A stretch of 64,000 nt of DNA. Source: Rhizobium sp. Root483D2 (GTDB lineage Bacteria > Pseudomonadota > Alphaproteobacteria > Rhizobiales > Rhizobiaceae). Shown here in pieces: positions 1 to 64,000 of this stretch. The position numbers were made by a program, and so were the translations under genes. The notes beneath the pieces are model-generated. The model saw only the letters and a program-made list of their open reading frames with translations. It did not search any database and was not told where the DNA came from. The DNA lies in NCBI RefSeq assembly GCF_001426685.1, contig NZ_LMFB01000036.1, forward strand, positions 1 through 64,000, read 5' to 3'. Position 1 is the first letter of the stretch, and every line of letters begins with the position of its first letter.

Positions 1-70
1 ACGCGGCGTCGAGCGAACGCTGGCCGAGCTCGGCGAGCATCGTCTGGTACATGAGGTCGATGGATTTCAT
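1..70 (-). CDS. 5' end of an unidentified protein, possibly GSU2403-family nucleotidyltransferase fold
   Basis: Only the first 23 codons are in the window; the gene runs off the left edge. Translation starts MKSIDLMYQTMLAELGQ. A GGAG sits 8 bases upstream of the ATG, and a perfect palindrome lies 16 bases upstream, so a real start is likely. The opening residues recall rhizobial proteins annotated as GSU2403-family nucleotidyltransferase-fold proteins. That is a memory-based match over a very short stretch, so the family call is weak. Confidence 0.4.
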   Translation of the reverse strand, partial: MKSIDLMYQTMLAELGQRSLDAA

Positions 71-85
71 TCGCTCGACTCCGAG

Positions 86-112
86 TTATACTGTTTTTCA
101 AAAACAGTATAA
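86..112. promoter_or_regulatory. Perfect 27-bp palindrome, operator-like
   Basis: TTATACTGTTTTT and its exact reverse complement flank a single C at position 99. The palindrome lies 16 bases upstream of the ATG of the leftward partial gene and is AT-rich in a GC-rich neighbourhood. It has the form of an operator for a dimeric repressor. CTGT and ACAG are 9 bases apart, not 8 as in the enterobacterial LexA box, so it is not called LexA. Confidence 0.55.
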
Positions 113-366
113 CCAGCGAGAGGGTGCGGAACAAGATGGGATGTCCTTCTATTGGCGTGATGGAATCCGACCGTCAACCGCAGATTTCAATCGCGTGTGA
201 TAACAATGACTTATGAATTGACATATTAATCAATGATATCGATCTGCATGCGGGGATTGTCGGCGTCTTCGGCAACATCGCGGATACGCATACCAAACCC
301 CTTGTCAGAAGATCACGGCGCAAAAGACTAACCGACCGTCGCTCCGTGGGCATTTCATTTTCCCAG
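113..366. other. Non-coding stretch between divergent genes
   Basis: No credible gene is visible. The segment becomes AT-rich from about 195. It contains a short inverted repeat, ATTGA-N8-TCAAT at 217-234, and a TTGACA-like hexamer at 218-223 without a convincing -10 partner. It probably carries upstream control DNA for the ROK operon. Confidence 0.4.
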
Positions 367-395
367 TTGACTCACACTTTGTTCCGAACAATAGT
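367..395 (+). promoter_or_regulatory. Candidate sigma-70 promoter of the ROK-led operon
   Basis: TTGACT at 367-372 is followed after 17 bases by AATAGT at 390-395. This places transcription start near 402, just before the proposed GTG start. The -10 is covered by an inverted repeat (384-399), which suits autoregulation by the downstream ROK protein. Confidence 0.45.
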
Positions 396-399
396 TCGG
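384..399. promoter_or_regulatory. Inverted repeat over the -10: candidate ROK operator
   Basis: CCGAAC-AATA-GTTCGG is a perfect inverted repeat with 6-base arms and a 4-base centre, lying on the -10 hexamer of the candidate promoter. Binding by the adjacent ROK regulator would block RNA polymerase. The position is seen directly; the binding partner is inferred. Confidence 0.45.
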
Positions 400-420
400 T
401 TTCAGAACGAATTAATTGAG

Positions 421-1641
421 GTGACTGTGAGCGAAACCCTGCGCATCTCCCGGAAGTTTTCCCAAAGGGCCGTGATGGAGGCGATCATCCAGAACGGACC
501 GATCTCCCGCGCCTCGATTTCCAAGCAAACGGGACTGTCCAAACAGACCATCTCGGAAATCGTCCGTCAGCTGGAGCTGGACGACTGGGTGCGTGAGACG
601 GGCCGCACCAGCGGTCATGTCGGGCGCACGGCGCTTACCTATGAACTAGTGCCGGATGCGGCTTATATTGCTGCGGTCGATCTCGGCGGTACCAAGATCA
701 GGCTGGCGATTGCCAATCTCTCCTGCCAGGTCTTTGCCGAGGAGGTCGTTGCCACCGACCGGCGCGGCGGCCAGTTCGTCGTCGCCCAGATCGCCGAACT
801 TTGCGCGCAGGCGGTAGAACATCTGAACATTCCGCGGGAACGTATCCGCATGGCCGTGATTGGCGCGCCCGGCGCGCCGGACGCCAGGACCGGCCGCATC
901 CTGCTGGCGCCAAACATTGCCGATTTCGATACGATGAACGTCGCGGCCGCCTTCGAAAAAGCGCTCGGCATTGATGTCATCCTCGAGAACGACGTCAATC
1001 TGGCGGTGCTTGGCGAAAACTGGCTCGGCCAGGGTCAGGGCATCGACAATCTCGCCTTCATTGCGGTCGGAACCGGTATCGGCGGCGGCTTGATGGTTGG
1101 TGGACAGTTGGTGCGTGGTGCGATGAATGCCGCGGGCGAACTGGGCTTCCTGCCGTTCGGCGCTGATCCCTTCGATCCGGAATCGCTGCGCACCGGCGCC
1201 TTCGAGCGGGTCACTGCCTCAATCGGTATCATGGAGCATTATGCGGCCGCTTCCGGCGAAACGGCGACCGTTCCGGCGATTTTCGAGCGGGCCGCAGGCG
1301 GCGATGTGCATGCGAGCGCCACCCTCGACGAGACGGCGAAATATCTGGCGCGCGGCATCAGCGCGATTGCGGCGATTGCCAATCCGGAAAAGGTCATAAT
1401 GGGTGGTTCGATCGGTCTTCGCCCGGAGTTGATCGAGCGTATCCGCAAGTTCCTGCCGACGTGTTTTCCATATCCCGTCGAGATCGAGGCAAGTCAGCTC
1501 GGGCCGCGCGCGGCCATCGTTGGTGCGGCGGCAATCGGCCTTAGCCATCTCCACAATGCGCTGTTCGGCGCCGATGCCCCCGACAGCCGTATGTCCCTGC
1601 CGCCGGCAGAAACGGTAACCTTCCGGGAGGCCCTGCGATGA
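421..1641 (+). CDS. ROK-family transcriptional regulator
   Basis: About 406 residues. An N-terminal winged helix-turn-helix (SRASISKQTGLSKQTISEIV) precedes an actin-like ROK domain with the phosphate-binding DLGGTKIRLAIA motif, the END aspartate motif (ENDVNLA) and GTGIGGGL. The usual ROK zinc motif CxCGxxGC is absent, replaced by sequence around GELGFLPFGADPF, so sugar-kinase activity is unlikely and a sensor role is favoured. An upstream in-frame GTG at 346 would place the start inside the promoter; GTG 421 or 427 fits better. The gene overlaps the M20 hydrolase by 4 bases and probably controls the whole plus-strand operon. Confidence 0.88.
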   Translation: MTVSETLRISRKFSQRAVMEAIIQNGPISRASISKQTGLSKQTISEIVRQLELDDWVRETGRTSGHVGRTALTYELVPDAAYIAAVDLGGTKIRLAIANLSCQVFAEEVVATDRRGGQFVVAQIAELCAQAVEHLNIPRERIRMAVIGAPGAPDARTGRILLAPNIADFDTMNVAAAFEKALGIDVILENDVNLAVLGENWLGQGQGIDNLAFIAVGTGIGGGLMVGGQLVRGAMNAAGELGFLPFGADPFDPESLRTGAFERVTASIGIMEHYAAASGETATVPAIFERAAGGDVHASATLDETAKYLARGISAIAAIANPEKVIMGGSIGLRPELIERIRKFLPTCFPYPVEIEASQLGPRAAIVGAAAIGLSHLHNALFGADAPDSRMSLPPAETVTFREALR

Positions 1642-2897
1642 GCGCGTCGAACGTCCTGACGGAAAAACTGCGCGCAGCGCTCGACCGTGATGACGCGGTC
1701 GAGCTGCTGCGCGGCGCGATCGGAGCCGAGAGCATAACCGGCAACGAGGCGAATTTCGTCGGCTTTCTTGAAAGCCAGATGCGGGCGCGCGGAATCGGCA
1801 GCATCCATGTCTCTGATTTCCTACCGGGCCGGCCGAACATTCGCGGCGAGCGCAAGGGCGATGGCAGTGGCAAGCGACTGCTGTTCATCGGCCATACCGA
1901 CACGGTGCATGTCGATGGCTGGCGGGAACATTGGGCTGGCACCGAGCGGGAAAACCCGTTTGGCGCGCCGGTTATCGACGGGCAGATTTGGGGCCGGGGT
2001 GCCGGAGACCTGAAAGCGGGGATTTGCAGTTCACTGGCAGCGCTGGGTTTGCTCGACAAGGCCGGAATCAAGCTGAAGGGCGACGTTGCCTTTGCCTTTG
2101 TCGGTGACGAAGAAAGCGGCCAACCGGGTTCCGGCGTGTCCGCAGGGATCAAGGATTACACCGCCAACATCGAGGCTGGCGCGGTGGCAAAGCCGGATTT
2201 CACCGTCTATGTCGAGCCGACCCAGCTTGCGGTCTATCCGGCGCAGATCGGCTTCTTCATCACGGATATCAAGATCACCGGCAAATCCGCCTATTTCGGC
2301 GTTCCGGAGCTTGGATGCGACGCGCTGAAAGCAAGCCATGCGGTGATGTCGGCGCTGTGGGCGCATTCCGATGCGATCTCAGCGCGGGCCGAGCACCCGC
2401 TGATCGGACGTGGGTTCCTGCTGATAACCGGGCTTTCCGGAGGCGGTTTCATCGCCGTGCCGGAAGAGTGCACGCTCTCATTGATCCGCAAGCTTTTGCC
2501 CGGGGAATCGCTCGATACGGCGGCGGCCGAGCTGGAAAGCGTCATCCGTGGTGCAGTGGCCGATCCGCAGATCAAGATCGAGATTTCCTATCCGGCAGGA
2601 CGAGACCATGCGCTGGGCGGTTCGGCGGCGGAAATCGATCAGGTTCTACCGGAAGTGTCGATGCTTTGCGCTGCCGTCGGCGACGCGATGGCCGGGCGGG
2701 GCAATATCCAAGGCGCGCCGTTCTGGTCGGAATCGCCATTCTTCGTCAATCGGCTCGGCGTTCCTGCCGTCTATTGCGCGCCGGGCGATATCCGCAACTG
2801 CCACACTTTCGAGGAGCATGTCGATGTCGAGGAGTATCTCGCCGGAATCGTGGCTTTCGCCACCTTCATGACGCGCTATTGCGACATGGTGGAATGA
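1638..2897 (+). CDS. M20-family metallohydrolase (ArgE/DapE/ACY1 type)
   Basis: 419 residues, the normal length for M20 amidohydrolases that use two metal ions to deacylate amino acids or cut small peptides. Metal-site motifs are visible in order: HTDTV (about residues 91-95), GRGAGDLKAG (about 119-128), GDEESG, a glutamate in YVEPTQ, and a C-terminal histidine region NCHTFEEHV. There is no signal peptide, so it is cytoplasmic. The ATG overlaps the ROK stop (ATGA), giving translational coupling. With the importer and PLP enzyme downstream it probably deacylates the imported compound. The substrate is unknown. Confidence 0.85.
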   Translation: MSASNVLTEKLRAALDRDDAVELLRGAIGAESITGNEANFVGFLESQMRARGIGSIHVSDFLPGRPNIRGERKGDGSGKRLLFIGHTDTVHVDGWREHWAGTERENPFGAPVIDGQIWGRGAGDLKAGICSSLAALGLLDKAGIKLKGDVAFAFVGDEESGQPGSGVSAGIKDYTANIEAGAVAKPDFTVYVEPTQLAVYPAQIGFFITDIKITGKSAYFGVPELGCDALKASHAVMSALWAHSDAISARAEHPLIGRGFLLITGLSGGGFIAVPEECTLSLIRKLLPGESLDTAAAELESVIRGAVADPQIKIEISYPAGRDHALGGSAAEIDQVLPEVSMLCAAVGDAMAGRGNIQGAPFWSESPFFVNRLGVPAVYCAPGDIRNCHTFEEHVDVEEYLAGIVAFATFMTRYCDMVE

Positions 2898-2938
2898 ACA
2901 ACTGAACCATCGATAATTTGAAATAAGGGAACAGAAAG

Positions 2939-3994
2939 ATGCTTATCAGGACTTTGTTGAATGCCGCGCTTCTGACCGGCGCGATGATCACCGCAGCCCA
3001 CGCCCAGACAGTCGGCCCGGCCGGCGAAACCGCGACGCCGAGCGCTGAAATCAAGCTTTCCGACAGCGACATCACCGCCTTGAAGGGCAAGGGCTACAAG
3101 GCGGCTTTGCTCTGGCACACGTCGTCCGACTTCATCAATGCGGTTTCCGCCGGTGCCAAGGCCGAATTTGCCAAGGCGGGAGTCGAGGTTGTGGTGACGA
3201 CGGATGCAGGTTTCGATGCCGCCCGCCAGCGCAGCGATATCGAGACGGCGCTGGCCGCCAAGCCGAACGTCATCATCGCCCTTCCGCTTGACCCGACGAC
3301 CTCGGCCGAAGCCTTCAAGCAAGCTGTGACCGATGGCACCAAGCTAGTCTTCCTCTCCAACTTGCCGGCCGGCTACAAGCATGGCACCGACTACGCGGCG
3401 ATCGTCACCGACGATCTGTTCCAGATGGGCAAGCGGGCGGCCGATGCGCTGGCGAAATCGATCGGCGGTAAGGGCAAGGTCGGCTACATCTTCCATGATG
3501 CAAGCTACTACGTCACCAACCAGCGCGACCAGGCCTTCAAGACGACTATCGAAAAGGACTATCCGGATATCAAGATCGTTGCTGAGCAGGGCATTTCCGA
3601 TCCGGCCCGCGCCGAGGAGCTGGCCAATGCTATGCTGCTCCAGAACCCTGATCTCGACGGCATCTATGTGACCTGGGCCGAACCGGCCGAAGGCGTTCTC
3701 TCGGCTCTGCGCGGCGCTGGCAATACTCATACGAAGATCGTGACGCTCGATCTGTCGGAACCGGCAGCACTCGACATGGTCAAGGGCGGTAACGTTGTCG
3801 CGCTGGTAGCCGACAAGGCCTACGAGCTCGGCCAGACGATGGCGGCCACCGGCCTGAAGGCGCTGCTCGGTCAGGAGACCCCTGCCTTTATTGTCGCCCC
3901 GGCACTGACCGTGACCAAGGCCGATGTGTCCGAAGGCTGGAGGCAGTCGCTCAACCGCGATGCGCCTCAGTCGGTTCTCGACGCCGCGAAATGA
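2939..3994 (+). CDS. Sugar-type ABC transporter periplasmic binding protein, copy 1
   Basis: 351 residues with a Sec signal peptide ending near AHA-Q (residues 22-23), then a two-lobe periplasmic binding protein type 1 domain like RbsB. A GGGAACAG ribosome site precedes the ATG. It is strongly similar along its length to the next gene: both share GYIFHDA, YVTNQRDQAFK, DPARAEE and DGIYVTWAEPA. Such tandem binding proteins in one operon suggest two ligands, or two affinities, feeding one permease. Confidence 0.9.
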   Translation: MLIRTLLNAALLTGAMITAAHAQTVGPAGETATPSAEIKLSDSDITALKGKGYKAALLWHTSSDFINAVSAGAKAEFAKAGVEVVVTTDAGFDAARQRSDIETALAAKPNVIIALPLDPTTSAEAFKQAVTDGTKLVFLSNLPAGYKHGTDYAAIVTDDLFQMGKRAADALAKSIGGKGKVGYIFHDASYYVTNQRDQAFKTTIEKDYPDIKIVAEQGISDPARAEELANAMLLQNPDLDGIYVTWAEPAEGVLSALRGAGNTHTKIVTLDLSEPAALDMVKGGNVVALVADKAYELGQTMAATGLKALLGQETPAFIVAPALTVTKADVSEGWRQSLNRDAPQSVLDAAK

Positions 3995-4000
3995 TCCGCT

Positions 4001-4031
4001 GCGCCGGGCTGTGCGAACAGCCGCCCGGCGC
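4001..4031 (+). promoter_or_regulatory. Strong stem-loop behind binding-protein gene 1
   Basis: GCGCCG/CGGCGC outer arms and GGCTGT/ACAGCC inner arms enclose loop GCGA, with a 3-base bulge on the 3' side. It starts 7 bases after the stop codon and has no following T-run. It is probably an RNA-stabilising or attenuating hairpin rather than a full terminator. Confidence 0.55.
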
Positions 4032-4061
4032 GCATCAACCCGAGATTCTGGAGGAATGATG

Positions 4062-5126
4062 ATGAACAAGCTGTCGATGATCCCCGCAGGACTGGTTGCC
4101 GCGCTTCTGTCCACGCATGCTTTTGCCGCCGATGGCGCGACTACCGGTCCACATGGTGAAAAGCCAACACCGGCCGCCCGCTTCACGCTGACGCCGGAGG
4201 AAGAAACGAAGATCAAGGACGGCAAGTTCACCGCCGCCCTCGTCTGGCACGAGATGAGCGAATACACCAATGCCGTAAACAGCGGCGCGCAGGAAGAATT
4301 CAAGCGTCTAAGCGTCGAAGTCGTCGCCCAGACGGACGCTGGTTTTGATGCCGCGCGTCAGAAGGCTGATGTCGAGACGGTGCTTGCCAAGAAGCCGTCA
4401 ATCATCCTGTCGCTGCCGGTCGATCCGGCAACAGCGGGGCCGATCTATGACCCGGCGCTGAAGGCCGGTGTCAAACTCGCCTTCGTCGACAACTCGCCGC
4501 TGGGCTATGTGCAGGGTAAGGACTATGTGACGATCGTCTCGGACGACCTGTTCCAGATGGGTCACAAGGCAGGCGTCGCTATGGCTGAGGCACTCGGGAA
4601 AAAGGGCAAGGTCGGCTACATCTTCCATGATGCCGATTTCTACGTCACCAACCAGCGCGACCAGGCCTTCAAGTCGACGATCGAGCAGGATTATCCCGAC
4701 ATGAAAATCACCGCCGAGGCCGGCATGGCCGATCCGGCCCGTGCGGAAGAGATCGCCCAGGCGATGGTGACCCAAAACCCCGATCTTGATGGTATCTACG
4801 TGACCTGGGCGGAACCTGCGCTGAGCGTGCTCTCTACCCTGCGTTCTGCCGGAAACACCCATACCAAGATCATCACGCTCGATCTCAACGAACCGGCAGC
4901 ACTCGACATGGTCAAGGGCGGCGCCGTTGCAGCGCTCGTTGCCGACGAAGCCTACAATATCGGCGTGACGGCTGCCCGTGCGGCGGCTGGATCGCTGGTC
5001 GGTAAACAGGCCGAGCCGTTCCTGGTGGTCGATTCTCTTGCGGTCACCAAGGACACGGTCAAGGACGGCTGGAAGAAGTCGCTCAACAAGGATGTGCCGG
5101 CCACCATTGCCGAAGCCATCAAGTAA
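4062..5126 (+). CDS. Sugar-type ABC transporter periplasmic binding protein, copy 2
   Basis: About 354 residues. GGAGGA at 4050-4055 favours the third of three consecutive ATGs (4056, 4059, 4062). A signal peptide ends near THAFA. The mature protein is a type 1 periplasmic binding fold and a close paralogue of the preceding gene, sharing the blocks GYIFHDA, QRDQAFKSTIEQDYPD and EPAALDMVKGG. The upstream extension of the reading frame overlaps gene 1 and is not coding. The duplication is local and both copies are intact. Confidence 0.9.
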   Translation: MNKLSMIPAGLVAALLSTHAFAADGATTGPHGEKPTPAARFTLTPEEETKIKDGKFTAALVWHEMSEYTNAVNSGAQEEFKRLSVEVVAQTDAGFDAARQKADVETVLAKKPSIILSLPVDPATAGPIYDPALKAGVKLAFVDNSPLGYVQGKDYVTIVSDDLFQMGHKAGVAMAEALGKKGKVGYIFHDADFYVTNQRDQAFKSTIEQDYPDMKITAEAGMADPARAEEIAQAMVTQNPDLDGIYVTWAEPALSVLSTLRSAGNTHTKIITLDLNEPAALDMVKGGAVAALVADEAYNIGVTAARAAAGSLVGKQAEPFLVVDSLAVTKDTVKDGWKKSLNKDVPATIAEAIK

Positions 5127-5189
5127 CTATCCGCGCTCCGGCGCCGATTGAAATCGTCGCAGCGGTCGCTCACGATTGCGCCGCTACCC

Positions 5190-5212
5190 GGCGGGAGCCA
5201 GGAGCTCCCGCC
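5190..5212 (+). promoter_or_regulatory. Perfect stem-loop between binding protein and permease
   Basis: GGCGGGAGC-CAGGA-GCTCCCGCC gives 9-base perfect arms and a 5-base loop, 64 bases after the binding-protein stop and 28 before the permease start. There is no T-run. It fits 3'-end protection of the binding-protein message, so that more binding protein than permease is made. Confidence 0.6.
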
Positions 5213-5240
5213 CGTACCCCCGCTCTTCGGAGGAACCGCT

Positions 5241-6218
5241 ATGTCCAGCGCCCCAAGCAATGCCGCCAACCCGGCGATGAGCATGATTAGCCGCATCAAT
5301 ATCCAACAATATGTCGTCTATGTTGGCTTTCTGGCGATCTTCCTGTTTTTCGCTATCGTGCTGAAGGACAGCGGCTTCCTGACGGTGCGTAATCTTTCCA
5401 ACATCGTGCTGCAGACCGCACCGATCACGATCATGGCGATCGGCATGGTTTTCGTGCTGTCGGCCGGCGAGATCGACCTCTCGATCGGTTCGACCGTCGC
5501 GGTTGCTGCACTTTGTGCCGCCGTGACGATGAATGCCTATGGCATGATTGCGGGTATTGCTGCTGGCATCGGCGCAGGGGTCGCCATCGGGCTGGTGAAC
5601 GGCTTGCTGGTCGCCTATGTCCGGCTGCCATCTTTCCTGGTGACACTGGCAACGCTCGGGCTGTTTGCCGGAGTGGCCCGCTCACTCACCAATCTGCGCT
5701 CCATTCCCGTCACCGACAGCACGTTTACCGGCTTCTTCGGCTCCGGCTCGCTGCTAGGCATTCCCTCGCTGATCTGGTGGACGGTCATTGCGATTGCAGC
5801 CGGACACCTGATCTTTCGCCAAACGCGCTTCGGCGCCCATGTGCTGGCAACCGGTGACAATGCCCGCGCCGCCAGCGTCTCCGGTATTCCCGTGCCGCGC
5901 ATCCGCCTCGCCGTGCTGGTGATCAGTGGCGCGCTCGCCGGTCTTGCCGGTCTGCTCTATGCCGGCCGCCTGCAGGCCGCGAAGTATACGCTCGGCGAAA
6001 CCGACCTGATGACGGTGATCGCCGCTGTCATCGTCGGCGGCACGCTCCTGAACGGTGGCAAAGGCTCGATCATCGGCGCTCTCGTCGGCTCACTCATGAT
6101 GGGCATGCTCAACAACGGGCTGATCCTGATGGGGCTTTCCGTGTCCGACCAGATGATTGTCCGCGGTCTCATCATTCTCGCCGCAGTCGCCGTATCGCTG
6201 CGCGAAAAGCTGCGCTGA
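5241..6218 (+). CDS. Sugar-type ABC transporter permease (RbsC-like)
   Basis: About 325 residues, almost entirely hydrophobic with 8-10 predicted membrane spans. It has the RbsC/XylH family pattern, including the conserved GEIDLSIGS segment and a C-terminal GGTLLNGGKGSIIGALVGS segment. The start at 5241 follows AGGA at a good distance; the longer upstream frame is non-coding and contains the hairpin. It partners the two upstream binding proteins and the ATPase at 7443. Confidence 0.92.
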   Translation: MSSAPSNAANPAMSMISRINIQQYVVYVGFLAIFLFFAIVLKDSGFLTVRNLSNIVLQTAPITIMAIGMVFVLSAGEIDLSIGSTVAVAALCAAVTMNAYGMIAGIAAGIGAGVAIGLVNGLLVAYVRLPSFLVTLATLGLFAGVARSLTNLRSIPVTDSTFTGFFGSGSLLGIPSLIWWTVIAIAAGHLIFRQTRFGAHVLATGDNARAASVSGIPVPRIRLAVLVISGALAGLAGLLYAGRLQAAKYTLGETDLMTVIAAVIVGGTLLNGGKGSIIGALVGSLMMGMLNNGLILMGLSVSDQMIVRGLIILAAVAVSLREKLR

Positions 6219-6232
6219 AGAAAGGATATCTC

Positions 6233-7432
6233 ATGTTTCTCGACGTTCTGCGCCGCCGCAACCCGAAATTCCTCGAAGCAGCAATCGTGCTGCACCGACA
6301 GGGCAAGATCCCGGCCAATGCCTATGTGTTGGATCTCGATGCCGTAGAGGCCAATGCCCGCGTGCTGAAAACCGAAGCCGACCGGCTCGGCCTGAAGATC
6401 TTCGCGATGACCAAGCAGGTCGGCCGCGCCAGCTCGTTCTGTGCCGCCGTGCAGCGGGGCGGTATCAATCGTTCCGTGGCGGTCGACATGGCCTGCGCCC
6501 GCGCTACCCACCGGGCAGGCCTTCGCGTCGGCCATCTCGGTCATCTGCAGCAGGTGGCCCGCCACGAGGCCAAGGGCGCTGCGGCGATCTTCCGGCCGGA
6601 TTACTGGACCGTCTTCAACGATGACAAGGCGAGCGAAGCCGCTGAAGGCGCCAGAGCGGCGGGTTATGTGCAGAACCTCCTTGCCCGCATCAGGGCGGAA
6701 GGAGATACTTTCTATCGCGGCCATGAAGGCGGCTTCGACGCTGCAGATGTCGCTGCTATTGCCGATGCATTCGATGCGCTGGATGGCGGACGTTTCGCCG
6801 GGATCACCACGTTTCCGGCACTGCTGTTCGATCACAAGAGCCGCAAGGTTTTGCCGACGCACAATCTGGCGACGCTGACCAAAGCTGCCGAGACGTTGGC
6901 GAAGGCCGGACGGACCGGCATTGAGGTTAACGCGCCGGGCACGACATCCTCGGTTCTGCTGCAGGGGCTGGCCGATGCCGGCGCGACGCAATGCGAACCC
7001 GGAAATGGCCTGCATGGCACGACGGCGCTGCATGTGGTGGAAGACCTGCCCGAGCTTCCGGCCGCCTGCTACCTCACCGAGGTTTCGCATCTCTCTGGTG
7101 GCAAGGCTTACTGCTTCGGCGGCGGCTTTTACATCGACCCGATCTTTCCGGACTATGACGTCAAGGCGATCGTCTCGGACGAGCCGACGGTCGCGGCATC
7201 GGCGCTGCGCAGCGTCGAAGTGCCGCCACCTTCGGCCATCGATTATTACGCGATGATCGATGCCGATGGGCCGAATACGCCAAAGCCGGGTGATACTGCC
7301 GTCTTCGGGTTCCGTGGACAGGCGTTTGTGACCCGCGCCTACGTTGTTGGCGTCTCCGGAATTTCCAAGGGCATGCCGAAAGTCGAAAGCATCGAGAACG
7401 GTTTCGGCGAACCTCAAGCATGGCCGGTATAG
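6233..7432 (+). CDS. YhfX-like PLP-dependent enzyme (alanine-racemase fold)
   Basis: 399 residues. The N-terminus (MFLDVLRRRNPKFLEAA, then a conserved VLDLDAVEAN segment) and the MTKQVGR motif, whose lysine is the likely PLP Schiff-base residue, match the YhfX group of fold-III PLP enzymes related to alanine racemase N-terminal barrels. Other family signs are TTFPALLFD, LPTHNL, a glycine/alanine stretch around EPGNGLHGTT and YCFGGGFY. The reaction of YhfX proteins is not established as far as I know. Lying between permease and ATPase of one ABC system, it should act on the imported amino compound, perhaps by racemisation or epimerisation. Confidence 0.82.
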   Translation: MFLDVLRRRNPKFLEAAIVLHRQGKIPANAYVLDLDAVEANARVLKTEADRLGLKIFAMTKQVGRASSFCAAVQRGGINRSVAVDMACARATHRAGLRVGHLGHLQQVARHEAKGAAAIFRPDYWTVFNDDKASEAAEGARAAGYVQNLLARIRAEGDTFYRGHEGGFDAADVAAIADAFDALDGGRFAGITTFPALLFDHKSRKVLPTHNLATLTKAAETLAKAGRTGIEVNAPGTTSSVLLQGLADAGATQCEPGNGLHGTTALHVVEDLPELPAACYLTEVSHLSGGKAYCFGGGFYIDPIFPDYDVKAIVSDEPTVAASALRSVEVPPPSAIDYYAMIDADGPNTPKPGDTAVFGFRGQAFVTRAYVVGVSGISKGMPKVESIENGFGEPQAWPV

Positions 7433-7442
7433 GAGAATGACC

Positions 7443-8180
7443 ATGAACACTCAGGCCCCTGTGCTGCAGCTCAAGGACATCCGCAAGAATTTCGACGCGG
7501 TCGTCGCCATCGAGAATTTTTCGCTCGATATCTATCCCGGCGAGATCGTCGCTCTGGTCGGCGATAACGGCGCTGGCAAATCCACCCTGATCAAGATTGT
7601 CTCCGGCGTCTATGGCCCGTCCTCCGGGACGATTACCATCGAAGGCGAGACCGTCGCCATGTCTAGCGCCACCATGGCCCGTTCGCACGGCATCGAGGTG
7701 GTCTATCAGGACCTGGCGCTGGCCGACCAGCAGACGGTCTACATGAACATGTTCCTTGGCCGCGAACTCACCAACGGCATCGGCCTGCTTGACCGCAAGA
7801 CGATGATTTCCGAGACGGAAAAGCTGGTGAAGGAACTCGATGTGCGCATTCCTTCGGCACACGCGACGATCCGTGATCTCTCCGGCGGCCAGCGGCAGGG
7901 CGTGGCGATTGCCCGCGCCACCCGTTGGGCGAAGAAGCTTATCCTGCTCGACGAGCCGACCGCAGCGCTCGGTGTTGCCGAGACGGCAAAGGTAGAGGAG
8001 ATTGTAGAATCGCTGAAGTCGCGCAATATTGGCGTATTGATCATTAGCCACAGTCTTGATCAGGTGTTCAAGTTGTCGGATCGAATCTGTGTTCTTAGAC
8101 GCGGCAAGCAGATCGGAATCCGCAAGACTTCCGAGACCAGTAAGAACGAGATTGTTTCGATGATCACGGGGGTGAACTGA
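7443..8180 (+). CDS. Sugar-type ABC transporter ATP-binding protein, single domain
   Basis: About 245 residues with one nucleotide-binding domain: Walker A GDNGAGKST, signature LSGGQRQGVAIARA, Walker B LILLDEPTAALG and a switch histidine in ISHS. RbsA-type ATPases of this transporter class usually carry two such domains in about 500 residues; this one has only the N-terminal type, as in FrcA-like systems, so it should act as a homodimer. It is the last gene of the plus-strand operon, 10 bases after the PLP enzyme. Confidence 0.9.
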   Translation: MNTQAPVLQLKDIRKNFDAVVAIENFSLDIYPGEIVALVGDNGAGKSTLIKIVSGVYGPSSGTITIEGETVAMSSATMARSHGIEVVYQDLALADQQTVYMNMFLGRELTNGIGLLDRKTMISETEKLVKELDVRIPSAHATIRDLSGGQRQGVAIARATRWAKKLILLDEPTAALGVAETAKVEEIVESLKSRNIGVLIISHSLDQVFKLSDRICVLRRGKQIGIRKTSETSKNEIVSMITGVN

Positions 8181-8263
8181 GCGCGGCCGGCTCGCTGACA
8201 ACCCAAGCTTTTTGCGCTAGCCCCTTAGCTTTGACACCGTTATTGGGCGCCTTGTTCGTCTTA

Positions 8264-8292
8264 GCAGGTCGACGTGAAACGTTTTGACCTGC
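8264..8292. terminator. Stem-loop between convergent operons
   Basis: GCAGGTC (8264-8270) and GACCTGC (8286-8292) form a perfect 7-base stem with a 15-base loop. It lies between the plus-strand ATPase and the minus-strand hydrolase, where a bidirectional terminator is expected. TTTT occurs in the loop, not after the stem, so this is not a textbook intrinsic terminator. Confidence 0.4.
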
Positions 8293-8316
8293 CGCCTTGA
8301 AGAGACTCGAACTGCC
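8293..8316 (-). repeat. tRNA-3'-end-like element, copy 1
   Basis: Reading plus strand, CGCCTTG-AAGAG-ACTCGAA-CTGCC has the layout of the antisense of a tRNA acceptor and T-arm. Related sequences occur at 17149, 36279 and 58108. The T-stem does not pair well, so this would be a relic, not a functional tRNA. Confidence 0.35.
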
Positions 8317-8447
8317 GACCCCTTCGTCTGCTCGCGCAGAACATCCCTGGTTAGCCAGCTGTGCCCTAGTTAGCGGCCTATTTGGGGCCGTCTCCGGACT
8401 GCCTGCTCTTGGAGTAGAGAACGCGAGAGTGGTCATCCAACCGCTTG

Positions 8448-9185
8448 TCAGCATCCTTTCGAATGCAAGTAGCTCACGGCGATCTCGCGCAGCCGGTCTT
8501 TACCAAACCTCGTTCCGTGTCCGCCATGAACGAGTTCGACGTCAAGCTCTGCCAAGCGTTTCATGGTGCCTTTGTAAGCTTCGATGTTACATCCCGGCAA
8601 ATCATCCACAAGGCCGCCCTGGTATATGGCGTCCCCGCTAAAGAACTCCCCCGTCGTCTGGTCGAGCAGACCAATTGAACCTGGAGAATGGCCGGGAAGA
8701 TGCAGAACCGTGTAACACGCGTCGCCGATGTCGATGACGTCGTTCTCCACCAGGACCGTGGTGAGCGCTGCCGGTGAGATTGTGTAGGCGTCCGGCGTCA
8801 CGCCTGTGGGCACCGCCGCAGTCATGGCATCTGGCTGGGTGCGAAAATAGGCGGCAAGTGTATCGCCATCCGGCATGAGTGCAAAGGCCTCGGCCTCGGC
8901 CTCGTGGCCCAGCCGGGTCTCGAATTCGTGGAACGAGCCGACATGATCGACATGAACGTGGGTCGCCACCGCAAACACGGGTTTGCCCGAAGGGATACGC
9001 AACTCGTTTCTAAGGTTAACAAGGCCCAAGCCGAAATCAATAACGAGGTCGGCATCCTTGCCGACGACGTGAAATATGTTGGCCCGAAAGAATTTATGGA
9101 CATGTGGCTCACAGATCAGGGTCAACCGATCCGAGATCGCTTCCTTTGAAAACCAGCCAGTATGGTTCACGATGACCTCGCTCAA
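8448..9185 (-). CDS. Metallo-beta-lactamase-fold hydrolase
   Basis: 245 residues. The metal-binding HxHxDH motif is present as THVHVDH, followed by [17 protein letters not shown] and a C-terminal VHGGHG histidine, in the order of the glyoxalase II/lactonase-type family. No signal peptide is visible. Its ATG overlaps the stop of the upstream ATPase by 4 bases, so it is translationally coupled to the amino-acid importer and probably hydrolyses a thioester, lactone or similar metabolite of the imported compound. Confidence 0.85.
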
Positions 9186-9922
9186 TGCAGCAGCTTGCCG
9201 AGAAAACGCTTCGTGCGCTCGTGCGTCGGCGCAGAAAACAGGACGTCGGGCTTGTCGCGCTCAATGATCTGACCACCATCCATGAAGACCACTTCGCTGG
9301 CGACCTCGCGCGCAAAATTCATTTCGTGTGTAACGCAAACCATCGTCATACCATCGTCGGCAAGCGAGATCATCGTGTCCAGCACTTCCTTGACCATTTC
9401 AGGGTCAAGCGCCGACGTTGGCTCGTCGAACAGCATGACGCTTGGGTTCATACAAAGGGCGCGCGCGATAGCGACACGCTGCTGCTGGCCGCCGGAAAGC
9501 TGGCCCGGATATTTATTGGCCTTTTCCGGAATGTGCACGCGCTCCAGGTATTTCATGGCAATCTCGGTCGCCTGCCTCTTCGGCAGCTTGCGCACCCAGC
9601 GCTGGGCGACCGTGCAGTTTTCCAGAACCGTCAGATGCGGGAAGAGGTTGAAGTGCTGGAAGACCATTCCGACGTCGCTTCGAACGCGATCAATCCGCTT
9701 GAGCTGGTTGGTGAGCTCGATACCGTTGACGACGATCGAGCCTTCCTGGTGCACTTCCAGACGGTTCATGCAGCGGATCAGCGTCGACTTGCCGGACCCG
9801 GACGGCCCGCAGATGACGATGCGCTCCCCCTTGTGCACGGAAAGATCAATGCCCTTGAGGACCTGGAAGGCGCCGTACCATTTGCTGACGCCGGCAACCT
9901 GAATTGCGGTTTGCGTATTCAT
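9182..9922 (-). CDS. Amino-acid ABC transporter ATP-binding protein (GlnQ/HisP type)
   Basis: About 246 residues with Walker [11 protein letters not shown]-loop [10 protein letters not shown], signature [15 protein letters not shown], Walker [15 protein letters not shown] and switch VTHEM. This is the canonical polar amino-acid uptake ATPase. I chose ATG 9922 over an upstream TTG at 9928. It works with the permease at 9947 and binding protein at 10641; only one permease gene is present, so the membrane part may be a homodimer. Confidence 0.93.
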
Positions 9923-9946
9923 ATCCAACCCATTGGTTTGCGGCGA

Positions 9947-10624
9947 TCAGCGATAGCCGCGCGAAAGCACATGTTCGATGCGGTTTTGGGCAAGTGTCAG
10001 CACCGAGACGATGATGAGGTAATAGACCAGGGCTGCGCCATACCATTCGAGGAACCGGAAGCTCGTGGCGATCGCGAATTGCGAGACTGTCATCAATTCC
10101 TTGAGCGAGATCACAGTCGCCAGCGACGTGGTTTTCAATAGCGAGATAAACTCGTTCATCAACGAGGGAACCGCAATCCGGAGCGCCTGCGGCATGGTGA
10201 TGACCAGGAAAATCTGCCAGCGATGCATGCCAAGCGCGGCGGCTCCCTCCTGCTGCCCACGCCCCACGGCTGAAAAGGCGCTGCGCAGAACTTCCGCCAA
10301 ATAGGCGATCTGAATCAGCGATAGCGCCAGGAAGGCCGCGACGAAGGGCGTGAACCAGCCGGCGCGAAAGACTTCGGAGATTTGCGGCAGGCCATTCCAC
10401 ACGAACAGCAACACGAGCAGTGCGGGTGCGCCGCGAAACAGCCAGACATAGAGCGTGACCAACCACCGGACTGAGCGCCGCGGTGAGCCCGCCATGGAGC
10501 CTAGCCCCATGCCGAGCACGAGAGAGACGGCCATAACACATATTGAAAGGCCGATCGTCAGAAGTGCCCCCTTGAAAAGGGGGACACTGAAGATAGCCTG
10601 CAGAAAGAGGTCGAGCTGGAACAA
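9947..10624 (-). CDS. Amino-acid ABC transporter permease (HisM/GlnP type)
   Basis: 225 residues with about five membrane segments and the conserved cytoplasmic EAA-type loop (QEGAAALGMHRWQIF) that contacts the ATPase. The start appears to be TTG at 10624, with an AGGCGG stretch upstream; no ATG fits near the family N-terminus. It lies 24 bases upstream of the ATPase and 16 downstream of the binding protein. Confidence 0.92.
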   Translation of the reverse strand: MFQLDLFLQAIFSVPLFKGALLTIGLSICVMAVSLVLGMGLGSMAGSPRRSVRWLVTLYVWLFRGAPALLVLLFVWNGLPQISEVFRAGWFTPFVAAFLALSLIQIAYLAEVLRSAFSAVGRGQQEGAAALGMHRWQIFLVITMPQALRIAVPSLMNEFISLLKTTSLATVISLKELMTVSQFAIATSFRFLEWYGAALVYYLIIVSVLTLAQNRIEHVLSRGYR

Positions 10625-10640
10625 CGGAGACCGCCTATCG

Positions 10641-11486
10641 TCAGTTGACGTCGTGAGAAACGTCGGTTGCCGTTTCTGGCAGCTTCCATTTCTGGAGCAG
10701 CGTCTTCATCTCGCCGCTCGCTTGCAATGCCTCGATCGCGTCCTTCAAAATCTGCCGGTCGCCATCGCTCTTACGTAGGTAGATGCCGTAGTTTTCGCTT
10801 TGCTCGTAGGTGTAAGGAATCGCCAACCGGCCGGGCACCTGAAGCATGCGATAAGCGGCCGTCGTATCCTGCGTGATCGTCGCAGTGGCGCGACCGACGA
10901 GGATCTGCTCGATGACGCCGGAGGCGGAGGGATAGGTCTGCACCTGGATCGGCTCTTTGCCGGCAGCTTCGAGTTCGGCATTGAGATCGGCGACCATCTT
11001 TTCGTAGGACGTGCCGGCCTCGATCGCCATAACCTTACCGCTGACATCGGCCGGGACGGTCGTCTCCGTGTCATTCGCCGCCGTGACCATCACGATGTGC
11101 GACCCGAAATACGGAATGCCATCGTATTTTTCCAGGCGGGCTGGCGTGATCAGGATGCCGCTGGCGACCAAGTCGCAGCGCTTGGAATCGAGCGAAGGCA
11201 GCAGGCCCTTGAAGTCGCCGACGACATATTCCGCCTTTGCGCCCCATCCCTTGGCGATGGCGTCGATGACGTCGATCTCAAAGCCCACGAGGTCCTTGTC
11301 GCCGGGATTTTGGTAATATTCCATCGGCGGGAATTCGCCGCTGGTGCACACCTTCAGGACGCCAGCCGATACGAAATCCGGTTTTCGGTCGGCGGAAAAT
11401 GCAGTACCTGCGCCGAGCAGGACGGCGAGGACGCCGCATGCCAGACGAGACGTGTTCGTGCCCAGTATTGCTTTCGTCATTGTCAT
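10641..11486 (-). CDS. Amino-acid ABC transporter binding protein
   Basis: 281 residues with a signal peptide ending near GTAFSA, then a periplasmic binding protein type 2 domain of the polar amino-acid family (LKVCTSGEFPPMEY, VGFEIDVIDAIAK, CDLVASGILITPAR). It starts the minus-strand importer operon, and two ATGs (11486, 11480) are possible. The ligand is unknown; the neighbouring amidohydrolase hints at an acylated or carbamoylated amine. Confidence 0.92.
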   Translation of the reverse strand: MTMTKAILGTNTSRLACGVLAVLLGAGTAFSADRKPDFVSAGVLKVCTSGEFPPMEYYQNPGDKDLVGFEIDVIDAIAKGWGAKAEYVVGDFKGLLPSLDSKRCDLVASGILITPARLEKYDGIPYFGSHIVMVTAANDTETTVPADVSGKVMAIEAGTSYEKMVADLNAELEAAGKEPIQVQTYPSASGVIEQILVGRATATITQDTTAAYRMLQVPGRLAIPYTYEQSENYGIYLRKSDGDRQILKDAIEALQASGEMKTLLQKWKLPETATDVSHDVN

Positions 11487-11592
11487 GTTCCCTTATTTTT
11501 GGCTTCTTGAATTGACGTTTTGTGAAGTCGTATACGAAGGCCTTCTGCAGACAAGCTAAATGTTTTCGCCGAAAAACCGCAGGAAAACTAAA

Positions 11593-11901
11593 CTATTGAT
11601 CACTCATCGCGTCGAGGATCTGGCCATATGCGCCGGTATCAAAGGCTGGGAGGATGAGCGGTTCGACATGGCCATCGCGGCGTGCGGTGAGCACGTATTG
11701 CATCATCGCTTCATTGCTCGGCATCTCGAAAACCTGCATGAAATCATAGGTCCCAAGCAAGGCGTAGAAGGCGATCGATTTCCCCCCGAGCGCTGCGACG
11801 CGATCCTCGCTGACCTTGCGGCGCCTGGCGCTGTCGGTCAGTTCAGAGAGCCCTTTCTGCGTAAGGCGCATCAGGGAAACGTATTTTTGGGTCTCGCTCA
11901 T
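11593..11901 (-). CDS. GYD-domain protein
   Basis: About 102 residues, opening MSETQKYVSLMRLTQKGLSEL and including a YALLGTYDFMQVFEMP segment typical of small GYD-domain proteins. The role of this family is not known. The ATG overlaps the stop of the isochorismatase-family gene by 4 bases, so the two are coupled. The longer frame upstream is a shadow of that neighbour. Confidence 0.75.
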   Translation of the reverse strand: MSETQKYVSLMRLTQKGLSELTDSARRRKVSEDRVAALGGKSIAFYALLGTYDFMQVFEMPSNEAMMQYVLTARRDGHVEPLILPAFDTGAYGQILDAMSDQ

Positions 11902-12572
11902 TTCGTGGATTTTCCGAGATTTTTCAAGCCTTCGAGTACCGCCGCGGTGTCGGTCAGCGCGCCAAAAATGCCGTTCTCGACGGTGACCATATGCAGTGCG
12001 GCCTCGTGGGCATATTGGTCGCCACTGGCGCAGGCGTCGGAGATCGTCAGGCACTGGAAATTCCGGTCGCAGGCTTCGCGCAGCGTCGTGTGAACGCAGA
12101 CATCCGTCGTGCAGCCGGTAAACAGCAGGTGGGTGATGCCCCGCGCGCGCAAAACATGCTCGAAATCGGTGTAGGTGAAGGCGCTGTTGCAGGTCTTGTC
12201 GACAATGATGTCCTGCGGGCGCACGTCGAGTTCCGGGACAATCTGGAAACCGGGGCTGGAGCGTAGAAGAGCAGTGGTGCCCTCAAGGCCAGACCGCTGC
12301 CGGCGCCATTTTTCATAAGGGGTCATGTCGGCAAGGTCTGCGCGATAGCCCTGCCGCGTGTGGATGATGTGGATGCCGGCCTCGCGGCAGACGGCAATGA
12401 GCTGGTTCACCGCAGGGAGGATCGCACGAAGGGGCGCGGGATCGTAACCCTGCAGGGCGAAATAACCCGTAGTGGAGAGGAAGTCTTCTTGGAGATCGAT
12501 GATAACAAGTGCCGTCTTGCGCGCATCGAGATTGCCATCATAGGGGTAGTCGAATGGTGTTGCCGAGATCAT
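11898..12572 (-). CDS. Isochorismatase-family cysteine amidohydrolase
   Basis: About 224 residues. The catalytic triad pattern is visible: aspartate in VIIDLQEDF, lysine in IIVDKTCNSAF, and cysteine in FTGCTTDVCVHTT. The family includes nicotinamidase, ureidoacrylate and biuret-type amidohydrolases. AGAGGAG lies 9 bases before ATG 12572; the in-frame ATG at 12605 lacks a ribosome site. It is the first gene of a minus-strand unit facing the LysR gene and probably releases ammonia or an acid from an imported amide. Confidence 0.85.
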   Translation of the reverse strand: MISATPFDYPYDGNLDARKTALVIIDLQEDFLSTTGYFALQGYDPAPLRAILPAVNQLIAVCREAGIHIIHTRQGYRADLADMTPYEKWRRQRSGLEGTTALLRSSPGFQIVPELDVRPQDIIVDKTCNSAFTYTDFEHVLRARGITHLLFTGCTTDVCVHTTLREACDRNFQCLTISDACASGDQYAHEAALHMVTVENGIFGALTDTAAVLEGLKNLGKSTK

Positions 12573-12643
12573 GAAATGGGCTCCTCTTTGTCGATGGGAT
12601 AACACTCTTAACAGTTTGAAAAAATCAATTTAAAATCACCAAT

Positions 12644-12666
12644 ATCGTTCTATAAAGCTAAACGAT
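12644..12666. promoter_or_regulatory. LysR-type box, ATCGTT-N11-AACGAT
   Basis: A perfect inverted repeat with 6-base arms and an 11-base spacer (T-N11-A form) lies 16 bases upstream of the LysR start and about 70 from the divergent amidohydrolase. The spacer contains TATAAA. The position suits autoregulation plus activation of the divergent operon. Confidence 0.6.
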
Positions 12667-12681
12667 TAGTTGGATATCCAG

Positions 12682-13581
12682 ATGAGCCGCCTGCCGCCCT
12701 ACCTTCAATATCTTCCGGCATTCGAAGCGACCGCGCGCCTCGGCGGAGTGCGGCTTGCCGCGGAGGAACTCAACCTCAGCCCGAGCGCGATTTCGTTGCA
12801 GCTGAAGAAGCTGAGCGATGTGACGGGCATTACCCTGTTACAGAAGTCGGGCCGGAATGTCGCCCTCACTCAGGCAGGCAGAGATTTTTCGCAGGCCGTC
12901 GCCATTTCCCTCGGTCAGCTCGATACGGCGACGCGGGTATCGCGGAAACTGACCGCCGGCGACCAACCCACTTCGCTGTCGGTTTCCGTACCGACTGCGC
13001 TCGGGATCGCATGGCTCACAGCGACCCTCGTTGATTTTGCTCAGGCGCACGGCATTTCCGACCTCACCATCAACGAGGCGATCACCGCCGCAGAGGTGGA
13101 TTGGGAAAACAACGACCTAGCGATCGTCTACGATAACCCGCCTTTCGCCGGAAAATATTGGCGCTCGCTGAGCGAAGTCCGGCTCTGTGCCGTTTGCTCG
13201 CCGACCTTGTTCCCCCGGCTCGACCTGCGCAATCGCGACGGAAAGCTGAGCTCCGTCGCGCTGCTGCATGAAGACGACGGTGGGGAATGGGCGAAATGGT
13301 CTGTTGCGGCCCGGATCGCCCTTGAGGGCAATACTCGAGTCCGGGTGAATTCAGTGGCCCAGGCGATTGCGTCCGCCGTTCAGGGCCGCGGCGTGGCGCT
13401 AGTGTCGGATGTGCTGACGCGAAACTTCCTGAGCGAAGGACGGCTTATCCAGCCGTTCTCCACTACGATCAATGCGGAACGGGAATATTATATTGTCTGC
13501 CCGGTTGGCCGCGCGAACGACCCGGTCCTGCGAACGCTGGCGGATCGCGTGGTCGAGCAGTTGCGTCCAGTCCGAGATTAG
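12682..13581 (+). CDS. LysR-type transcriptional regulator (GcvA/AmpR-like), copy 1
   Basis: About 299 residues. The N-terminal winged helix (LRLAAEEL-type region, LNLSPSAISLQLKKL) is followed by a substrate-binding domain with the LLHEDDGGEWAKW segment typical of the GcvA group. The TTG at 12670 is in frame, but the ATG at 12682 is the natural family start. It is divergent from the amidohydrolase operon across a T-N11-A box and upstream of a second LysR gene. Confidence 0.9.
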   Translation: MSRLPPYLQYLPAFEATARLGGVRLAAEELNLSPSAISLQLKKLSDVTGITLLQKSGRNVALTQAGRDFSQAVAISLGQLDTATRVSRKLTAGDQPTSLSVSVPTALGIAWLTATLVDFAQAHGISDLTINEAITAAEVDWENNDLAIVYDNPPFAGKYWRSLSEVRLCAVCSPTLFPRLDLRNRDGKLSSVALLHEDDGGEWAKWSVAARIALEGNTRVRVNSVAQAIASAVQGRGVALVSDVLTRNFLSEGRLIQPFSTTINAEREYYIVCPVGRANDPVLRTLADRVVEQLRPVRD

Positions 13582-13618
13582 AAAGCTTGATCCGTTAAAA
13601 TGCTTGAGGAAGATTTCG

Positions 13619-14509
13619 ATGTCGCTGCCACCCCTTCATGCATTTCGTGTCTTTGAGAGCGTCGCGCGGCTCGGCAATGTCAGTGCCGCCGCGGCGGAGC
13701 TTCATGTGACGCCTGGTGCTGTCAGCCAGCAAATCCGCGCTCTCCAAGTGACGCTTGGCGTCAATCTTTTTCAGAAACGCGGCAGGCAATTGGCGTTGAC
13801 GCCAAGCGGAAGCCAGCTCCAGCGCTCCGTGGCAAGTGCCATGGACGCTATTCACACCGGGGTGCGTCAGCTCTCAACGCATAGATATGGCGGAGCACCA
13901 AAGCAGGCACTCACCATTTCCATCCCGCAAGTTCATGGCGTTGCCTGGCTTGCCACCAGACTTTTTACCTTCATGGAGGAAAGCCCCAATTTCCAGTTGA
14001 AGGTGCTCACCTCCAGCCGCTTTCACGATGTCGATTGGCGCAAGACCGATGTTGCGATCGTTTATGGCATGCCACCGTGGCCGGGCTTCTGGTGGCGGCT
14101 GCTTCACGGAATCCGCATGACTCCAGTTTGCAGCCCCCAGCTATTGCGTGGAGCGAACGCCATCCGCCACCCCTCCGATCTCGCGTATCATCGACTGCTG
14201 CATGAGGACGACGGTTCGCAATGGCGGCGTTGGCAGGCTGAAGCCGGCATTCCTTACGCCGGTGAGTCCGACGTGCACTTTGACGACTTCGGCATAGTGC
14301 TCCAGGCCGCCCGAGACGGCTTTGGCGTGGCGCTCAGCGATGAGGTCGTTTCCGCGCGCGATCTCAATGAAGGACGCCTTGTTCAACCGCTTCAACTCAG
14401 TGTCCCTGCCCTTCACAATTATTATTGCATTTGCGCGGAAACAAGACGGGAGACTGCCGAAGTGACCTCGTTCATTAATTGGCTAATCGAGGAGGCCGCA
14501 ATACCTTAG
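13619..14509 (+). CDS. LysR-type transcriptional regulator (GcvA-like), copy 2
   Basis: About 296 residues, start set by GAGGA 8 bases before ATG 13619. The winged helix (AAAAELHVTPGAVSQQIRAL) and LLHEDDGSQWRRW segment show it is a paralogue of the preceding LysR. The two lie 37 bases apart in the same direction and may be co-transcribed. Two tandem regulators of one subfamily next to one operon are uncommon and suggest two effectors or a duplication. Confidence 0.88.
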   Translation: MSLPPLHAFRVFESVARLGNVSAAAAELHVTPGAVSQQIRALQVTLGVNLFQKRGRQLALTPSGSQLQRSVASAMDAIHTGVRQLSTHRYGGAPKQALTISIPQVHGVAWLATRLFTFMEESPNFQLKVLTSSRFHDVDWRKTDVAIVYGMPPWPGFWWRLLHGIRMTPVCSPQLLRGANAIRHPSDLAYHRLLHEDDGSQWRRWQAEAGIPYAGESDVHFDDFGIVLQAARDGFGVALSDEVVSARDLNEGRLVQPLQLSVPALHNYYCICAETRRETAEVTSFINWLIEEAAIP

Positions 14510-15365
14510 ATGCCGACATGAATTCGAGAAAAAACACTCGAGATCTGGGAGAGGCTTGTGCAACTATAGGCGAGATCTAAGGACACCGTCATGTCCGCAA
14601 TGGGCCGTTTTATCGGACTGATCGATATCGGCGGGGAAATTTGAGAAAGCTGACATCCAACATCCGACAGGCACGCAGTTCTCGCGGTATTTCGCGCAGG
14701 TTCAATCGAATGCCGGGGTAGAAGTGCAAATCAGCGAGAGCCCCTCTTTTATGTGCCTTATTTAGTGGACTTGCTAGGTTTGAGGGACCGTGTATTCCCT
14801 GGTGTGCTTTTATTATTACGGCGGCGCTGATCCGGCTTCCCTGTCGATTTCGCTATCGGCTTCGGTCCTGGTTTAAGTGCCATGAATGCTGTCCTTTTTT
14901 GAGCTAGGAAAATAAGCCTACTCGTGCCTTCTGACAGGCGGTTAGGACACAGCAATACTACGTAACAGTTCACACTTTCTCGCCTTACGACTACGGGGGT
15001 CGTCAAGAACGTTCTCCGACAACATGCGCGATGGCTTCACCATCGTCGGTGTGCCACCTTGTGGCTGGATCTCTTGGGGAACTGTCGGCGAACCTTTTCC
15101 TCGGGTTTGCCTACCGAAACAGCATCCTCCTGAACGGCAAGGGGCGGCTGGCGGGCGGGTTCGTACTTTATCCGAACGCGGCGGCGGGAGGTTCACAATC
15201 TCCACCTCAATGCTTTTCCTCTTGCGGCAAGGGCAATTGCACGGGAACCGGCGAAAGCCATGCGAAGGCGCAAACAGAGAACGTTGGCGACAGGGGTCAC
15301 TACGCAACGCTTGCTGTAGGGCAGGCACCAATGGATGCCGCCGCGTTCTTTGCGTTATATTTTGC
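14510..15365. other. Long sparse intergenic region
   Basis: About 850 bases with one plausible small gene (14758-14883, minus). The other open frames across 14942-15545 are GC-rich, low in codon bias, arginine- and proline-rich and resemble nothing I recognise. A perfect hairpin CGATGG-CTTCA-CCATCG lies at 15029-15045. The region looks like decayed or foreign DNA; no transposase remnant was recognised. Confidence 0.4.
14758..14883 (-). CDS. Possible small basic protein, 41 residues
   Basis: The frame MALKPGPKPIAKSTGKPD..., ending KPSKSTK, is very rich in lysine, arginine, proline and serine. AAGGA stands 8 bases before the ATG, a good ribosome site. The composition suggests nucleic-acid binding or a disordered peptide. 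I do not recognise the family and the coding status rests on the start signal alone. Confidence 0.35.
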   Translation of the reverse strand: MALKPGPKPIAKSTGKPDQRRRNNKSTPGNTRSLKPSKSTK

Positions 15366-16157
15366 CTAGAGAGTATCGATCACCCCACCATCGACTCGTA
15401 CGGAGGCTCCTGTCGTGGCCGACGCAAGCGGCGACGCCAAATAGGTCACAATATTCGCGACCTCTTCGACACTTGCCGCTCTCTGGATGATCGAAGTGCT
15501 GCGATGCTGTTTGACGAACGCCGCAGCCAGATCCTCAATCGGTAGGCCGGTCTTTTGCTGTTCACCCGCAAGCATGGCCTGGACACCCTCCGACAGCGTA
15601 GGGCCTGGAAGGACCGAGTTGACGGTGACGCCAGTGCCGGCCATCCGCTTCGCCAGACCCCGGGCAACGGCGATGTCGGCGGTCTTGCTGACGCCATAGT
15701 GGATCATCTCGACCGGGATGTTGAAGCCGGACTCCGACGCGAGGAAGATCACGCGTCCCCAGTTCAGCTTTTGCATGCCTGGCAGATATGCTCGAGACAA
15801 TCTGACGGCCGACATGACGTTGACCTGCCAGTGCCGGTCCCAAACCTCGTCGTCCGCGTCAAAGAAGTCGATAGGCTGGAAGATGCCGGCATTGTTGATC
15901 AGGATGTCCGCATGGGGAACCTTGGCGACGAGTGCCTTGCATCCCTCTGCTGTTGACAGGTCGGCGGCCACCCCAGTCATACTTCCGGTGATCCCCTCGC
16001 CCTTGAGCCGTTCTACGGCCCTTGCGGTCTTGTCTTCGGACCGGCCGTTGATGATAGTATCCGCGCCGGCCTTCGCAAGCTGTCGGGCGATTGCGTAGCC
16101 AATGCCCTCGGTCGATCCCGTCACCAATGCCGTCTTGCCTGTAAGGTCGATCTGCAT
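15366..16157 (-). CDS. Short-chain dehydrogenase/reductase
   Basis: 263 residues with the cofactor motif TGSTEGIG at residues 12-19, NNAG, a catalytic serine in FLASESG and the YxxxK pair in HYGVSK. It is a classical cytoplasmic NAD(P)-dependent SDR. The C-terminus GASVRVDGGVIDTL is typical and full length. It sits between the sparse region and a broken isochorismatase gene, with no functional partners adjacent. The substrate cannot be assigned. Confidence 0.88.
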   Translation of the reverse strand: MQIDLTGKTALVTGSTEGIGYAIARQLAKAGADTIINGRSEDKTARAVERLKGEGITGSMTGVAADLSTAEGCKALVAKVPHADILINNAGIFQPIDFFDADDEVWDRHWQVNVMSAVRLSRAYLPGMQKLNWGRVIFLASESGFNIPVEMIHYGVSKTADIAVARGLAKRMAGTGVTVNSVLPGPTLSEGVQAMLAGEQQKTGLPIEDLAAAFVKQHRSTSIIQRAASVEEVANIVTYLASPLASATTGASVRVDGGVIDTL

Positions 16158-16179
16158 TTCCCGGTGCTCCTACCTGAGT

Positions 16180-16735
16180 TCAGTGGCCTTCGATTTTGAA
16201 AAGTATATCTGCGAACCCGGGGACGGTCTCCTCCCTGTTCCAGTCCCGTTGCAGTTCGCAGATCAACTGCACCCACGAGACTGGTTTGCCGCCGGCCTGG
16301 ACCAGCCTTGTCAGGCCCGCCTCATGAGCTTCGAGCGACGTTCCGCCGATGCAGTCGACGACCGGGTAGACTTCGAACCCCTCGTTGATCGCGTCGAGAG
16401 CAGGATGCACGAGGCAGACCTTGGTCCACAGGGCCGCCATGATCAACTTGTTACGGTCCGCGGCCCTTCACCGCGCGATTGAAATCCTCGTTCTCCCAGG
16501 GATTGATGGAAGTACGGTCGATCGGCTTCACGTCTGAGAGGGCGTCGGTGATCTGGATGGTCGGCTGGTTGCGGCCCGTCTGTACGTTCACCGTCGAAAC
16601 GATGATCGGCATCTCGAAGAGCTTTGCAATCCGCGCCAGCGCCGTGATGTTGGCCACGGGCTCACGCTTCGACCGGGAGGCGATGGAAGACACCTGGACG
16701 GTCTGGAAGTCTATGATGTGTTGAGTTTCACTACG
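16180..16735 (-). pseudogene. Isochorismatase-family hydrolase, frameshifted and 5'-truncated
   Basis: Two adjacent frames together read as a YcaC-like hydrolase. The upstream part contains IIDFQTVQVSSIASRS and ends in FNRAVK; the downstream part restarts with AADRNKLIMAALWTKVCL and ends near ILFKIEG. The break is one extra G in a GGG run (plus-strand CCC at 16464-16466): removing one base restores the frame. Sequence beyond about 16735 no longer matches the family, so the N-terminus is also lost. A sequencing error could explain the frameshift but not the truncation. Confidence 0.75.
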
Positions 16736-17235
16736 ATTTGAGCCAGTTTTCCATTTCGCGCTGGCCCACTAAACCTCGTACGATAAATTGATCGGACATA
16801 GCTTTTCTTGGTCTAACTGGATCACGGCGAAATGGAAAAATTGGTTAAACTTATGTGGTAATCAACACTGTGAGCGGATGGGGAGTCTTAGGTGCGGTTG
16901 CTGTTCTTTATACGGCAGTGCTAGCGGCTTCGGTTTACCGTGAAGCCGATGATGGCGAATTCGCTTTCGGCGAAGCACACGTTTAAATGGTGGCACGATA
17001 ACCGGCGAAAGGATCTTAGTCTTTAAGCCAAATGACGGCCTTGCCGACAGGCTCGGCGTTTGTCTAATGTTCGGTCGGCTTACCTCGATACATGCCGTTG
17101 CTCGTTGACGGAAACCGGGGCCGCCTGTGCTCGCATGATCATTATCGTCGCCTTAATGGGAATCGAACCCACTACAACCGCTTTTCTCAGTGTTTAAAAC
17201 CCCTAAGTTGCTATGCGAAGCCGTATTCGGTCAGC
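16736..17235. other. Gene-free junction with inverted repeat and tRNA-like element
   Basis: No convincing gene. TTTTCCATTTCGC at 16747-16759 and its exact complement at 16827-16839 form a 13-base inverted repeat with a 67-base interior, right where the pseudogene loses homology. A tRNA-3'-end-like sequence lies at 17149-17172. Base composition is lower in GC than the neighbours. This looks like a recombination junction. Confidence 0.45.
17149..17172 (-). repeat. tRNA-3'-end-like element, copy 2
   Basis: Plus-strand CGCCTTA-ATGGG-AATCGAA-CCCAC. On the minus strand GTGGG-TTCGATT-CCCAT makes a pairing T-arm (one G-T pair) followed by an acceptor-like TAAGGCG. No D-arm or anticodon arm can be folded upstream, so it is not a complete tRNA. 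Confidence 0.4.
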
Positions 17236-18303
17236 TCACTTTGCAAATACCTGCCCATCGAAAAGCTTGCGGGCGGTGCGTAGGAACGAGCATTCCCCGA
17301 GCCCGCCTGGCGCATCCTTGTCGAGTTGCAGCAGGATTTCCATCCTACCGGTCGGATGCTCCACGGCGACCGTCTTATCCTCGCCCGCCGGAAGCATCGC
17401 CATGGAGGCCGCCGGGCTTTCGGGAAACATGCAGGCCGTCGCCACGCTCAGCGCGCCGAAGACGCCGATGGAGGCGTGCACGCGGTGGGGAATGAGGCTG
17501 CGGGTCATGATGGCGCCGCCGCCGGTCGGCGGGGCGACGAGCGTCATCTTGGGCACGGATTTCTTCTCGACGTCGCCGAGGTTCATCAGAGGACCTGCGG
17601 CAAGCCGGATGCGCTCGATGCGCACCTTGACCGTTTCGTTCGCTTCCAACTCCTCTCGGCTTTCATAACCCGTCAGGCCGAAATCCGTGGCGCGCATGAC
17701 GACAACCGGCATGCCATTGTCGATCAGCGTGCACGTCACGCCATCGATCTCGGTTGCGGCCGAACCGGTCGGCAGCAACGCGCCGCAGCTGGAACCTGCG
17801 GCATCGGTGAAGGCGAGGTAGACGGGCGCTGCCGATCCCGGCACGCCATCGATATGCGCTTCGCCGGCATAAACCGGCCGGCCGTTCTCCGTGCGTATCC
17901 GCGCCACGGCGGATTGTGCGGTGTTCTCCATGAAGATGCGGATGGCGGTCTCGCCTTCGCCGGCCTTCACGAGGCCGCGCTCGATTGCAAACGCGCCGAT
18001 GCCAGCAAGGATGTTACCGCAGTTCTGGCTGTCGCTCACGAGCGCCTGATCAACGTAGACTTGGAGAAACAGATAGTCGACGTCGAAACCCGGCCGGGTC
18101 GATGCACGTACGATGGCGACCTTGCTGGTCAACGGATCGGCGCCGCCTACACCGTCGATCTGGCGCAGATCGGGCGAGCCCATGATGCGCAGCAGAAGCT
18201 GGTCCCGCTCGGCCTGGTCGGACGGCAGGTCATCGGCGAGGAAATAGGCCCCCTTCGACGTGCCGCCCCTCATCATCATGCACGCGATGCCATCCGGCGT
18301 CAT
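17236..18303 (-). CDS. galD: 4-oxalomesaconate tautomerase, PrpF family (GalD-like)
   Basis: About 355 residues. The opening CMMMRGGTSKGAYFLADDLP and the QIDGVGGADPLTSKVAIV and QNCGNILAGIG blocks match GalD-type PrpF proteins, diaminopimelate-epimerase-fold isomerases that convert the keto and enol forms of 4-oxalomesaconate in gallate breakdown. AGAGGAG 8 bases before ATG 18303 decides the start. It is the last gene of an operon that also has GalB- and GalC-like enzymes, which strongly supports the assignment over a general PrpF aconitate isomerase. Confidence 0.82.
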   Translation of the reverse strand: MTPDGIACMMMRGGTSKGAYFLADDLPSDQAERDQLLLRIMGSPDLRQIDGVGGADPLTSKVAIVRASTRPGFDVDYLFLQVYVDQALVSDSQNCGNILAGIGAFAIERGLVKAGEGETAIRIFMENTAQSAVARIRTENGRPVYAGEAHIDGVPGSAAPVYLAFTDAAGSSCGALLPTGSAATEIDGVTCTLIDNGMPVVVMRATDFGLTGYESREELEANETVKVRIERIRLAAGPLMNLGDVEKKSVPKMTLVAPPTGGGAIMTRSLIPHRVHASIGVFGALSVATACMFPESPAASMAMLPAGEDKTVAVEHPTGRMEILLQLDKDAPGGLGECSFLRTARKLFDGQVFAK

Positions 18304-18333
18304 GTCAGTCACTCCTCTCGGTCCAAATTCAAA

Positions 18334-18840
18334 TTAGGGAAGCGGCAGTTCAAGCAGCTTGCTGAACAGCCCATAGGCAATCGCCCAGAAGCCCACACCC
18401 GTCGCGATTGCGCGGATAAACGGCTTTTCTCCGGGAAAGAGCAGCGTCGCCACGCCCGTGCCGACGCCGAGGCAGAGTGCCAGGCCGACCCAGTTCGCGC
18501 TGAGCGCCACGGCAACGAAGAGGCCGAGCAGGCCGGCAACACGCGGCACGTCGATCCTGTCGCTCGAGCCGCCGAGGTCGATGCCGCGCAGGACCTGGAT
18601 CAGATAGATTGCCGAGACGATAAGGCCAAAGACCGAGACCTGCATCGGCAGTGAACCCGGCCCGACATCGCCGCGCGAATGGCCGGCCGGCAGTGCAAGG
18701 CTCATAATGAGGAAGCTGGCATTCCAGGCGATGGAAATGCAAGCGGCGACGAGGTTCTGCCAGAAGTGCTTGCCGGTGGCCTCTCCGCCCGCTGCGGGGG
18801 AGAGGTTAGAACCGGAGACAGCCGAAGCCTGGGTCTTCAT
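18334..18840 (-). CDS. TTT transporter small membrane subunit (TctB family)
   Basis: 168 residues with four predicted membrane helices and the usual TctB layout, with a GPGSLPM segment after the first helix. Its ATG overlaps the stop of the TctC gene. Gene order here is TctA, TctC, TctB, then the tautomerase. Confidence 0.82.
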   Translation of the reverse strand: MKTQASAVSGSNLSPAAGGEATGKHFWQNLVAACISIAWNASFLIMSLALPAGHSRGDVGPGSLPMQVSVFGLIVSAIYLIQVLRGIDLGGSSDRIDVPRVAGLLGLFVAVALSANWVGLALCLGVGTGVATLLFPGEKPFIRAIATGVGFWAIAYGLFSKLLELPLP

Positions 18841-19826
18841 TGGGCGTATCCATTCGCTTTCAGGAATTCGAGCTGGTTGGTGAGATCGCTTTCCGCCCGC
18901 TTGGTGAATTCCTCTTCCTTCCAGTCCGGGCTGTCCTGAAACTGCTCGGTCTGGAACTTCTTCCAGTCTGCCGAAGCCGTCACCTTGTCGACCGCGGCCT
19001 GGATGGAATCGACCACATCGTCGGGCGTTCCGGCCTTCACGGCGATGCCGCGCCAGACCGCGCCTTCGATGTCGTAGCCTTGCTCCTTGAAGGTCGGCAC
19101 GTCGGGCAGGAATTCGCTGCGCTTGTCGGTGGAAACGCCAAGCAACTTGATGTCGCCGTTCTTCACCTGCGCCAGGCCAGTCGATGGCGTCATCATCGCG
19201 GCGTCGATATGTTTGCCAAGCAAAGCGAGCGTCACCTTGCCGGAAGCATCATGCGGGATCCAGCCGCTTTCGAACCCGCCGGTTTTCATGAGCTGATACA
19301 GCATGTACTGGTGGAAGCCACCGGGCGCATGGCCACCGACCTTCTGGCCGCTCGGGTTTTCCTTCATGTATTTCACGAAATCGTCGACCGTCTTGAACTG
19401 GCTCTCGGACAGCACGGCCAGCGATGAGGGCTCCGACTGCATGGCGCGCAGCATGCGGAAGTCCTTGAGCTCGAAGGGAATGAGGCCCTGGGCGATGCCG
19501 AAGGTCAGCGTTCCCGTGAAGACGAGAATGTTGTAGCCGTCCGCCGGCTGCGTCATGATTTGTGAAACGCCGACAGCACCGCTACCGCCCGGCCGATTGT
19601 CGACCTTCACGGACCAACCGGACTCCTTTTCGAGAAGTTCGGCAAGCTTGCGGCCATAGACGTCAAGCGCTCCCCCGGCACCCGCCCAGACCACGAGCGT
19701 CACGCTCTTTTCCGGGAAGCCGGCCGCCATGGCGGGCGCTGGCAAGGCGACGCTCGACAGGGCGAGCGCCAGTCCCAGGGCTGCCCCTGTCATGCGAGTG
19801 CCGAATGTTCTTCTGTTGATCGTCAT
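18837..19826 (-). CDS. TTT transporter periplasmic binding protein (TctC/Bug family)
   Basis: About 329 residues. GGAGGAG precedes ATG 19826; the longer frame upstream is unsupported. An N-terminal region with RR (MTINRRTFGTRMTG) could be a Tat signal, with cleavage near AMA-A. The mature protein has the Bug pattern FPEKSVTLVVWAGAGGALD and VDNRPGGSGAVG. It delivers an organic acid to the TctA/TctB channel. The context suggests a gallate-pathway-related di- or tricarboxylate, or an aromatic acid. Confidence 0.88.
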   Translation of the reverse strand: MTINRRTFGTRMTGAALGLALALSSVALPAPAMAAGFPEKSVTLVVWAGAGGALDVYGRKLAELLEKESGWSVKVDNRPGGSGAVGVSQIMTQPADGYNILVFTGTLTFGIAQGLIPFELKDFRMLRAMQSEPSSLAVLSESQFKTVDDFVKYMKENPSGQKVGGHAPGGFHQYMLYQLMKTGGFESGWIPHDASGKVTLALLGKHIDAAMMTPSTGLAQVKNGDIKLLGVSTDKRSEFLPDVPTFKEQGYDIEGAVWRGIAVKAGTPDDVVDSIQAAVDKVTASADWKKFQTEQFQDSPDWKEEEFTKRAESDLTNQLEFLKANGYAQ

Positions 19827-19854
19827 GTGTCTTCTCCTCCTGTTGAACTTTTGA

Positions 19855-21375
19855 TCAGCGGGCAGCGCCGTTCGCCGCTTCATCGGCATCCACCCGGCGC
19901 CTGCGGCGGGCCTGGAGCCCTCGCCACAGCGGCGTTAGCAGGCTGACGAGGCTGAGCACGAGGAACAGCAGGCTCACCGGATCGGTGATGAAAATCATGT
20001 AGTCGCCCTGCGAAGAAACGAGCGCCGTGCGGTAGTTGGATTCCACGAGGTAGCCGAGCACCATGGCGAGAACGATGGGCGCAACCGGGAAGCGCAGCTT
20101 CTTCATGAGATAGCCGACGACGCCGAAGCCGAGCATCAGATAAACGTCGAACATCAGGTTGCGGATTGCGAAGGCGCCGAGCACGGCAAACGCCATGATA
20201 CCGACCGCGATCACCGCATCCGGCAGGCGCATCACCCGCGCCATCAGCGGCAGAAACAGCGAGCCCGCGGCATATTGCACCAGCGACGCGATGATCGTGC
20301 CGAAAAGGATCGCGTAGACCAACGAGGGCGCCTCGGTGAAGAGCTGCGGGCCGGGATGCAGGCCATGCATGATCAATGCGCCAACCATGATGGCGGTCGT
20401 CGGCGAACCCGGCACGCCGAGGGCGAGAAGCGGAACGAGCGCACCGCCGACGGTCGCATTGTTCGCAGCCTCGGGTGCGGCAATGCCGTTTGCCGACCCT
20501 TTGCCGTACTCTTCCGGATGCGGATCGCGCGATCGGGCATAGTCGCGGGCGACCCAACATGCGATATTGCCGCCGACGCCGGGCAGAATACCGAGCAGGG
20601 TGCCGATGACCGAGCCGGACAGCATGGACCGCCAGGTTTCCTTCCACAGTGCCCCCGACATGAAGACGTGGCCGACCTTGTCCTTGATGACAGGCGCTGC
20701 CGCCACGCGGTTCTCGATCATCACCAGCGCTTCCGACACGGCGAAGAGGCCGATGAGCGCGGCGAGGAACGGCACGCCTTCATAAAGCTCGAAAAGGCCG
20801 AAGGTGAAGCGCGGCGTGCCGGCAATGGGATCGATGCCGATCGTCGCGAGCGCCAGGCCAAAGGCCGCGCAGACGAGGCCCTTGACCAGCGAGCCGCCGG
20901 AGAGTGCTGCAACGGAGGTGAGCCCGAACACGCCGACGGCAAAATAACCTGCCGGGCCGAACTTCAGGGCGAGCGACGCCAGCGGCATGGCCAGCAGCAG
21001 CAGGGCCAGGCCACCGAAGACGCCGCCAACGGTCGATGCAGTCAGCGAGATCGAGATCGCCTCGTTCGCCTTGCCCTTGCGCGCCATGGCGTATCCGTCG
21101 ATCGCGGTGGCCGCCGCCGCCGCCGTGCCGGGCGTCGAGAGCAGGATCGCACTGATCGATCCGCCATATTCGGCCGAGGTGTAGAGCGAGATCATCATCA
21201 GCATGCTGAGCTCGGGGCCGAGATTGTAGGTGAAGGGGATGAGCAGGCTCAGCCCGATCGACGGGCCGAGGCCCGGCAGCGCGCCGATGACGATGCCGAG
21301 CAGAGCGCCAATTATGAGGACCGCCAGGCCCGAAAAAGAGAAGATGACGCCGAGCGACTGGATAATGCCATCCAT
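19855..21375 (-). CDS. TTT transporter large membrane subunit (TctA family)
   Basis: 506 residues, about twelve membrane segments. Family motifs are present: GALPGLGPSIGLSLLIPFTY near residue 34, a repeated GILPGVGGNIACW further on, and APEAANNA. The C-terminus is arginine-rich. It begins one base after the dehydrogenase stop on the upstream side and lies 28 bases from the TctC start, so it is in the same operon. Confidence 0.92.
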   Translation of the reverse strand: MDGIIQSLGVIFSFSGLAVLIIGALLGIVIGALPGLGPSIGLSLLIPFTYNLGPELSMLMMISLYTSAEYGGSISAILLSTPGTAAAAATAIDGYAMARKGKANEAISISLTASTVGGVFGGLALLLLAMPLASLALKFGPAGYFAVGVFGLTSVAALSGGSLVKGLVCAAFGLALATIGIDPIAGTPRFTFGLFELYEGVPFLAALIGLFAVSEALVMIENRVAAAPVIKDKVGHVFMSGALWKETWRSMLSGSVIGTLLGILPGVGGNIACWVARDYARSRDPHPEEYGKGSANGIAAPEAANNATVGGALVPLLALGVPGSPTTAIMVGALIMHGLHPGPQLFTEAPSLVYAILFGTIIASLVQYAAGSLFLPLMARVMRLPDAVIAVGIMAFAVLGAFAIRNLMFDVYLMLGFGVVGYLMKKLRFPVAPIVLAMVLGYLVESNYRTALVSSQGDYMIFITDPVSLLFLVLSLVSLLTPLWRGLQARRRRRVDADEAANGAAR

Positions 21376-21376
21376 G

Positions 21377-22261
21377 TCAGAGGTCCTTTGCCAGGCGGCG
21401 TGCCAGCACGGGCACGAAACCGCGATATCCGTCGGTCACGGCGAGGCCCTGATCCTTCATCGCCGCATGGGCGCTGGCGATCGTCTCGCAGGCGGCCCGC
21501 GACATGGAAGCCTTCAGCCCCAGCGACTCAATGGTTTCAGCCGCCTCGGTCATCTCGGTCACGCGACGCGCGCCATGTTCGAAGGTTCGCGACAGGTAGT
21601 AGTCCGCGATCTGCCGCCAGTCGAGCCCCGGAAAGGTTTCCCCAACGGAATCGAGGATGCGTTCGGTGACGCCAGCCCGTTCCGCCGAGGAAAGCGCCTC
21701 GATCAGCAACGCTTCCACGCCCTTGATCATTACCGAACGAATCATCTTCAGCGAGGAGGCCTGGCCGGGCGTGTCGCCGACGGCCTCAAGATTCATGCCG
21801 AGCGCGTTCAGCCGCTCGGCCGCCTCGCCCGCCCGCTTGCCGGCAACCAGGATCGGTACTTTTTCCGCATAGGGCGGCACCCGCGCCATGACGGCGCCTT
21901 CGACGAAACTGCCCTTGCCGGTCTCGATTTCCTTCGCAGCAAGCGCCTTGGTATCGGGACCGACGGAGTTGAGATCGATGAAGATGGCGTTTGCCGAAAG
22001 ATAGGGGGCTGCCGAGGCGGCAACAGCCTTGGTCGCCGCACCGACGACGAGCGACAGCACGACATCCGCCGAAGCGATATCCGCAATGTCGTCGAGCGGC
22101 TGCACGCCCCGCTCGGCTGCGATGCCGCGCAGGCCAGCCGAGGCCGCCGGATCCCGGAAGCGCAGGTCGTAGGCGGCAAGCCGCACGGCGTTGCGGCCAT
22201 TGAGGCCGCCGGCGATGGATTGCGCCGCCTCGCCGAAGCCGATGAAAGCAATCGTGGTCAT
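21377..22261 (-). CDS. NAD(P)-binding dehydrogenase with DUF1932 domain
   Basis: About 294 residues. The N-terminal Rossmann fold opens MTTIAFIGFGEAAQSIAGGL. A catalytic-type lysine lies in GQASSLKMIRSVMIKG, as in 3-hydroxyisobutyrate and 6-phosphogluconate dehydrogenases, and the C-terminal helical part resembles DUF1932. It lies between the aldolase and TctA genes of the gallate-type operon. No step of the known GalA-D pathway needs such an enzyme, so it may funnel a related hydroxy acid into the pathway. ATG 22261 is preferred over an upstream one at 22312. Confidence 0.8.
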   Translation of the reverse strand: MTTIAFIGFGEAAQSIAGGLNGRNAVRLAAYDLRFRDPAASAGLRGIAAERGVQPLDDIADIASADVVLSLVVGAATKAVAASAAPYLSANAIFIDLNSVGPDTKALAAKEIETGKGSFVEGAVMARVPPYAEKVPILVAGKRAGEAAERLNALGMNLEAVGDTPGQASSLKMIRSVMIKGVEALLIEALSSAERAGVTERILDSVGETFPGLDWRQIADYYLSRTFEHGARRVTEMTEAAETIESLGLKASMSRAACETIASAHAAMKDQGLAVTDGYRGFVPVLARRLAKDL

Positions 22262-22308
22262 TCTTCCTCCCGTGCGGAAAAGGTTCCTCCACCTTCCCCG
22301 GCTTTCGA

Positions 22309-22983
22309 TCAATCGATGTAGTTCAGCCCCTTGGCGGCGAGCGCCTCGCGCATCTTGTAGATGTCGAGACCCAGTTCGCCCGCAGCAAGCCGCTCACGCG
22401 TCTGCCGTTCCTTTTCCAGCCGCGCCCTGGATGCCTGAAGTGCAGTTTCGGCCTTGGCCTTCGGCACGACCATCACGCCGTCGTCATCCGCGACGATGAC
22501 GTCGCCGGGCGCGATACTCGCACCGGCACAGACGATCGGAACGTTGACGGAGCCGAGCGTCGCCTTGACAGTGCCTTGCGCGGAGACGAAACGCGACCAG
22601 ACGGGAAAGCCCATCTCCTCAAGTTCCGCAATGTCGCGAACGCCAGCTTCGATCACCAGTCCGCGCACGCCACGCACCTTGAGCGATGTCGCGAGCAACT
22701 CGCCGAAATAGCCGGCATCGCACAACGAGGTCGGAGCGACGACGAGAATGTCACCCTCCTGGCATTGTTCCACCGCCACATGCAGCATCCAGTTGTCCGC
22801 CGGCGGGATCGAGACCGTCACCGCGGTGCCTGCCACGCGGGCGCCGCAGTAGATCGGCCGCATATGAGACTGCATCAGGCCGACGCGGCCCATGGCTTCA
22901 TGCACGGTCGCCGCACCGCATTCCGCCAGTCCATCGACGATGTCGAGCGGCGGCCGCTCGATAGACCGGTGTACGACGTTCAT
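22309..22983 (-). CDS. galC: 4-carboxy-4-hydroxy-2-oxoadipate aldolase, RraA fold (GalC/LigK-like)
   Basis: 224 residues of the RraA/class II pyruvate-aldolase superfamily. The conserved [10 protein letters not shown] segment carries the arginine and aspartate that bind substrate and metal, and [15 protein letters not shown] is typical. In gallate and protocatechuate 4,5-cleavage pathways such aldolases split 4-carboxy-4-hydroxy-2-oxoadipate to pyruvate and oxaloacetate. The ATG overlaps the GalB stop, and the tautomerase lies in the same operon, which makes a general RraA role unlikely. Confidence 0.82.
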
Positions 22984-23714
22984 GCCCGCGCTCCATGGCC
23001 GAGCGTGCCGGTGACATGCGGGAATACCGCTTCATAGGCCTCGCCATAGGTAACCTTGTAATCGGAATTCCGCGCAGCCTGCACGCCGCGCTGAAGGGCG
23101 ACGCGGGTATAATATTCCCAAAGATGTTCCTGGCCTTCCATGCACTTGATGGCCGCCAACTTCTTCTCCCAGATATCGGTAATGTCGAGAAGGAAATTGG
23201 GCTTCCAGTTGCACTGTTCCGGCTGGTGTGGCTCGAAGAGATAGACCGGCGGCGCACCGAGAACAGGAACGTCCGGCTTGTGGCCGTGCGCCTGCGCGAT
23301 GACCCGCGCATGTTGCGCGACCTCGGTCGCCATCGGATGGTCGAAATTATAGGGGTCCTGGCGGGAGTGGGTCAGCATGAATTCCGGGCGGATCTCGCGA
23401 TAGAGATCGACCAACCGATCAAACGCCTCGGGCGTCATCTGCATGGGATAATCGCCTAGATCGTAGAACTGTATATCATAAACCCCGAGGGCCCTGGCGG
23501 CATTTTCCGCCTCGCGCTTGCGATCGGCCTTTACGGCTTCGAGCGTCATGCCGGCCTTGCGCCACAGCTTGGCGGATTCGCCGCGCTCGCCGAACGTCAG
23601 ACACACAACGGTGACGTCATAGCCCTGCTTTGCGTGGGCCGCGATCGCGCCGCCGGCCCTCCAGACGAAGTCGGCGGAATGGGCGCTGACGACGAGTCCG
23701 GTTTTCTGATGCAT
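22980..23714 (-). CDS. galB: 4-oxalomesaconate hydratase, PIG-L family (GalB-like)
   Basis: About 244 residues. The PIG-L metal motif is [12 protein letters not shown], the form I associate with GalB rather than the AHPDD of deacetylases, and a second metal site is [12 protein letters not shown]. GalB hydrates 4-oxalomesaconate to 4-carboxy-4-hydroxy-2-oxoadipate, the substrate of the next enzyme. GGAGGA is 8 bases from ATG 23714 but also close to ATG 23720, so the start is uncertain by two codons. It is the first gene of the minus-strand operon. Confidence 0.82.
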
Positions 23715-23824
23715 ATCCATGCTCCTCCATTTTCGAGGGCACACTCGCACCGATCGGGCACTCGGCGCTAATATGAAAGCCGCGCCGTGTTATAGTTTTT
23801 TGCGAATCAGTTTGTTAGACAGAA

Positions 23825-25048
23825 ATGATCACGACCGACCTCAATCTTCGTCACCTGCGAGCTTTCATACAGGTCTGCGAAACGGGCAGCCTAAACCGGG
23901 CAGCCGCAGAGCTGAATGTCTCGCAGCCCTCCGTCTCGGTCGCACTTGCGGGCATCGAGACGCGTTTTGCCGCAAAGCTCCTTACTCGCTATGCCGCCGG
24001 CAGCCAGCCGACAACCGCCGGCGAGGTGCTTCTCGCGCGGTTGCGCCGCATGGAGAACCAGCTCGCCTCGGCACTCGGCCAAACGCTTGGCGCCAGCACG
24101 CAGCGCGACCCCGCGCTGATCTCCAAGACCCTCGCTCGGATCGGCTTTCGCCAAATCGAGGCGCTGATTGCGTTGGCCGGCGGCGGGTCGATCACCGAGG
24201 CGGCACGCGCCGGAGGCGGCTCGGCGGCGGCGCTGCATAGAACGCTGCACGAATTGCAAGCCAATGTCGGCAAGGCAATTCTCGTTCGCAGCCCGAGCGG
24301 CGTGACGCCGAACACTTTGGGCCGCCGCCTCGCCATGCGGTGGCAGGTTGCCCTTACCGAGATCGAACAGGCCGTCGACGAGCTGAAGGAACTCGAAGGC
24401 CGCATGGAGGGACGGATCAAGATCGCCAGCCTGCCGCTTGCCCGTACCCTGCTTCTGGCACGCGCGCTCAATCCGCTGCTGGCCGCCCATCCGAATGCCC
24501 GCATCGAAGTGATGGATGGCTCCTACGAGCTTCTGTCGCAGCAGTTGCGCGTGGGGGCGAGCGATATATTGATCGGCGCACTGCGCTCGGGAAGTGATCT
24601 GGCGGGTCTGAGAACGGAGGCGTTGTTCGACGACCCATATGCGATCGTCGGTCGGCCGCGGCACCCGCTTGCGGCGAGCGGTTTGCCCGCATCGCTTGAT
24701 GACCTCGCACGGCAGGAATGGGTCGCTCAGCGGCCGGGAACGCCCATACGCGCCGCCTTCGACGCCCTGTTTAAGATATGCCCCGCGTTGCCGCGCGCTA
24801 GCATCGAGACTAGCTCGCTTGTTCTTACCCGCGCCATCATCCTGGAAAGCGACCGCCTTTCGATGCTTTCGCGCCGTCAGATTGCTGTCGAGGAACGCGA
24901 AGGGCTTTTGGCCTGCGTGCCCGTTACACAGGAAGTGCTAGAGCGTCTCGGCACACGCACCATCGGCATCACCGTGCGTGAAACTTGGCTGCCCAGCAGG
25001 CTGCAATCCATCTTCCTTGATCACATTCGTTTGGCGGCGGCGTCATAG
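23825..25048 (+). CDS. LysR-type regulator with a duplicated winged-helix domain
   Basis: 407 residues, about 100 longer than a standard LysR protein. The first winged helix is at about residues 7-66 (SLNRAAAELNVSQPSVSVAL). A second LysR-like helix-turn-helix follows at about 113-170 (FRQIEALIALAGGGSITEAA, then LHRTLHELQANVGKAILVRS). The effector domain follows from about 195. It is divergent from the galB operon by about 110 bases and is its likely regulator. Tandem DNA-binding domains in one LysR chain are unusual and might recognise two half-sites per subunit. Confidence 0.85.
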   Translation: MITTDLNLRHLRAFIQVCETGSLNRAAAELNVSQPSVSVALAGIETRFAAKLLTRYAAGSQPTTAGEVLLARLRRMENQLASALGQTLGASTQRDPALISKTLARIGFRQIEALIALAGGGSITEAARAGGGSAAALHRTLHELQANVGKAILVRSPSGVTPNTLGRRLAMRWQVALTEIEQAVDELKELEGRMEGRIKIASLPLARTLLLARALNPLLAAHPNARIEVMDGSYELLSQQLRVGASDILIGALRSGSDLAGLRTEALFDDPYAIVGRPRHPLAASGLPASLDDLARQEWVAQRPGTPIRAAFDALFKICPALPRASIETSSLVLTRAIILESDRLSMLSRRQIAVEEREGLLACVPVTQEVLERLGTRTIGITVRETWLPSRLQSIFLDHIRLAAAS

Positions 25049-25243
25049 AACGCTGTCATGTTCTCATGGCCCGACGGCGGATGCGCATTCAGCAACGTTC
25101 CGCCTGTGTCGAGTTTGATAAACACCTTTTGTCGAACCGTGATTGTATGGCTGCTCTTGAACAGAGTTGACCGTAGACCCGTTTTCCCACACGGGTCACA
25201 AATTCGAGGTCTTTCTCGGCGAAAAAAGGAAATATGCCTGGAA
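25049..25243. other. Convergent intergenic region with stem-loop
   Basis: Between the LysR gene and the sugar ATPase, which end toward each other. GACCCGT-TTTCCCAC-ACGGGTC at 25176-25197 forms a perfect 7-base stem, a possible bidirectional terminator without a T-run. No gene is seen. Confidence 0.4.
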
Positions 25244-26293
25244 TCAAAGCCTCTTCTCGGAACTCGCATCGAACACATGAACATCTTGGCTGTTGATGGA
25301 GACGCGAATTTTTTCGTCTTGCGTGACGGTCAGTGTTGGATCGACTCGCATCAAGAACGGCTGGCCTGCCACTTCTCCATGGATCATCGTATCCGACCCT
25401 AGAGGCTCGATAATTTTTGGCACGAATTCGATCGCGCCGCTCGGATCGATCCGTAGTTGCTCGGGCCTTAGCCCAATAACCACAGATGTTGGATCAGTAA
25501 TTTTCGTATTGGAAGCGATCCGGGCGCCAGACGCCAGGTCGACATCGGCTCCAGACGTTGTTCCGCGCAGAAAATTCATCGGATAGGTTCCGACGAAATC
25601 TGCGACGAACAGCGATGCTGGCCGGCTGTAAAGTTCAAGCGGTGTCGCGACCTGTTCGATCCGCCCTTTGTTCAACACCACCACACGGTCCGCAAGAGTC
25701 ATCGCTTCGACCTGGTCATGGGTCACGTAAAGTGCCGTCGTCTTCAGCGTCTTCTGCAACTGTTTGATTTCAAGTCGCATCTGCCCGCGCAGTTTCGCGT
25801 CAAGATTGGAAAGCGGTTCATCAAACAGGAATGCGACAGGCTCGCGAACGATCGATCGCCCCATAGCGACACGCTGCCGCTGTCCGCCGGACAGTTGTCT
25901 GGGCTTGCGTGACAAGTAGTCTGAAATCCCGAGGATCTTTGCGGCCTTTTGGACTTTTCCCTCGATCTGATTTTCCTGGGCGCCGTTAATCCTCAGCCCG
26001 AAGGACATGTTCTCTTTCACACTCATATGGGGGTAAAGCGCATAGTTTTGAAAAACCATCGCGACATTGCGCTTTTGCGTCGTGACATCGTTGACCGCGA
26101 CACCATCGAAACGGATCTCTCCCGATGATATTTCTTCAAGTCCCGCGACCATGCGCAGCAATGTCGACTTGCCACAGCCGGAGGGTCCGAGAAGAACGAC
26201 AAACTCTCCGTCCGCGATCGTCAGATCGACGGCATCGACGCCCGTGACGGCGCCATATTTTTTTGTTGTCTTGACCATTTCGATAGAAGCCAT
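25244..26293 (-). CDS. Carbohydrate ABC transporter ATPase (MalK/UgpC/SmoK type)
   Basis: 349 residues: nucleotide-binding domain with Walker [11 protein letters not shown]-loop [11 protein letters not shown], signature [14 protein letters not shown], Walker [18 protein letters not shown], then a C-terminal regulatory OB-fold part ([11 protein letters not shown]). It energises the importer encoded at 28935-31970. It is the last gene of the operon, separated from the kinase by 65 bases holding a hexanucleotide repeat. Confidence 0.93.
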
Positions 26294-26333
26294 GGCTTTA
26301 TACCTTTCTCTCCTACACCTGCGCGTCTACGTG

Positions 26334-26357
26334 GAGTGCGAGTGCGAGTGCGAGTGC
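26334..26357. repeat. Four tandem copies of GAGTGC
   Basis: Perfect (GAGTGC)4, 24 bases, in the gap between the FGGY kinase stop and the ATPase start, about 40 bases upstream of the ATPase ATG on the minus strand. Such repeats can gain or lose units by slippage and would then change the leader of the ATPase message without changing any protein. Confidence 0.85.
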
Positions 26358-26358
26358 G

Positions 26359-27849
26359 TCAAACTTCCAATGCGTTTATGGATTTCGCCAGCATTTCGGC
26401 TGGCGGCCAGCTGTCACGAAACAGGTTAAAGCGAGCGGCGATCGCCCCCTGGTTTCCTCCGGGTCGCGTTTCGCTTTGGAACTTCGGCCAATATTTTGCA
26501 TCATCCGCAGAGCCGATGATCCCGAGCCCCAGAAATCCGGCGATCGCCGCCCCGATCGCTGTCGAATGTTCGGCGTTCAGCAAAGTGCGTGTCGGTTGGC
26601 CAACTGCGTCGGCAAACCTCTGTTGAAACAATCCACTCTGGCCGAACCCGCCTGTGATCGTCAGCGGGCTGATTGTGCGCCCGAGGCTGCGGAAAACATC
26701 GAGGATGAGCCGCATCTGAAAACAGACACCTTCCATCACCGCATTGGCCATGTCGTTCGGTCCGTGATCGCGATTGAGGCCAAAGAAGGTTCCCGCAGGA
26801 AGCGCTGTCCAATACGGCGTCCGCTCTCCTTGCAGATACGGCAGGAAGCAGGGCTCCCTGCCCTCGGGCTGTCCTTCCGCCAAAGCGATATCGGCAATTT
26901 CACGTGGCGATTTGCCCAGGAGCCTGGCAACCCATTCGATGGAGGCGCCTGCCGCCTGCATCGATCCCGTCTCGACGTAGAGACCGGGAATAATATGCGC
27001 AAACGTTGCCAGACGCCGATCCGCATCGACGACGGGATCGGCGGAGGTGAAGGAAATCCAGGCACTGGTCCCGAGGGCCGCATAAGCATCCCCTTGAAGA
27101 AGGGCACCGGCGCCAGCGGCTGTCGCCGGTCCATCGCCGCCGCCCATGACGACCGGCAATCCTGCAGAAAGCCCAAGGAGCGTCGCCATATCCTGCGACA
27201 ATGGACCCGCAATGGTGGTCGACGATAGAATTTCGGGAGCGAGCCTCTCGTCGATCCCGTACAAGGCAAGGAGATCATTGGCCCACCCGCCCTTTCGAAG
27301 GTCGATTAGGCCGGTGCAGGAGGCATCCGAGAGGTCCGTCGCCAATCGGCCGGTGAGCTTAGCGACGATCCAGTCTTTCGGCTGAATGAACGCGTGGGCC
27401 TGGCGCATCAAGTGGGGTTCGTTCCGGTGAAGCCATGCCAGTTTCGGCGCCGTGTAAGTTGCAGTGGCCGGGTTGCCGGTCACCGCATAGAGCCTGTCGG
27501 CTCCGGCCGTATCCGATGCAGATTTCGCCTCCTTTTCTGCGCGCTGATCGGACCAGATAATACAAGGCCGCAAGGGATCGAACGCCCTGTCGACAATCAG
27601 CCCCGCAGACATCTGACCGGTGAAGACGAGGCCCTTCGCATTGGCGAGAGAAAGTTTCTGGCCAAGGGTCTGCAATGCCTCTATCAGCGCTCGGAGCCAA
27701 TCCGCCGGATCCTGCTCGGTCCATCCCTGTGGCGAAACCCTGGTCCCGTAACCCTGCCGCGCAGTGGCAAGCACCACACCCGTATCATCGACGAGAGCAG
27801 CCTTAAGCGACGATGTACCGATATCCGCGGCAATGATCGTGTTGCTCAT
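26359..27849 (-). CDS. FGGY-family carbohydrate kinase (xylulokinase-like)
   Basis: 496 residues, full length. The N-terminal ATPase fold opens IIAADIGTSSLKAALVDD; further family motifs are GWTEQDPADW, GQMSAGLIV, an IIWSDQR region, GGGDGPATAAGAGAL, and TITGGFGQSGLFQQRFAD near the C-terminus. Xylulokinase is the closest named family, but the neighbouring polyol-phosphate dehydrogenase suggests that it phosphorylates a polyol or ketose taken up by this operon. It overlaps the dehydrogenase by 4 bases. Confidence 0.85.
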   Translation of the reverse strand: MSNTIIAADIGTSSLKAALVDDTGVVLATARQGYGTRVSPQGWTEQDPADWLRALIEALQTLGQKLSLANAKGLVFTGQMSAGLIVDRAFDPLRPCIIWSDQRAEKEAKSASDTAGADRLYAVTGNPATATYTAPKLAWLHRNEPHLMRQAHAFIQPKDWIVAKLTGRLATDLSDASCTGLIDLRKGGWANDLLALYGIDERLAPEILSSTTIAGPLSQDMATLLGLSAGLPVVMGGGDGPATAAGAGALLQGDAYAALGTSAWISFTSADPVVDADRRLATFAHIIPGLYVETGSMQAAGASIEWVARLLGKSPREIADIALAEGQPEGREPCFLPYLQGERTPYWTALPAGTFFGLNRDHGPNDMANAVMEGVCFQMRLILDVFRSLGRTISPLTITGGFGQSGLFQQRFADAVGQPTRTLLNAEHSTAIGAAIAGFLGLGIIGSADDAKYWPKFQSETRPGGNQGAIAARFNLFRDSWPPAEMLAKSINALEV

Positions 27850-28925
27850 GGATCGACCCGTTCGAGCGATGAGGCTAACCGGCGGAAAACCGGGTGCGAG
27901 ACATGTGTTGTCCAGGCGTTCTGCAGGTGTGCCGCTGCACGTCTTGCGTCGGGTTCGGCGCTGGCGATGATGGCGGAAAGAACTGGAATTGCCCCATCGA
28001 TGTCTTGCCCGGCGTCGAATTCCGTCAGCACGGGCTCCATGAAACGTTCTTCCGGCGCGAATTTACGCCACGGATCGCGCGCAACGGTTTCGATCCGGCG
28101 GGAAATTGCGGGGTTTCCCAACCTCCGGATGTTCAGGGCCTGATAATCCGCCAATTCCTGCGCATCAAAGCCGAACACGCGAACGAGATGATGTCGCAGC
28201 AGCGTCAGTACCGGCTCGAGACGTTGTAGGATATCGCGATCGTTGATCGCTTGATGAAGGTAGGAATATCCTTTCGCCTTGCCGAGGAAAGACATGGCAT
28301 CTGCGAGCGTGTTGACGAGGTAACGCTTCCGGAAAAACAGCCGGTCAACATCCGGCGCGACATCGGGGCCAGTGAACCAGGGGGCCCCCTCAAACTCGGC
28401 AACCCATTCCGTATAGGATTCGGTTTCGACAAGGATATCAGATGGAGAGGCTGCGCAGATGCGGTCCACCACGCAATCTGGGCATGATATGCTGCCTGCT
28501 AGCCCAGCATCAATATCCGCAAACAACGCCTTGATATGCGCACCGACCTTGCGAAGATTTTCACAACCGACAACGGTGCGCGGCGAAAGCGGGCTGTCTT
28601 CCCAGATCGCGGTCAGACGGGCGGCGACTGTGGGAAGATTGCTAACCTGCACCGAGGTTGTGACGAAATTAGTTTTGGCGATAAACGCGTTCAGATCGTC
28701 ATCGTCCCGGCCAATCGCAAAAGCATGCACAACCGGGACGAAGATATCCTGACGCGTGCCGTTCTCCAAAACGGCGATGGGGTAGCCGCTTCTGTCACTG
28801 ATCTGATCAACCAGCGCAATATTCGTGTCGGCAATAGCCAAGGGCACTTTTCTTGCGGCGAGCATCGGCAGGATAAGCCCGCGCCCAAGGGCACCCGCGC
28901 CAAAATGAAGCGATACCTGATCCAT
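27846..28925 (-). CDS. Mannitol-1-phosphate 5-dehydrogenase-like enzyme
   Basis: 359 residues of the polyol-specific long-chain dehydrogenase family. The N-terminal HFGAGALGRGLILPML is the NAD-binding motif of MtlD, followed by CENLRK and FFRKRYLVNTLADAMSFLG. It would oxidise a hexitol or pentitol phosphate to a ketose phosphate. Coupling to the upstream-overlapping kinase gene makes a phosphorylate-then-oxidise route likely. The exact polyol is not readable from the sequence. Confidence 0.82.
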   Translation of the reverse strand: MDQVSLHFGAGALGRGLILPMLAARKVPLAIADTNIALVDQISDRSGYPIAVLENGTRQDIFVPVVHAFAIGRDDDDLNAFIAKTNFVTTSVQVSNLPTVAARLTAIWEDSPLSPRTVVGCENLRKVGAHIKALFADIDAGLAGSISCPDCVVDRICAASPSDILVETESYTEWVAEFEGAPWFTGPDVAPDVDRLFFRKRYLVNTLADAMSFLGKAKGYSYLHQAINDRDILQRLEPVLTLLRHHLVRVFGFDAQELADYQALNIRRLGNPAISRRIETVARDPWRKFAPEERFMEPVLTEFDAGQDIDGAIPVLSAIIASAEPDARRAAAHLQNAWTTHVSHPVFRRLASSLERVDP

Positions 28926-28934
28926 CCCGGCTCC

Positions 28935-29759
28935 CTACTTCAGCGCGCCGAGGCTCAGGCCCCGGACGAGATATTTCTGAAGGGTGATGACAAGAACGAC
29001 AACCGGGAACGTTGCGATCAAGCCGGCCGCGGAGAGCTTACCCCAGTCCACAGCCAGGAAGCCGACATATTCCGTTCCCATGAAAACCGGTAAGGTCCGC
29101 ACATTGATGCTGGTCAGCGTGATGGAGAAGAACAACTCGTTCCATGAGAGGATGAAAGCAAGCGCCGCAACCGTCACCAACCCGGGAGCCGCCGATGGCA
29201 GAACGATCTGCAGCAAGGTTCTCAATTTGGACGCCCCGTCCACATACGCCGCCTCCTCAACTTCTATAGGAAGCGCATCGATGAAGCTGCGCATCACCCA
29301 AACGATGAGTGCAAGAACGACCAGGACATGGGCGAGAATGAGCCCTGCCCTCGTATCGATGAGACCAAGTTGCTTATAGACCTGCAGCAACGGCACGACG
29401 ATCACGATGGCCGGCAGCATCTTTGTTGAGAGAATGAATTCCGCCAGCTCGAACCGCCCGCGCATGCTCGATCGAGACAACGCATAGGCAAATGGAACGC
29501 CGATCAGCATGCCGATCAGCACCGAGCCGGTGGCGACGGTGAAACTGTCGAGCATGGCTTGCCTGAAGCCGGAAGAGCGCAGCACTTCCGTATAATTGGC
29601 CAGGGTCGGGACGAATATGAACTTGGGTGGAAAAGCGATCGTATCGAGTTTTCCCTTCAGCGACTGTAGGATCATCCAGGCAACCGGAGCAAGGATGATG
29701 GCATTGCCGATGACCAGCCAGAGATAGGCGAGTGTGCGGGCAAAAACGGAATGCTTCAT
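28935..29759 (-). CDS. Carbohydrate ABC transporter permease (MalG type)
   Basis: 274 residues with about six membrane spans and the EAA loop EEAAYVDGASKLRTLLQIVLP. It overlaps the partner permease by 4 bases and lies 9 bases from the dehydrogenase. It forms the second membrane subunit of the importer. Confidence 0.93.
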   Translation of the reverse strand: MKHSVFARTLAYLWLVIGNAIILAPVAWMILQSLKGKLDTIAFPPKFIFVPTLANYTEVLRSSGFRQAMLDSFTVATGSVLIGMLIGVPFAYALSRSSMRGRFELAEFILSTKMLPAIVIVVPLLQVYKQLGLIDTRAGLILAHVLVVLALIVWVMRSFIDALPIEVEEAAYVDGASKLRTLLQIVLPSAAPGLVTVAALAFILSWNELFFSITLTSINVRTLPVFMGTEYVGFLAVDWGKLSAAGLIATFPVVVLVITLQKYLVRGLSLGALK

Positions 29760-30604
29760 GAGGAGCCCTCCTTGAGCAGCGCGCGGCCGATGGGGCGCGC
29801 GCAGATCAGCGTGACCACGAGCAGCACGACACCGATGGTTGCTGCCGTTTCCGGCTTGAAAAACTGAAACGCTTCCTTGTAGGCTCTGATCACCATGGTC
29901 TCGGACGAACGCCCCGGGCCGCCCTGCGTCATGACGTAAATCGCGTCGAAAGCCTTGAACGCTTCCATGAAACGAAACACGAATGTGACGAGCATCACGT
30001 CGCGAAGAAGTGGTATGGAAATCTTGAAGAGTTCCTGACGGGCATTCGCACCGTCAATACGGGCAGCCTCCATGACATCGCCAGGCAGAGAACGAAAGCC
30101 GGCATGCAGAATGGCAAAGCAGAATGGCGTCCACTGCCAGATATCGACCATCATGACCGTGGCAAGCGCCGTCGATGTTCCCGTTGCCCAGCCCGGGCCG
30201 GCGATCCCCACCATCTTCAACACGGAATTGACGACACCCAATGCAGGATTAAGCATCATGCCGAAGGTCAGGCTAGAAACGACAGGCATCATTGCAAGCG
30301 GAATGATCAGGATGGAGGAGAAAAACCGCCGTCCGACCGTCACGAACTCGAGACTGTAGGCGAACAGAAAACCGAGGAACATGCTGATGACGGTGGATCC
30401 GATGGTGAAGACCAGAGTGTTGCGAACCACCGCCCAGAACCCGTCAAGCGATGCCATGGATCCGAAGTTGGACAGCGTCAGTCCGTCGGCGCCCCAGAAG
30501 GCATTTTTCAAGGTGATGATGGTGGGGTAGATCAGCAGCGACAGAAGCGTAACAGCGACAGGCAGCGTGAGCATGTAAGCGAACTTGGAACGTCGCAGAA
30601 GCAT
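29756..30604 (-). CDS. Carbohydrate ABC transporter permease (MalF type)
   Basis: About 282 residues, opening MLLRRSKFAYMLTLPV. CGGAG lies about 10 bases upstream of ATG 30604; the much longer frame reaching 30928 overlaps the binding-protein gene and is not coding. The EAA loop is MEAARIDGANARQELFKIS. Six membrane spans are predicted. It pairs with the MalG-type permease. Confidence 0.92.
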   Translation of the reverse strand: MLLRRSKFAYMLTLPVAVTLLSLLIYPTIITLKNAFWGADGLTLSNFGSMASLDGFWAVVRNTLVFTIGSTVISMFLGFLFAYSLEFVTVGRRFFSSILIIPLAMMPVVSSLTFGMMLNPALGVVNSVLKMVGIAGPGWATGTSTALATVMMVDIWQWTPFCFAILHAGFRSLPGDVMEAARIDGANARQELFKISIPLLRDVMLVTFVFRFMEAFKAFDAIYVMTQGGPGRSSETMVIRAYKEAFQFFKPETAATIGVVLLVVTLICARPIGRALLKEGSS

Positions 30605-30632
30605 CGGCAGAACTCCGATAGTCAATTCGTGA

Positions 30633-30658
30633 ATCGTGCCCCTGGAAGGGGGCACGAT
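30633..30658 (-). promoter_or_regulatory. Perfect stem-loop between binding protein and permease
   Basis: ATCGTGCCCC-TGGAAG-GGGGCACGAT gives 10-base perfect arms and a 6-base loop, 28 bases after the binding-protein stop and 28 before the permease start. It has no T-run. It probably protects the upstream message and gives excess binding protein. Confidence 0.6.
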
Positions 30659-30686
30659 AAAGGTCGAAATTACATCGTGCTTAACC

Positions 30687-31970
30687 TCAAACCAGGATTT
30701 TTTCCCATTCGGACTGCACCTTGTCGAGTGCCTCGCTCGCCTGCACGTTGCCCAGAATGGCCTCTTGGACCTGCGCGCGCAACGGGTCCATGAGTTCGAA
30801 GAACTTGAGGTTGGCCGGAGAGACAACGGCAGTTTCCAGTGATGTGCGGACAGCCTCCAGGAACTCGTCCGGGAAGACGCTCGACAATCCTTCGAGCTTC
30901 CAGGCAGAGGCGCGCGGAGCAAGGACACCCTTCATGGCGATCTTTGCCTGCAGGTCCTTGGATGTTGCCCATTGAAGGAACAGCCAGCCGGCTTCCGGCT
31001 CAGGCGCGTTGCTGGCGAGCGAAATTGTCCAGAAATGGGAGTGCCCATGGCGACCGCCCGGACCTTCGACGAATGGCGCAACGCCAACCTTGCCGACGAT
31101 CGTAGACGATTCCTTGTCCTGCAGACGACTGTAGATTACAGACGAGTCCAGGAACATGGCTGCCTGACCCGAAAGCATCGCGGTATTGATCTCGTCCCAG
31201 CCGTAACTGGTCATTCCCGGGGGGCAATAACTCGCCAGTTTCACATAGGCTTCGAGAGCCTGTTTTGCTTCGCCCGAATTGATCAAAGGCTTCAGGTTGC
31301 CATCGACATATTCGCCACCAAAAGAACGCACGAAACCATAGAACGGCCACCAGTTGTCATTGCCGCCGCGCATGGTCATGCCCGAGACAGTGCCGCCTTC
31401 AGAAATCTTGGCAGCCGCAGCGATGGTTTCCGCAACCGTCTTTGGCGGTTCAACGCCGGCGGCTTTCAGCAATTCGGTATTGTAGACGAGCGTCTGCGCC
31501 TCGGCGGTGATAGCGACGCGGTCTGCATATTTACCGCCGATCTTCGAAACGTCGCGAGCCGCCGGGAAGAAGTCATCCCAGTCATAGGCGGCCTTGTCAG
31601 TCAGCTTTGCATTGTCGAGATAGGGAGCGATATCGCGCGTCCAGCCCTTCTCTTGATAGGAGGGCGCATCGTAATATTGCGTCATGAAGACGTCCTGACT
31701 GAACACGCCCCCAGTCAGATCTGCGACGATCTTGGTCAGATACTGCGCTTCCGGCAATTTCGTTAGCTTGACTGTGATGCCTGTCAGGTCCTGAAATTCG
31801 TTGATCATCGGCTCGATTGCCTCCTGCCAAGGATGGCGGGCCATGGCGACGCTGATCGTCTTTCCGGAATGCTGCTTCCAGTCAAAACTGGATTGCGCAT
31901 ATGCACTGCGCAAAAGATAGGGTGCAGCCAAAGCTGCACCCGTGGCCATTAGAAAATTGCGACGCTTCAT
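30687..31970 (-). CDS. Carbohydrate ABC transporter binding protein (family 1)
   Basis: 427 residues. The N-terminus MKRRNFLMATGAALAAPYLL has twin arginines, and cleavage near AYA-Q suggests Tat or Sec export. The mature protein has the MalE-like extracellular solute-binding pattern (WQEAIEPMINEFQDLTGI, LAPRASAWKLE). It is the first gene of the minus-strand operon and faces the isomerase gene across a region with two LacI-type operators. The ligand is probably a polyol or small sugar. Confidence 0.92.
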   Translation of the reverse strand: MKRRNFLMATGAALAAPYLLRSAYAQSSFDWKQHSGKTISVAMARHPWQEAIEPMINEFQDLTGITVKLTKLPEAQYLTKIVADLTGGVFSQDVFMTQYYDAPSYQEKGWTRDIAPYLDNAKLTDKAAYDWDDFFPAARDVSKIGGKYADRVAITAEAQTLVYNTELLKAAGVEPPKTVAETIAAAAKISEGGTVSGMTMRGGNDNWWPFYGFVRSFGGEYVDGNLKPLINSGEAKQALEAYVKLASYCPPGMTSYGWDEINTAMLSGQAAMFLDSSVIYSRLQDKESSTIVGKVGVAPFVEGPGGRHGHSHFWTISLASNAPEPEAGWLFLQWATSKDLQAKIAMKGVLAPRASAWKLEGLSSVFPDEFLEAVRTSLETAVVSPANLKFFELMDPLRAQVQEAILGNVQASEALDKVQSEWEKILV

Positions 31971-32002
31971 GGTTTCCTCCCAAGCCTCCCAACCGATAGG
32001 GC

Positions 32003-32020
32003 TGATATTTCGATATACCT
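32003..32020. promoter_or_regulatory. LacI-type operator 1 (TGATATTT-CG-ATATACCT)
   Basis: A pseudo-palindrome with a central CG, the hallmark of LacI-family operators. It overlaps the likely -10 of the binding-protein operon: on the minus strand TTGACG (32033-32038) is followed by TATATC or TATCGA within the operator. Its partner lies at 32185-32202 with nearly the same sequence. Confidence 0.6.
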
Positions 32021-32184
32021 ATATTTTGGTAGCGTCAAACGAAAAGACCCGGATATTGAGTGCTGGTCATAAGAATTTTTCATGATTATTGATAATAGAC
32101 ACTGCTTTGCCGAAATTTCTGGGCACTTAAACGAGAATGTCAATTCGATGGAGGGTAGGGAGAGATAAAAATGTTGCGTCAAAT

Positions 32185-32202
32185 TGATATATCGTTATAC
32201 CA
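32185..32202. promoter_or_regulatory. LacI-type operator 2 (TGATATAT-CG-TTATACCA)
   Basis: A near copy of operator 1 with a central CG, 182 bases away. It overlaps a candidate plus-strand promoter, TTGCGT (32174-32179), N16, TATACC (32196-32201), for the isomerase-LacI-epimerase operon. The LacI regulator encoded at 34060 is the obvious ligand, and looping between the two sites is possible. Confidence 0.6.
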
Positions 32203-32253
32203 TAAGACGGGTATCGATTGGTTTCTTCGTGCCGGATTTTGGGAGGACCTACG

Positions 32254-33981
32254 GTGAGCTACGACAAACGACCAAGCGTAAAATTCGACAGTGGCGAAAA
32301 GCCGGTCGTCCGCGGATGGCCGTCAATCATGGACGAAATTCTCAGCGCTACTTCCGATGTCGCGATCTGCCTGGAAACCTATCCGGGCGTCGATTTAGCG
32401 GAGATCGAGGAGCAGTTTGTAACAGCTATGGACAACGTACTGGTCATCCGTGCTGCCGAACTTATGCTGCCCGAAACCAAACTCTCCACCATGCTTGACC
32501 GCTTCCTGACTGACGATCGTGTGTTCGGTTACATGGCACCATTTCAGATGTCGGAGTTTTTCGATCCCGAGAAAATCCTGAAAGCCAAGGCAAAAGCGGT
32601 TGAGGCACAGGGCAGTGGCAGGCGCGTTCTCATTATAGGCTGCGGTGCGGGGCTGGTGTTGGAGAGCGCTCTTCTCGTTTATGCCGATATGCCCCGTTGG
32701 GAGATCCAGAAGCGTATGCGCGCCGGCCAGCGGAATTTGACAATCGATAACCCGCGCGAAGATATTCTGGTCAAATACAAGCGCGGCTATTTCATCGAGT
32801 GGCGTGCAGCCGATCGGTGGAAAATGTCGCTTTTCGACCGCGTGCACACGTTCCTCGACACGACCATACCAGACGATCCCCGATCGATTGACGGCGAAAC
32901 GATGCGTGCCGCCTTGCAGCACACCGTCACGCGCCCGTTCCGCGTTGTGCCATACTTCGACCCTGGCGTCTGGGGCGGTAATTGGATGAAGGACAAGTTC
33001 GAGTTGCCGGATGGCCCGGCCAATTATGCCTGGGGTTTCGACTGCGTACCCGAGGAAAACAGCCTTGTGCTTGATTTCGATGGTATGGAGTTCGAGATTC
33101 CGTCGATCAATCTCGTTCTTCGGCAACCCGAACAGTTACTCGGGGCACGTGTTTATTCGCGTTTCGGGCCTGAATTCCCCATCCGCTTCGACTTTCTCGA
33201 CACGATCGGCGGCGGGAATCTGTCTCTTCAGGTCCATCCGCTGGCCGGTTACGCCCGTGATCAATTCGGAATTTCCTACACCCAAGATGAAAGCTATTAC
33301 ATTCTAGAGGCCCGACCGGATGCCTGCGTCTATCTCGGCATGAAAGACGGCGTGCGCGCAGACGATTTCTTTTCCGAACTTACAGCTGCGCAATCTGGCG
33401 GTTTGCCGCTGGATGTCGAAAAATTCGTCAACAAATGGCCAGCGGCCAAACATGATCACTTTTCCATACCGGCCGGAACGATCCATTGCTCGGGCAGCGG
33501 TTCGGTCGTTCTCGAAATTAGCGCCACACCCTATATTTTCACCTTCAAGCTCTGGGACTGGGGACGGCTTGGGCTCGATGGCCTACCACGCCCTGTCCAT
33601 ATCGATCATGGCAAGGCAGTTCTTCGAGAAGATCGGGACACTACATGGGCCGAGCGCGAGGTTATCGATCATATCGAGGTTTTGTCGGATAAAGATGGTG
33701 TTCGGGAAGAGCGGACGGGACTGCACCCGCTTGAATTCATCGAAACGCGACGCCACTGGTTTACGGAGAGAGTAGAACATTTCACGGAGGGCAGCGTGCA
33801 TGTTCTCAACCTTGTTGAAGGTGACGGGATCATCGTCGAGAGCCCGGCGGGCACTTTCAAGCCCTTTAGGGCAGGATACGCGGAAACGTTCATCGTACCG
33901 GCCGGAGTCGAGGCCTATACGATCAGACCTGTCGATCCCACCCGGCCTCATGCAACAATTAGAGCGTCGGTCAGATCATAG
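32254..33981 (+). CDS. Class I mannose-6-phosphate isomerase-like protein with long N-terminal domain
   Basis: About 575 residues. The C-terminal cupin part has the type I isomerase metal motif LSLQVHP, then IPAGTIHCSGSGSVVLEIS. The first about 230 residues form an extra domain (RRVLIIGCGAGLVLESALLV, DMPRWEIQKRMRAGQ) resembling the nucleoside-kinase-like N-terminal region seen in long variants. GGGAGGA places the start at GTG 32254. It would interconvert mannose 6-phosphate and fructose 6-phosphate or a related sugar phosphate; the role of the extra domain is unknown. Confidence 0.8.
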   Translation: MSYDKRPSVKFDSGEKPVVRGWPSIMDEILSATSDVAICLETYPGVDLAEIEEQFVTAMDNVLVIRAAELMLPETKLSTMLDRFLTDDRVFGYMAPFQMSEFFDPEKILKAKAKAVEAQGSGRRVLIIGCGAGLVLESALLVYADMPRWEIQKRMRAGQRNLTIDNPREDILVKYKRGYFIEWRAADRWKMSLFDRVHTFLDTTIPDDPRSIDGETMRAALQHTVTRPFRVVPYFDPGVWGGNWMKDKFELPDGPANYAWGFDCVPEENSLVLDFDGMEFEIPSINLVLRQPEQLLGARVYSRFGPEFPIRFDFLDTIGGGNLSLQVHPLAGYARDQFGISYTQDESYYILEARPDACVYLGMKDGVRADDFFSELTAAQSGGLPLDVEKFVNKWPAAKHDHFSIPAGTIHCSGSGSVVLEISATPYIFTFKLWDWGRLGLDGLPRPVHIDHGKAVLREDRDTTWAEREVIDHIEVLSDKDGVREERTGLHPLEFIETRRHWFTERVEHFTEGSVHVLNLVEGDGIIVESPAGTFKPFRAGYAETFIVPAGVEAYTIRPVDPTRPHATIRASVRS

Positions 33982-34059
33982 AATTTTGCTCGGCTTGCAT
34001 GTCTCCATCATTCGGGGATATTGCCGGAGCGTCACGCTTGAGGAGATGGATCGGATGTC

Positions 34060-35079
34060 ATGAACCAGCGCATCAACATCGATGATATCGCGCAAGCCGC
34101 GGGCGTTTCCAAGGCGACGGTGTCGCAGGTTTTGCGCAATGCTGGACGCATATCGCCCGAGACCCGCGAGCAGGTGATGAAAGTCGCGCAGTCATTGGGC
34201 TACGTCTACAACCGCGCAGCTGCCAACCTGCGTGCGGGGCAATCGACGACGGTCGGCATCGGCGTCAGCTCATTGTCCAATCCTTTCTTTGCGGAACTCG
34301 TTTCAGGCGCTGCCGAGACGCTCGAGGACGCCGGCTTCTTCCCGATGATCGTCAATGTCGAGGACAATCTCGTTCGACAGCAACGCTTCGGCACGTCGCT
34401 GCGCGAAAATATGTGCGCAGGCGCTGTCCTCTGCGTCGCCCCTGATACGACGCCGAAGATGCTTGCCGAATGGAAGGCCGCCGTGTCGCATTGCGTCATG
34501 GTGCTGCGCCCGCCCAAAGCGGCCCTGTTCGATTTCGTCGGCGTCGATAACGTCGAGGGCAGTATGGCGGCGGCGCAACATTTGATCGAACTCGGCCATC
34601 GCACGATCGCCTATATTGGCGGAACATCGACTTCGACATCCCGCGAAGCCCGCATCAACGGCTGGCGACAAGTTTTGTCCGAAGAAGGGATCGAGGTCGG
34701 CGACGATCTCATCGAGCCATGCGGTGCAACCATTGCCGAGGGGTCCGAGGCCGTGCGGCGCGTGCTGAAACGGCGGCCGGATGTCACAGGAATCGTCTGT
34801 CATCAGGATATCGTTGCGTTCGGCGTGACGATCGGTCTACGCAAACTTTTGCTGGAGCCGGGCCGCGAAGTGTCCATTGTCGGCTTCGACGATATCTCGA
34901 TGTCGGCGGAATGGGATCCGGCTATGACGACCATATCCGTCACGCCCCGCGCACTCGGCAATGAATCTGCACGACTGCTTTTGCGCCGGATCAACCAGCC
35001 CGACGCATCGTTGCAATCCATATTCATCCGTCCGAAGCTGATCATCCGTGCGTCAACCGCAGCCGTGCAGAATCGATGA
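34060..35079 (+). CDS. LacI-family transcriptional regulator
   Basis: 339 residues. The N-terminal helix-turn-helix and hinge (IDDIAQAAGVSKATVSQVLR) and a periplasmic-binding-like effector domain (VGIGVSSLSNPFFAELVSGA, SIVGFDDISMSAEWDP) are complete. It lies between the isomerase and the epimerase in one operon, 78 and 31 bases apart. The two CG-centred operators at 32003 and 32185 are its likely targets; the effector is probably a sugar or polyol from this pathway. Confidence 0.92.
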   Translation: MNQRINIDDIAQAAGVSKATVSQVLRNAGRISPETREQVMKVAQSLGYVYNRAAANLRAGQSTTVGIGVSSLSNPFFAELVSGAAETLEDAGFFPMIVNVEDNLVRQQRFGTSLRENMCAGAVLCVAPDTTPKMLAEWKAAVSHCVMVLRPPKAALFDFVGVDNVEGSMAAAQHLIELGHRTIAYIGGTSTSTSREARINGWRQVLSEEGIEVGDDLIEPCGATIAEGSEAVRRVLKRRPDVTGIVCHQDIVAFGVTIGLRKLLLEPGREVSIVGFDDISMSAEWDPAMTTISVTPRALGNESARLLLRRINQPDASLQSIFIRPKLIIRASTAAVQNR

Positions 35080-35110
35080 CCCACTTGGTTGAAGCCAAGG
35101 GAGATACCAC

Positions 35111-36265
35111 TTGCCTCTTGAACGTCTGACGAAATTTTTCATCGAAGATGCTCTTCCCGTATGGGCAGATGTCGCATTTGATGCCGAAAACGGACATTTC
35201 ATCGAAGCGTTGCAACTGGACGGCACGCCGGAACGGACTGGTATTGTGCGCACTCGTACGGCGGCGCGGCAAATTTATGTTTTCGCACAGGCATCCTTCC
35301 TGGGTGCAGGGCCCAAGGGTGCTCTTGAAAAAGCCGAAACCGCGTTTCGCCAGCTTCATGCCGTGGCCTGGATAGGCGGCAGCAGCCAAGGTTATGCGCG
35401 CGCATTCAACCGCTTTACTGGTGCGATCACCGACCCGGTCCGTGACCTTTATGATCATGCCTGTGTGCTTTTGGCGCTTGCTTGGTTGAGCAAGGCAAGC
35501 GGCAGGCCGGAATATCTGGGTCACATCGAAACAACGATGGACGCCATCGACCGGACGCTTGCGGCGCCGTCAGGTGGATGGGCGGAGGACAATCTGGGCA
35601 CACTGCCGCGTCGCCAGAATCCCCATATGCATTATCTGGAGGCTTGCCTCGCCCTTTGGGAGACTGCTGGGTCTTCCCGTGCCGTCGAGTGCGCAGAAAA
35701 GATCATCGAGCTGTTCAAGACAAAGTTTCTGGCGTCCTCAACGGGACCACTTCGGGAATTTTTCGGATCTGCATGGGAGGTTTCCGCCGATTACCAATCA
35801 GAGCGGCTCGACCCTGGCCATATGGCCGAATGGGTCTGGCTGCTTCGCCGATACGCAAAGCTCAGCGGAAATAACGAAGACCTGCTCTGTGAGCATCTTC
35901 TGTCGACAGCCCTTGCCATCAGCGCAGACAGCGGCAATTCGTTTCTGGTCGACGAGGCCTCATTTGAAGGCAAGGCATTGAAACCGACCCGCCGCCTCTG
36001 GCCACAAGCGGAACTGTTAAAAGCGCACGTCATGCAGTATCGCGCGACGGGACATGCATCCTATCTTCATAAAGCCGCCTCAGTCGAGAATGAGCTTTTC
36101 ACGTCATACCTTGCGCATGCTCCGAAAGGATGTTGGCGTGACAGCTTTTTGCTCGACGGTCAATTCAGTGCTGCGACAATCCCGGCAAGTTCGCTATACC
36201 ACCTCTGGACGTTAATGCCCGAAGTATTAGCAGGCACCAACGGATTCAAGGTAACAAGTTTCTAA
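35111..36265 (+). CDS. AGE-family epimerase/isomerase
   Basis: 384 residues of the N-acylglucosamine 2-epimerase/mannose isomerase family, an (alpha/alpha)6 barrel. Visible motifs are GIVRTRTAARQIYVFAQAS, RDLYDHACVLLALAW, NPHMHYLEACLALWE, the catalytic-type histidine in DPGHMAEWVWLL, and RLWPQAELLKA. The start is TTG at 35111 with AAGGGAGA 7 bases upstream. It probably interconverts a free aldose and ketose, such as mannose and fructose, in the polyol/hexose module. Confidence 0.88.
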   Translation: MPLERLTKFFIEDALPVWADVAFDAENGHFIEALQLDGTPERTGIVRTRTAARQIYVFAQASFLGAGPKGALEKAETAFRQLHAVAWIGGSSQGYARAFNRFTGAITDPVRDLYDHACVLLALAWLSKASGRPEYLGHIETTMDAIDRTLAAPSGGWAEDNLGTLPRRQNPHMHYLEACLALWETAGSSRAVECAEKIIELFKTKFLASSTGPLREFFGSAWEVSADYQSERLDPGHMAEWVWLLRRYAKLSGNNEDLLCEHLLSTALAISADSGNSFLVDEASFEGKALKPTRRLWPQAELLKAHVMQYRATGHASYLHKAASVENELFTSYLAHAPKGCWRDSFLLDGQFSAATIPASSLYHLWTLMPEVLAGTNGFKVTSF

Positions 36266-36278
36266 AGCAAAAACTCAT

Positions 36279-36302
36279 CGCCTTGAAAGCAATCGAACCG
36301 CG
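36279..36302 (-). repeat. tRNA-3'-end-like element, copy 3
   Basis: Plus-strand CGCCTTG-AAAGC-AATCGAA-CCGCG shares CGCCTT-N9-TCGAA spacing with the elements at 8293 and 17149. It lies in the 79-base gap between the convergent epimerase and PcaQ-like genes, at the border of two catabolic modules. Its stem does not pair well. Confidence 0.35.
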
Positions 36303-36344
36303 AACCCGTACCGCATCTTGAGCCTGGTATTCTACCGTGTAACT

Positions 36345-37280
36345 TCAAACTCCGTGCTTCTCGGCATCAACAATCGATACGGCTTCTCGAATCGTCTGGA
36401 TCAGGATAGAGACCGCCAGGGAGGGGATGACATCGGCGTGCGTGGTCAGCCCGACTGGCCCTCTTGTTTCGCGTGTATCGATCTGGAGCTTCGCTAAAAG
36501 GCCGCTTCTAATATCGCTGGCGACCACACCGGCGGAAATGATCCAGACCGCGTCAGTAATCTGGACAAATGCTCTCCCGAAGGCTTCTGAGAGAGTCTCG
36601 ATCTGGTCAGGGAGGCGGCCCACGCCGTTGCTAATCAGGAGATTGTCGACAAGAGGCCGGATGATCGAGTCGCGCGTCGGCATTAGGATCGTAAAGTCGG
36701 GCAGGCTGGAAAACAGTGACGCCTTCCGGCCCAACAACGGATGTTCGCTGCGGACGGCAAAAGCCACCTGCTCGGAGTAAAGATGCTCGAAAGAGAAACC
36801 GGTCATCTTGTTGGTACCCGCAAGACGACCGACAACTAGATCGAGATCCCCGACACGCAGCTGCTCCAACAGCGTCGTATTTTCACCCGTGATAACTGTG
36901 ACGCGGCTCGGGATTTTCTTCTTGAGAAACAAATGTACGACGTGCGGCATTATTTGAGTGGACACGGTTGGAAGTGCGCCGATCCGGATCACTGGCACCT
37001 CTTTCAATCGTTCTTGCGAAACAGCATCCAGTCCCTGCGTAACAGCGGTCAGCGCGGCGCCCGCGTGCCTTAAGAAAACGTCACCTTGTCGGGTGATCCT
37101 TATGCCGCGTCCGTCCTTTTGAAAGACGGCAACCCCCAGCAGAAGCTCAAGTTCTCTAATCGTTTTGGTGACGGCAGGCTGGCTGACATGCAAATTGTGC
37201 GCAGCTCTGCCCACGCTCTTCTGGCGGGCAACCTCCACGAACGTTTGCAAATGTCGAATTTTCACGCGGGCGTCTAACAT
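36345..37280 (-). CDS. LysR-type regulator, PcaQ-like
   Basis: 311 residues. The N-terminus (LDARVKIRHLQTFVEVARQK) and the stretch LLEQLRVGDLDLVVGRLAG followed by FSFEHLYSEQV closely match rhizobial PcaQ, the activator of protocatechuate 3,4-cleavage genes that senses beta-carboxy-cis,cis-muconate. No pca structural genes are in the window. It starts 7 bases after the decarboxylase-like gene and is probably the last gene of the long minus operon. It may be a PcaQ paralogue with a new effector. Confidence 0.85.
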   Translation of the reverse strand: MLDARVKIRHLQTFVEVARQKSVGRAAHNLHVSQPAVTKTIRELELLLGVAVFQKDGRGIRITRQGDVFLRHAGAALTAVTQGLDAVSQERLKEVPVIRIGALPTVSTQIMPHVVHLFLKKKIPSRVTVITGENTTLLEQLRVGDLDLVVGRLAGTNKMTGFSFEHLYSEQVAFAVRSEHPLLGRKASLFSSLPDFTILMPTRDSIIRPLVDNLLISNGVGRLPDQIETLSEAFGRAFVQITDAVWIISAGVVASDIRSGLLAKLQIDTRETRGPVGLTTHADVIPSLAVSILIQTIREAVSIVDAEKHGV

Positions 37281-37287
37281 CGGGATC

Positions 37288-38274
37288 TCAGATTACATAG
37301 TTCTCCAGAGTTGACGGATGGAAAAGCTCTTCTATCGCGACTTGACGCTTTGACAGCCCCTGCTTGTGGTGGGCGGCCGTGAAATATTCCAATACGTGCC
37401 TGTTGGGGCCGATGCCGTAGGGCCAAAAATCCTGCCCCATCAAAGACACCGCGCGGCGCAACTGCTCTTCGACAAAAGGTAAAGTGATCTTTGTGGCGGA
37501 TGTCTCAGAAAGATGCTCGATGGCTAACTGCTTTGACTGCACAAATGCCTTGTAGACTGCCATGGGCAACCAGGGATGCTGTTCGGCCAGTGTCTTACGT
37601 ATCCCAATAACGTGCATGATCGGGAAGATCTTGGTTTTATCGTAATATGCCATCGCCTCGGCTGTCGGATCGTTGAAAATCCAGCGTAGCGCTGTATTAG
37701 AAGGCACGAAGCTTGTGGGAGCGCGCGGCCCCATGAAGGCGTCGATACGGCCGTCTGCCAACATATCACGCAAAGTATCGGCCGGAGCGATTTCCTCGAT
37801 CTCAACACCTTCGGGTAGGTCCAGCTTGACCTTTTCGACACGGCCTGGCTGCTCCAGACCGCCTCGAACCCATTTGATATCCTGCGGATCAACACCGTAC
37901 TGGTCTTGGAGCAAGGCGCGGATCCAGACATTGGCGGTCAATTGCCATTCAGGAATACCGACGCGACGTCCTTTGAGCTGTGCGGGTTCGGTAATTCCAC
38001 TATCAGAGCGCACGATGATGCCGGTATGCCGAAATGCGCGTGACACGAAGGCAGGTATGGCGACATAGGGCGCGTCACCTCGCGAGGTGCGCAACGTGTG
38101 CGAGGACAAAGACAATTCACAGATGTCGAATGCCTCGTGCCGCATGGCGCGGAAGAACATTTCCTCAGGCGTTAGCGTCATGATAATTGGATCGACACCA
38201 TCAATCCTCGCATGGCCATCAATTAACGGGCGGTTGCGATCATAGTCACCGATGGCGACGGAAAGCTGTATCAT
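37288..38274 (-). CDS. 4,5-dihydroxyphthalate decarboxylase-like protein (NMT1/binding-protein fold)
   Basis: About 328 residues. The opening LSVAIGDYDRNRPLIDG, EEMFFRAMRHEAFDICELSL and LKGRRVGIPEWQLTANVWIR match proteins annotated as 4,5-dihydroxyphthalate decarboxylase. AGGAG precedes ATG 38274, which overlaps the ThDP enzyme stop. There is no signal peptide. If the annotation holds it would remove a carboxyl group to give protocatechuate or a similar catechol. Many family members are uncharacterised and could instead be cytoplasmic ligand-binding proteins. Confidence 0.75.
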   Translation of the reverse strand: MIQLSVAIGDYDRNRPLIDGHARIDGVDPIIMTLTPEEMFFRAMRHEAFDICELSLSSHTLRTSRGDAPYVAIPAFVSRAFRHTGIIVRSDSGITEPAQLKGRRVGIPEWQLTANVWIRALLQDQYGVDPQDIKWVRGGLEQPGRVEKVKLDLPEGVEIEEIAPADTLRDMLADGRIDAFMGPRAPTSFVPSNTALRWIFNDPTAEAMAYYDKTKIFPIMHVIGIRKTLAEQHPWLPMAVYKAFVQSKQLAIEHLSETSATKITLPFVEEQLRRAVSLMGQDFWPYGIGPNRHVLEYFTAAHHKQGLSKRQVAIEELFHPSTLENYVI

Positions 38275-40082
38275 TTCTTTTCTCCTGCATGGCGGTTCAG
38301 CGAGGCAGTCATCGCTGGCGTGTAGCCCGGTTCCACTCGAACATCGACGACCGCCACACCCCCTGACTCGACATGGGCAAGGGCATTTACAAACACTTCG
38401 ACAAGCTGATCTGCCGACTTTACCGGGCCAAAGCCTACCGCGCCTTGTGCTTGCGCTATACCTACTATGCTGATTTCCGGATCGTCCATGCGCATACCTA
38501 TCCACTTGTTTTCTACCGGCCGGCCACGCATCCGCGCCACGCGTTCCTGATGAACCTCGTCGTTGAAGAAGGACTGGTTATTGGCAACAATGTAGAGCAA
38601 AGGAATGCGATAATGCACGGCGGTCCAGATCGCGGTCACCCCCATGAGGAAATCGCCATCGCCCCCGATACAGACCGGCAAGCGGTCCATGTCCTTTAAG
38701 GCAAGCGCCGCGCCGACCGCGATACCGGGACCGCCGCCTATACCGCCGCCGCCGTCGGAGCCGAGGAAATCCAGTGGATGGCGGAAATGCCAGAACGAAC
38801 CATCCCAGCCAAGAGGAAGATGAACGAAAGAAACATCGTGCTGCGCCGTCACCCGAGCCAACGCATGCGCAAGTTGTCCCATGACGATCGGCCCGGCGGT
38901 GAGGGCGGGATAGTCCGGCAAGGGCTGTGACGTCCGAGTCGTGTCTGTCGCGGATGCCGCACCGAGTGCTCCGCAGAGGCCGGCAAGGATCTGGTCGGGA
39001 TCGGCCGAAAGCATGACGTCGATGGCAGGAAGGGCCTGGTAATCCATGTTCCAGCCGCGATGCAGCATGTGGTCCTGCGACACCTGGATGATCCTGGCCG
39101 TAGGCGAGCTACCCTCGAAGGCGGCGTCCAAAGTGCCACCGAGATCGACCCAGTCCAGCGACAGGATGACGTCCGCCGCGGCGATCGCCGTACGGGCTTC
39201 CGGAACGGCATAGATGCCGGGCGATCCCGCATGCAGCAGATGGTCTGTCGGGAAACTGGCGCCGATCTTCAGGTCGGTGACGACCTTGGCGCCCAGCTTT
39301 TCCGCAAGGGCGACCCGCAGTGCCCAGGCTCCAGGGTCGCGCGAGGCACGACCGGCGAGGATGACCGGCGTCCTGGCGCCCGAAAGGATCGCCGCGATTT
39401 CGGCCAGTTGTAACGCATCGGCACCGGCGCTGACGGAGGGGCGATATCGTGCCGCATCGATTTCCGATGTCGGATTGACGAGTTCAGCCTCCTGAAGTCC
39501 GGCGTCGAGATTGACATAGACCGGGCCCTTGGGAGAGGTGTTGGCGATCCAGTCGGCCCGCAGGATCGATTCCCGCGAGGCGAGCGCAGAGCCGGGCTGG
39601 TCGTCCCATTTGGTATAGTCGCGCACTAGTGCGCCTTGGTCACGGGACGTATGGATCCATTCGATCCAAGGCCGGCGCTTGGAGGCATCCACCGGGCCGG
39701 TGGCGCCAAGCACCACGACCGGCATGCGGTCGCACCAGGCGTTGAAGATGGCCATCGTCGCATGCATCAGCCCGACATTTGAGTGCGCGATCGCCGCCAT
39801 CGCCTTTCCGGTCACCTTGGCCCAGCCATGGGCGATCGCCACGGCATGTTCCTCGTGCAGGCAGAGCAGCATCTGCGGCCCCTTGTTGCCGAGATAGTTG
39901 ACGAGGCTGTCATGGAGGCCCCTGTAGCTCGCGCCGGGATTCAGCGCGACATAGCGGATATCCAGAGCACGGATCGCGTCGGCCATCACGTCGCTTCCGA
40001 AGATCGCGTCGAAACGATCCTGCAAAACAGGCTGTTCGACATCGGCGGGCGATCCCTGCAGGCTTGTGGTCGAATCCTTCAT
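38271..40082 (-). CDS. Thiamine-diphosphate-dependent decarboxylase/lyase (acetolactate synthase superfamily)
   Basis: About 603 residues with the three-domain layout. The N-terminal catalytic glutamate is in LCLHEEHAVAIAHGWAKVTG, and the C-terminal ThDP-binding motif runs from GGDGDFLMGVTAIW to VANNQSFFND. AAGGAAAG precedes ATG 40082. It falls in the benzoylformate decarboxylase/acetolactate synthase-like group; the specific reaction cannot be read. With an aldehyde dehydrogenase in the operon, a 2-oxo-acid decarboxylase making an aldehyde is plausible. Confidence 0.82.
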   Translation of the reverse strand: MKDSTTSLQGSPADVEQPVLQDRFDAIFGSDVMADAIRALDIRYVALNPGASYRGLHDSLVNYLGNKGPQMLLCLHEEHAVAIAHGWAKVTGKAMAAIAHSNVGLMHATMAIFNAWCDRMPVVVLGATGPVDASKRRPWIEWIHTSRDQGALVRDYTKWDDQPGSALASRESILRADWIANTSPKGPVYVNLDAGLQEAELVNPTSEIDAARYRPSVSAGADALQLAEIAAILSGARTPVILAGRASRDPGAWALRVALAEKLGAKVVTDLKIGASFPTDHLLHAGSPGIYAVPEARTAIAAADVILSLDWVDLGGTLDAAFEGSSPTARIIQVSQDHMLHRGWNMDYQALPAIDVMLSADPDQILAGLCGALGAASATDTTRTSQPLPDYPALTAGPIVMGQLAHALARVTAQHDVSFVHLPLGWDGSFWHFRHPLDFLGSDGGGGIGGGPGIAVGAALALKDMDRLPVCIGGDGDFLMGVTAIWTAVHYRIPLLYIVANNQSFFNDEVHQERVARMRGRPVENKWIGMRMDDPEISIVGIAQAQGAVGFGPVKSADQLVEVFVNALAHVESGGVAVVDVRVEPGYTPAMTASLNRHAGEKK

Positions 40083-40241
40083 ATCAGGCTTTCCTTCTGA
40101 ACTCTTCGTCTTGTATGTCCGCCGCGCAGGCGGCGAGATCAAATACCGTTGGCTTGGACGAGCGGTAGCGTTTGCTTTGAGCTGGCCATGCCGGCGAAAG
40201 GGCGCATCACGCCCCATTGCCGCAAGGGTAGGCGGCCGTTT

Positions 40242-41735
40242 CTATTGCTCGTCGAAAACCTCGCGGTTGCGGCGGAATGTCGGCAAGGCGACGACTGCGA
40301 TCAGCGCTACAATCAGCAACATGATCGCCAAAGAGATCGGCCTGGTGAAAAATACCGTCGCGTCTCCGCCCGAGATCGCCATGGCGCGCCGCAAATTTTC
40401 TTCGGCAAGCGGCCCAAGGATGTAGCCAAGCAGAAGTGGCACCGGTGGAAATCCGAAGGCGACTAAGAGCACACCGGCTCCGGCAAACGCCGACAAGGCC
40501 ATCAGATCCACCGCGGAAAATTCGAGTGAATAGGCCCCGATGCAGCAAATCGTCAGGATGACCGGAAACAGGATCCGATAGGGCACCCGCAGCAATTGCA
40601 CCCAGAGCCCGATGAGCGGCAGGTTAATGATCACCAGCATGACGTTTCCGATCAGCATGGAGGCAATCAGGCCCCAAAACAGATCCGGACGGGCGACCAT
40701 GACCTCCGGCCCCGGCTGGATACCCTGCATGACCATCGCGCCCAGCATCAGAGCCAGCGTTGGCGTGGTGGGAATGCCGAGAGTCAGCAGCGGAATGAAC
40801 GACGTCTGAGCTGCAGCGTTGTTGGCCGCCTCCGGCGCCGCCAGACCTTCGACGGCTCCCTTGCCGAAAATCTCCGGGGTCTTGGATATCTTCTGCTCGA
40901 ACATGTAGGCGACAAAGGTGGACAGAACCACGCCGCCGCCGGGCAGGACGCCGAGAAGCGAGCCGATCACCGTGCCGCGTGCCGCCGCGGGAGCGGCCCT
41001 TTTGGCCTCTTCGCGTGACGGCCAGAGGCGGCCGATCTTGGCTTGCATGACTTCGCGGCTGTCAGATTTCGAGATGTTCATGATGATCTCCGACAGGCCG
41101 AACAGGCCCATCGACAGCGCCACCATGCCGATCCCCTCGCTCAGCTCCGGCAGGCCGAAGGTGAAGCGCGCCGCCCCGGTCTCCACATCCGTGCCGACAG
41201 ACCCGAGCAGGATCCCGAAACAGGCCATGGCGAGCGCCTTGGACATTTTCGCACCGGAGAAAACCACCGCGGCCATCAGTCCGAGAAGCATCAAGGCGAA
41301 ATATTCGGGCGCGTTGAACCGCAGCGCGAAACTCGAAAGGATCGGCGCGAACAGCGCGATGACGACGGTCGCGCAAACGCCGGCAAACAGGGAGGAAAGC
41401 GCCGCGATGGCCAGCGCCGACCCGGCCCTGCCCTTTCGCGCCATCTGGTGACCGTCGAGAACCGTGACGACGGCAGATGCCTCGCCGGGAAGATTGCACA
41501 GGATCGCGGTGGTGGAGCCGCCATATTGGGCGCCATAAAAGATGCCAGCCAGCATGACGAGCGACGACAGCGGATCGAGATAGATCGTCATCGACAACAG
41601 CATGGAAATGGTCGCGAGCGGCCCGACGCCCGGCAGGACGCCTATCAGCGTGCCGAGCAGACAGCCGACAAGCGCGAAACCGAGATTCTGCCATGTCCCG
41701 GCCAGGCTGAAGCCGTAAAGGATGGTATCTTGCAT
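40242..41735 (-). CDS. TTT transporter large membrane subunit (TctA family)
   Basis: About 496 residues with TctA motifs GVLPGVGPLATISMLLS, GAQYGGSTTAILCNLPGEAS and APEAANNAAAQTSF. GGAGGAA stands 7 bases before ATG 41735. It is the second TctA in the window. It pairs with the TctB just upstream, while its TctC lies at the head of the same operon, about 4 kb away. Confidence 0.92.
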   Translation of the reverse strand: MQDTILYGFSLAGTWQNLGFALVGCLLGTLIGVLPGVGPLATISMLLSMTIYLDPLSSLVMLAGIFYGAQYGGSTTAILCNLPGEASAVVTVLDGHQMARKGRAGSALAIAALSSLFAGVCATVVIALFAPILSSFALRFNAPEYFALMLLGLMAAVVFSGAKMSKALAMACFGILLGSVGTDVETGAARFTFGLPELSEGIGMVALSMGLFGLSEIIMNISKSDSREVMQAKIGRLWPSREEAKRAAPAAARGTVIGSLLGVLPGGGVVLSTFVAYMFEQKISKTPEIFGKGAVEGLAAPEAANNAAAQTSFIPLLTLGIPTTPTLALMLGAMVMQGIQPGPEVMVARPDLFWGLIASMLIGNVMLVIINLPLIGLWVQLLRVPYRILFPVILTICCIGAYSLEFSAVDLMALSAFAGAGVLLVAFGFPPVPLLLGYILGPLAEENLRRAMAISGGDATVFFTRPISLAIMLLIVALIAVVALPTFRRNREVFDEQ

Positions 41736-41766
41736 AGGTGTTCCTCCCAATGCTGCTTCTGTCCGG

Positions 41767-42213
41767 TCAGAAGGCCGGGATTGCGACTCCGAGGAAGTCG
41801 ATGAAGATGAAGACGCCCATGGCGGCGAGCCCGACGGGAACCAGCACCAGATCCCAGCCCCATTTGACCGGTTCAGCCATGCGGGCGATCACGGCCGTCA
41901 CGAGAACGGTGGGCACCATTCCGGCCCATTCGATCATCATCGAAAATACGATCGGGCAGGCGATGACGACGAGGAAAGGCCGCAATTTGGGAAAGTCCGG
42001 CACTGCGGACGTGCCCTTCAATCCCTCAATTACGATGACCCCACCGAGTGCGGCAAGGCCGATGGCGGCGCAGACCGGCAAAAAGCCCGGGCCCATCCGG
42101 GTCAGCGACCCGAACGTCAATTGCGCACCAATGCCGAGGAAGACGACGGCGACGGCGATCATCGCCCCTCCGGCCACCACGTCCCAGCGGATAGTCTCCA
42201 GTCTCGATTGCAT
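41767..42213 (-). CDS. TTT transporter small membrane subunit (TctB family)
   Basis: About 148 residues, four predicted membrane helices, with the GPGFLPVCAA segment of TctB. GGGAGGA precedes ATG 42213; the longer frame upstream overlaps the aldehyde dehydrogenase and is not coding. It forms the membrane unit with TctA 31 bases downstream. Confidence 0.82.
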   Translation of the reverse strand: MQSRLETIRWDVVAGGAMIAVAVVFLGIGAQLTFGSLTRMGPGFLPVCAAIGLAALGGVIVIEGLKGTSAVPDFPKLRPFLVVIACPIVFSMMIEWAGMVPTVLVTAVIARMAEPVKWGWDLVLVPVGLAAMGVFIFIDFLGVAIPAF

Positions 42214-42233
42214 GTCGTTCCTCCCCGTTTCCG

Positions 42234-43742
42234 TCAGACGGCGCGCTTGCCGTAACGAATATGGATGTTCTTTTCCCGCGTGAAACTCAACAATTCCGCA
42301 AGGCACTCCTCGCGCCCCAGCCCCGACAGTTTCACGCCGCCAAACGGAGCGCCGAGAAAGTGGCGGCTGACCTCGTTGACCCAGATATAGCCGACATCGA
42401 CACACGCGGAGATGCGCAACGCGGCGGCAAGATCGTTGGTCCAGATCGCGCATGTCAGGCCCACATCAACCGCATTGACGTCCCGCAGCATCGCAGCTTC
42501 GTCCGACCAGGCCAGCACCGACAGGACAGGCCCGAAGATTTCCTCTCGGGCAATGGTCATGTTCTGGGTGACCCCTGTAAAGACCGTGGGCTCGACGAAG
42601 AAACCATCCTTGGTGTCGTCGCCGGAAGGCACCTTGCCGCCGGTGACCAGCGTCGCGCCTTCGGCCTTCGCCGTTTCGATATAGCGGAGGATACGCGCGT
42701 GTTGCGGAGCAGAAATGATTGCACCCATCGTCGTCGACCAATCCTCGGGCCGGCCGGGACGAAAACGACCGATCTTCTGCAACAGCGCCTCGATGACCCT
42801 ATCATGCAGCCTTTGGTGCAGAAACGCCCGGCTGGTCGATCCGCAGGATTGTCCGCACCACGCGAAATTCATGCCTGCGATCATCGCATCGGCGACTTCG
42901 CCGGGGTCGGCATCGGGGAAGGCGATCAGGGCATTCTTGCCTCCCAGCTCCAGAAGTAGCGGCTTCACACGTTCGGCCGCACTGCGCATCACGCCCTGCC
43001 CTGCGCCGACGGATCCGATCAGCGCCACGCTGTCGGTGTGCGGGTGGGCGACCAGCGCCTGACCGGTTTCACGGCCGGCGCCTGTGACGACATTGAAGAC
43101 CCCCGGCGGCAGGACATCCTCAAGCAATTCGGCAAGGCGAAGCGCGGATAGCGGCGCCTGTTCCGGCGGTTTGAGGACAACCGTGTTGCCTGCGGCCAGA
43201 GGTGCGGCCGACTTTCCCGCGGCGAACATGAAAGGATGGTTGAACGGAACGATCCGAGCGACGACACCGAGCGGCTCGCGAACCGATGTGTTCAGGCGGT
43301 CGGGGCCCATCGGGATCGACGCGCCTTTCATTTCGGTGACAAGGCCGGCGAAGAAGTCGATCTGCGCGGCGGCAATTGCCGCATCGCCGACCATGGCGGC
43401 CGCCGGATTGCCGCAATCTAGCGCATCGAGCAGCGCCAGTTCGCGTGCATTATCGCGAACGACCTGCGCCATGCGACGCAACATCCGGGCGCGCTCCAGA
43501 GGTGCCGTGTCCCGCCACCCCGGAAACGCAGTTCGGGCTGCTGCAACGGCGGCGTCGACATCGGCTTCGGACGCGTCCGCAACCGTGCCGAGCGACTGGC
43601 CGTTGCCAGGGCTGGTCACGCAGAAGGTGCGGCCGTCTTGCGCATCATGCCAGGCACCGCCGTAAAAGAGGCCACGGCGTTTTGGCAGGACCGAAGCCGG
43701 GTCGATTGCCGGCACGTCCTTGATCGCTGTCACATGTCCCAT
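42234..43742 (-). CDS. Aldehyde dehydrogenase (NAD(P)+)
   Basis: About 502 residues. The catalytic glutamate lies in LLLELGGKNALIAF and the nucleophile cysteine in NFAWCGQSCGSTSRAF. The oxyanion/NAD region IVPFNHPFMFAAGKSAAPL and the C-terminal FGGVKLSGLGREE are typical. Residue numbering and length fit a canonical ALDH. ATG 43742 is preferred; the longer frame runs over the MFS gene. It probably oxidises the aldehyde produced by the ThDP enzyme of this operon. Confidence 0.92.
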   Translation of the reverse strand: MGHVTAIKDVPAIDPASVLPKRRGLFYGGAWHDAQDGRTFCVTSPGNGQSLGTVADASEADVDAAVAAARTAFPGWRDTAPLERARMLRRMAQVVRDNARELALLDALDCGNPAAAMVGDAAIAAAQIDFFAGLVTEMKGASIPMGPDRLNTSVREPLGVVARIVPFNHPFMFAAGKSAAPLAAGNTVVLKPPEQAPLSALRLAELLEDVLPPGVFNVVTGAGRETGQALVAHPHTDSVALIGSVGAGQGVMRSAAERVKPLLLELGGKNALIAFPDADPGEVADAMIAGMNFAWCGQSCGSTSRAFLHQRLHDRVIEALLQKIGRFRPGRPEDWSTTMGAIISAPQHARILRYIETAKAEGATLVTGGKVPSGDDTKDGFFVEPTVFTGVTQNMTIAREEIFGPVLSVLAWSDEAAMLRDVNAVDVGLTCAIWTNDLAAALRISACVDVGYIWVNEVSRHFLGAPFGGVKLSGLGREECLAELLSFTREKNIHIRYGKRAV

Positions 43743-43864
43743 TGGTTTCCTCCTCGTCAGTCTTTCTGAGGTAGGCCAGTCGCGAAGCCTCGTCCAAAAC
43801 TGCCTGTTTGGTACAGCCATAGCGGAATGGTCTGGCAACGTGCGTGATAGCGACAATGCCCGCG

Positions 43865-45019
43865 TCAGCGCTTTTGCCGCAAGCCGGCGACGCCGGTCCC
43901 GGCTACGGCAAGTCCGAGAAGCAGAAACACGGCGCCGGCCTGCGCCGTTGCGATCAGCCCGGCGATCAAGGGGATGGAGAACTGTCCGACCCGGTTGATC
44001 GCAAGCCGCAACCCGAGGCTTGTGGATCGAGCATCCGGTGGGGCGAGGCGCATGGTCAGCGCCACGGATGCCGTGATCGCAAAGCCAAGGCAGACGCCGG
44101 AAATCGACAGAGCGACGGCGATGGCGACGGCACCGAGCGGCAAAGCCAGCGCTGCCGTTGCAAGACCGGTTCCCAGCACCGATCCCCACATCAGGACGTT
44201 CTGGCCCCATCGCTGCGATGCGCGGGCGTAAACGGCGCGCGCCAGCATTTGCGCGGCGGCAAACAGCGTGAGAACCAGCCCAATCACTGGCGGAGGAACA
44301 TCCCGTGCGTTGCCGACAACCGGTAGATAGACCAGCGTCAGATCCTGCACCGCGACGCAGAGGCTGCCGCCAACGATGATCCACGGCAGGCCAGGAACAC
44401 GAATGATGGAACGCAGAGAGGCCGGTGTTTCGACCGGGCGGGGCAGAGCCGCATTTCTGTACAGCAGCAGACTGGTCACGGCACCGGCAACGGCAAGACC
44501 CGCAGCGACTAGCGCAAGATTGCGCGACAGTTCGCCGCCCGCCAAAGCTACGATGCTCAGCATCAGCGGCGCGCCGACTTGTCCGACGGCCTGCCAGAGC
44601 ATGAGACCGCCCACCATCCTCTCGCGATGTGCTTGAAGACGGAGCGCACCGATTTCAGCCTGCAGCGCGGTCAATTGCAGGGTCTGGCCCATGCCCAACA
44701 GGGCGGACGCTATGATGAGCCAAAACATGTTGGCGATAGGGAGGGTCATCGCGATGCAACCGCCGGCCATCAAAACCGCGCCAGCGATGGCGGCCGTGCC
44801 GCCGCCACGACGATCATTGTGCCGTCCCATGCTGATGGCGAGAAATGCAGGCAGCAGTGCGAAGGCGGAGGAAAGCACGAGAACCTGCGCCGGTGACAAC
44901 CCGCCTTCTGTTGCCCGATAGCTGGTCGCGATCCGTGCCAGCGGCACGATGAGCTGCGCCAGGAAGGCAACGGCGAGCACGGGACGCGCCAGCCGCCGGA
45001 CAAGTCCCGGTCTTCGCAC
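43865..45019 (-). CDS. Major facilitator superfamily transporter
   Basis: 384 residues with about twelve hydrophobic segments and an MFS-type loop (AISMGRHNDRRGGGTAAIAG) after the second helix. The start appears to be GTG 45019, immediately after the upstream TAG. The ribosome site is weak, so translation may depend on the upstream gene. It could export a pathway intermediate or import the substrate alongside the TTT system. Confidence 0.8.
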   Translation of the reverse strand: MRRPGLVRRLARPVLAVAFLAQLIVPLARIATSYRATEGGLSPAQVLVLSSAFALLPAFLAISMGRHNDRRGGGTAAIAGAVLMAGGCIAMTLPIANMFWLIIASALLGMGQTLQLTALQAEIGALRLQAHRERMVGGLMLWQAVGQVGAPLMLSIVALAGGELSRNLALVAAGLAVAGAVTSLLLYRNAALPRPVETPASLRSIIRVPGLPWIIVGGSLCVAVQDLTLVYLPVVGNARDVPPPVIGLVLTLFAAAQMLARAVYARASQRWGQNVLMWGSVLGTGLATAALALPLGAVAIAVALSISGVCLGFAITASVALTMRLAPPDARSTSLGLRLAINRVGQFSIPLIAGLIATAQAGAVFLLLGLAVAGTGVAGLRQKR

Positions 45020-45835
45020 CTACTGCGCCGCGAGATCGGTCGTGCGCAGGAAGTCGAGCGTCACCTGTCCTGCCGCCGCTATGCGATCTTCGACAGACCA
45101 GTCCTGCTGGTCGCGATGCGGCGCTTCGAGCGAAACAGAGCAATCCTTTGGCAGGAGCGCCAGCATGTCTCGAAGCGGCAGGCCGCCCTGCCCCGGATAA
45201 AGCCGCGCCTCGCGGCTCTCTACCATTTTTTCGGCCTCGGTTTCGGGAATCGCTGCCGGCGCGTCGCAGATATGGAAATGCCCGATGATCGAGCGATCGG
45301 GCATTGCGACGAGGTCGGCGATGCCGGCGCCGCTGCGACTGAGGTGGACCGCGTCGATCAGCAGCCGCGCATTAGGATGATTGACCTTCGCATGAACCGA
45401 CAGCGCAGCGGCGAGCGTCTTCATGCCGCGATACGGCATGAATTCCATTGCCATGCGAATGCCGTGGCTAGCCGATGCCTCGGCGAGCCAGCCGTAGTTT
45501 TCCGCTAGCCGTCCCAGATCGTCGTCGATTCCGGCAGAGACAATCACGCCCGCGTTCAACGCTGCCGCCGCCTCCAGCGCACGGGCAAAATCGTCGCGCT
45601 TGAAGTCGGCCCCGATCCCGAAGGATTCCGCTTCGAAAATCCGGATGCCCTGATCCTCGGCCCGCGCCCGCAGGCTGCGAATGCGCGGCCAGTCGCCGGT
45701 GACGGGATATTGGTCCGGCGCGTGGCGCGGCGGAAAGATCCGCAGCCCGACGCCCTCGAAGCCGCCCCTGGCGGCCGCATCGACCATTCGCTCCGGCTCG
45801 GCGTTGAGCGCCGTCATGTGAGAAACGCTGATCAT
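45020..45835 (-). CDS. TIM-barrel sugar-phosphate-isomerase-like enzyme, copy 1
   Basis: 271 residues of the xylose-isomerase-like TIM barrel (AP endonuclease family 2). Metal-site residues appear as the glutamate in RMAMEFMPY, LLIDAVHLSRSG, GHFHICDAP and a C-terminal SLEAPHRD. It has the same length and motif order as the enzyme at 53060. This fold includes IolE-like dehydratases and 3-dehydroshikimate dehydratases, so a dehydration of a ring polyol is possible; sequence alone does not settle it. Confidence 0.82.
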   Translation of the reverse strand: MISVSHMTALNAEPERMVDAAARGGFEGVGLRIFPPRHAPDQYPVTGDWPRIRSLRARAEDQGIRIFEAESFGIGADFKRDDFARALEAAAALNAGVIVSAGIDDDLGRLAENYGWLAEASASHGIRMAMEFMPYRGMKTLAAALSVHAKVNHPNARLLIDAVHLSRSGAGIADLVAMPDRSIIGHFHICDAPAAIPETEAEKMVESREARLYPGQGGLPLRDMLALLPKDCSVSLEAPHRDQQDWSVEDRIAAAGQVTLDFLRTTDLAAQ

Positions 45836-45841
45836 GGGGCC

Positions 45842-46831
45842 TCAGAAGGTAAGATTGGCGTCTTTGATGATCTTGCCGTAGAGCGTGTGGTCGGCATTGA
45901 GCTTGACCAGGAAATCCTGCGGCGCCGAGGCGACCGGCATGAGGCCCGCAACCGCCATGCGATCCGTCAGATCTTTGTTCTGATAGCAGTCCGCGATGGC
46001 CTTCTGCAGCGCTTGGATGACCTCCGACGGCGTCCCCTTCGGCGCCGAGGCGCTGATCCAGAACGACATCTGGTCGACATCCGCGAGGCCGAATTCCGTC
46101 GATGCTGGGACATCTGGCAATTGCGGCGCCCGCTGCGGCGCGCAATTGAGAATGGCCTTCAACTGGCCTGCCTTCACGTAAGGCTCTGCCTGGCCGACTG
46201 AGATGAAGGTGCACTGCGCCTGATTGGCGAGAAGATCGGTCATCGCAGGCGCGCCGCCCTTGTACTGGACCGTGTTCAGCTTGATGCCAGCGCGCAGCGA
46301 GAGCAGCTCGCCTAGCAAATGATTGACCGACCCGACGCCGGCGCAGGCATGGACCAGCTTGCCGGGTTCTGTCTTGGCCAGCGCCACGAACTCGTCCCAT
46401 GTATTGGCCGGCGTTTCCTTGCTGACCAGCAGCACATAGCTCGACTGGGTCGCAAGCGTGATGTGATCGAGATCCGTGATCGGATTAAAGGCGAGATCCG
46501 GAAAGGCGTAGGATGCCGCCGCCATTGCCGAGGCGGTGCTGAACAGCACGGTGTAGCCGTCGGGCTTGGCATCGACCACTTTCTGCGTGGCGATATTGCC
46601 GTTGGCGCCCGTGCGGTTCTCGACAAGGATTGGCGTGCCAAGCTTTTCGGACAGGAAAGGCGACAGGAGCCGAACATAGGCGTCCAGGCCGCCGCCCGCG
46701 GGAAAGCCGAGAATGGCCGTGATTGGACGGGCGGGCCATGTTGTGGCGAATGACAGGCGCGGCATGGCAAGCAGTCCGGCTCCGGCGGCAAGGCCACAAA
46801 GCAGGTGACGGCGGGTGATCGTGTTGTCCAT
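45842..46831 (-). CDS. TTT transporter periplasmic binding protein (TctC/Bug family)
   Basis: About 329 residues. The signal peptide begins MDNTITRRHLLCGLAAGAGL (twin arginine) with cleavage near SFA-T. The mature Bug motifs are FPAGGGLDAYVR and ENRTGANGNIATQKV. GGGAGGATACC precedes ATG 46831. It is the first gene of the minus operon that ends with the PcaQ-like regulator, and it presumably selects the carboxylate that this cluster degrades. Confidence 0.9.
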   Translation of the reverse strand: MDNTITRRHLLCGLAAGAGLLAMPRLSFATTWPARPITAILGFPAGGGLDAYVRLLSPFLSEKLGTPILVENRTGANGNIATQKVVDAKPDGYTVLFSTASAMAAASYAFPDLAFNPITDLDHITLATQSSYVLLVSKETPANTWDEFVALAKTEPGKLVHACAGVGSVNHLLGELLSLRAGIKLNTVQYKGGAPAMTDLLANQAQCTFISVGQAEPYVKAGQLKAILNCAPQRAPQLPDVPASTEFGLADVDQMSFWISASAPKGTPSEVIQALQKAIADCYQNKDLTDRMAVAGLMPVASAPQDFLVKLNADHTLYGKIIKDANLTF

Positions 46832-46904
46832 GGTATCCTCCCGATACGGTCCCGAAGACGGGTTGCAGTCATACTGGCGATCAGCCATGTCCACGACAAA
46901 TAGC

Positions 46905-46931
46905 AATTGTCTTCGACAGACCGAAGCAATT
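46905..46931. promoter_or_regulatory. Imperfect inverted repeat in the divergent promoter region
   Basis: AATTG-T-CTTCG-ACAGAC-CGAAG-CAATT: 10-base arms with a single-base bulge, lying 74 bases upstream of the TctC start and about 155 from the dehydroquinase start. It is AT-richer than its surroundings and suits a LysR- or similar dimer-binding site. CAATTRTCTTC also occurs upstream of the second TctC gene (56649-56659). Confidence 0.45.
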
Positions 46932-47086
46932 TGTCTTGGATCGCAAGCCATCACGCCGACCGCGCCCGATGCAAGGAAAACATATGACAGACAACGGCTT
47001 TTAACTCTGGACGGTTTTGGGAGCCCCGCCTATCAAGACCGTCAAGCCGGGCCTGCGCCCGATCAGTCGACAGAGGGAGGAATGCC

Positions 47087-47548
47087 ATGACCCAGCCGAA
47101 GATCCTGTGCCTGAACGGGCCAAACCTGAATATGCTGGGTGTCCGCGAACCGGAACTGTACGGTCGCTCGACGCTCGCCGATGTGGAAGCCGCCGTGCGC
47201 GCCAAGGCCGAACCTCTCGGCATGGAGATCGATTTCAGGCAGTCGAATTTTGAAGGCGAACTGGTCACCTGGATCCAGCAGGCCCATGGCGTCATCGATG
47301 GTGTCATCATCAATCCAGCCGCCTATACCCACACGTCGATCGCCATTGCCGATGCATTGCGGATCCTGACGGTGCCGATCATCGAACTGCATTTCAACAA
47401 TTCCTATCGCCATGCTGACCGCGCTTTCCGTCATCTGTCGCATGTCCGGCCGGTTGCGACGGGCGTTATTTTCGGCTTTGGCGCTGCCGGCTACATCGTC
47501 GCCGTCGAGGCGATGAACAATCTGCTTAACCCGCCCTTCCCCAAGTGA
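47087..47548 (+). CDS. aroQ: Type II 3-dehydroquinate dehydratase
   Basis: 153 residues. Family motifs: LNGPNLNMLG, the catalytic tyrosine in REPELYG, DFRQSNFEGELV, IINPAAYTHTSIAIADAL and the catalytic histidine in ELHFNNSYRHADRAFRH. GGAGG precedes the ATG. It interconverts 3-dehydroquinate and 3-dehydroshikimate. Sitting at the head of a catabolic operon, divergent from a TTT system, it most likely serves quinate-like catabolism rather than aromatic amino-acid synthesis. The HFNNSYRH segment deviates from the usual HISN-type sequence. Confidence 0.9.
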   Translation: MTQPKILCLNGPNLNMLGVREPELYGRSTLADVEAAVRAKAEPLGMEIDFRQSNFEGELVTWIQQAHGVIDGVIINPAAYTHTSIAIADALRILTVPIIELHFNNSYRHADRAFRHLSHVRPVATGVIFGFGAAGYIVAVEAMNNLLNPPFPK

Positions 47549-47620
47549 AGACGTGGGTTCGACAGCCTGCGACACCGCGATTGAAACGCGTAACGTCGCC
47601 TTTTGCCTTGGAGGATACAT

Positions 47621-48676
47621 ATGGGCACTCCCGTCAGGATCGCATTTATCGGCGCCGGTATCATGGGCCGCCATCACCTTGCTGTAGCCGAGCGCAATCC
47701 GGAGATCGAGATTGCCGGCGTCGCCGAATTCAATCCTGAGACCCGCGAGACGCTGGCGGCCAAAGGGATCCCCACCTTTGTCGACCACAAGCACATGCTG
47801 GCTGCGGTCAAACCAGACGGCGTGGTGATCTCCACCCCTAACGCCTATCACGCGCCGGCCGCAATCGATTGCGTCGAAGCCGGCGCCGTACCCCTGATCG
47901 AAAAGCCGGTCGCCGACACGCTGGATGCCGGCCTGCGGCTGCGCGACGCTCTTAAGGGCACCGACCTGCCCGCCCTCGTCGGCCATCACCGCCGTCACAA
48001 CCCGATCATCGCGGCCGCCGCTGCCCATGTGCAGGCCGGTGGCCTCGGCCGCGTGCTGGCGCTCAACGGCATGTGGCTGCGTCGCAAGCCCGACGAATAC
48101 TACAAGGAGGCCTGGAAGACGGATCCGGCGCTCGGCGGCGGCACGCTTCTGATCAATGCCATCCACGACGTCGACAGCCTGCGCGCAATCTGCGGCGAGA
48201 TCGACACCGTGCAGGCAATGACCTCATCGGTCTCCCGCGGCTTTGCGGTGGAGGACACCGCGGCCGTGCTCCTGCGCTTTGAAAGCGGCGCGCTCGGCAC
48301 ATTCGTCATCTCCGACAATGTCGTCGCACCCTGGTGCTGGGAAATGACCTCGCAGGAGGATTCGCGCTTTGCCTGGCAGCCGGAGGATTGCTACGTCATC
48401 TGCGGCACGGAAGGCTCATTGTCGGTCCCGACGCTGGAAACCTGGACCAATTCCCCCAATGGCGGTCGCGACGCGACCTTCATCCGCCGCAAGCTTTATC
48501 ATGTGGAGGCGGAATCGATGGAACTCCAGATGGCCCATTTCGTTCGGGTAATCCGGCGCGAGGAGCCGCCGCTGGTCGGTGTCAATTCGGCACTTGGCAC
48601 GCTTGCCGCAACGCTCGCAGTCTCCCTGTCGGCAAAACGCGGAACGGCGATCCGCATCGCAGACCTGCTTGCCTGA
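47621..48676 (+). CDS. Gfo/Idh/MocA-family oxidoreductase, copy 1
   Basis: About 351 residues. Rossmann motif FIGAGIMGRHH and catalytic-type lysine in LIEKPVADTLDA; C-terminal dehydrogenase domain with GGTLLINAIHDVDSLR. GGAGGATACAT precedes ATG 47621. Members oxidise sugars, inositols and, in several bacteria, quinate/shikimate-type ring alcohols. Following the dehydroquinase by 72 bases, it is a candidate for the alcohol oxidation that produces that enzyme's substrate. Confidence 0.88.
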   Translation: MGTPVRIAFIGAGIMGRHHLAVAERNPEIEIAGVAEFNPETRETLAAKGIPTFVDHKHMLAAVKPDGVVISTPNAYHAPAAIDCVEAGAVPLIEKPVADTLDAGLRLRDALKGTDLPALVGHHRRHNPIIAAAAAHVQAGGLGRVLALNGMWLRRKPDEYYKEAWKTDPALGGGTLLINAIHDVDSLRAICGEIDTVQAMTSSVSRGFAVEDTAAVLLRFESGALGTFVISDNVVAPWCWEMTSQEDSRFAWQPEDCYVICGTEGSLSVPTLETWTNSPNGGRDATFIRRKLYHVEAESMELQMAHFVRVIRREEPPLVGVNSALGTLAATLAVSLSAKRGTAIRIADLLA

Positions 48677-48745
48677 GCGCCTCTGACGGGGCTTGCTCCG
48701 GCATCGCCGCTTGCTTATCCTCGCGCCCAGAGGAGACGATGCGCC

Positions 48746-49687
48746 ATGAATTTGCGTCAGCTACGCTACTTCGCCCAGACGGTCGAAGCGGGAAACATCA
48801 CCCGCGCGGCCGAACAGCTCTACGTCGCGCAGCCGGCACTCGGCCTGCAGATCCGTCAGCTCGAGGAAGAGCTTGGCGTGCCGCTTCTGATCCGCCATTC
48901 GCGCGGCGTTACCGCGACCGAGGCAGGCAAGCTGCTCTACGATCGCGCCCGCGATGTGCTTCGGCAGGTGGATTCTATCAAGCAGGAGGTCATGGCCCAT
49001 ACCAGCACCGCCGCCGAAAGCATCACGCTGGGTCTGACGCCGGGCCTCGGGAAGTTGTTCGGTGCCGGGCTGATGGTACGGGTCCGCGACGACATGCAGG
49101 GCGTCAGCCTGAGTGTTGTCGAGGAAATGTCCTTCGTTTTGATCGATGCGATCGAGCGCGACGAGGTCCATCTCGCCTTGGCCTATGAAGTGACCGAACG
49201 TCCGGGGCTGGCACGGGTCCCGCTGTTCGACGAGGAATTGCTTTTCGTAACCGCGGATGGATCAGAAACCGGACCTATCGCCCTGCGCGACGTCCTGAAG
49301 CAACCCATGGTTCTGGCCGGAGAGCGTGACCATGTTCATCAATTGGTGACGCAGGCGGCGGAGAAACTGGGCATCGAGCCTATCATCGGCTTTGAAGCCT
49401 CTTCGGTTAGCATCATGAAATCGCTTGTCGTCGAGGGCTCGGCCGTGAGCATCATGCCCTATGGCAGCGTCATCGGCGAATTGCAGCGCGGCGAGCTGAC
49501 TGGGCGCAAGATCGAGGACGGACAGCTGGTGCGCACGCTTTACCTCGTTCATTCCTCGCGGCGGGTTCCACTGATCCACGAGGACGAACTGGTCGAACTG
49601 ATTAAGCTCCATATCCGCAGCGCGCTGCGCAAGGTCGAGCCAATGGTTAACCCGCGCGAGGGACTGGCGCCGAAACTGGTGGATTAG
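48746..49687 (+). CDS. LysR-type transcriptional regulator
   Basis: 313 residues. Winged helix MNLRQLRYFAQTVEAGNITR with LYVAQPALGLQIRQLEEEL, then an effector domain with GLTPGLGKLFG and SVSIMKSLVVEGSAVSIMPYG, of the Cbl/Nac-like group. AGAGGAG precedes the ATG. It lies within the plus-strand set, 69 bases after the first Gfo/Idh gene, and probably regulates this cluster. A shared CAATTRTCTTC motif near both TctC genes is a possible target. Confidence 0.9.
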   Translation: MNLRQLRYFAQTVEAGNITRAAEQLYVAQPALGLQIRQLEEELGVPLLIRHSRGVTATEAGKLLYDRARDVLRQVDSIKQEVMAHTSTAAESITLGLTPGLGKLFGAGLMVRVRDDMQGVSLSVVEEMSFVLIDAIERDEVHLALAYEVTERPGLARVPLFDEELLFVTADGSETGPIALRDVLKQPMVLAGERDHVHQLVTQAAEKLGIEPIIGFEASSVSIMKSLVVEGSAVSIMPYGSVIGELQRGELTGRKIEDGQLVRTLYLVHSSRRVPLIHEDELVELIKLHIRSALRKVEPMVNPREGLAPKLVD

Positions 49688-49858
49688 TAACCCCGGTATC
49701 TTTCCCGCCAAGCAATCGCGGTTTCGCACGAAAACCGAGACACTATTGGACCCGCGCCATCCGCGCCGCCTAGATAGTCGCAGAGGAGACCACGGCGATT
49801 GTAGGCGGACGACGCGATGCGTCGGCCGCAGGCGGCAGCCGTCTTGCGGAGTATATCC

Positions 49859-50311
49859 ATGTTGAACGACTTCATTCCGGCGGAGGACGAGCGCCGGATC
49901 CACCGCCTTTACGCGCTATACTGTCACTACTTCAATCATGGAGAGGCCGAAAAATGGGTGGAGCTTTTTGCACCTAATGGCACCTTCACCCGCTTGAACG
50001 CGAGCGCTGCGGTTCCCGGCAAGACGGCAAACCCAGCCGGTTCGACGGTCGGGCACGAAGCCCTGCTCGACTTAGCCAGGGGCCGGCGCGAAATGTTCCG
50101 CGGGCTGGTGCGTCACCAGCAGACCGACATCGTCCTGACCCCTGGCACGGATGGCGATTATGTCGACGGCATTTCCTTCATCCTGCTGACCGACTGGCGC
50201 GAGGGCGCCGGTCTCTTGCGCGCCGTCGGCGATTGCAGGGCCGCTTTCGTGCGGCTGACCGAGGGCTGGCGCTTCCAGTCGATTGAACTGTCTACTTTGC
50301 CGCGTTCCTGA
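49859..50311 (+). CDS. SnoaL/NTF2-like domain protein
   Basis: About 150 residues. The core EDERRIHRLYALYCHYFNHG, then WVELFAPNGTF and DGISFILLTDWREG, fits the cone-shaped NTF2-like fold, used by scytalone-dehydratase, ketosteroid-isomerase and ring-dioxygenase beta subunits. CGGAG is 8 bases before ATG 49859. Next to a Gfo/Idh dehydrogenase and a ketosteroid-dehydrogenase-like flavoprotein, a dehydratase or isomerase role on a cyclic ketone is plausible. It is not assignable further. Confidence 0.75.
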   Translation: MLNDFIPAEDERRIHRLYALYCHYFNHGEAEKWVELFAPNGTFTRLNASAAVPGKTANPAGSTVGHEALLDLARGRREMFRGLVRHQQTDIVLTPGTDGDYVDGISFILLTDWREGAGLLRAVGDCRAAFVRLTEGWRFQSIELSTLPRS

Positions 50312-50337
50312 GCGGCGTGTTTTAGGAGGAGAAGACC

Positions 50338-51321
50338 ATGAGATTTGCAGTTATCGGATCGCTCGGCTGGGCCGGGTCGCGGCATGTCAACGCACTTGCA
50401 GAGATGGGCCATGATATCGTCGCCCTGATCGACCCAGGCGCCGGCTGCGGCGCACAGGCGGAAAAGGTCGGTGCGAAGGCTTTGAGATCCCTCGACGAGT
50501 TGGACTTCGACAGCATCGACGCCGCAACGCTTGCCCTGCCGCCGCACCTGCATCCCAACCTGACGCGCCGTCTGGCGCTGGCGGGGAAGCACGTCATGTG
50601 CGAAAAGCCGATGGCGCCGGACACGACGGAGGCTCTGGCCCTGGTCGAGTTTGCCCGGACCGTGCCGGTTACTATCATGCCGGGCTACCTTCTGCGAACC
50701 AACCCGCATATCAGGGGCTTTCTCGACGCGTTGCGCGGCATGGGCAATCTGCGGCGGGTGCATTTGTCGACCAACGTTCGCAAGCCTTCAATGGCGGGCT
50801 GGCGCAGCGCGCCAGTCATTGGCGGCGCGCTTCTCGTTAACGCCATTCACCAGATCGATCTGGCCACATGGTTCGCCGGCGAAAAGCTGACGCCGCGTTT
50901 TGCACAGCTCGACAACGTGCATTTCGAGGCGCCGACCGAGGATCTCTTCTTCACCTCGCTCGTTTCGCCGTCCGGTGTCACCGCAACGGTCCTCAGCAGC
51001 TGGTCGCCGAACCCGCCGATCTGCGACGACGGCCTGATGATTACCGACGCTGGCCGGCTCCGCATCGAGGCCGAAACGGATGAGGGGTCGATCGTCCTGA
51101 CCGCCACAGGATATCGCAAGAACGGCGAGGATGTCACGCTTCCGGGCGTCGCCGGTGTCAACCAGTTCATCAAGGAACTGGAGCATTTCGTCGACGCGAT
51201 CGAGAACGGTACGCCGCTCTGGGTCACGGTCGAGGACAATTACGACGTGCAAAAACTGATCGAGGATTGCCGCGCCGTGGCCATCCCGCCAGCCGGCCGG
51301 GTGGCGCAGCGGGTCGCTTGA
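50338..51321 (+). CDS. Gfo/Idh/MocA-family oxidoreductase, copy 2
   Basis: 327 residues; FAVIGSLGWAGSRHVNALAE Rossmann start, CEKPMAPDTTEALAL with the catalytic lysine, and GGALLVNAIHQIDLATWF in the second domain. GGAGGAG precedes ATG. It is clearly different from copy 1 and lies in a tight run with the SnoaL-like protein (26 bases upstream) and flavoprotein (2 bases downstream). The likely role is NAD(P)-dependent oxidation of a ring hydroxyl in the same pathway. Confidence 0.87.
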   Translation: MRFAVIGSLGWAGSRHVNALAEMGHDIVALIDPGAGCGAQAEKVGAKALRSLDELDFDSIDAATLALPPHLHPNLTRRLALAGKHVMCEKPMAPDTTEALALVEFARTVPVTIMPGYLLRTNPHIRGFLDALRGMGNLRRVHLSTNVRKPSMAGWRSAPVIGGALLVNAIHQIDLATWFAGEKLTPRFAQLDNVHFEAPTEDLFFTSLVSPSGVTATVLSSWSPNPPICDDGLMITDAGRLRIEAETDEGSIVLTATGYRKNGEDVTLPGVAGVNQFIKELEHFVDAIENGTPLWVTVEDNYDVQKLIEDCRAVAIPPAGRVAQRVA

Positions 51322-51323
51322 CC

Positions 51324-53063
51324 ATGCTTGGACCCGCAGCGCCAGCCGCTAAGCAGGCAAAAGGTCAGGCCTATTGCCCTTCGGAAACCGATGTGATCGT
51401 CATCGGCGCGGGGGCTGCCGGGCTCGCCGCTGCCGTCGCTGCAAAGGAGATGGGACTGGAGGTCGTCATCCTCGAAAAGGAACCTGTCTTCGGCGGCACG
51501 TCCGCGCTCTCCGGCGCTGCCATCTGGATCCCGTTGCATGACAAGGACACGAGCGATGACGATGAAGGCAAGGTACTGACCTATCTCGATGCGCTGGCCG
51601 ACCCCGACGACCGGCCGCGGCGGGAAGCCTTTACACGCAACGCCGGTACGGCACTCGCGTTCTTTCATAAGTGCGGCGCGCTGCGATACACGCCCCGGGT
51701 GATTGCGCCGGATTACCATCCGGAGCTTGTCGGCGCCTCGGACACGGGCCGGGTCCTGGATGTCGATATCTTCGACGGCCGGGCGCTCGGACATCGTTTG
51801 CGCCAACTTCGACAACCGCTGGCCAGCCATCTCGTCTTCGGCGGGATGATGGTCAACCGGGCGGACGTGCAGACCCTGCTCGGCTTCGGCCGGACCGTCG
51901 GTGCAACCCGGCGCGGTCTTTCGCTGCTCGCTCGCTATCTCGGCGACAGGTTGACCGGCTGGCGGCGGGGCACTCGGCTGGTGGTGGGTAGCGCTCTGGT
52001 CGGACAGCTGGCGAATGCCGTTTTCAGGCAGCGAATACCGTTACTCCTTGGCGTCGGTGTCCGTCGGTTGACCCTATGCGATGGGCGGGTGACCGGCGCG
52101 CAGATCGACATCGATGGCGTTGCGGGTCATCTCCACGCCCGCAGGGCCGTGATTCTTGCAACCGGCGGATTTTCAGGCAATGCGAAAATGTCGCTTGCAC
52201 ATCGAGACCCGAGCGTTCCCCATCTCAGCATGGCAAGCGCCTCGTCCGATGGTGGCGGCATCGCACTGGCGCAGTCGGTCGGCGGCCGGCTGGCCGAGAC
52301 CGGCTCCAGCACTTTCTTTCGCGCGCCGGTCTCCATTCATCGTCGGCGACAATCGGAAATTGCCCGCATCGCTCATCTGGTGCTAGACCGCGCAAAGCCC
52401 GGGGTCATCGCCGTGGACCGCCACGGGCGTCGTTTTACCAACGAAGCCGATTCCTATCATCGCTTCGGCACGGCCCTCAGCCGCCTGAAATCCTTGGCAC
52501 CGGGCGAACCCACCGCTTGGCTGATATGCGACGCGCGGGCGCTGAAGCGCTATGGGTTGGGGCTTGCGCGGCCGTTCCCCGCCCATCTGGGCAATGGCAA
52601 ACTGGTCCGCGACGGTTATCTGATCGAAGCACCCACAATCATCGCACTGGCCGGAAAACTGGGTCTGCCGGCCGAACAGTTGGCGGAGACGATCGCGTCT
52701 CATGCAGCGGCGGCACGCAACGGCCGGGATCCCGACTTCGGCAAGGGCGACAGTGGCCACAACCGGGCGCTGGGCGATCCCACCATCGTGCCAAATCCCT
52801 GTCTTGCACCGATCGATCTGGCACCGTTTTACGCGGTGGCGGTCTACAGCGGCGATCTCGGCACGGCACGCGGGTTGCGCACGGACGCCAACGCCCGTGT
52901 GTTGAACAAAGCCGATGCACCGGTCGCCGGCCTTTACGCCATCGGCAACGACATGCACTCAATCATGGGCGGCGCCTATCCCGGCCCAGGCATCACGCTC
53001 GGGCCGGCCCTAGTCTTCGCCTGGATCGCCGCTAACGCCATCGCCGAAGGAGACCCGTCATGA
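51324..53063 (+). CDS. FAD-dependent flavoprotein of the 3-ketosteroid-dehydrogenase/fumarate-reductase group
   Basis: About 579 residues. FAD motif DVIVIGAGAAGLAAAVAAKE near residue 24, FGGTSALSGAAIWIP, ATGGFSGNAKM, and the C-terminal IGNDMHSIMGGAYPGPGITL typical of ketosteroid dehydrogenase-like enzymes. No signal peptide and no heme motif, so it is a soluble dehydrogenase. These enzymes desaturate ring ketones, which can lead to aromatisation. It is the most specific clue that this cluster handles a cyclic ketone. Confidence 0.82.
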   Translation: MLGPAAPAAKQAKGQAYCPSETDVIVIGAGAAGLAAAVAAKEMGLEVVILEKEPVFGGTSALSGAAIWIPLHDKDTSDDDEGKVLTYLDALADPDDRPRREAFTRNAGTALAFFHKCGALRYTPRVIAPDYHPELVGASDTGRVLDVDIFDGRALGHRLRQLRQPLASHLVFGGMMVNRADVQTLLGFGRTVGATRRGLSLLARYLGDRLTGWRRGTRLVVGSALVGQLANAVFRQRIPLLLGVGVRRLTLCDGRVTGAQIDIDGVAGHLHARRAVILATGGFSGNAKMSLAHRDPSVPHLSMASASSDGGGIALAQSVGGRLAETGSSTFFRAPVSIHRRRQSEIARIAHLVLDRAKPGVIAVDRHGRRFTNEADSYHRFGTALSRLKSLAPGEPTAWLICDARALKRYGLGLARPFPAHLGNGKLVRDGYLIEAPTIIALAGKLGLPAEQLAETIASHAAAARNGRDPDFGKGDSGHNRALGDPTIVPNPCLAPIDLAPFYAVAVYSGDLGTARGLRTDANARVLNKADAPVAGLYAIGNDMHSIMGGAYPGPGITLGPALVFAWIAANAIAEGDPS

Positions 53064-53875
53064 ACCCTGCCCATCTATCGCTTGCACAGCTTGGCATGAA
53101 CGACGAGGGACCGATTGCGCTGATCGAGGCCGCGGCCGACGCGGGCTTCGGCGCCGTCGGGCTGCCGCTGCGCTCCGGCGCGTTGCGAAAGCTGAAGGTA
53201 GATATCGTGGGGAATGCGCCGCTTGTCCGCGAGATCGTCGCCGCCTGCCGCGACACGGACGTCACTGTCTTCGATGTCGAAGCCTTGGTTCTCGGTCATC
53301 TGCCAGAGCCGGAGGCGCTGAAGCAGACCCTTGAAACCGCGGCCATGCTCGGCGCCTCACGCATTTCCTGTCTCGGTTTCGAACCGGACCATGGGCCGGG
53401 CGATATCCCGCCGGAAGGCGACGCCGGAAAACTAGCGGAAATCTGCACGCTGGCCGCACAGTTCGGCCTTCGTGTCGGCGTGGAATTCATGGCTTTCCGT
53501 TCCATCGGCAGTCTTGCAGCAGCCGTGGACATCGTCGAGCGATCTGGCGCGCAGAATGCCGGCATCGTTCTCGACGCCTTGCATGTGCAGCGAACCGGGG
53601 CGGGATCGTCGGATATTGCGGCGCTCAAACCGGGCATCGTTTCCCACCTTCAGATCTGCGACGCCTCCGCCGTGTCGCCGGCGCAAAAAGATCTTGCGGA
53701 CGAGGCACGCGGTGCACGGCTGCTGCCCGGCGAAGGCGTCGTTCCGCTGGCGGCAATCATTGCCGCCCTACCGCTCGGCACCGCGATGTCGCTCGAAATT
53801 CCGGTGGCCGCCCTTGCCGGCATTCCCGTGCGCGAGCGCGCAAGGATCGGCGCGGCCTCGGTCGCATGGCTGTGA
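53060..53875 (+). CDS. TIM-barrel sugar-phosphate-isomerase-like enzyme, copy 2
   Basis: 271 residues, overlapping the flavoprotein by 4 bases. Same fold and length as the enzyme at 45020: compare GVEFMAFRSIGS, IVLDALHVQRTGAG, SHLQICDAS and LLPGEGVVPLAAII. The two paralogues lie on the two arms of one divergent cluster, which suggests two related dehydration or isomerisation steps. A 3-dehydroshikimate-dehydratase-like activity is possible but not shown. Confidence 0.82.
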   Translation: MNPAHLSLAQLGMNDEGPIALIEAAADAGFGAVGLPLRSGALRKLKVDIVGNAPLVREIVAACRDTDVTVFDVEALVLGHLPEPEALKQTLETAAMLGASRISCLGFEPDHGPGDIPPEGDAGKLAEICTLAAQFGLRVGVEFMAFRSIGSLAAAVDIVERSGAQNAGIVLDALHVQRTGAGSSDIAALKPGIVSHLQICDASAVSPAQKDLADEARGARLLPGEGVVPLAAIIAALPLGTAMSLEIPVAALAGIPVRERARIGAASVAWL

Positions 53876-53885
53876 AGGAGACATT

Positions 53886-54650
53886 ATGACAGTACCGGCA
53901 AAAGTGGCCCTGATCACCGGGGCGGCGCGCGGTCTTGGTTATGCGGCGGCAGAGCGGCTCTCGCTGGACGGTGTCCGCGTGGCGCTTGCCGACATCAACC
54001 GGGAAGGCGCGGAGGAAAGCGCTGCCCGCCTTCGCGCAAGCGGCATCGATGCGAGCGGCTACCGGCTGGACGTGGCCGATCCGCAATCGATCAAGGAGGC
54101 GGTCGCCGCAGTCGAGCGCGACTTTGGGCGGATCGACATTTTGGTCAACAGCGCCGGCATCCTGCCGCGCGTCAACGGCCGCAATCCCACCGTCGCCGAT
54201 ATGCCGCTCGATATCTGGAACGCTACCCTTGCCGTCAACCTCACTGGCCCGATGCTCATGGCGCAGGCCTGCCTTCCAGCCATGCGCCGCGCAGGCTGGG
54301 GGCGAATCATTACCATCTCCTCGCGCTCCGGCCGCATGCGCACCTTCGGCAACGCCCATTATTCCGCCTCGAAAGCCGGCCTTTTCGGACTGTCGCGCAT
54401 TCTAGCCGGCGAAGTTGGCCCCGAGGGCATCACGGTCAACTGCATTGCCCCGTCGCGGGTCGATACCGAACTGAACCGCGCCCTGCCCGGCAACGAGGCA
54501 ACGCTGCAGGCGGCGCTGAACGAGACGCCGATGGGGCGCATCGGCAAGCCTGAGGATATCGCGGCCGCAGTCGCCTATCTTGCCTCCGACGCGGCGGGGT
54601 TCGTCACCGGCGCCATCCTCGACGTGACCGGCGGATCGTACATGCCGTGA
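53886..54650 (+). CDS. Short-chain dehydrogenase/reductase
   Basis: About 254 residues. GAAGGAG precedes ATG 53886; the longer frame upstream shadows the TIM-barrel gene. Motifs: TGAARGLG at residues 12-19, NSAGILPR, ISSRSG and catalytic YSASK. It is a full-length classical SDR for an alcohol/ketone step in the ring pathway. Confidence 0.9.
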   Translation: MTVPAKVALITGAARGLGYAAAERLSLDGVRVALADINREGAEESAARLRASGIDASGYRLDVADPQSIKEAVAAVERDFGRIDILVNSAGILPRVNGRNPTVADMPLDIWNATLAVNLTGPMLMAQACLPAMRRAGWGRIITISSRSGRMRTFGNAHYSASKAGLFGLSRILAGEVGPEGITVNCIAPSRVDTELNRALPGNEATLQAALNETPMGRIGKPEDIAAAVAYLASDAAGFVTGAILDVTGGSYMP

Positions 54651-55514
54651 GCATCGTCATGTCCCTCACCCTGCGCGGCGTGCTCGTCGGCTTTGCCGCG
54701 CAGTCAATCTTCTCGATCCATGACGCATGCGCGAAGTGGCTGGCCAGCACCTATTCCGTCTATCAGGTGATTTCGATGCAGGCCGTGGTGTCCGGGTCGC
54801 TCGTCGCTCTCGCGCTCGTGATCTCCGCCCAGGCCAGCCGGTCGGCGATCAGCGACCCGCGCGGCCTCGCCTTACGCGGAACACTGGCGGCGGCAGGCGC
54901 CCTGGCAAGTTTCTACGCCTATTCGGTGCTGCCGCTGGCTGATGTTTACGCGATCATCTTCTGCGCGCCCCTGATGGTAACGGCGGTCAGCGCGCCCCTG
55001 CTTGGCGAAAAAATCCTGGGAAAGGAATGGGGCGCGATCGCGCTGGGTTTTTGAGGGATACTGATTGTCATCGATCCGGTAAGACATGCCCTGTCGCTCG
55101 GACATGCCGCGGCACTTCTATGCGCCTTCGTCAGCATCACCGTGACGCTGCTGCTGCGTAGCTCGGCCAATCGGGGATCGCGCTTCATGTTGGTCGGCGC
55201 CGTCGCGCTCGGCCATTTTCTCGTCGGACTGCCGGGGTTGGTGCTGACGGCCACGCTGCCGGATCCGGCCGATCTGCCGGTCGTCCTTCTCGGTGGCACG
55301 GCGATGGCAGGGGCGCAATTCCTGATGGTCCAATCGCTGAGGATGGCACCCGCAGCACTCGTCGCACCCGCCCAGTATCTCAAGCTCGTCTGGGGATTGC
55401 TGTTCGGACTGGTTATCTTCGGCGACAGCCGCGCCTGCACATGCTCTTCGGCGCGGCTGTCGTCATTGCTTCCGTGCTCTATCTGCTCGACCGATCACGC
55501 CTGAGGCAGTCTTA
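54647..55514 (+). pseudogene. EamA/DMT-type transporter with nonsense codon and frameshift
   Basis: The reading frame opens MSIVMSLTLRGVLVGFAAQS and encodes DMT-transporter helices, but a TGA at 55052-55054 interrupts it after AIALGF. The same frame continues GILIVIDPVRHALSLG through further helices. Near 55425-55440 the frame is lost again: a one-base loss must be repaired to read HMLFGAAVVIASVLYLLDRS and reach the TAG at 55512. Two independent lesions make a sequencing artefact unlikely. The start overlaps the SDR stop (GTGA). Confidence 0.8.
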
Positions 55515-55515
55515 G

Positions 55516-55532
55516 ACCGGCGGCACGCGCCG
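55516..55532. terminator. Stem-loop between convergent genes
   Basis: CCGGCG-GCACG-CGCCGG, 6-base perfect GC arms, placed between the plus-strand transporter pseudogene and the minus-strand TctC gene that converge here. There is no T-run, so it is a weak or Rho-assisted terminator candidate. Confidence 0.4.
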
Positions 55533-55545
55533 GCCGACCCTCAGC

Positions 55546-56538
55546 CTACTCGATCCGGATACCGCCGGTGTTGACCACTTCGGTCATCACCACGACGTCC
55601 TTCTTCATCCGCGCGACAAGATCGTCCGGCTTGCCCGGAACGGCAAAAAGACCGCTGGCGGCAAACCCGTCCTGGACCTTGGCATTCGTCAGGGCCTTCT
55701 GCAGCATCCCATTCAGATCTGCTGCGATCTGCGGATCAAGGTCCTTCGGTCCGTGCAGCCCGAACCAGTTGCTGATGCCATCCAGCCCGCTGACGCCTTC
55801 CTCCGCGCCTGTCGGCACGTCCGGAAACAGGGCGGTTCTCTCGGATCCGGCCACGAACAGCGGTCGCAGGGCGCCCAACTTGACTTGTTGCGCCAAGACT
55901 GCGGCACCAGCGATGCCGAGCTGCGTCTGGTTGGCGAGAAGCTCGGTAAGACGCATTCCTGCATTGGCATACTGGATCACAGTCATTTCCGTGCCCGTCT
56001 TCTGTTGGAAAAGCGCACCTGAGAGATGGATTCCCCCGCCTGTTCCAGTGGCGCCAAAACGGACCTTGCCGGGCTCCGATTTGAGCAAGGCGATGAATTC
56101 CGCCGTAGACTTTGCCGACACGTCCTTGTGTACCGCGTAGATGAACGCTCCGTCGCAGATCATCCCGATCGGCGACAGGTCATCGACCAAGTTCGGCGGC
56201 TTGGTGGCGCTGGCGATATAAGTCGCGACCGCTGCCGAACTGGAGACGAGCAGCGTGTGCCCGTCGGGTCGCGCATTGCCGACAAGGCCTACAGACATGG
56301 TAGTCGCGCCGCCCGGTCGGTTCTCCACGGCGACGGGCTGGCCAAGCATGTCGGAGAGCGGCTGCGCGATCAACCGCGCAACGAGATCGTTGCTGCCGGC
56401 AGCGGCCGTTCCGACAAACAGCCGCACGGGATGCCTAGCATAGCTTTTTGCCCGTAGGATCGAAGGCGCACCGAGCGTCGCCGCGAGCAACGCCGCGGCG
56501 CCCAGAAATCCCCGTCGTGTCACTGATCGTTTCTGCAT
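55546..56538 (-). CDS. Orphan TctC/Bug-family binding protein
   Basis: 330 residues. Signal region MQKRSVTRRGFLGAAALLAA with twin arginines; mature motifs HPVRLFVGTAAAGSNDLVAR and VENRPGGATTMSVGLVG. No TctA or TctB adjoins it, so it may feed the TTT membrane unit at 40242-42213 or act as a periplasmic sensor partner for the now-decayed kinase beyond it. GGGAGGAG precedes ATG 56538. A palindrome and a CAATTATCTTC motif lie about 110 bases upstream. Confidence 0.88.
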   Translation of the reverse strand: MQKRSVTRRGFLGAAALLAATLGAPSILRAKSYARHPVRLFVGTAAAGSNDLVARLIAQPLSDMLGQPVAVENRPGGATTMSVGLVGNARPDGHTLLVSSSAAVATYIASATKPPNLVDDLSPIGMICDGAFIYAVHKDVSAKSTAEFIALLKSEPGKVRFGATGTGGGIHLSGALFQQKTGTEMTVIQYANAGMRLTELLANQTQLGIAGAAVLAQQVKLGALRPLFVAGSERTALFPDVPTGAEEGVSGLDGISNWFGLHGPKDLDPQIAADLNGMLQKALTNAKVQDGFAASGLFAVPGKPDDLVARMKKDVVVMTEVVNTGGIRIE

Positions 56539-56656
56539 GTTACTCCTCCCTGAAGGTTGCTGGCCACGCTGATCAATTCGCAGATCTCGCCCTCCCGGAA
56601 CTCGCGGCTAACATCAGGTTGATCGCAGGTGTTGTGACAAGTCTAATACCAATTAT

Positions 56657-56669
56657 CTTCAGCTGCTGA
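56657..56669. promoter_or_regulatory. Small palindrome upstream of orphan TctC
   Basis: TTCAGC-T-GCTGAA, 6-base perfect arms. It overlaps CAATTATCTTC (56649-56659), which matches CAATTGTCTTC upstream of the other TctC gene at 46831. A common regulator is possible. Confidence 0.3.
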
Positions 56670-56811
56670 ACGCTACATGCTTGGCGCCAACATTCATTTC
56701 TTCTACGCACATTGTCGGCAAGAAACATGGGTTGTGGCGGGCACTCGACCAGGATGGCTTCGTTCTTGACGTGCTGTTTCAAAGCCGCCGCAATACCAAG
56801 GTCGTCAAACG

Positions 56812-57373
56812 TCAATCCGCCGCAGAGCGAGTTGTGCACGATGGCCACCGTGCGGGCGCGATTGTCGCCAGCATTCGCGCCATGGCTCAGCGATCTCCGG
56901 TGCGGATGGAGAGAACCGACGTGGGTAGGGTGCTACAGGATGTCTTGTTCCTAATGCGAAAAGAGTTGCATTCAAGAGGCTTGCAGTTCGTCACGGATAT
57001 GACGACCGGCCCTGTTCATGTGCTGGGAGATCGTGCGCAGCTATAGCAAGTTCTCCTCAACCTGATCATGAATAGTGCTGAAGCCATGCATCCTGATGAG
57101 AGGGCGGTCATCACTGTCAGGTGTGTGAGAAGAACCGGTGGCGACATTGAAGTCAGTGTTTCCGACACAGGACACGGAATATCCCCTGACGAGCTCGACC
57201 GATTATTCGAGGCGTTCTACACCACAAAATCGGACGGGATTGGAATGGGGCTTTCGATCTGCCGATCTATCGTGGAAGCGCATGGCGGCCGCATTTGGGC
57301 TGGAAGCAACCAGCCCAGGGGCGCGTCAATTATGTTCACGCTGCCCAGCCTCGAGGAGACAGCCGTTGATTGA
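56812..57373 (+). pseudogene. Sensor histidine kinase, 5'-truncated with internal TAG
   Basis: From about 56812 the frame reads dimerisation-helix and ATPase sequence of a histidine kinase: ERVVHDGHRAGAIVASIRAM, then GDRAQL, a TAG at 57044-57046, then QVLLNLIMNSAEAM (N box), DTGHGISPDELDRLFEAFYT and GIGMGLSICRSIVEAHGG. The TAG replaces a codon that is normally glutamine in QLQQVLLNL. The sensor half and the phospho-accepting histidine region are missing upstream. It lies 8 bases before a damaged response regulator. Confidence 0.8.
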
Positions 57374-57380
57374 TGACAGG

Positions 57381-57985
57381 ATGAATCGGCGCCCCGCGGT
57401 TATCGTCATCGATGACGATCACAGCGTCCAGGAAGCTCTGGAGGGGCTGTTTGAGTCTGTAGGACTTAGCGCCGAGACACACGGCTCTGTGAAGGAGTTT
57501 ATTGCCGCAGACGATCCCGAAAAAGCGGGATGCATCGTCCTCGATATCCGCCTTCCCGGGCAAAGCGGGTTGGTGTCTCAGGAAGCGTTGTCTCAAAGCG
57601 ACTTGCCCAGGTCTGTCGTTCTAATAAGCGCTCACGTCGATGTGCCCATGGTCGTGCGGGCAATGAAGGCTGGCGCCATCGACGTATTGAGCAAACCTGT
57701 TCGTAAACAAGATTTGCTTGAAGCCGTAAACCGCGCCATTGCAAATGATGCAGCTCGCCGAGAGGAAAGTACCTCGAAGACTTCGGCCCGGACGACGTAT
57801 AAGTCTCTAACCGAACGTGAACGCCAGATTCTAACCCTAGTCATCGCCGGCAGGCTCAACAAACAAATCGTGGCCGAATTACACTCGCGGAGCCAACCGT
57901 GAAACTTCACAGGGGTCACATGATGCGGAACATGAAGGCGACCTCGGTCGCTCACCTCGTCAAAATGACTGACGCACTTTTGTAG
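57381..57985 (+). pseudogene. FixJ/NarL-type response regulator with C-terminal frameshift
   Basis: Receiver domain is intact: VIVIDDDHSVQEAL, phospho-acceptor aspartate in VLDIRLPGQSG, and SKPV lysine. The output domain begins LTERERQILTLVIAGRLNKQIVAEL, then the frame breaks near 57884; a one-base loss accounts for it. In the shifted frame the recognition helix and tail are recovered (VKLHRGHMMRNMKATS, LVKMTDALL) up to TAG 57983-57985. As read, the protein would lack its DNA-recognition helix. Confidence 0.8.
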
Positions 57986-58107
57986 GCTCCGCTAAGCGGC
58001 AACCTGCGGTACACTTGAGCAGGTTTTATATACTCTGAAGGTTCTGAACAGTCGGGCTGCCTAAAGCGCGGAACTAATTTCCGCTTGAGGTGCTTTGACT
58101 TTCTCGC

Positions 58108-58131
58108 ACGCCTGGAAGGGATTTGAATTTG
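58108..58131 (-). repeat. tRNA-3'-end-like element, copy 4 (degenerate)
   Basis: Plus-strand CGCCTGG-AAGGG-ATTTGAA-TTTGC aligns without gaps to the copies at 8293, 17149 and 36279 but with more differences. It lies at the border between the decayed two-component genes and the amine/Amadori-type module. Confidence 0.25.
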
Positions 58132-58227
58132 CGACACCGCGAGTTTTCAAGGTCTTGCAAGAACCGTCCCTATCGCCTTGAATATAGTCCTTCAGTCGTT
58201 CTATTTTCCAAGATCGACAATCGGCAT

Positions 58228-58259
58228 TCTGAGGCAACCGGCTTAACAGCCGCCTCAGA
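58228..58259 (-). terminator. Stem-loop at the end of the amine-oxidase operon
   Basis: TCTGAGG/CCTCAGA outer arms and CGGCT/AGCCG inner arms with loop TAAC and a 4-base bulge, 32 bases past the oxidase stop. It is the expected place for the end of the minus-strand transcript, although no T-run follows. Confidence 0.5.
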
Positions 58260-58291
58260 AAGGCATGATTGCCCCCAGTGATCCCTTGTCT

Positions 58292-59416
58292 TTAGGAAAA
58301 GCGTGCCGGACGAAATCGCGCGAGCAAGGGGTGCTCCGTGCCATTGGCGATTTCACCAGCCAGGAGTTCTCCGGCAATGAGGCCGAGGGTTGCTCCGCTG
58401 TGACTAAAAGCAACGTAGTAGCCCTCTATATCCTTCAGCTGGCCGAACACAGGTTCGCCGTCGCCGGGAATCGGCTTCGGCCCGACGCCATAACTCGCGA
58501 ATTCGAGCTTTGGATTGCCTTCGAGGATTTTCGAGGCCTCATCGAGAAGACCCTGAATCGTCGAATCCCAGACCTCGTAGGTTCCGTCCGCCTTGACGAC
58601 GACCTCTTCTTCCGACCAAGCGGAATCGAGTGCCAGTGCGCCATCCGGCGTTGGGCGGATCGCGACACGGGGGGTGTTGAGCACGGCCTTTAGCGGAAGG
58701 TTCATAGCCTTGGTGCGCACGAGAAGCGCAATTGGGGTCGCGTCTGCGATATGCTGTCCGATTTCGGCAACCATGCCCGGCACGGCGCCTCCGGTTGCCA
58801 GAAGAACCGCATCAGCGTCGAAACGCCGACCGCTGGTTGTTTCTACTCCAGTTGCACGACCGTCCTTGATCGTGACCAGGGCGCGGCCGGCATCGGTGAC
58901 AATCGTTCCTCCACGTTCGGTGAACTCCGCACCCAGAATCTTGATCAGCGAAGGGAGATCGACCCATCCTTCGCCGGGATTGAAGATCGCCCCCTGCGGC
59001 GTGACCGTGCTCGCATCGATACCCGGCGTGACTGAAGCGATCTCTCCGGCGGACAAAAACAGCGCGTCGTAAGCGAGGTCCTGCTCATGGGCGAAAACGG
59101 CGGCAATCTCGTTGGACGCATCGTCGGCATCCCAGGTGAGGCCGCCATCGAACCGCAGCCAGTCGGCATCCGGATATTTCACAGAAAGCGTCCGGTAGCG
59201 ATCGATGCCGACCATGCGCAGTTGCTGATATTCCGGCGAGCGCTTGCGGGAACTGTTGATCCAGGCGAGCGAACGTCCCGACGCGCCGCCAGCCAGCGGA
59301 CCGTCGTTGACAAGCGTTGTGGCGATGCCGCGCCGCGCAAGATGGACGGCGGTGGAAACCCCGAAGATGCCGCCGCCGACGACGACGACCGTTGAGATGG
59401 AGGAAAATGATGCCAT
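58292..59416 (-). CDS. FAD-dependent amine/amino-acid oxidoreductase (DAO family)
   Basis: About 374 residues. FAD motif VVVVGGGIFGVSTAVHLARR near the N-terminus, LAGGASGRSLAWINSS, ATGGAVPGMV, and C-terminal YYVAFSHSGATLGLIAGELL, as in D-amino-acid oxidase, glycine oxidase and amadoriase-type enzymes. No membrane or signal segment. It is the last gene of the operon with an amino-acid-type importer, so it probably oxidatively cleaves the imported secondary amine. ATG 59416 is preferred over the in-frame GTG at 59431. Confidence 0.85.
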   Translation of the reverse strand: MASFSSISTVVVVGGGIFGVSTAVHLARRGIATTLVNDGPLAGGASGRSLAWINSSRKRSPEYQQLRMVGIDRYRTLSVKYPDADWLRFDGGLTWDADDASNEIAAVFAHEQDLAYDALFLSAGEIASVTPGIDASTVTPQGAIFNPGEGWVDLPSLIKILGAEFTERGGTIVTDAGRALVTIKDGRATGVETTSGRRFDADAVLLATGGAVPGMVAEIGQHIADATPIALLVRTKAMNLPLKAVLNTPRVAIRPTPDGALALDSAWSEEEVVVKADGTYEVWDSTIQGLLDEASKILEGNPKLEFASYGVGPKPIPGDGEPVFGQLKDIEGYYVAFSHSGATLGLIAGELLAGEIANGTEHPLLARFRPARFS

Positions 59417-59509
59417 GATAGTATCTCTCACTGGATGGACATTGAATTATGTCGCACGGAGCTGACTGATCACAGCAGCACGAGCGCGACGAACAGAAGA
59501 AAGCCCCGG

Positions 59510-61033
59510 CTACAGCACTTCGGCGAGGAAGTGTTTCAAACGGTCGCTTTGCGGATTGTCGAAGATGGCAGCCGGCGTGCCGGCCTCGATGACCCGGCCT
59601 TCATCCATGAACACCACCTGATCGGCGACCTTGCGGGCAAAGCCCATCTCATGCGTAACGATCACCATGGTCATGCCGCGCCGGCCGAGATCGGCCATAA
59701 GATTGAGGACACCCTTCACCAGTTCCGGATCGAGCGCGCTCGTCACTTCGTCGAACAGGATGACTTCCGGATCCATGGCAAGCGCGCGGGCGATCGCCAC
59801 GCGCTGCTGCTGGCCGCCGGAAAGCCCGCCCGGACGATGATGAGCGCGGGCGGCAAGCCCGACATCCGCGAGCCGCGCTTCTGCAATCCGCTCAGCCTCC
59901 TGCTTCGGCATGCCCTTGATCTTGGTCAGCGACAGCATGACGTTTTCGAGCGCCGTATGATCCGGAAACAGGTTGAAATGCTGGAACACCATGCCGACCC
60001 TGCGGCGCAGTTTTTCCGGCTTCATGGCCAGGATGCTGTCGCCGTCGAGCAGTACGTCTCCACCCTTGGGTTCTACCAACCTGTTGAGGCAGCGCAGCAA
60101 CGTCGATTTGCCGGATCCGGAGGGACCGATGACACAGGTGACCGTACCCGGCTTTACCGCCAAGTCGACGCCCTTCAGGACCTGAAGTTCGCCATAGGCC
60201 ATGTCGAGCTTGCCGATTGCCAGGCTGCCGCCCTTGAAGTGCACCTGTGCCGGCGCTTCGGCCACCGAAGGTGTACCGACAGCGAGTTCGCTCACCTCGG
60301 CGAGGCCGCTGGTCAGCGTGCTTGCCTTGTGTTTGCCCAGCCTCAATGTGTTGTCGATGTAATTGACCACATGGGTCAAAGGCACGGTAATGACGAGATA
60401 GAACACGCCAGCGAGAAGAAGCGGCGAAAGATTGCCGGTCACGACGGCCTGATCCTGGCCGACGCGGAAAATTTCGCGTTCGGAGGCCAGAAGCCCGAGG
60501 AAATACACAAGGCTCGAATCCTTGACATTGCCGATGAATTGGTTGACCAGCGCCGGCAGCACGCGCCGTATGCCTTGCGGGATGATGATCAGACGCATGC
60601 CCTGCCCGTAGCTCATGCTCAGCGCCCGGCAGGCTTCCATCTGACCGCGTTCCACGCTCTGGATGCCGGAACGGAAGATCTCGCCAATATAGGCTCCGGC
60701 AATCAGGCTGAGGGCCAGGATACCAAGCGGATAGGGTGATGACCCAAAAAGCTCGCGGCCGATGCGGGCAAAGCCTTGCCCGATCAAAAGAATTGTGACG
60801 ATGGCCGGCAGGCCGCGAAAGATGTCGGTATAGATCCGTGCCGGAATACGCAGCCAGCGCGATGGCGAAATGCTCATGACGGCCAGCACCATGCCGAGAA
60901 CCACGCCCAGAACCGTGGAAGCCGCTGCCAGAATCAGCGTGTTCTTTAGGCCGATAGTGATCATGCTCGGCAAGACATCCGCCATTGCCTGCCAGTCGAG
61001 AAAGCTTCGGCGCAGGTTTTCAAGCCAGTTCAT
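59510..61033 (-). CDS. Fused amino-acid ABC permease and ATPase
   Basis: 507 residues. Residues about 1-230 form a HisM/GlnP-type permease (MEACRALSMSYGQGMRLIII is the EAA-type loop). After a linker, residues about 268-507 form a complete ATPase: [57 protein letters not shown]. These are usually two genes; here they are one continuous frame with no stop. The Walker B region reads DEVTSALD, where DEPTSALD is usual. Confidence 0.93.
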   Translation of the reverse strand: MNWLENLRRSFLDWQAMADVLPSMITIGLKNTLILAAASTVLGVVLGMVLAVMSISPSRWLRIPARIYTDIFRGLPAIVTILLIGQGFARIGRELFGSSPYPLGILALSLIAGAYIGEIFRSGIQSVERGQMEACRALSMSYGQGMRLIIIPQGIRRVLPALVNQFIGNVKDSSLVYFLGLLASEREIFRVGQDQAVVTGNLSPLLLAGVFYLVITVPLTHVVNYIDNTLRLGKHKASTLTSGLAEVSELAVGTPSVAEAPAQVHFKGGSLAIGKLDMAYGELQVLKGVDLAVKPGTVTCVIGPSGSGKSTLLRCLNRLVEPKGGDVLLDGDSILAMKPEKLRRRVGMVFQHFNLFPDHTALENVMLSLTKIKGMPKQEAERIAEARLADVGLAARAHHRPGGLSGGQQQRVAIARALAMDPEVILFDEVTSALDPELVKGVLNLMADLGRRGMTMVIVTHEMGFARKVADQVVFMDEGRVIEAGTPAAIFDNPQSDRLKHFLAEVL

Positions 61034-61094
61034 GCTGTCCCCTTTTCGATTTGCGCTGGCTGCCGTTCGTTCTGAGGCATTTCAGCGTGTCGTT

Positions 61095-61123
61095 CGGCCA
61101 CCGGCAAAGATCGCCGGTGGCCG
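61095..61123 (-). promoter_or_regulatory. Perfect stem-loop between binding protein and permease-ATPase
   Basis: CGGCCACCGGC-AAAGATC-GCCGGTGGCCG, 11-base perfect arms, 7 bases after the binding-protein stop. There is no T-run. It is the fourth such hairpin behind a binding-protein gene in this window. Confidence 0.65.
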
Positions 61124-61129
61124 TTGCGG

Positions 61130-61966
61130 TCACTTCTTGGGGAGATATTCATCCGGCATCGGCGAACCTGGGAACCACTTTTCGTAAAGCGTCTTCCAAG
61201 TACCGTCCTGCATGGCGGCATGTAGCGCGGTGTTCAGCGCTTCACGCAGCTTATCGTTGCCTTTGCGCAAGACGAAGCCCGCAGGAGCATCGAAGGACGG
61301 AATGTTCGCGGCGATTTTCAGATCCGGGTAACGGACACCATACTCCTTTGCGGCCTCATAATCGAGGAAATGCGCATCGACGGTGCCGTTGTTCAGGCCC
61401 GAGACAGCCGAGTTGTTGTCAGGAAACCTGACGAGATCCGTGCCGGTGAAGTTCTTCGTTGCATAGATTTCCTGCAGCGTACCTTGCACGACGCCGAGAC
61501 GCTTTCCTTTGAGGCCGGCCGCATCGGTGATCGCCTTATCGGCCGTCAGCACCGAAAGATAACCGGCAAGGTACCCATCGGAGAAATCGACCGTCTTCTT
61601 GCGCGCCTCCGTCGTGCCGATGGCGGCGACGGCAACGTCGAAACGTTCGTTGGCGACGGATGGCATCAGCGCTGAAAACTCCTGGCCTGTGAAGATCACC
61701 TGTTCCGGCGTGAAGCCGAGGCGACCTGCGACGTTCAGGAAGAACTCGATGTCGAAACCTGTGAACGTCCCATCGGCCTGCGTGAACGTATAGGGCTTAG
61801 CATCACCCATCGTACCGACGCTGATGACCTTGGCGTCGATCAAGCCATAGGGGTTGTCATCGGCGGCAATGGCCTGGGGACTGAAGCCTGCGCATGCGAC
61901 CAAAAGAGCCATTGCACCGTTCCGGACCGGCGACATCAACGACTTGAGAATTCCTATCTTGCTCAT
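61130..61966 (-). CDS. Amino-acid-type ABC binding protein
   Basis: About 278 residues. A signal peptide (hydrophobic [12 protein letters not shown], cleavage near AIA-A) precedes a type 2 binding domain: [40 protein letters not shown] and [27 protein letters not shown] lies ahead of ATG 61966; the longer frame upstream is unsupported. It heads the operon with the fused permease-ATPase and the FAD oxidase. Confidence 0.9.
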
Positions 61967-62112
61967 GTCTTCTCTCCACTCTGAAGGACTGTTCTTTTTC
62001 GGCATTCAAGAGAAAGCGGCGAATTTCCACCGCCCTGTAGAGGCCCCAGCGGCGGCATTCACAGGATTGACGAAGGTCGTAGCCGTTTCTTTCCAAGCTC
62101 ATTTCTTTAAAA

Positions 62113-62124
62113 GAGACCGGTCTC
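62113..62124. promoter_or_regulatory. LacI-type operator, site 1 (GAGACCGGTCTC)
   Basis: A perfect 12-base palindrome with CG centre, in the divergent region between the binding protein and the LacI gene. An identical core recurs 21 bases downstream, on the same DNA face. Confidence 0.8.
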
Positions 62125-62132
62125 ATATTGAT

Positions 62133-62146
62133 TGAGACCGGTCTCA
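62133..62146. promoter_or_regulatory. LacI-type operator, site 2 (TGAGACCGGTCTCA)
   Basis: A perfect 14-base palindrome with CG centre, 21 bases centre to centre from site 1. A GATAAT hexamer (62149-62154) just downstream could be the -10 of the LacI gene, so occupation would repress it. The adjacent LacI protein (62206) is the likely binder, and the same sites can control the divergent operon. Confidence 0.8.
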
Positions 62147-62205
62147 GTGATAATTGTTAGCGTGACATTGACCTTGCGTCAACAACTCTTGTAGTCCTTG
62201 CCGAG

Positions 62206-63315
62206 ATGAAAAAAACAACCACCAAATCCCGTTCCGTCACCGTCAGCGATGTAGCCAAAGAGGCAAATGTCTCAAAGGCGACGGCAGCACGCGTCCTCGG
62301 CGGCTACGGCACCGTCAGCGACAAGGTGCATGAAGACGTCCTGGCGGCGGCCAAAGCCCTGGACTACCGGCCAAATGAGCTCGCCCGCAGCATGACGACC
62401 GGCAAGTCCGGCATCATCGGCGTCGTGGTCGGCGATATCGAAAATCCCTTCTTCAGCCTTGCCGTGCGCGGCATCAGCGACGCGGCACGGGCCGCAGGGT
62501 TCAACGTCATCCTTGCCAATTCCAGCGAACAGATCGAAGTGGAGAAAGCGGCGGTCCGACTGCTGATCGGCAAGCGCGTCGACGGGCTCATTGTTACACC
62601 ATCTGAATCGCGCGATGTGTCGCACCTACGCGACATCCATCGCTCGGGCAGGCCGCTCGCCCTGCTCGACCGCGCCCTGCCCGATCTGGATGTCGATACG
62701 GTCACCGTCGATGACCGCGACGTCGCCATGCGTGCGACCCGGTTATTCGTCGATGCTGGTCATCGCGATATCGCCTATGTCACCGCCGTCGATGCGGAGG
62801 GACATGAATTTCGCGATCCGACGCAGATCTACACCTCATCGGTGCGCGAGCGTATCGAGGGCTTTCTCGCAGTCTGCCACGATGCCGGCATCAACGATCC
62901 CAAACGCCATATCCGGCTCGGCGCGACCAGCCCCGAGGAGACGCGCCGGATCGCGACGAGGCTGCTCTCGACGCCCGACCGGCCGACTGCCATCCTCGCC
63001 TCCGACAGCCTGATCGGGCTGGAGATCGTCAAAGTCATCCAGGCGGTTGGCCTGAGCATGCCTGAAGATATTTCGCTGATCACCTTCCACGATGCCGATT
63101 GGACGAGCGTCACCAGTCCACCGATCACCGTCGTCGATCAGCCGGTCTATGCGCTTGGCAAAAGTGTCGCGGAACTGCTGATCCGCCGCCTGAAAGGCGA
63201 AACGCGACCACCCGAACGGCTGGTACTCCCGACATCGATCATCGAACGCGGCTCCGTTGGGCCACCTTTCAACAACGTCGCCGGGAGCAGCCAAACGGAG
63301 CCGTCCTCGGACTAA
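62206..63315 (+). CDS. LacI-family transcriptional regulator
   Basis: 369 residues. DNA-binding head VTVSDVAKEANVSKATAARV with hinge YRPNELARSM, then a type 1 binding-fold effector domain (GIIGVVVGDIENPFFSLAVR, ISLITFHDADWTSV). Divergent from the binding-protein operon, with two perfect palindromes between the start sites. It probably senses the sugar part of the imported compound or its phosphate, since a SIS-domain sugar isomerase follows. Confidence 0.92.
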   Translation: MKKTTTKSRSVTVSDVAKEANVSKATAARVLGGYGTVSDKVHEDVLAAAKALDYRPNELARSMTTGKSGIIGVVVGDIENPFFSLAVRGISDAARAAGFNVILANSSEQIEVEKAAVRLLIGKRVDGLIVTPSESRDVSHLRDIHRSGRPLALLDRALPDLDVDTVTVDDRDVAMRATRLFVDAGHRDIAYVTAVDAEGHEFRDPTQIYTSSVRERIEGFLAVCHDAGINDPKRHIRLGATSPEETRRIATRLLSTPDRPTAILASDSLIGLEIVKVIQAVGLSMPEDISLITFHDADWTSVTSPPITVVDQPVYALGKSVAELLIRRLKGETRPPERLVLPTSIIERGSVGPPFNNVAGSSQTEPSSD

Positions 63316-63349
63316 AAAACGCAGGCCACTGGATCAGCACTTGGGAGAC

Positions 63350-63376
63350 ATCCGGCAGACAGGTCGCCTGCCGGAT
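63350..63376. terminator. Perfect stem-loop between convergent genes
   Basis: ATCCGGCAG-ACAGGTCGC-CTGCCGGAT, 9-base perfect arms, between the ends of the LacI gene and the SIS-domain gene, 34 and 7 bases from the stops. It can act in both directions; no clear T-run. Confidence 0.55.
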
Positions 63377-63383
63377 TCTGCGA

Positions 63384-64000
63384 TCAGTAGTCGTTGATCT
63401 TCTTCATATAGCGGCGGGCTTCCAGCATGGTCTGGTTTCGGTGCGCCGCCAGCTTGTAGGCGAACTTCCAGAGGGCGTCGAAGAAAATAAGGGGTACGAG
63501 ATAACCCTGGAATTGTTTGTCGATACCGGCGAGATCCAAATCTTTGGCGTCTAGCACCAGGATGTTGTCCTTATCACCGAAGCGATAGAGGAAATCGCGC
63601 GCCCGCTCTTCCAAACGGCGGGTCTCGTCGAGGCCGATCATCGTGATGAAGCAGGCATTCTTGTCGACGACTTCGAACGGTCCGTGGAAGAATTCGTTGG
63701 CATGGATCGCCTGCGAATTGATCCACTGCATTTCCATCAAGACGCAGATTGCGAAGGAATAGGCGGCCCCATAGTTCGCGCCGCTCGCTGTCGTGTAGAT
63801 CACATCGCGATCCTTGAAACGATCTGCGAAGGTCGTGAACAGATCTGCATACTGTACATGCGCTTTTTCGATGGCAGGCTGCAAGTTGCCGAGGCTCTTT
63901 AGCAGGGACGGCAGATGGTCGGCTCCATCGGAAATCTTTACCAGGCCGGCAAGCAACATGTAGAGCACGCCGTAATTGCTGTTGGCGGCATCGATGGCAA
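63384..64000 (-). CDS. SIS-domain sugar isomerase/deglycase, 5' end outside the window
   Basis: The C-terminal about 205 residues of a larger protein; the frame is open to the right edge (reading AIDAANSNYGVLYMLLAG before the first internal ATG at 63968). Motifs VIYTTASGANYGAAYSFAIC and AIHANEFFHGPFEVVD match SIS-domain proteins of the fructosamine-deglycase (FrlB)/GlmS-isomerase-like group, in which the HxxEFFHGP segment lines the active site. Beside a FAD amine oxidase and amino-acid importer, a role on fructosyl-amine phosphates is plausible. Confidence 0.8.
   Translation of the reverse strand, partial: AIDAANSNYGVLYMLLAGLVKISDGADHLPSLLKSLGNLQPAIEKAHVQYADLFTTFADRFKDRDVIYTTASGANYGAAYSFAICVLMEMQWINSQAIHANEFFHGPFEVVDKNACFITMIGLDETRRLEERARDFLYRFGDKDNILVLDAKDLDLAGIDKQFQGYLVPLIFFDALWKFAYKLAAHRNQTMLEARRYMKKINDY

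Follow-up and report, generated by a model that had tools for sequence, protein, structure and literature searches.

The window, i.e., the whole stretch of 64,000 nucleotides of Rhizobium sp. Root483D2 DNA analyzed here, contains a divergent gene cluster whose arms recall phthalate-type and quinate/shikimate-type metabolism, which raises the question of whether they serve one pathway or two, and what kind of acid might be the substrate. The first-pass annotation had proposed convergence on protocatechuate through oxidation, dehydration and aromatisation of an alicyclic acid, a proposal consistent with the comparative evidence given below. All the genes that it listed were recovered between 36345 and 54650 by open reading frame prediction and Pfam/NCBIfam scans. 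The list was incomplete, in that it omitted two genes of the cluster, one for an MFS transporter (43865-45019) and the other for a further LysR regulator (48746-49687); the cluster reaches 56538 once an EamA frame and a second TctC gene are counted.

Gene content and distribution of the island

36345..37280, minus: PcaQ-type LysR regulator, second copy in the genome (TIGR02424)
37288..38274, minus: predicted 4,5-dihydroxyphthalate decarboxylase, Pht5 family (PDB 9jp7, 430.8 bits, E 3e-128)
38271..40082, minus: ThDP-dependent decarboxylase, benzoylformate-decarboxylase-like (4 bp overlap with the Pht5-type gene)
40242..41750, minus: TctA, large membrane subunit of TTT importer (PF01970, 497 bits)
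41767..42213, minus: TctB, small membrane subunit of TTT importer (PF07331, 44.5 bits)
42234..43838, minus: aldehyde dehydrogenase (ALDH), 2-formylbenzoate-dehydrogenase-like (PF00171, 490 bits)
43865..45019, minus: MFS transporter (PF07690, 85 bits)
45020..45835, minus: TIM1, xylose-isomerase-like TIM barrel, dehydroshikimate-dehydratase/IolI-like (PF01261, 82 bits)
45842..46831, minus: TctC1, periplasmic binding protein of TTT importer (PF03401, 199 bits)
46911..46926, no strand: CTTCG-N6-CGAAG palindrome, candidate LysR site, single copy in the window
47087..47548, plus: type II dehydroquinase (AroQ), altered loop (NF003806, 196 bits, cut-off 171)
47621..48676, plus: Gfo1, Gfo/Idh/MocA dehydrogenase (relative in a rhizobial quinate/shikimate cluster)
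48746..49687, plus: LysR2 regulator (relatives beside some dihydroxyphthalate decarboxylase genes)
49859..50311, plus: SnoaL_4/NTF2-fold protein, candidate dehydratase or isomerase (PF13577, 59.5 bits; AF2 and fold search); its frame opens at 49817
50338..51321, plus: Gfo2, second Gfo/Idh/MocA dehydrogenase (PF01408, 78 bits)
51324..53063, plus: KstD-like FAD-dependent ring dehydrogenase (PF00890, 270 bits; PDB 7p18, 281 bits)
53060..53875, plus: TIM2, TIM1 paralogue, 31% identical (PF01261, 73.5 bits; alignment to 5hmq)
53886..54650, plus: SDR dehydrogenase (PF13561, 225 bits)
54647..55054, plus: EamA-type transporter frame with early in-frame stop, probable pseudogene
55546..56538, minus: TctC2, second TTT binding protein (PF03401, 137 bits)

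The tight operon spacing noted earlier holds inside the gene runs (-4 to 26 bp), with wider gaps of 159 bp (ThDP-TctA), 72, 69 and 129 bp. The arms are separated by 255 bp, and this control region is conserved, its palindrome being retained in Shinella kummerowiae.

Judged from gene distribution, the block is a rarely seen accessory island, since its ThDP gene found no match at E<=1e-100 in any of 25 other genomes of the genus. Further, among draws of 394 genomes of the family, a ThDP match of at least 65% and a SnoaL match of at least 60% picked out the same two, the host and Corticibacterium. The grouping is not a matter of chance, because S. kummerowiae carries 17 of the 18 intact island genes (all except PcaQ) together, the proteins being 74-97% identical. 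S. kummerowiae has one AroQ copy of 59% identity and another that is 93% identical and syntenic, and on this account independent recruitment of AroQ there was rejected. Corticibacterium carries 12 island genes in reshuffled order; neither AroQ nor the two Gfo genes were found in the 40 kb fetched around its cluster, implying that not all plus-arm genes are essential. Both arms thus stand together in three genomes, though the clusters may descend from a common ancestor. A Gemmobacter MAG locus with TctC2-SDR-ThDP-NMT1 at 70-84% was rejected as a full relative owing to its shortened SDR and ThDP matches.

The putative decarboxylation arm

The ThDP enzyme, aldehyde dehydrogenase and decarboxylase-like protein previously described all lie in the minus arm; however, they are not a generic set but resemble the arylglyoxylate/formylbenzoate/dihydroxyphthalate-decarboxylase module found in phthalate clusters. 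The Pht5-type identity of the 'NMT1' gene is strongly supported at the sequence level: the solved 4,5-dihydroxyphthalate decarboxylase 9jp7 aligns over residues 2-327, a full-length relationship, and the annotated Pht5 of Marinibacterium plasmid pLA6_006 is 55% identical. The protein is predicted to decarboxylate 4,5-dihydroxyphthalate. The same plasmid, annotated with phdK, pht3, ophA1, pht4, pht5 and mdlC, encodes a PhdK to which the island ALDH is 61% identical over 262 aa. H100 of the ThDP enzyme aligns in 4q9d with the catalytic histidine (HS/HT motif) of benzoylformate decarboxylase (His70 in the P. putida enzyme) and is kept in 40/40 aligned matches of at least 45% (the island's own copies included). 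The score against the benzoylformate decarboxylase equivalog NF005485 lies far below cut-off (139.5 vs 493 bits). The decarboxylase-ALDH logic resembles that of the mandelate pathway, from which the island differs in that no mandelate dehydrogenase was found among the cluster genes scanned and the product would pass to a dihydroxyphthalate decarboxylase.

The genomic context of the ThDP family was assessed with 33 other loci bearing relatives at least 47% identical. Of these, 18 contain a phthalate gene, of the Pht3/4/5, OphA1 or NMT1 type, with 50% or higher identity, while the other 15 have none at that level within the stretch examined. The ALDH or PhdK at 40% or more accompanies 24/33, and an alpha-hydroxy-acid oxidase at the same level 8/33. 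Taken together with the sequence relationships above, the arm looks like an arylglyoxylate decarboxylase, a 2-formylbenzoate-type dehydrogenase and a dihydroxyphthalate decarboxylase that would yield protocatechuate. The TTT transporter is complete, with the TctA, TctB and TctC families all above cut-offs (PF01970, PF07331, PF03401), and other loci of the ThDP set carry TTT, ABC or TRAP importers. PDB matches of TctC1 include terephthalate-binding proteins, and TctC2 is conserved along with the cluster (85% in S. kummerowiae).

The identification of PcaQ stands, the protein passing the TIGR02424 cut-off (398.3 vs 303.8 bits), but its use as an indicator of the pathway is weakened, because the genome has two copies of the gene and none turned up in the clusters of S. 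kummerowiae and Corticibacterium. The other copy, 68% identical to the island protein, adjoins pcaH on contig C16 of the host, whereas the island copy does not adjoin pcaDCHGB, no pca dioxygenase being found in the cluster scans. A search with the PcaQ box motif, allowing up to 3 mismatches, remained at chance level (13 found, shuffle mean 14).

The putative hydroaromatic arm

The plus arm resembles a quinate/shikimate module in modified form with, in addition, a KstD-like dehydrogenase and a protein of the NTF2 fold. The AroQ scores above the cut-off of TIGR01088 (171.6 vs 169.85 bits) and below that of NF003804 (159.6 vs 195). The conserved substrate-binding residues (Arg19, Tyr24, His81, Ser103 and Arg112 in M. 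tuberculosis numbering) are kept in the alignment save for a Ser-to-Asn change, which is accompanied by a two-residue insertion. Relatives of AroQ and Gfo1 occur in the pRlX4 cluster of Rhizobium johnstonii (QuiC-AroQ-Gfo-AroE-pcaBGHCD-pcaQ), which shares with the island these two proteins, a TIM-barrel protein, a PcaQ-type regulator and flow to protocatechuate. Unlike the island, it has no annotated KstD, SnoaL or ThDP gene within the 35 kb inspected, its AroQ carries other substitutions, and its importer is of the ABC rather than the TTT type.

This likeness suggests a variant quinate/shikimate pathway, in which Gfo1 would be the dehydrogenase, AroQ the 3-dehydroquinate dehydratase and a TIM barrel the 3-dehydroshikimate dehydratase, with KstD and SnoaL handling analogues that are reduced or epimeric, for example dihydroshikimate. 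We consider it improbable. Besides the changes in AroQ, TIM1 and TIM2 each retain 6 of the ten residues given for the active site of QsuB/QuiC1 (Arg64, Leu97, Glu134, Leu136, Asp165, His168, Gln191, Ser206, Arg210, Glu239), both lacking those at 64, 97 and 136, TIM1 also 191 and TIM2 also 206 (the alignment is least certain around 64 and 97), as against 10/10 in the R. johnstonii QuiC-like protein. QuiC-like genes also lie elsewhere in S. kummerowiae (72%) and Corticibacterium (70%), so that the island should be unneeded for quinate there, and cluster scans found no AroE-type or PQQ-type dehydrogenase.

Against the QuiC equivalog NF042435, a 635-position model with a cut-off of 1200, the barrels score 27.7 and 31.1 bits. 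The AF2 model of TIM1 (pLDDT 94.5) matches 2g0w, 1i60 and 5hmq, with dehydroshikimate dehydratase and IolI unseparated by the fold search (Z within 2). The PDB relatives also bear on a very improbable reading, under which the Gfo, GMC and TIM-barrel genes would act on a sugar-like or C-glycoside substrate through 3-keto-glycoside chemistry rather than on a shikimate-type ring. DgpA-type Gfo proteins are indeed among the PDB relatives of Gfo1, and a GMC oxidoreductase lies next to the TIM barrels in the Corticibacterium version; however, the closest PDB relatives of the barrels are Lmo2234 and, for TIM1, IolI, and such chemistry leaves AroQ, KstD and the dihydroxyphthalate decarboxylase without an obvious role.

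The KstD-like protein has a clear FAD_binding_2 domain. Together with the SDR it gives the island a resemblance to cyclohexanecarboxylate aromatisation (ChcB/ChcC) and the 3-ketosteroid dehydrogenases, enzymes that oxidise or desaturate ring alcohols and ketones, but it lies below the curated cut-off of PRK12843 (580 of 758 bits) and far under those of KstD (PRK12844, 399 of 789) and ChcC2 (380 of 900). For the SnoaL-like protein, the fold search leaves dehydratase and isomerase unseparated within the NTF2 fold, the top rows being tied within 1 Z. Relatives of the KstD and SnoaL genes adjoin each other on a Paracoccus plasmid.

One pathway or two

The neighbourhood comparison proposed at the outset gave a divided answer: each arm is found alone, yet they occur together in three genomes, in one of them reshuffled. 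The arms could accordingly be two independent protocatechuate feeders, adjacent under shared control, with the minus arm for an already 4,5-dihydroxylated arylglyoxylate/formylbenzoate-type acid and the plus arm for a quinate/shikimate-like acid. None of the 33 other ThDP loci has KstD, TIM or SnoaL in the stretches examined; AroQ-Gfo-TIM modules without ThDP occur in two relatives (again in the stretches examined), as does the QuiC-AroQ-Gfo set in R. johnstonii; and the two TctC proteins, 29.7% identical, allow for two ligands. We nevertheless regard two feeders as unlikely, albeit a serious alternative, given the joint occurrence of the arms even where gene order is reshuffled, the position of TIM1, TctC1 and the MFS gene within the minus-arm run, and the presence in the plus arm of LysR2, whose relatives at 38% or more sit at 10/80 dihydroxyphthalate decarboxylase loci, a modest link.

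The best explanation, held tentatively and at somewhat less than an even chance, is that the island was horizontally acquired and encodes one pathway aromatising a single hydroaromatic acid and ending in protocatechuate. The parts are of known kinds, while no description of their combination was found. With the phthalate 4,5-dioxygenase pathway (Pht3/OphA1-Pht4-Pht5, phdK, mdlC; pLA6_006) the island shares a Pht5-type decarboxylase, a ThDP enzyme, a 2-formylbenzoate-type ALDH and the protocatechuate end product; in contrast, it has hydroaromatic enzymes instead of a Rieske oxygenase or reductase, and the identity between its Gfo proteins and Pht4 is only about 25%. Phthalate 4,5-dioxygenase normally supplies the substrate of 4,5-dihydroxyphthalate decarboxylase. 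No Pht3 match at E<=1e-10 was found in the host, S. kummerowiae or Corticibacterium (a control record matched), so that their decarboxylases need another source of dihydroxyphthalate; the search covered Pht3 homologues, and another oxygenase could make this compound. Cluster scans found no P450 or other hydroxylase family.

A more specific and rather doubtful form of the single-pathway reading is an oxygenase-free catechol route, in which re-purposed AroQ, IolI/QuiC-type TIM barrels, a dehydratase of the NTF2 fold and a dehydrogenase of the KstD type might convert a hydroaromatic keto-diacid to a 4,5-dihydroxyphthalonate-type intermediate, which ThDP, ALDH and Pht5-type enzymes would take to protocatechuate. 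If so, AroQ proteins encoded in clusters of this kind would constitute a group acting on compounds other than 3-dehydroquinate. More generally, a single pathway would join the hydroaromatic-acid and phthalate-type-diacid entrances to protocatechuate with no need for a ring-hydroxylating oxygenase, and would imply that plants or soil supply a so far unrecognised substrate. The ThDP/ALDH/dihydroxyphthalate-decarboxylase set is itself a recurrent module.

Within a literature coverage that leaves out most subscription journals, no paper was found joining dihydroxyphthalate decarboxylase with benzoylformate decarboxylase, and phthalonate with decarboxylase gave a sole match, on legume nodules. Judged by title, none of the papers on phthalonic acid, carboxybenzoylformate or o-carboxymandelate concerns bacterial catabolism, and no close match on cyclohexanecarboxylate was seen among the matches listed. 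A review on phthalate degradation published in 2026 (PMC13040137) contains neither 'thiamine' nor 'phthalonate' in its main text. Dihydroshikimate catabolism to protocatechuate matched synthetic pathways only, and nothing was found on 3-dehydroshikimate dehydratase with TTT and quinate or on Gfo/Idh/MocA dehydrogenases with quinate/shikimate.

The steps of the single pathway, their order and the substrate are all inferred. The substrate could be a cyclohexane- or cyclohexene-type acid whose ring bears hydroxyls, a carboxylate and, by our inference, an adjacent glyoxylate-type side chain, imported by TctABC (and the MFS protein). Gfo1, Gfo2 and the SDR would oxidise ring hydroxyls, KstD would introduce a double bond next to a ketone, and AroQ, TIM1, TIM2 and the SnoaL-fold protein would remove water or shift double bonds, giving a catechol without a ring-hydroxylating oxygenase. 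ThDP-dependent decarboxylation would then turn the alpha-keto acid into an aldehyde, and oxidation of this by the ALDH would lead to 4,5-dihydroxyphthalate, an o-dicarboxylate from which the Pht5-type decarboxylase would release protocatechuate. The latter would be consumed by pcaHG elsewhere in the genome, and the pcaH on contig C16 is adjoined by a weaker pcaG-like match.

Composition and edges of the island

The island is a real, accessory and rarely seen catabolic locus built from known enzyme families, for whose combination we found no published description. The ORF list and profile scans of the window recovered every gene named in the first-pass annotation, which had left out MFS and LysR2. 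The genes and their surroundings are disposed as follows:

26359-36265, left of the island: sugar/polyol cluster (FGGY kinase, mannitol dehydrogenase-type, binding protein, LacI, GlcNAc 2-epimerase-type)
Minus arm, leftwards from TctC1: TctC1, TIM1 (xylose-isomerase-like TIM barrel), MFS, ALDH, TctB, TctA, ThDP (benzoylformate-decarboxylase-like), dihydroxyphthalate-decarboxylase-like gene (Pht5 family, NMT1-type), PcaQ
Plus arm, in order: AroQ (type II dehydroquinase), Gfo1 (Gfo/Idh/MocA dehydrogenase), LysR2, SnoaL (NTF2 fold), Gfo2, KstD (KstD-like FAD ring dehydrogenase), TIM2, SDR, EamA
Convergent to the plus arm: TctC2
54647-55510: EamA-type transporter frame, broken by an in-frame stop near 55052
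56681-57046, right edge of the island: IS240/IS6-type DDE transposase fragment (Pfam 26.0 bits, just below the cut-off of 27)

Intergenic distances in the tight runs are -4 to 26 bp, and the GC content of the cluster is 62.4%, as against 59.3% and 58.2% in the flanks. The 255 bp divergent region at 46832-47086 has two blocks conserved with Shinella kummerowiae and contains CTTCG-N6-CGAAG, the sole copy in the window. The island PcaQ is the second copy in the genome, 68% identical to that near pcaH, and was not found in the S. kummerowiae or Corticibacterium cluster stretches.

Distribution among related genomes

Among 26 genomes of the genus, two of them under 90% complete, a ThDP match at E<=1e-100 is confined to the host and absent even from the same-species genome G213; KstD at E<=1e-60 is found in the host and one other, whose match (41% identity) contains one internal stop. 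Of the 18 intact genes in the window, 17 (PcaQ excepted) recur in the Shinella kummerowiae cluster, at 74-97% protein and 77-81% DNA identity. Its MFS and ALDH are separated by further genes, namely a second AroQ (59%), another TctC, a third TIM barrel and an RraA-like gene. The S. kummerowiae EamA match reaches further than the interrupted window frame (80% over 255 aa). Corticibacterium UT-5YL-CI-8 has 12 of the 18 in an order differing from that of the host; its record (L034) is identical, base for base, to sequence in the stretches of genome G127. Two additional TIM barrels are present there, as is a GMC oxidoreductase, whereas the 40 kb taken around the cluster contain no relatives of AroQ, Gfo, MFS or PcaQ.

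Protein identity of Corticibacterium UT-5YL-CI-8 genes to the window
Minus arm: TctA 74%, ALDH 69%, ThDP 67%, decarboxylase 65%, TctC1 53%, TIM1 50%, TctB 45%
Plus arm: SnoaL 65%, LysR2 53%, SDR 50%, KstD 39%
Convergent: TctC2 48%

In draws of 394 family genomes, ThDP matches of at least 65% and SnoaL matches of at least 60% fall in the same two genomes, the host and Corticibacterium. These counts are small, and a common ancestry of the three clusters is possible.

Decarboxylases of the minus arm

The decarboxylase-like gene matches the solved 4,5-dihydroxyphthalate decarboxylase 9jp7 over the full length (430.8 bits). A scan of the genome collection for it passed from 189 pattern matches through 142 relatives to 80 retained loci, many cut by contig ends, of which 11 have a ThDP match, 10 a LysR2 relative (at least 38%) and two a KstD or TIM match.

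ThDP loci were drawn from plasmids (10 regions viewed out of 43 records), family genomes (20 stretches; 19 of 23 genomes with a match, the others being the host, Corticibacterium, G146 and G374) and the above scan, their gene names in public records being depositors' or automatic. The resulting set of 33 has ThDP at 47% or more, omits the host, S. kummerowiae, Corticibacterium, Gemmobacter and five scan loci at 34-46%, and includes near-duplicates (e.g., L138/L173, L132/L134, L167/L168, L175/L176), such that its counts are not independent events. A phthalate gene at 50% or more occurs in 18 of the 33, Pht3 (phthalate 4,5-dioxygenase) in 12, Pht5 or the NMT1-type gene in 15, ALDH or PhdK (2-formylbenzoate-dehydrogenase-type ALDH) at 40% or more in 24, alpha-hydroxy-acid oxidase at 40% or more in eight and pcaH in two. 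The histidine aligned with the catalytic His of benzoylformate decarboxylase is kept in all 40 aligned ThDP matches. On account of this gene context, the minus arm would lead from an arylglyoxylate via an aldehyde to an acid and its decarboxylation.

None of the 33 loci has KstD, TIM or SnoaL, and one (L069) has AroQ. The island might be read as two protocatechuate feeders side by side, which we consider less likely; our tentative preference is for one pathway. A Pht3 match at E<=1e-10 is absent from the host, S. kummerowiae and Corticibacterium (the control record matched), and a dihydroxyphthalate decarboxylase would therefore lack its usual supplier there.

Clusters of ThDP, ALDH and Pht3 recur elsewhere (L131, L132, L134, L137, L138, L169, L170, L177, L178, L180), where Pht4/Pht5 accompany the majority, and alpha-hydroxy-acid oxidase and a nadC-like gene are present in some. 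Such clusters may encode a 2-carboxymandelate/phthalonate route that passes through phthalate.

Relatives of the plus arm

Gfo1 relatives at E<=1e-40 occur in 168 plasmid records, 104 of them Rhizobium (39-46% identity in the best 15 of the 168). The one Rhizobium region opened, R. johnstonii pRlX4, carries a QuiC-like gene (3-dehydroshikimate dehydratase), binding protein, AroQ, ABC transporter, Gfo and shikimate dehydrogenase, with pcaBGHCD and pcaQ next. Further, the genes for AroQ, a TIM barrel and a Gfo1 relative form an uninterrupted run in G054 and G189, Gfo1 and KstD relatives lie near each other in Azospirillum, and a SnoaL relative adjoins a KstD relative in Paracoccus. Variant quinate use, as an account of the island, appears quite improbable to us beside the favoured single pathway. 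S. kummerowiae (72%) and Corticibacterium (70%) have separate QuiC-like genes outside the island, hence plain quinate use is an unlikely reason for its presence there. The host QuiC-like match is partial and outside the barrel.

The type II dehydroquinases of L028, L025, L010, L069 and L141, which lie close to hydroaromatic or phthalate-like genes, have in common the replacement of His by Phe and of Arg by Tyr at conserved sites, and possibly constitute a separate functional group. Proteins at L023:2764-3480, L025:13243-13995 and L027:18791-19504 share the stretch EYxEWHxREHMPERLxIPGF; their genes adjoin KstD, SDR and TIM genes, and the two scanned matched no Pfam family. Pairs of KstD-like genes adjoin TIM barrels in other family genomes (L027, G189:C23, 7746-15138; L032, 9778-14276), and the family may therefore hold more hydroaromatic gene clusters.
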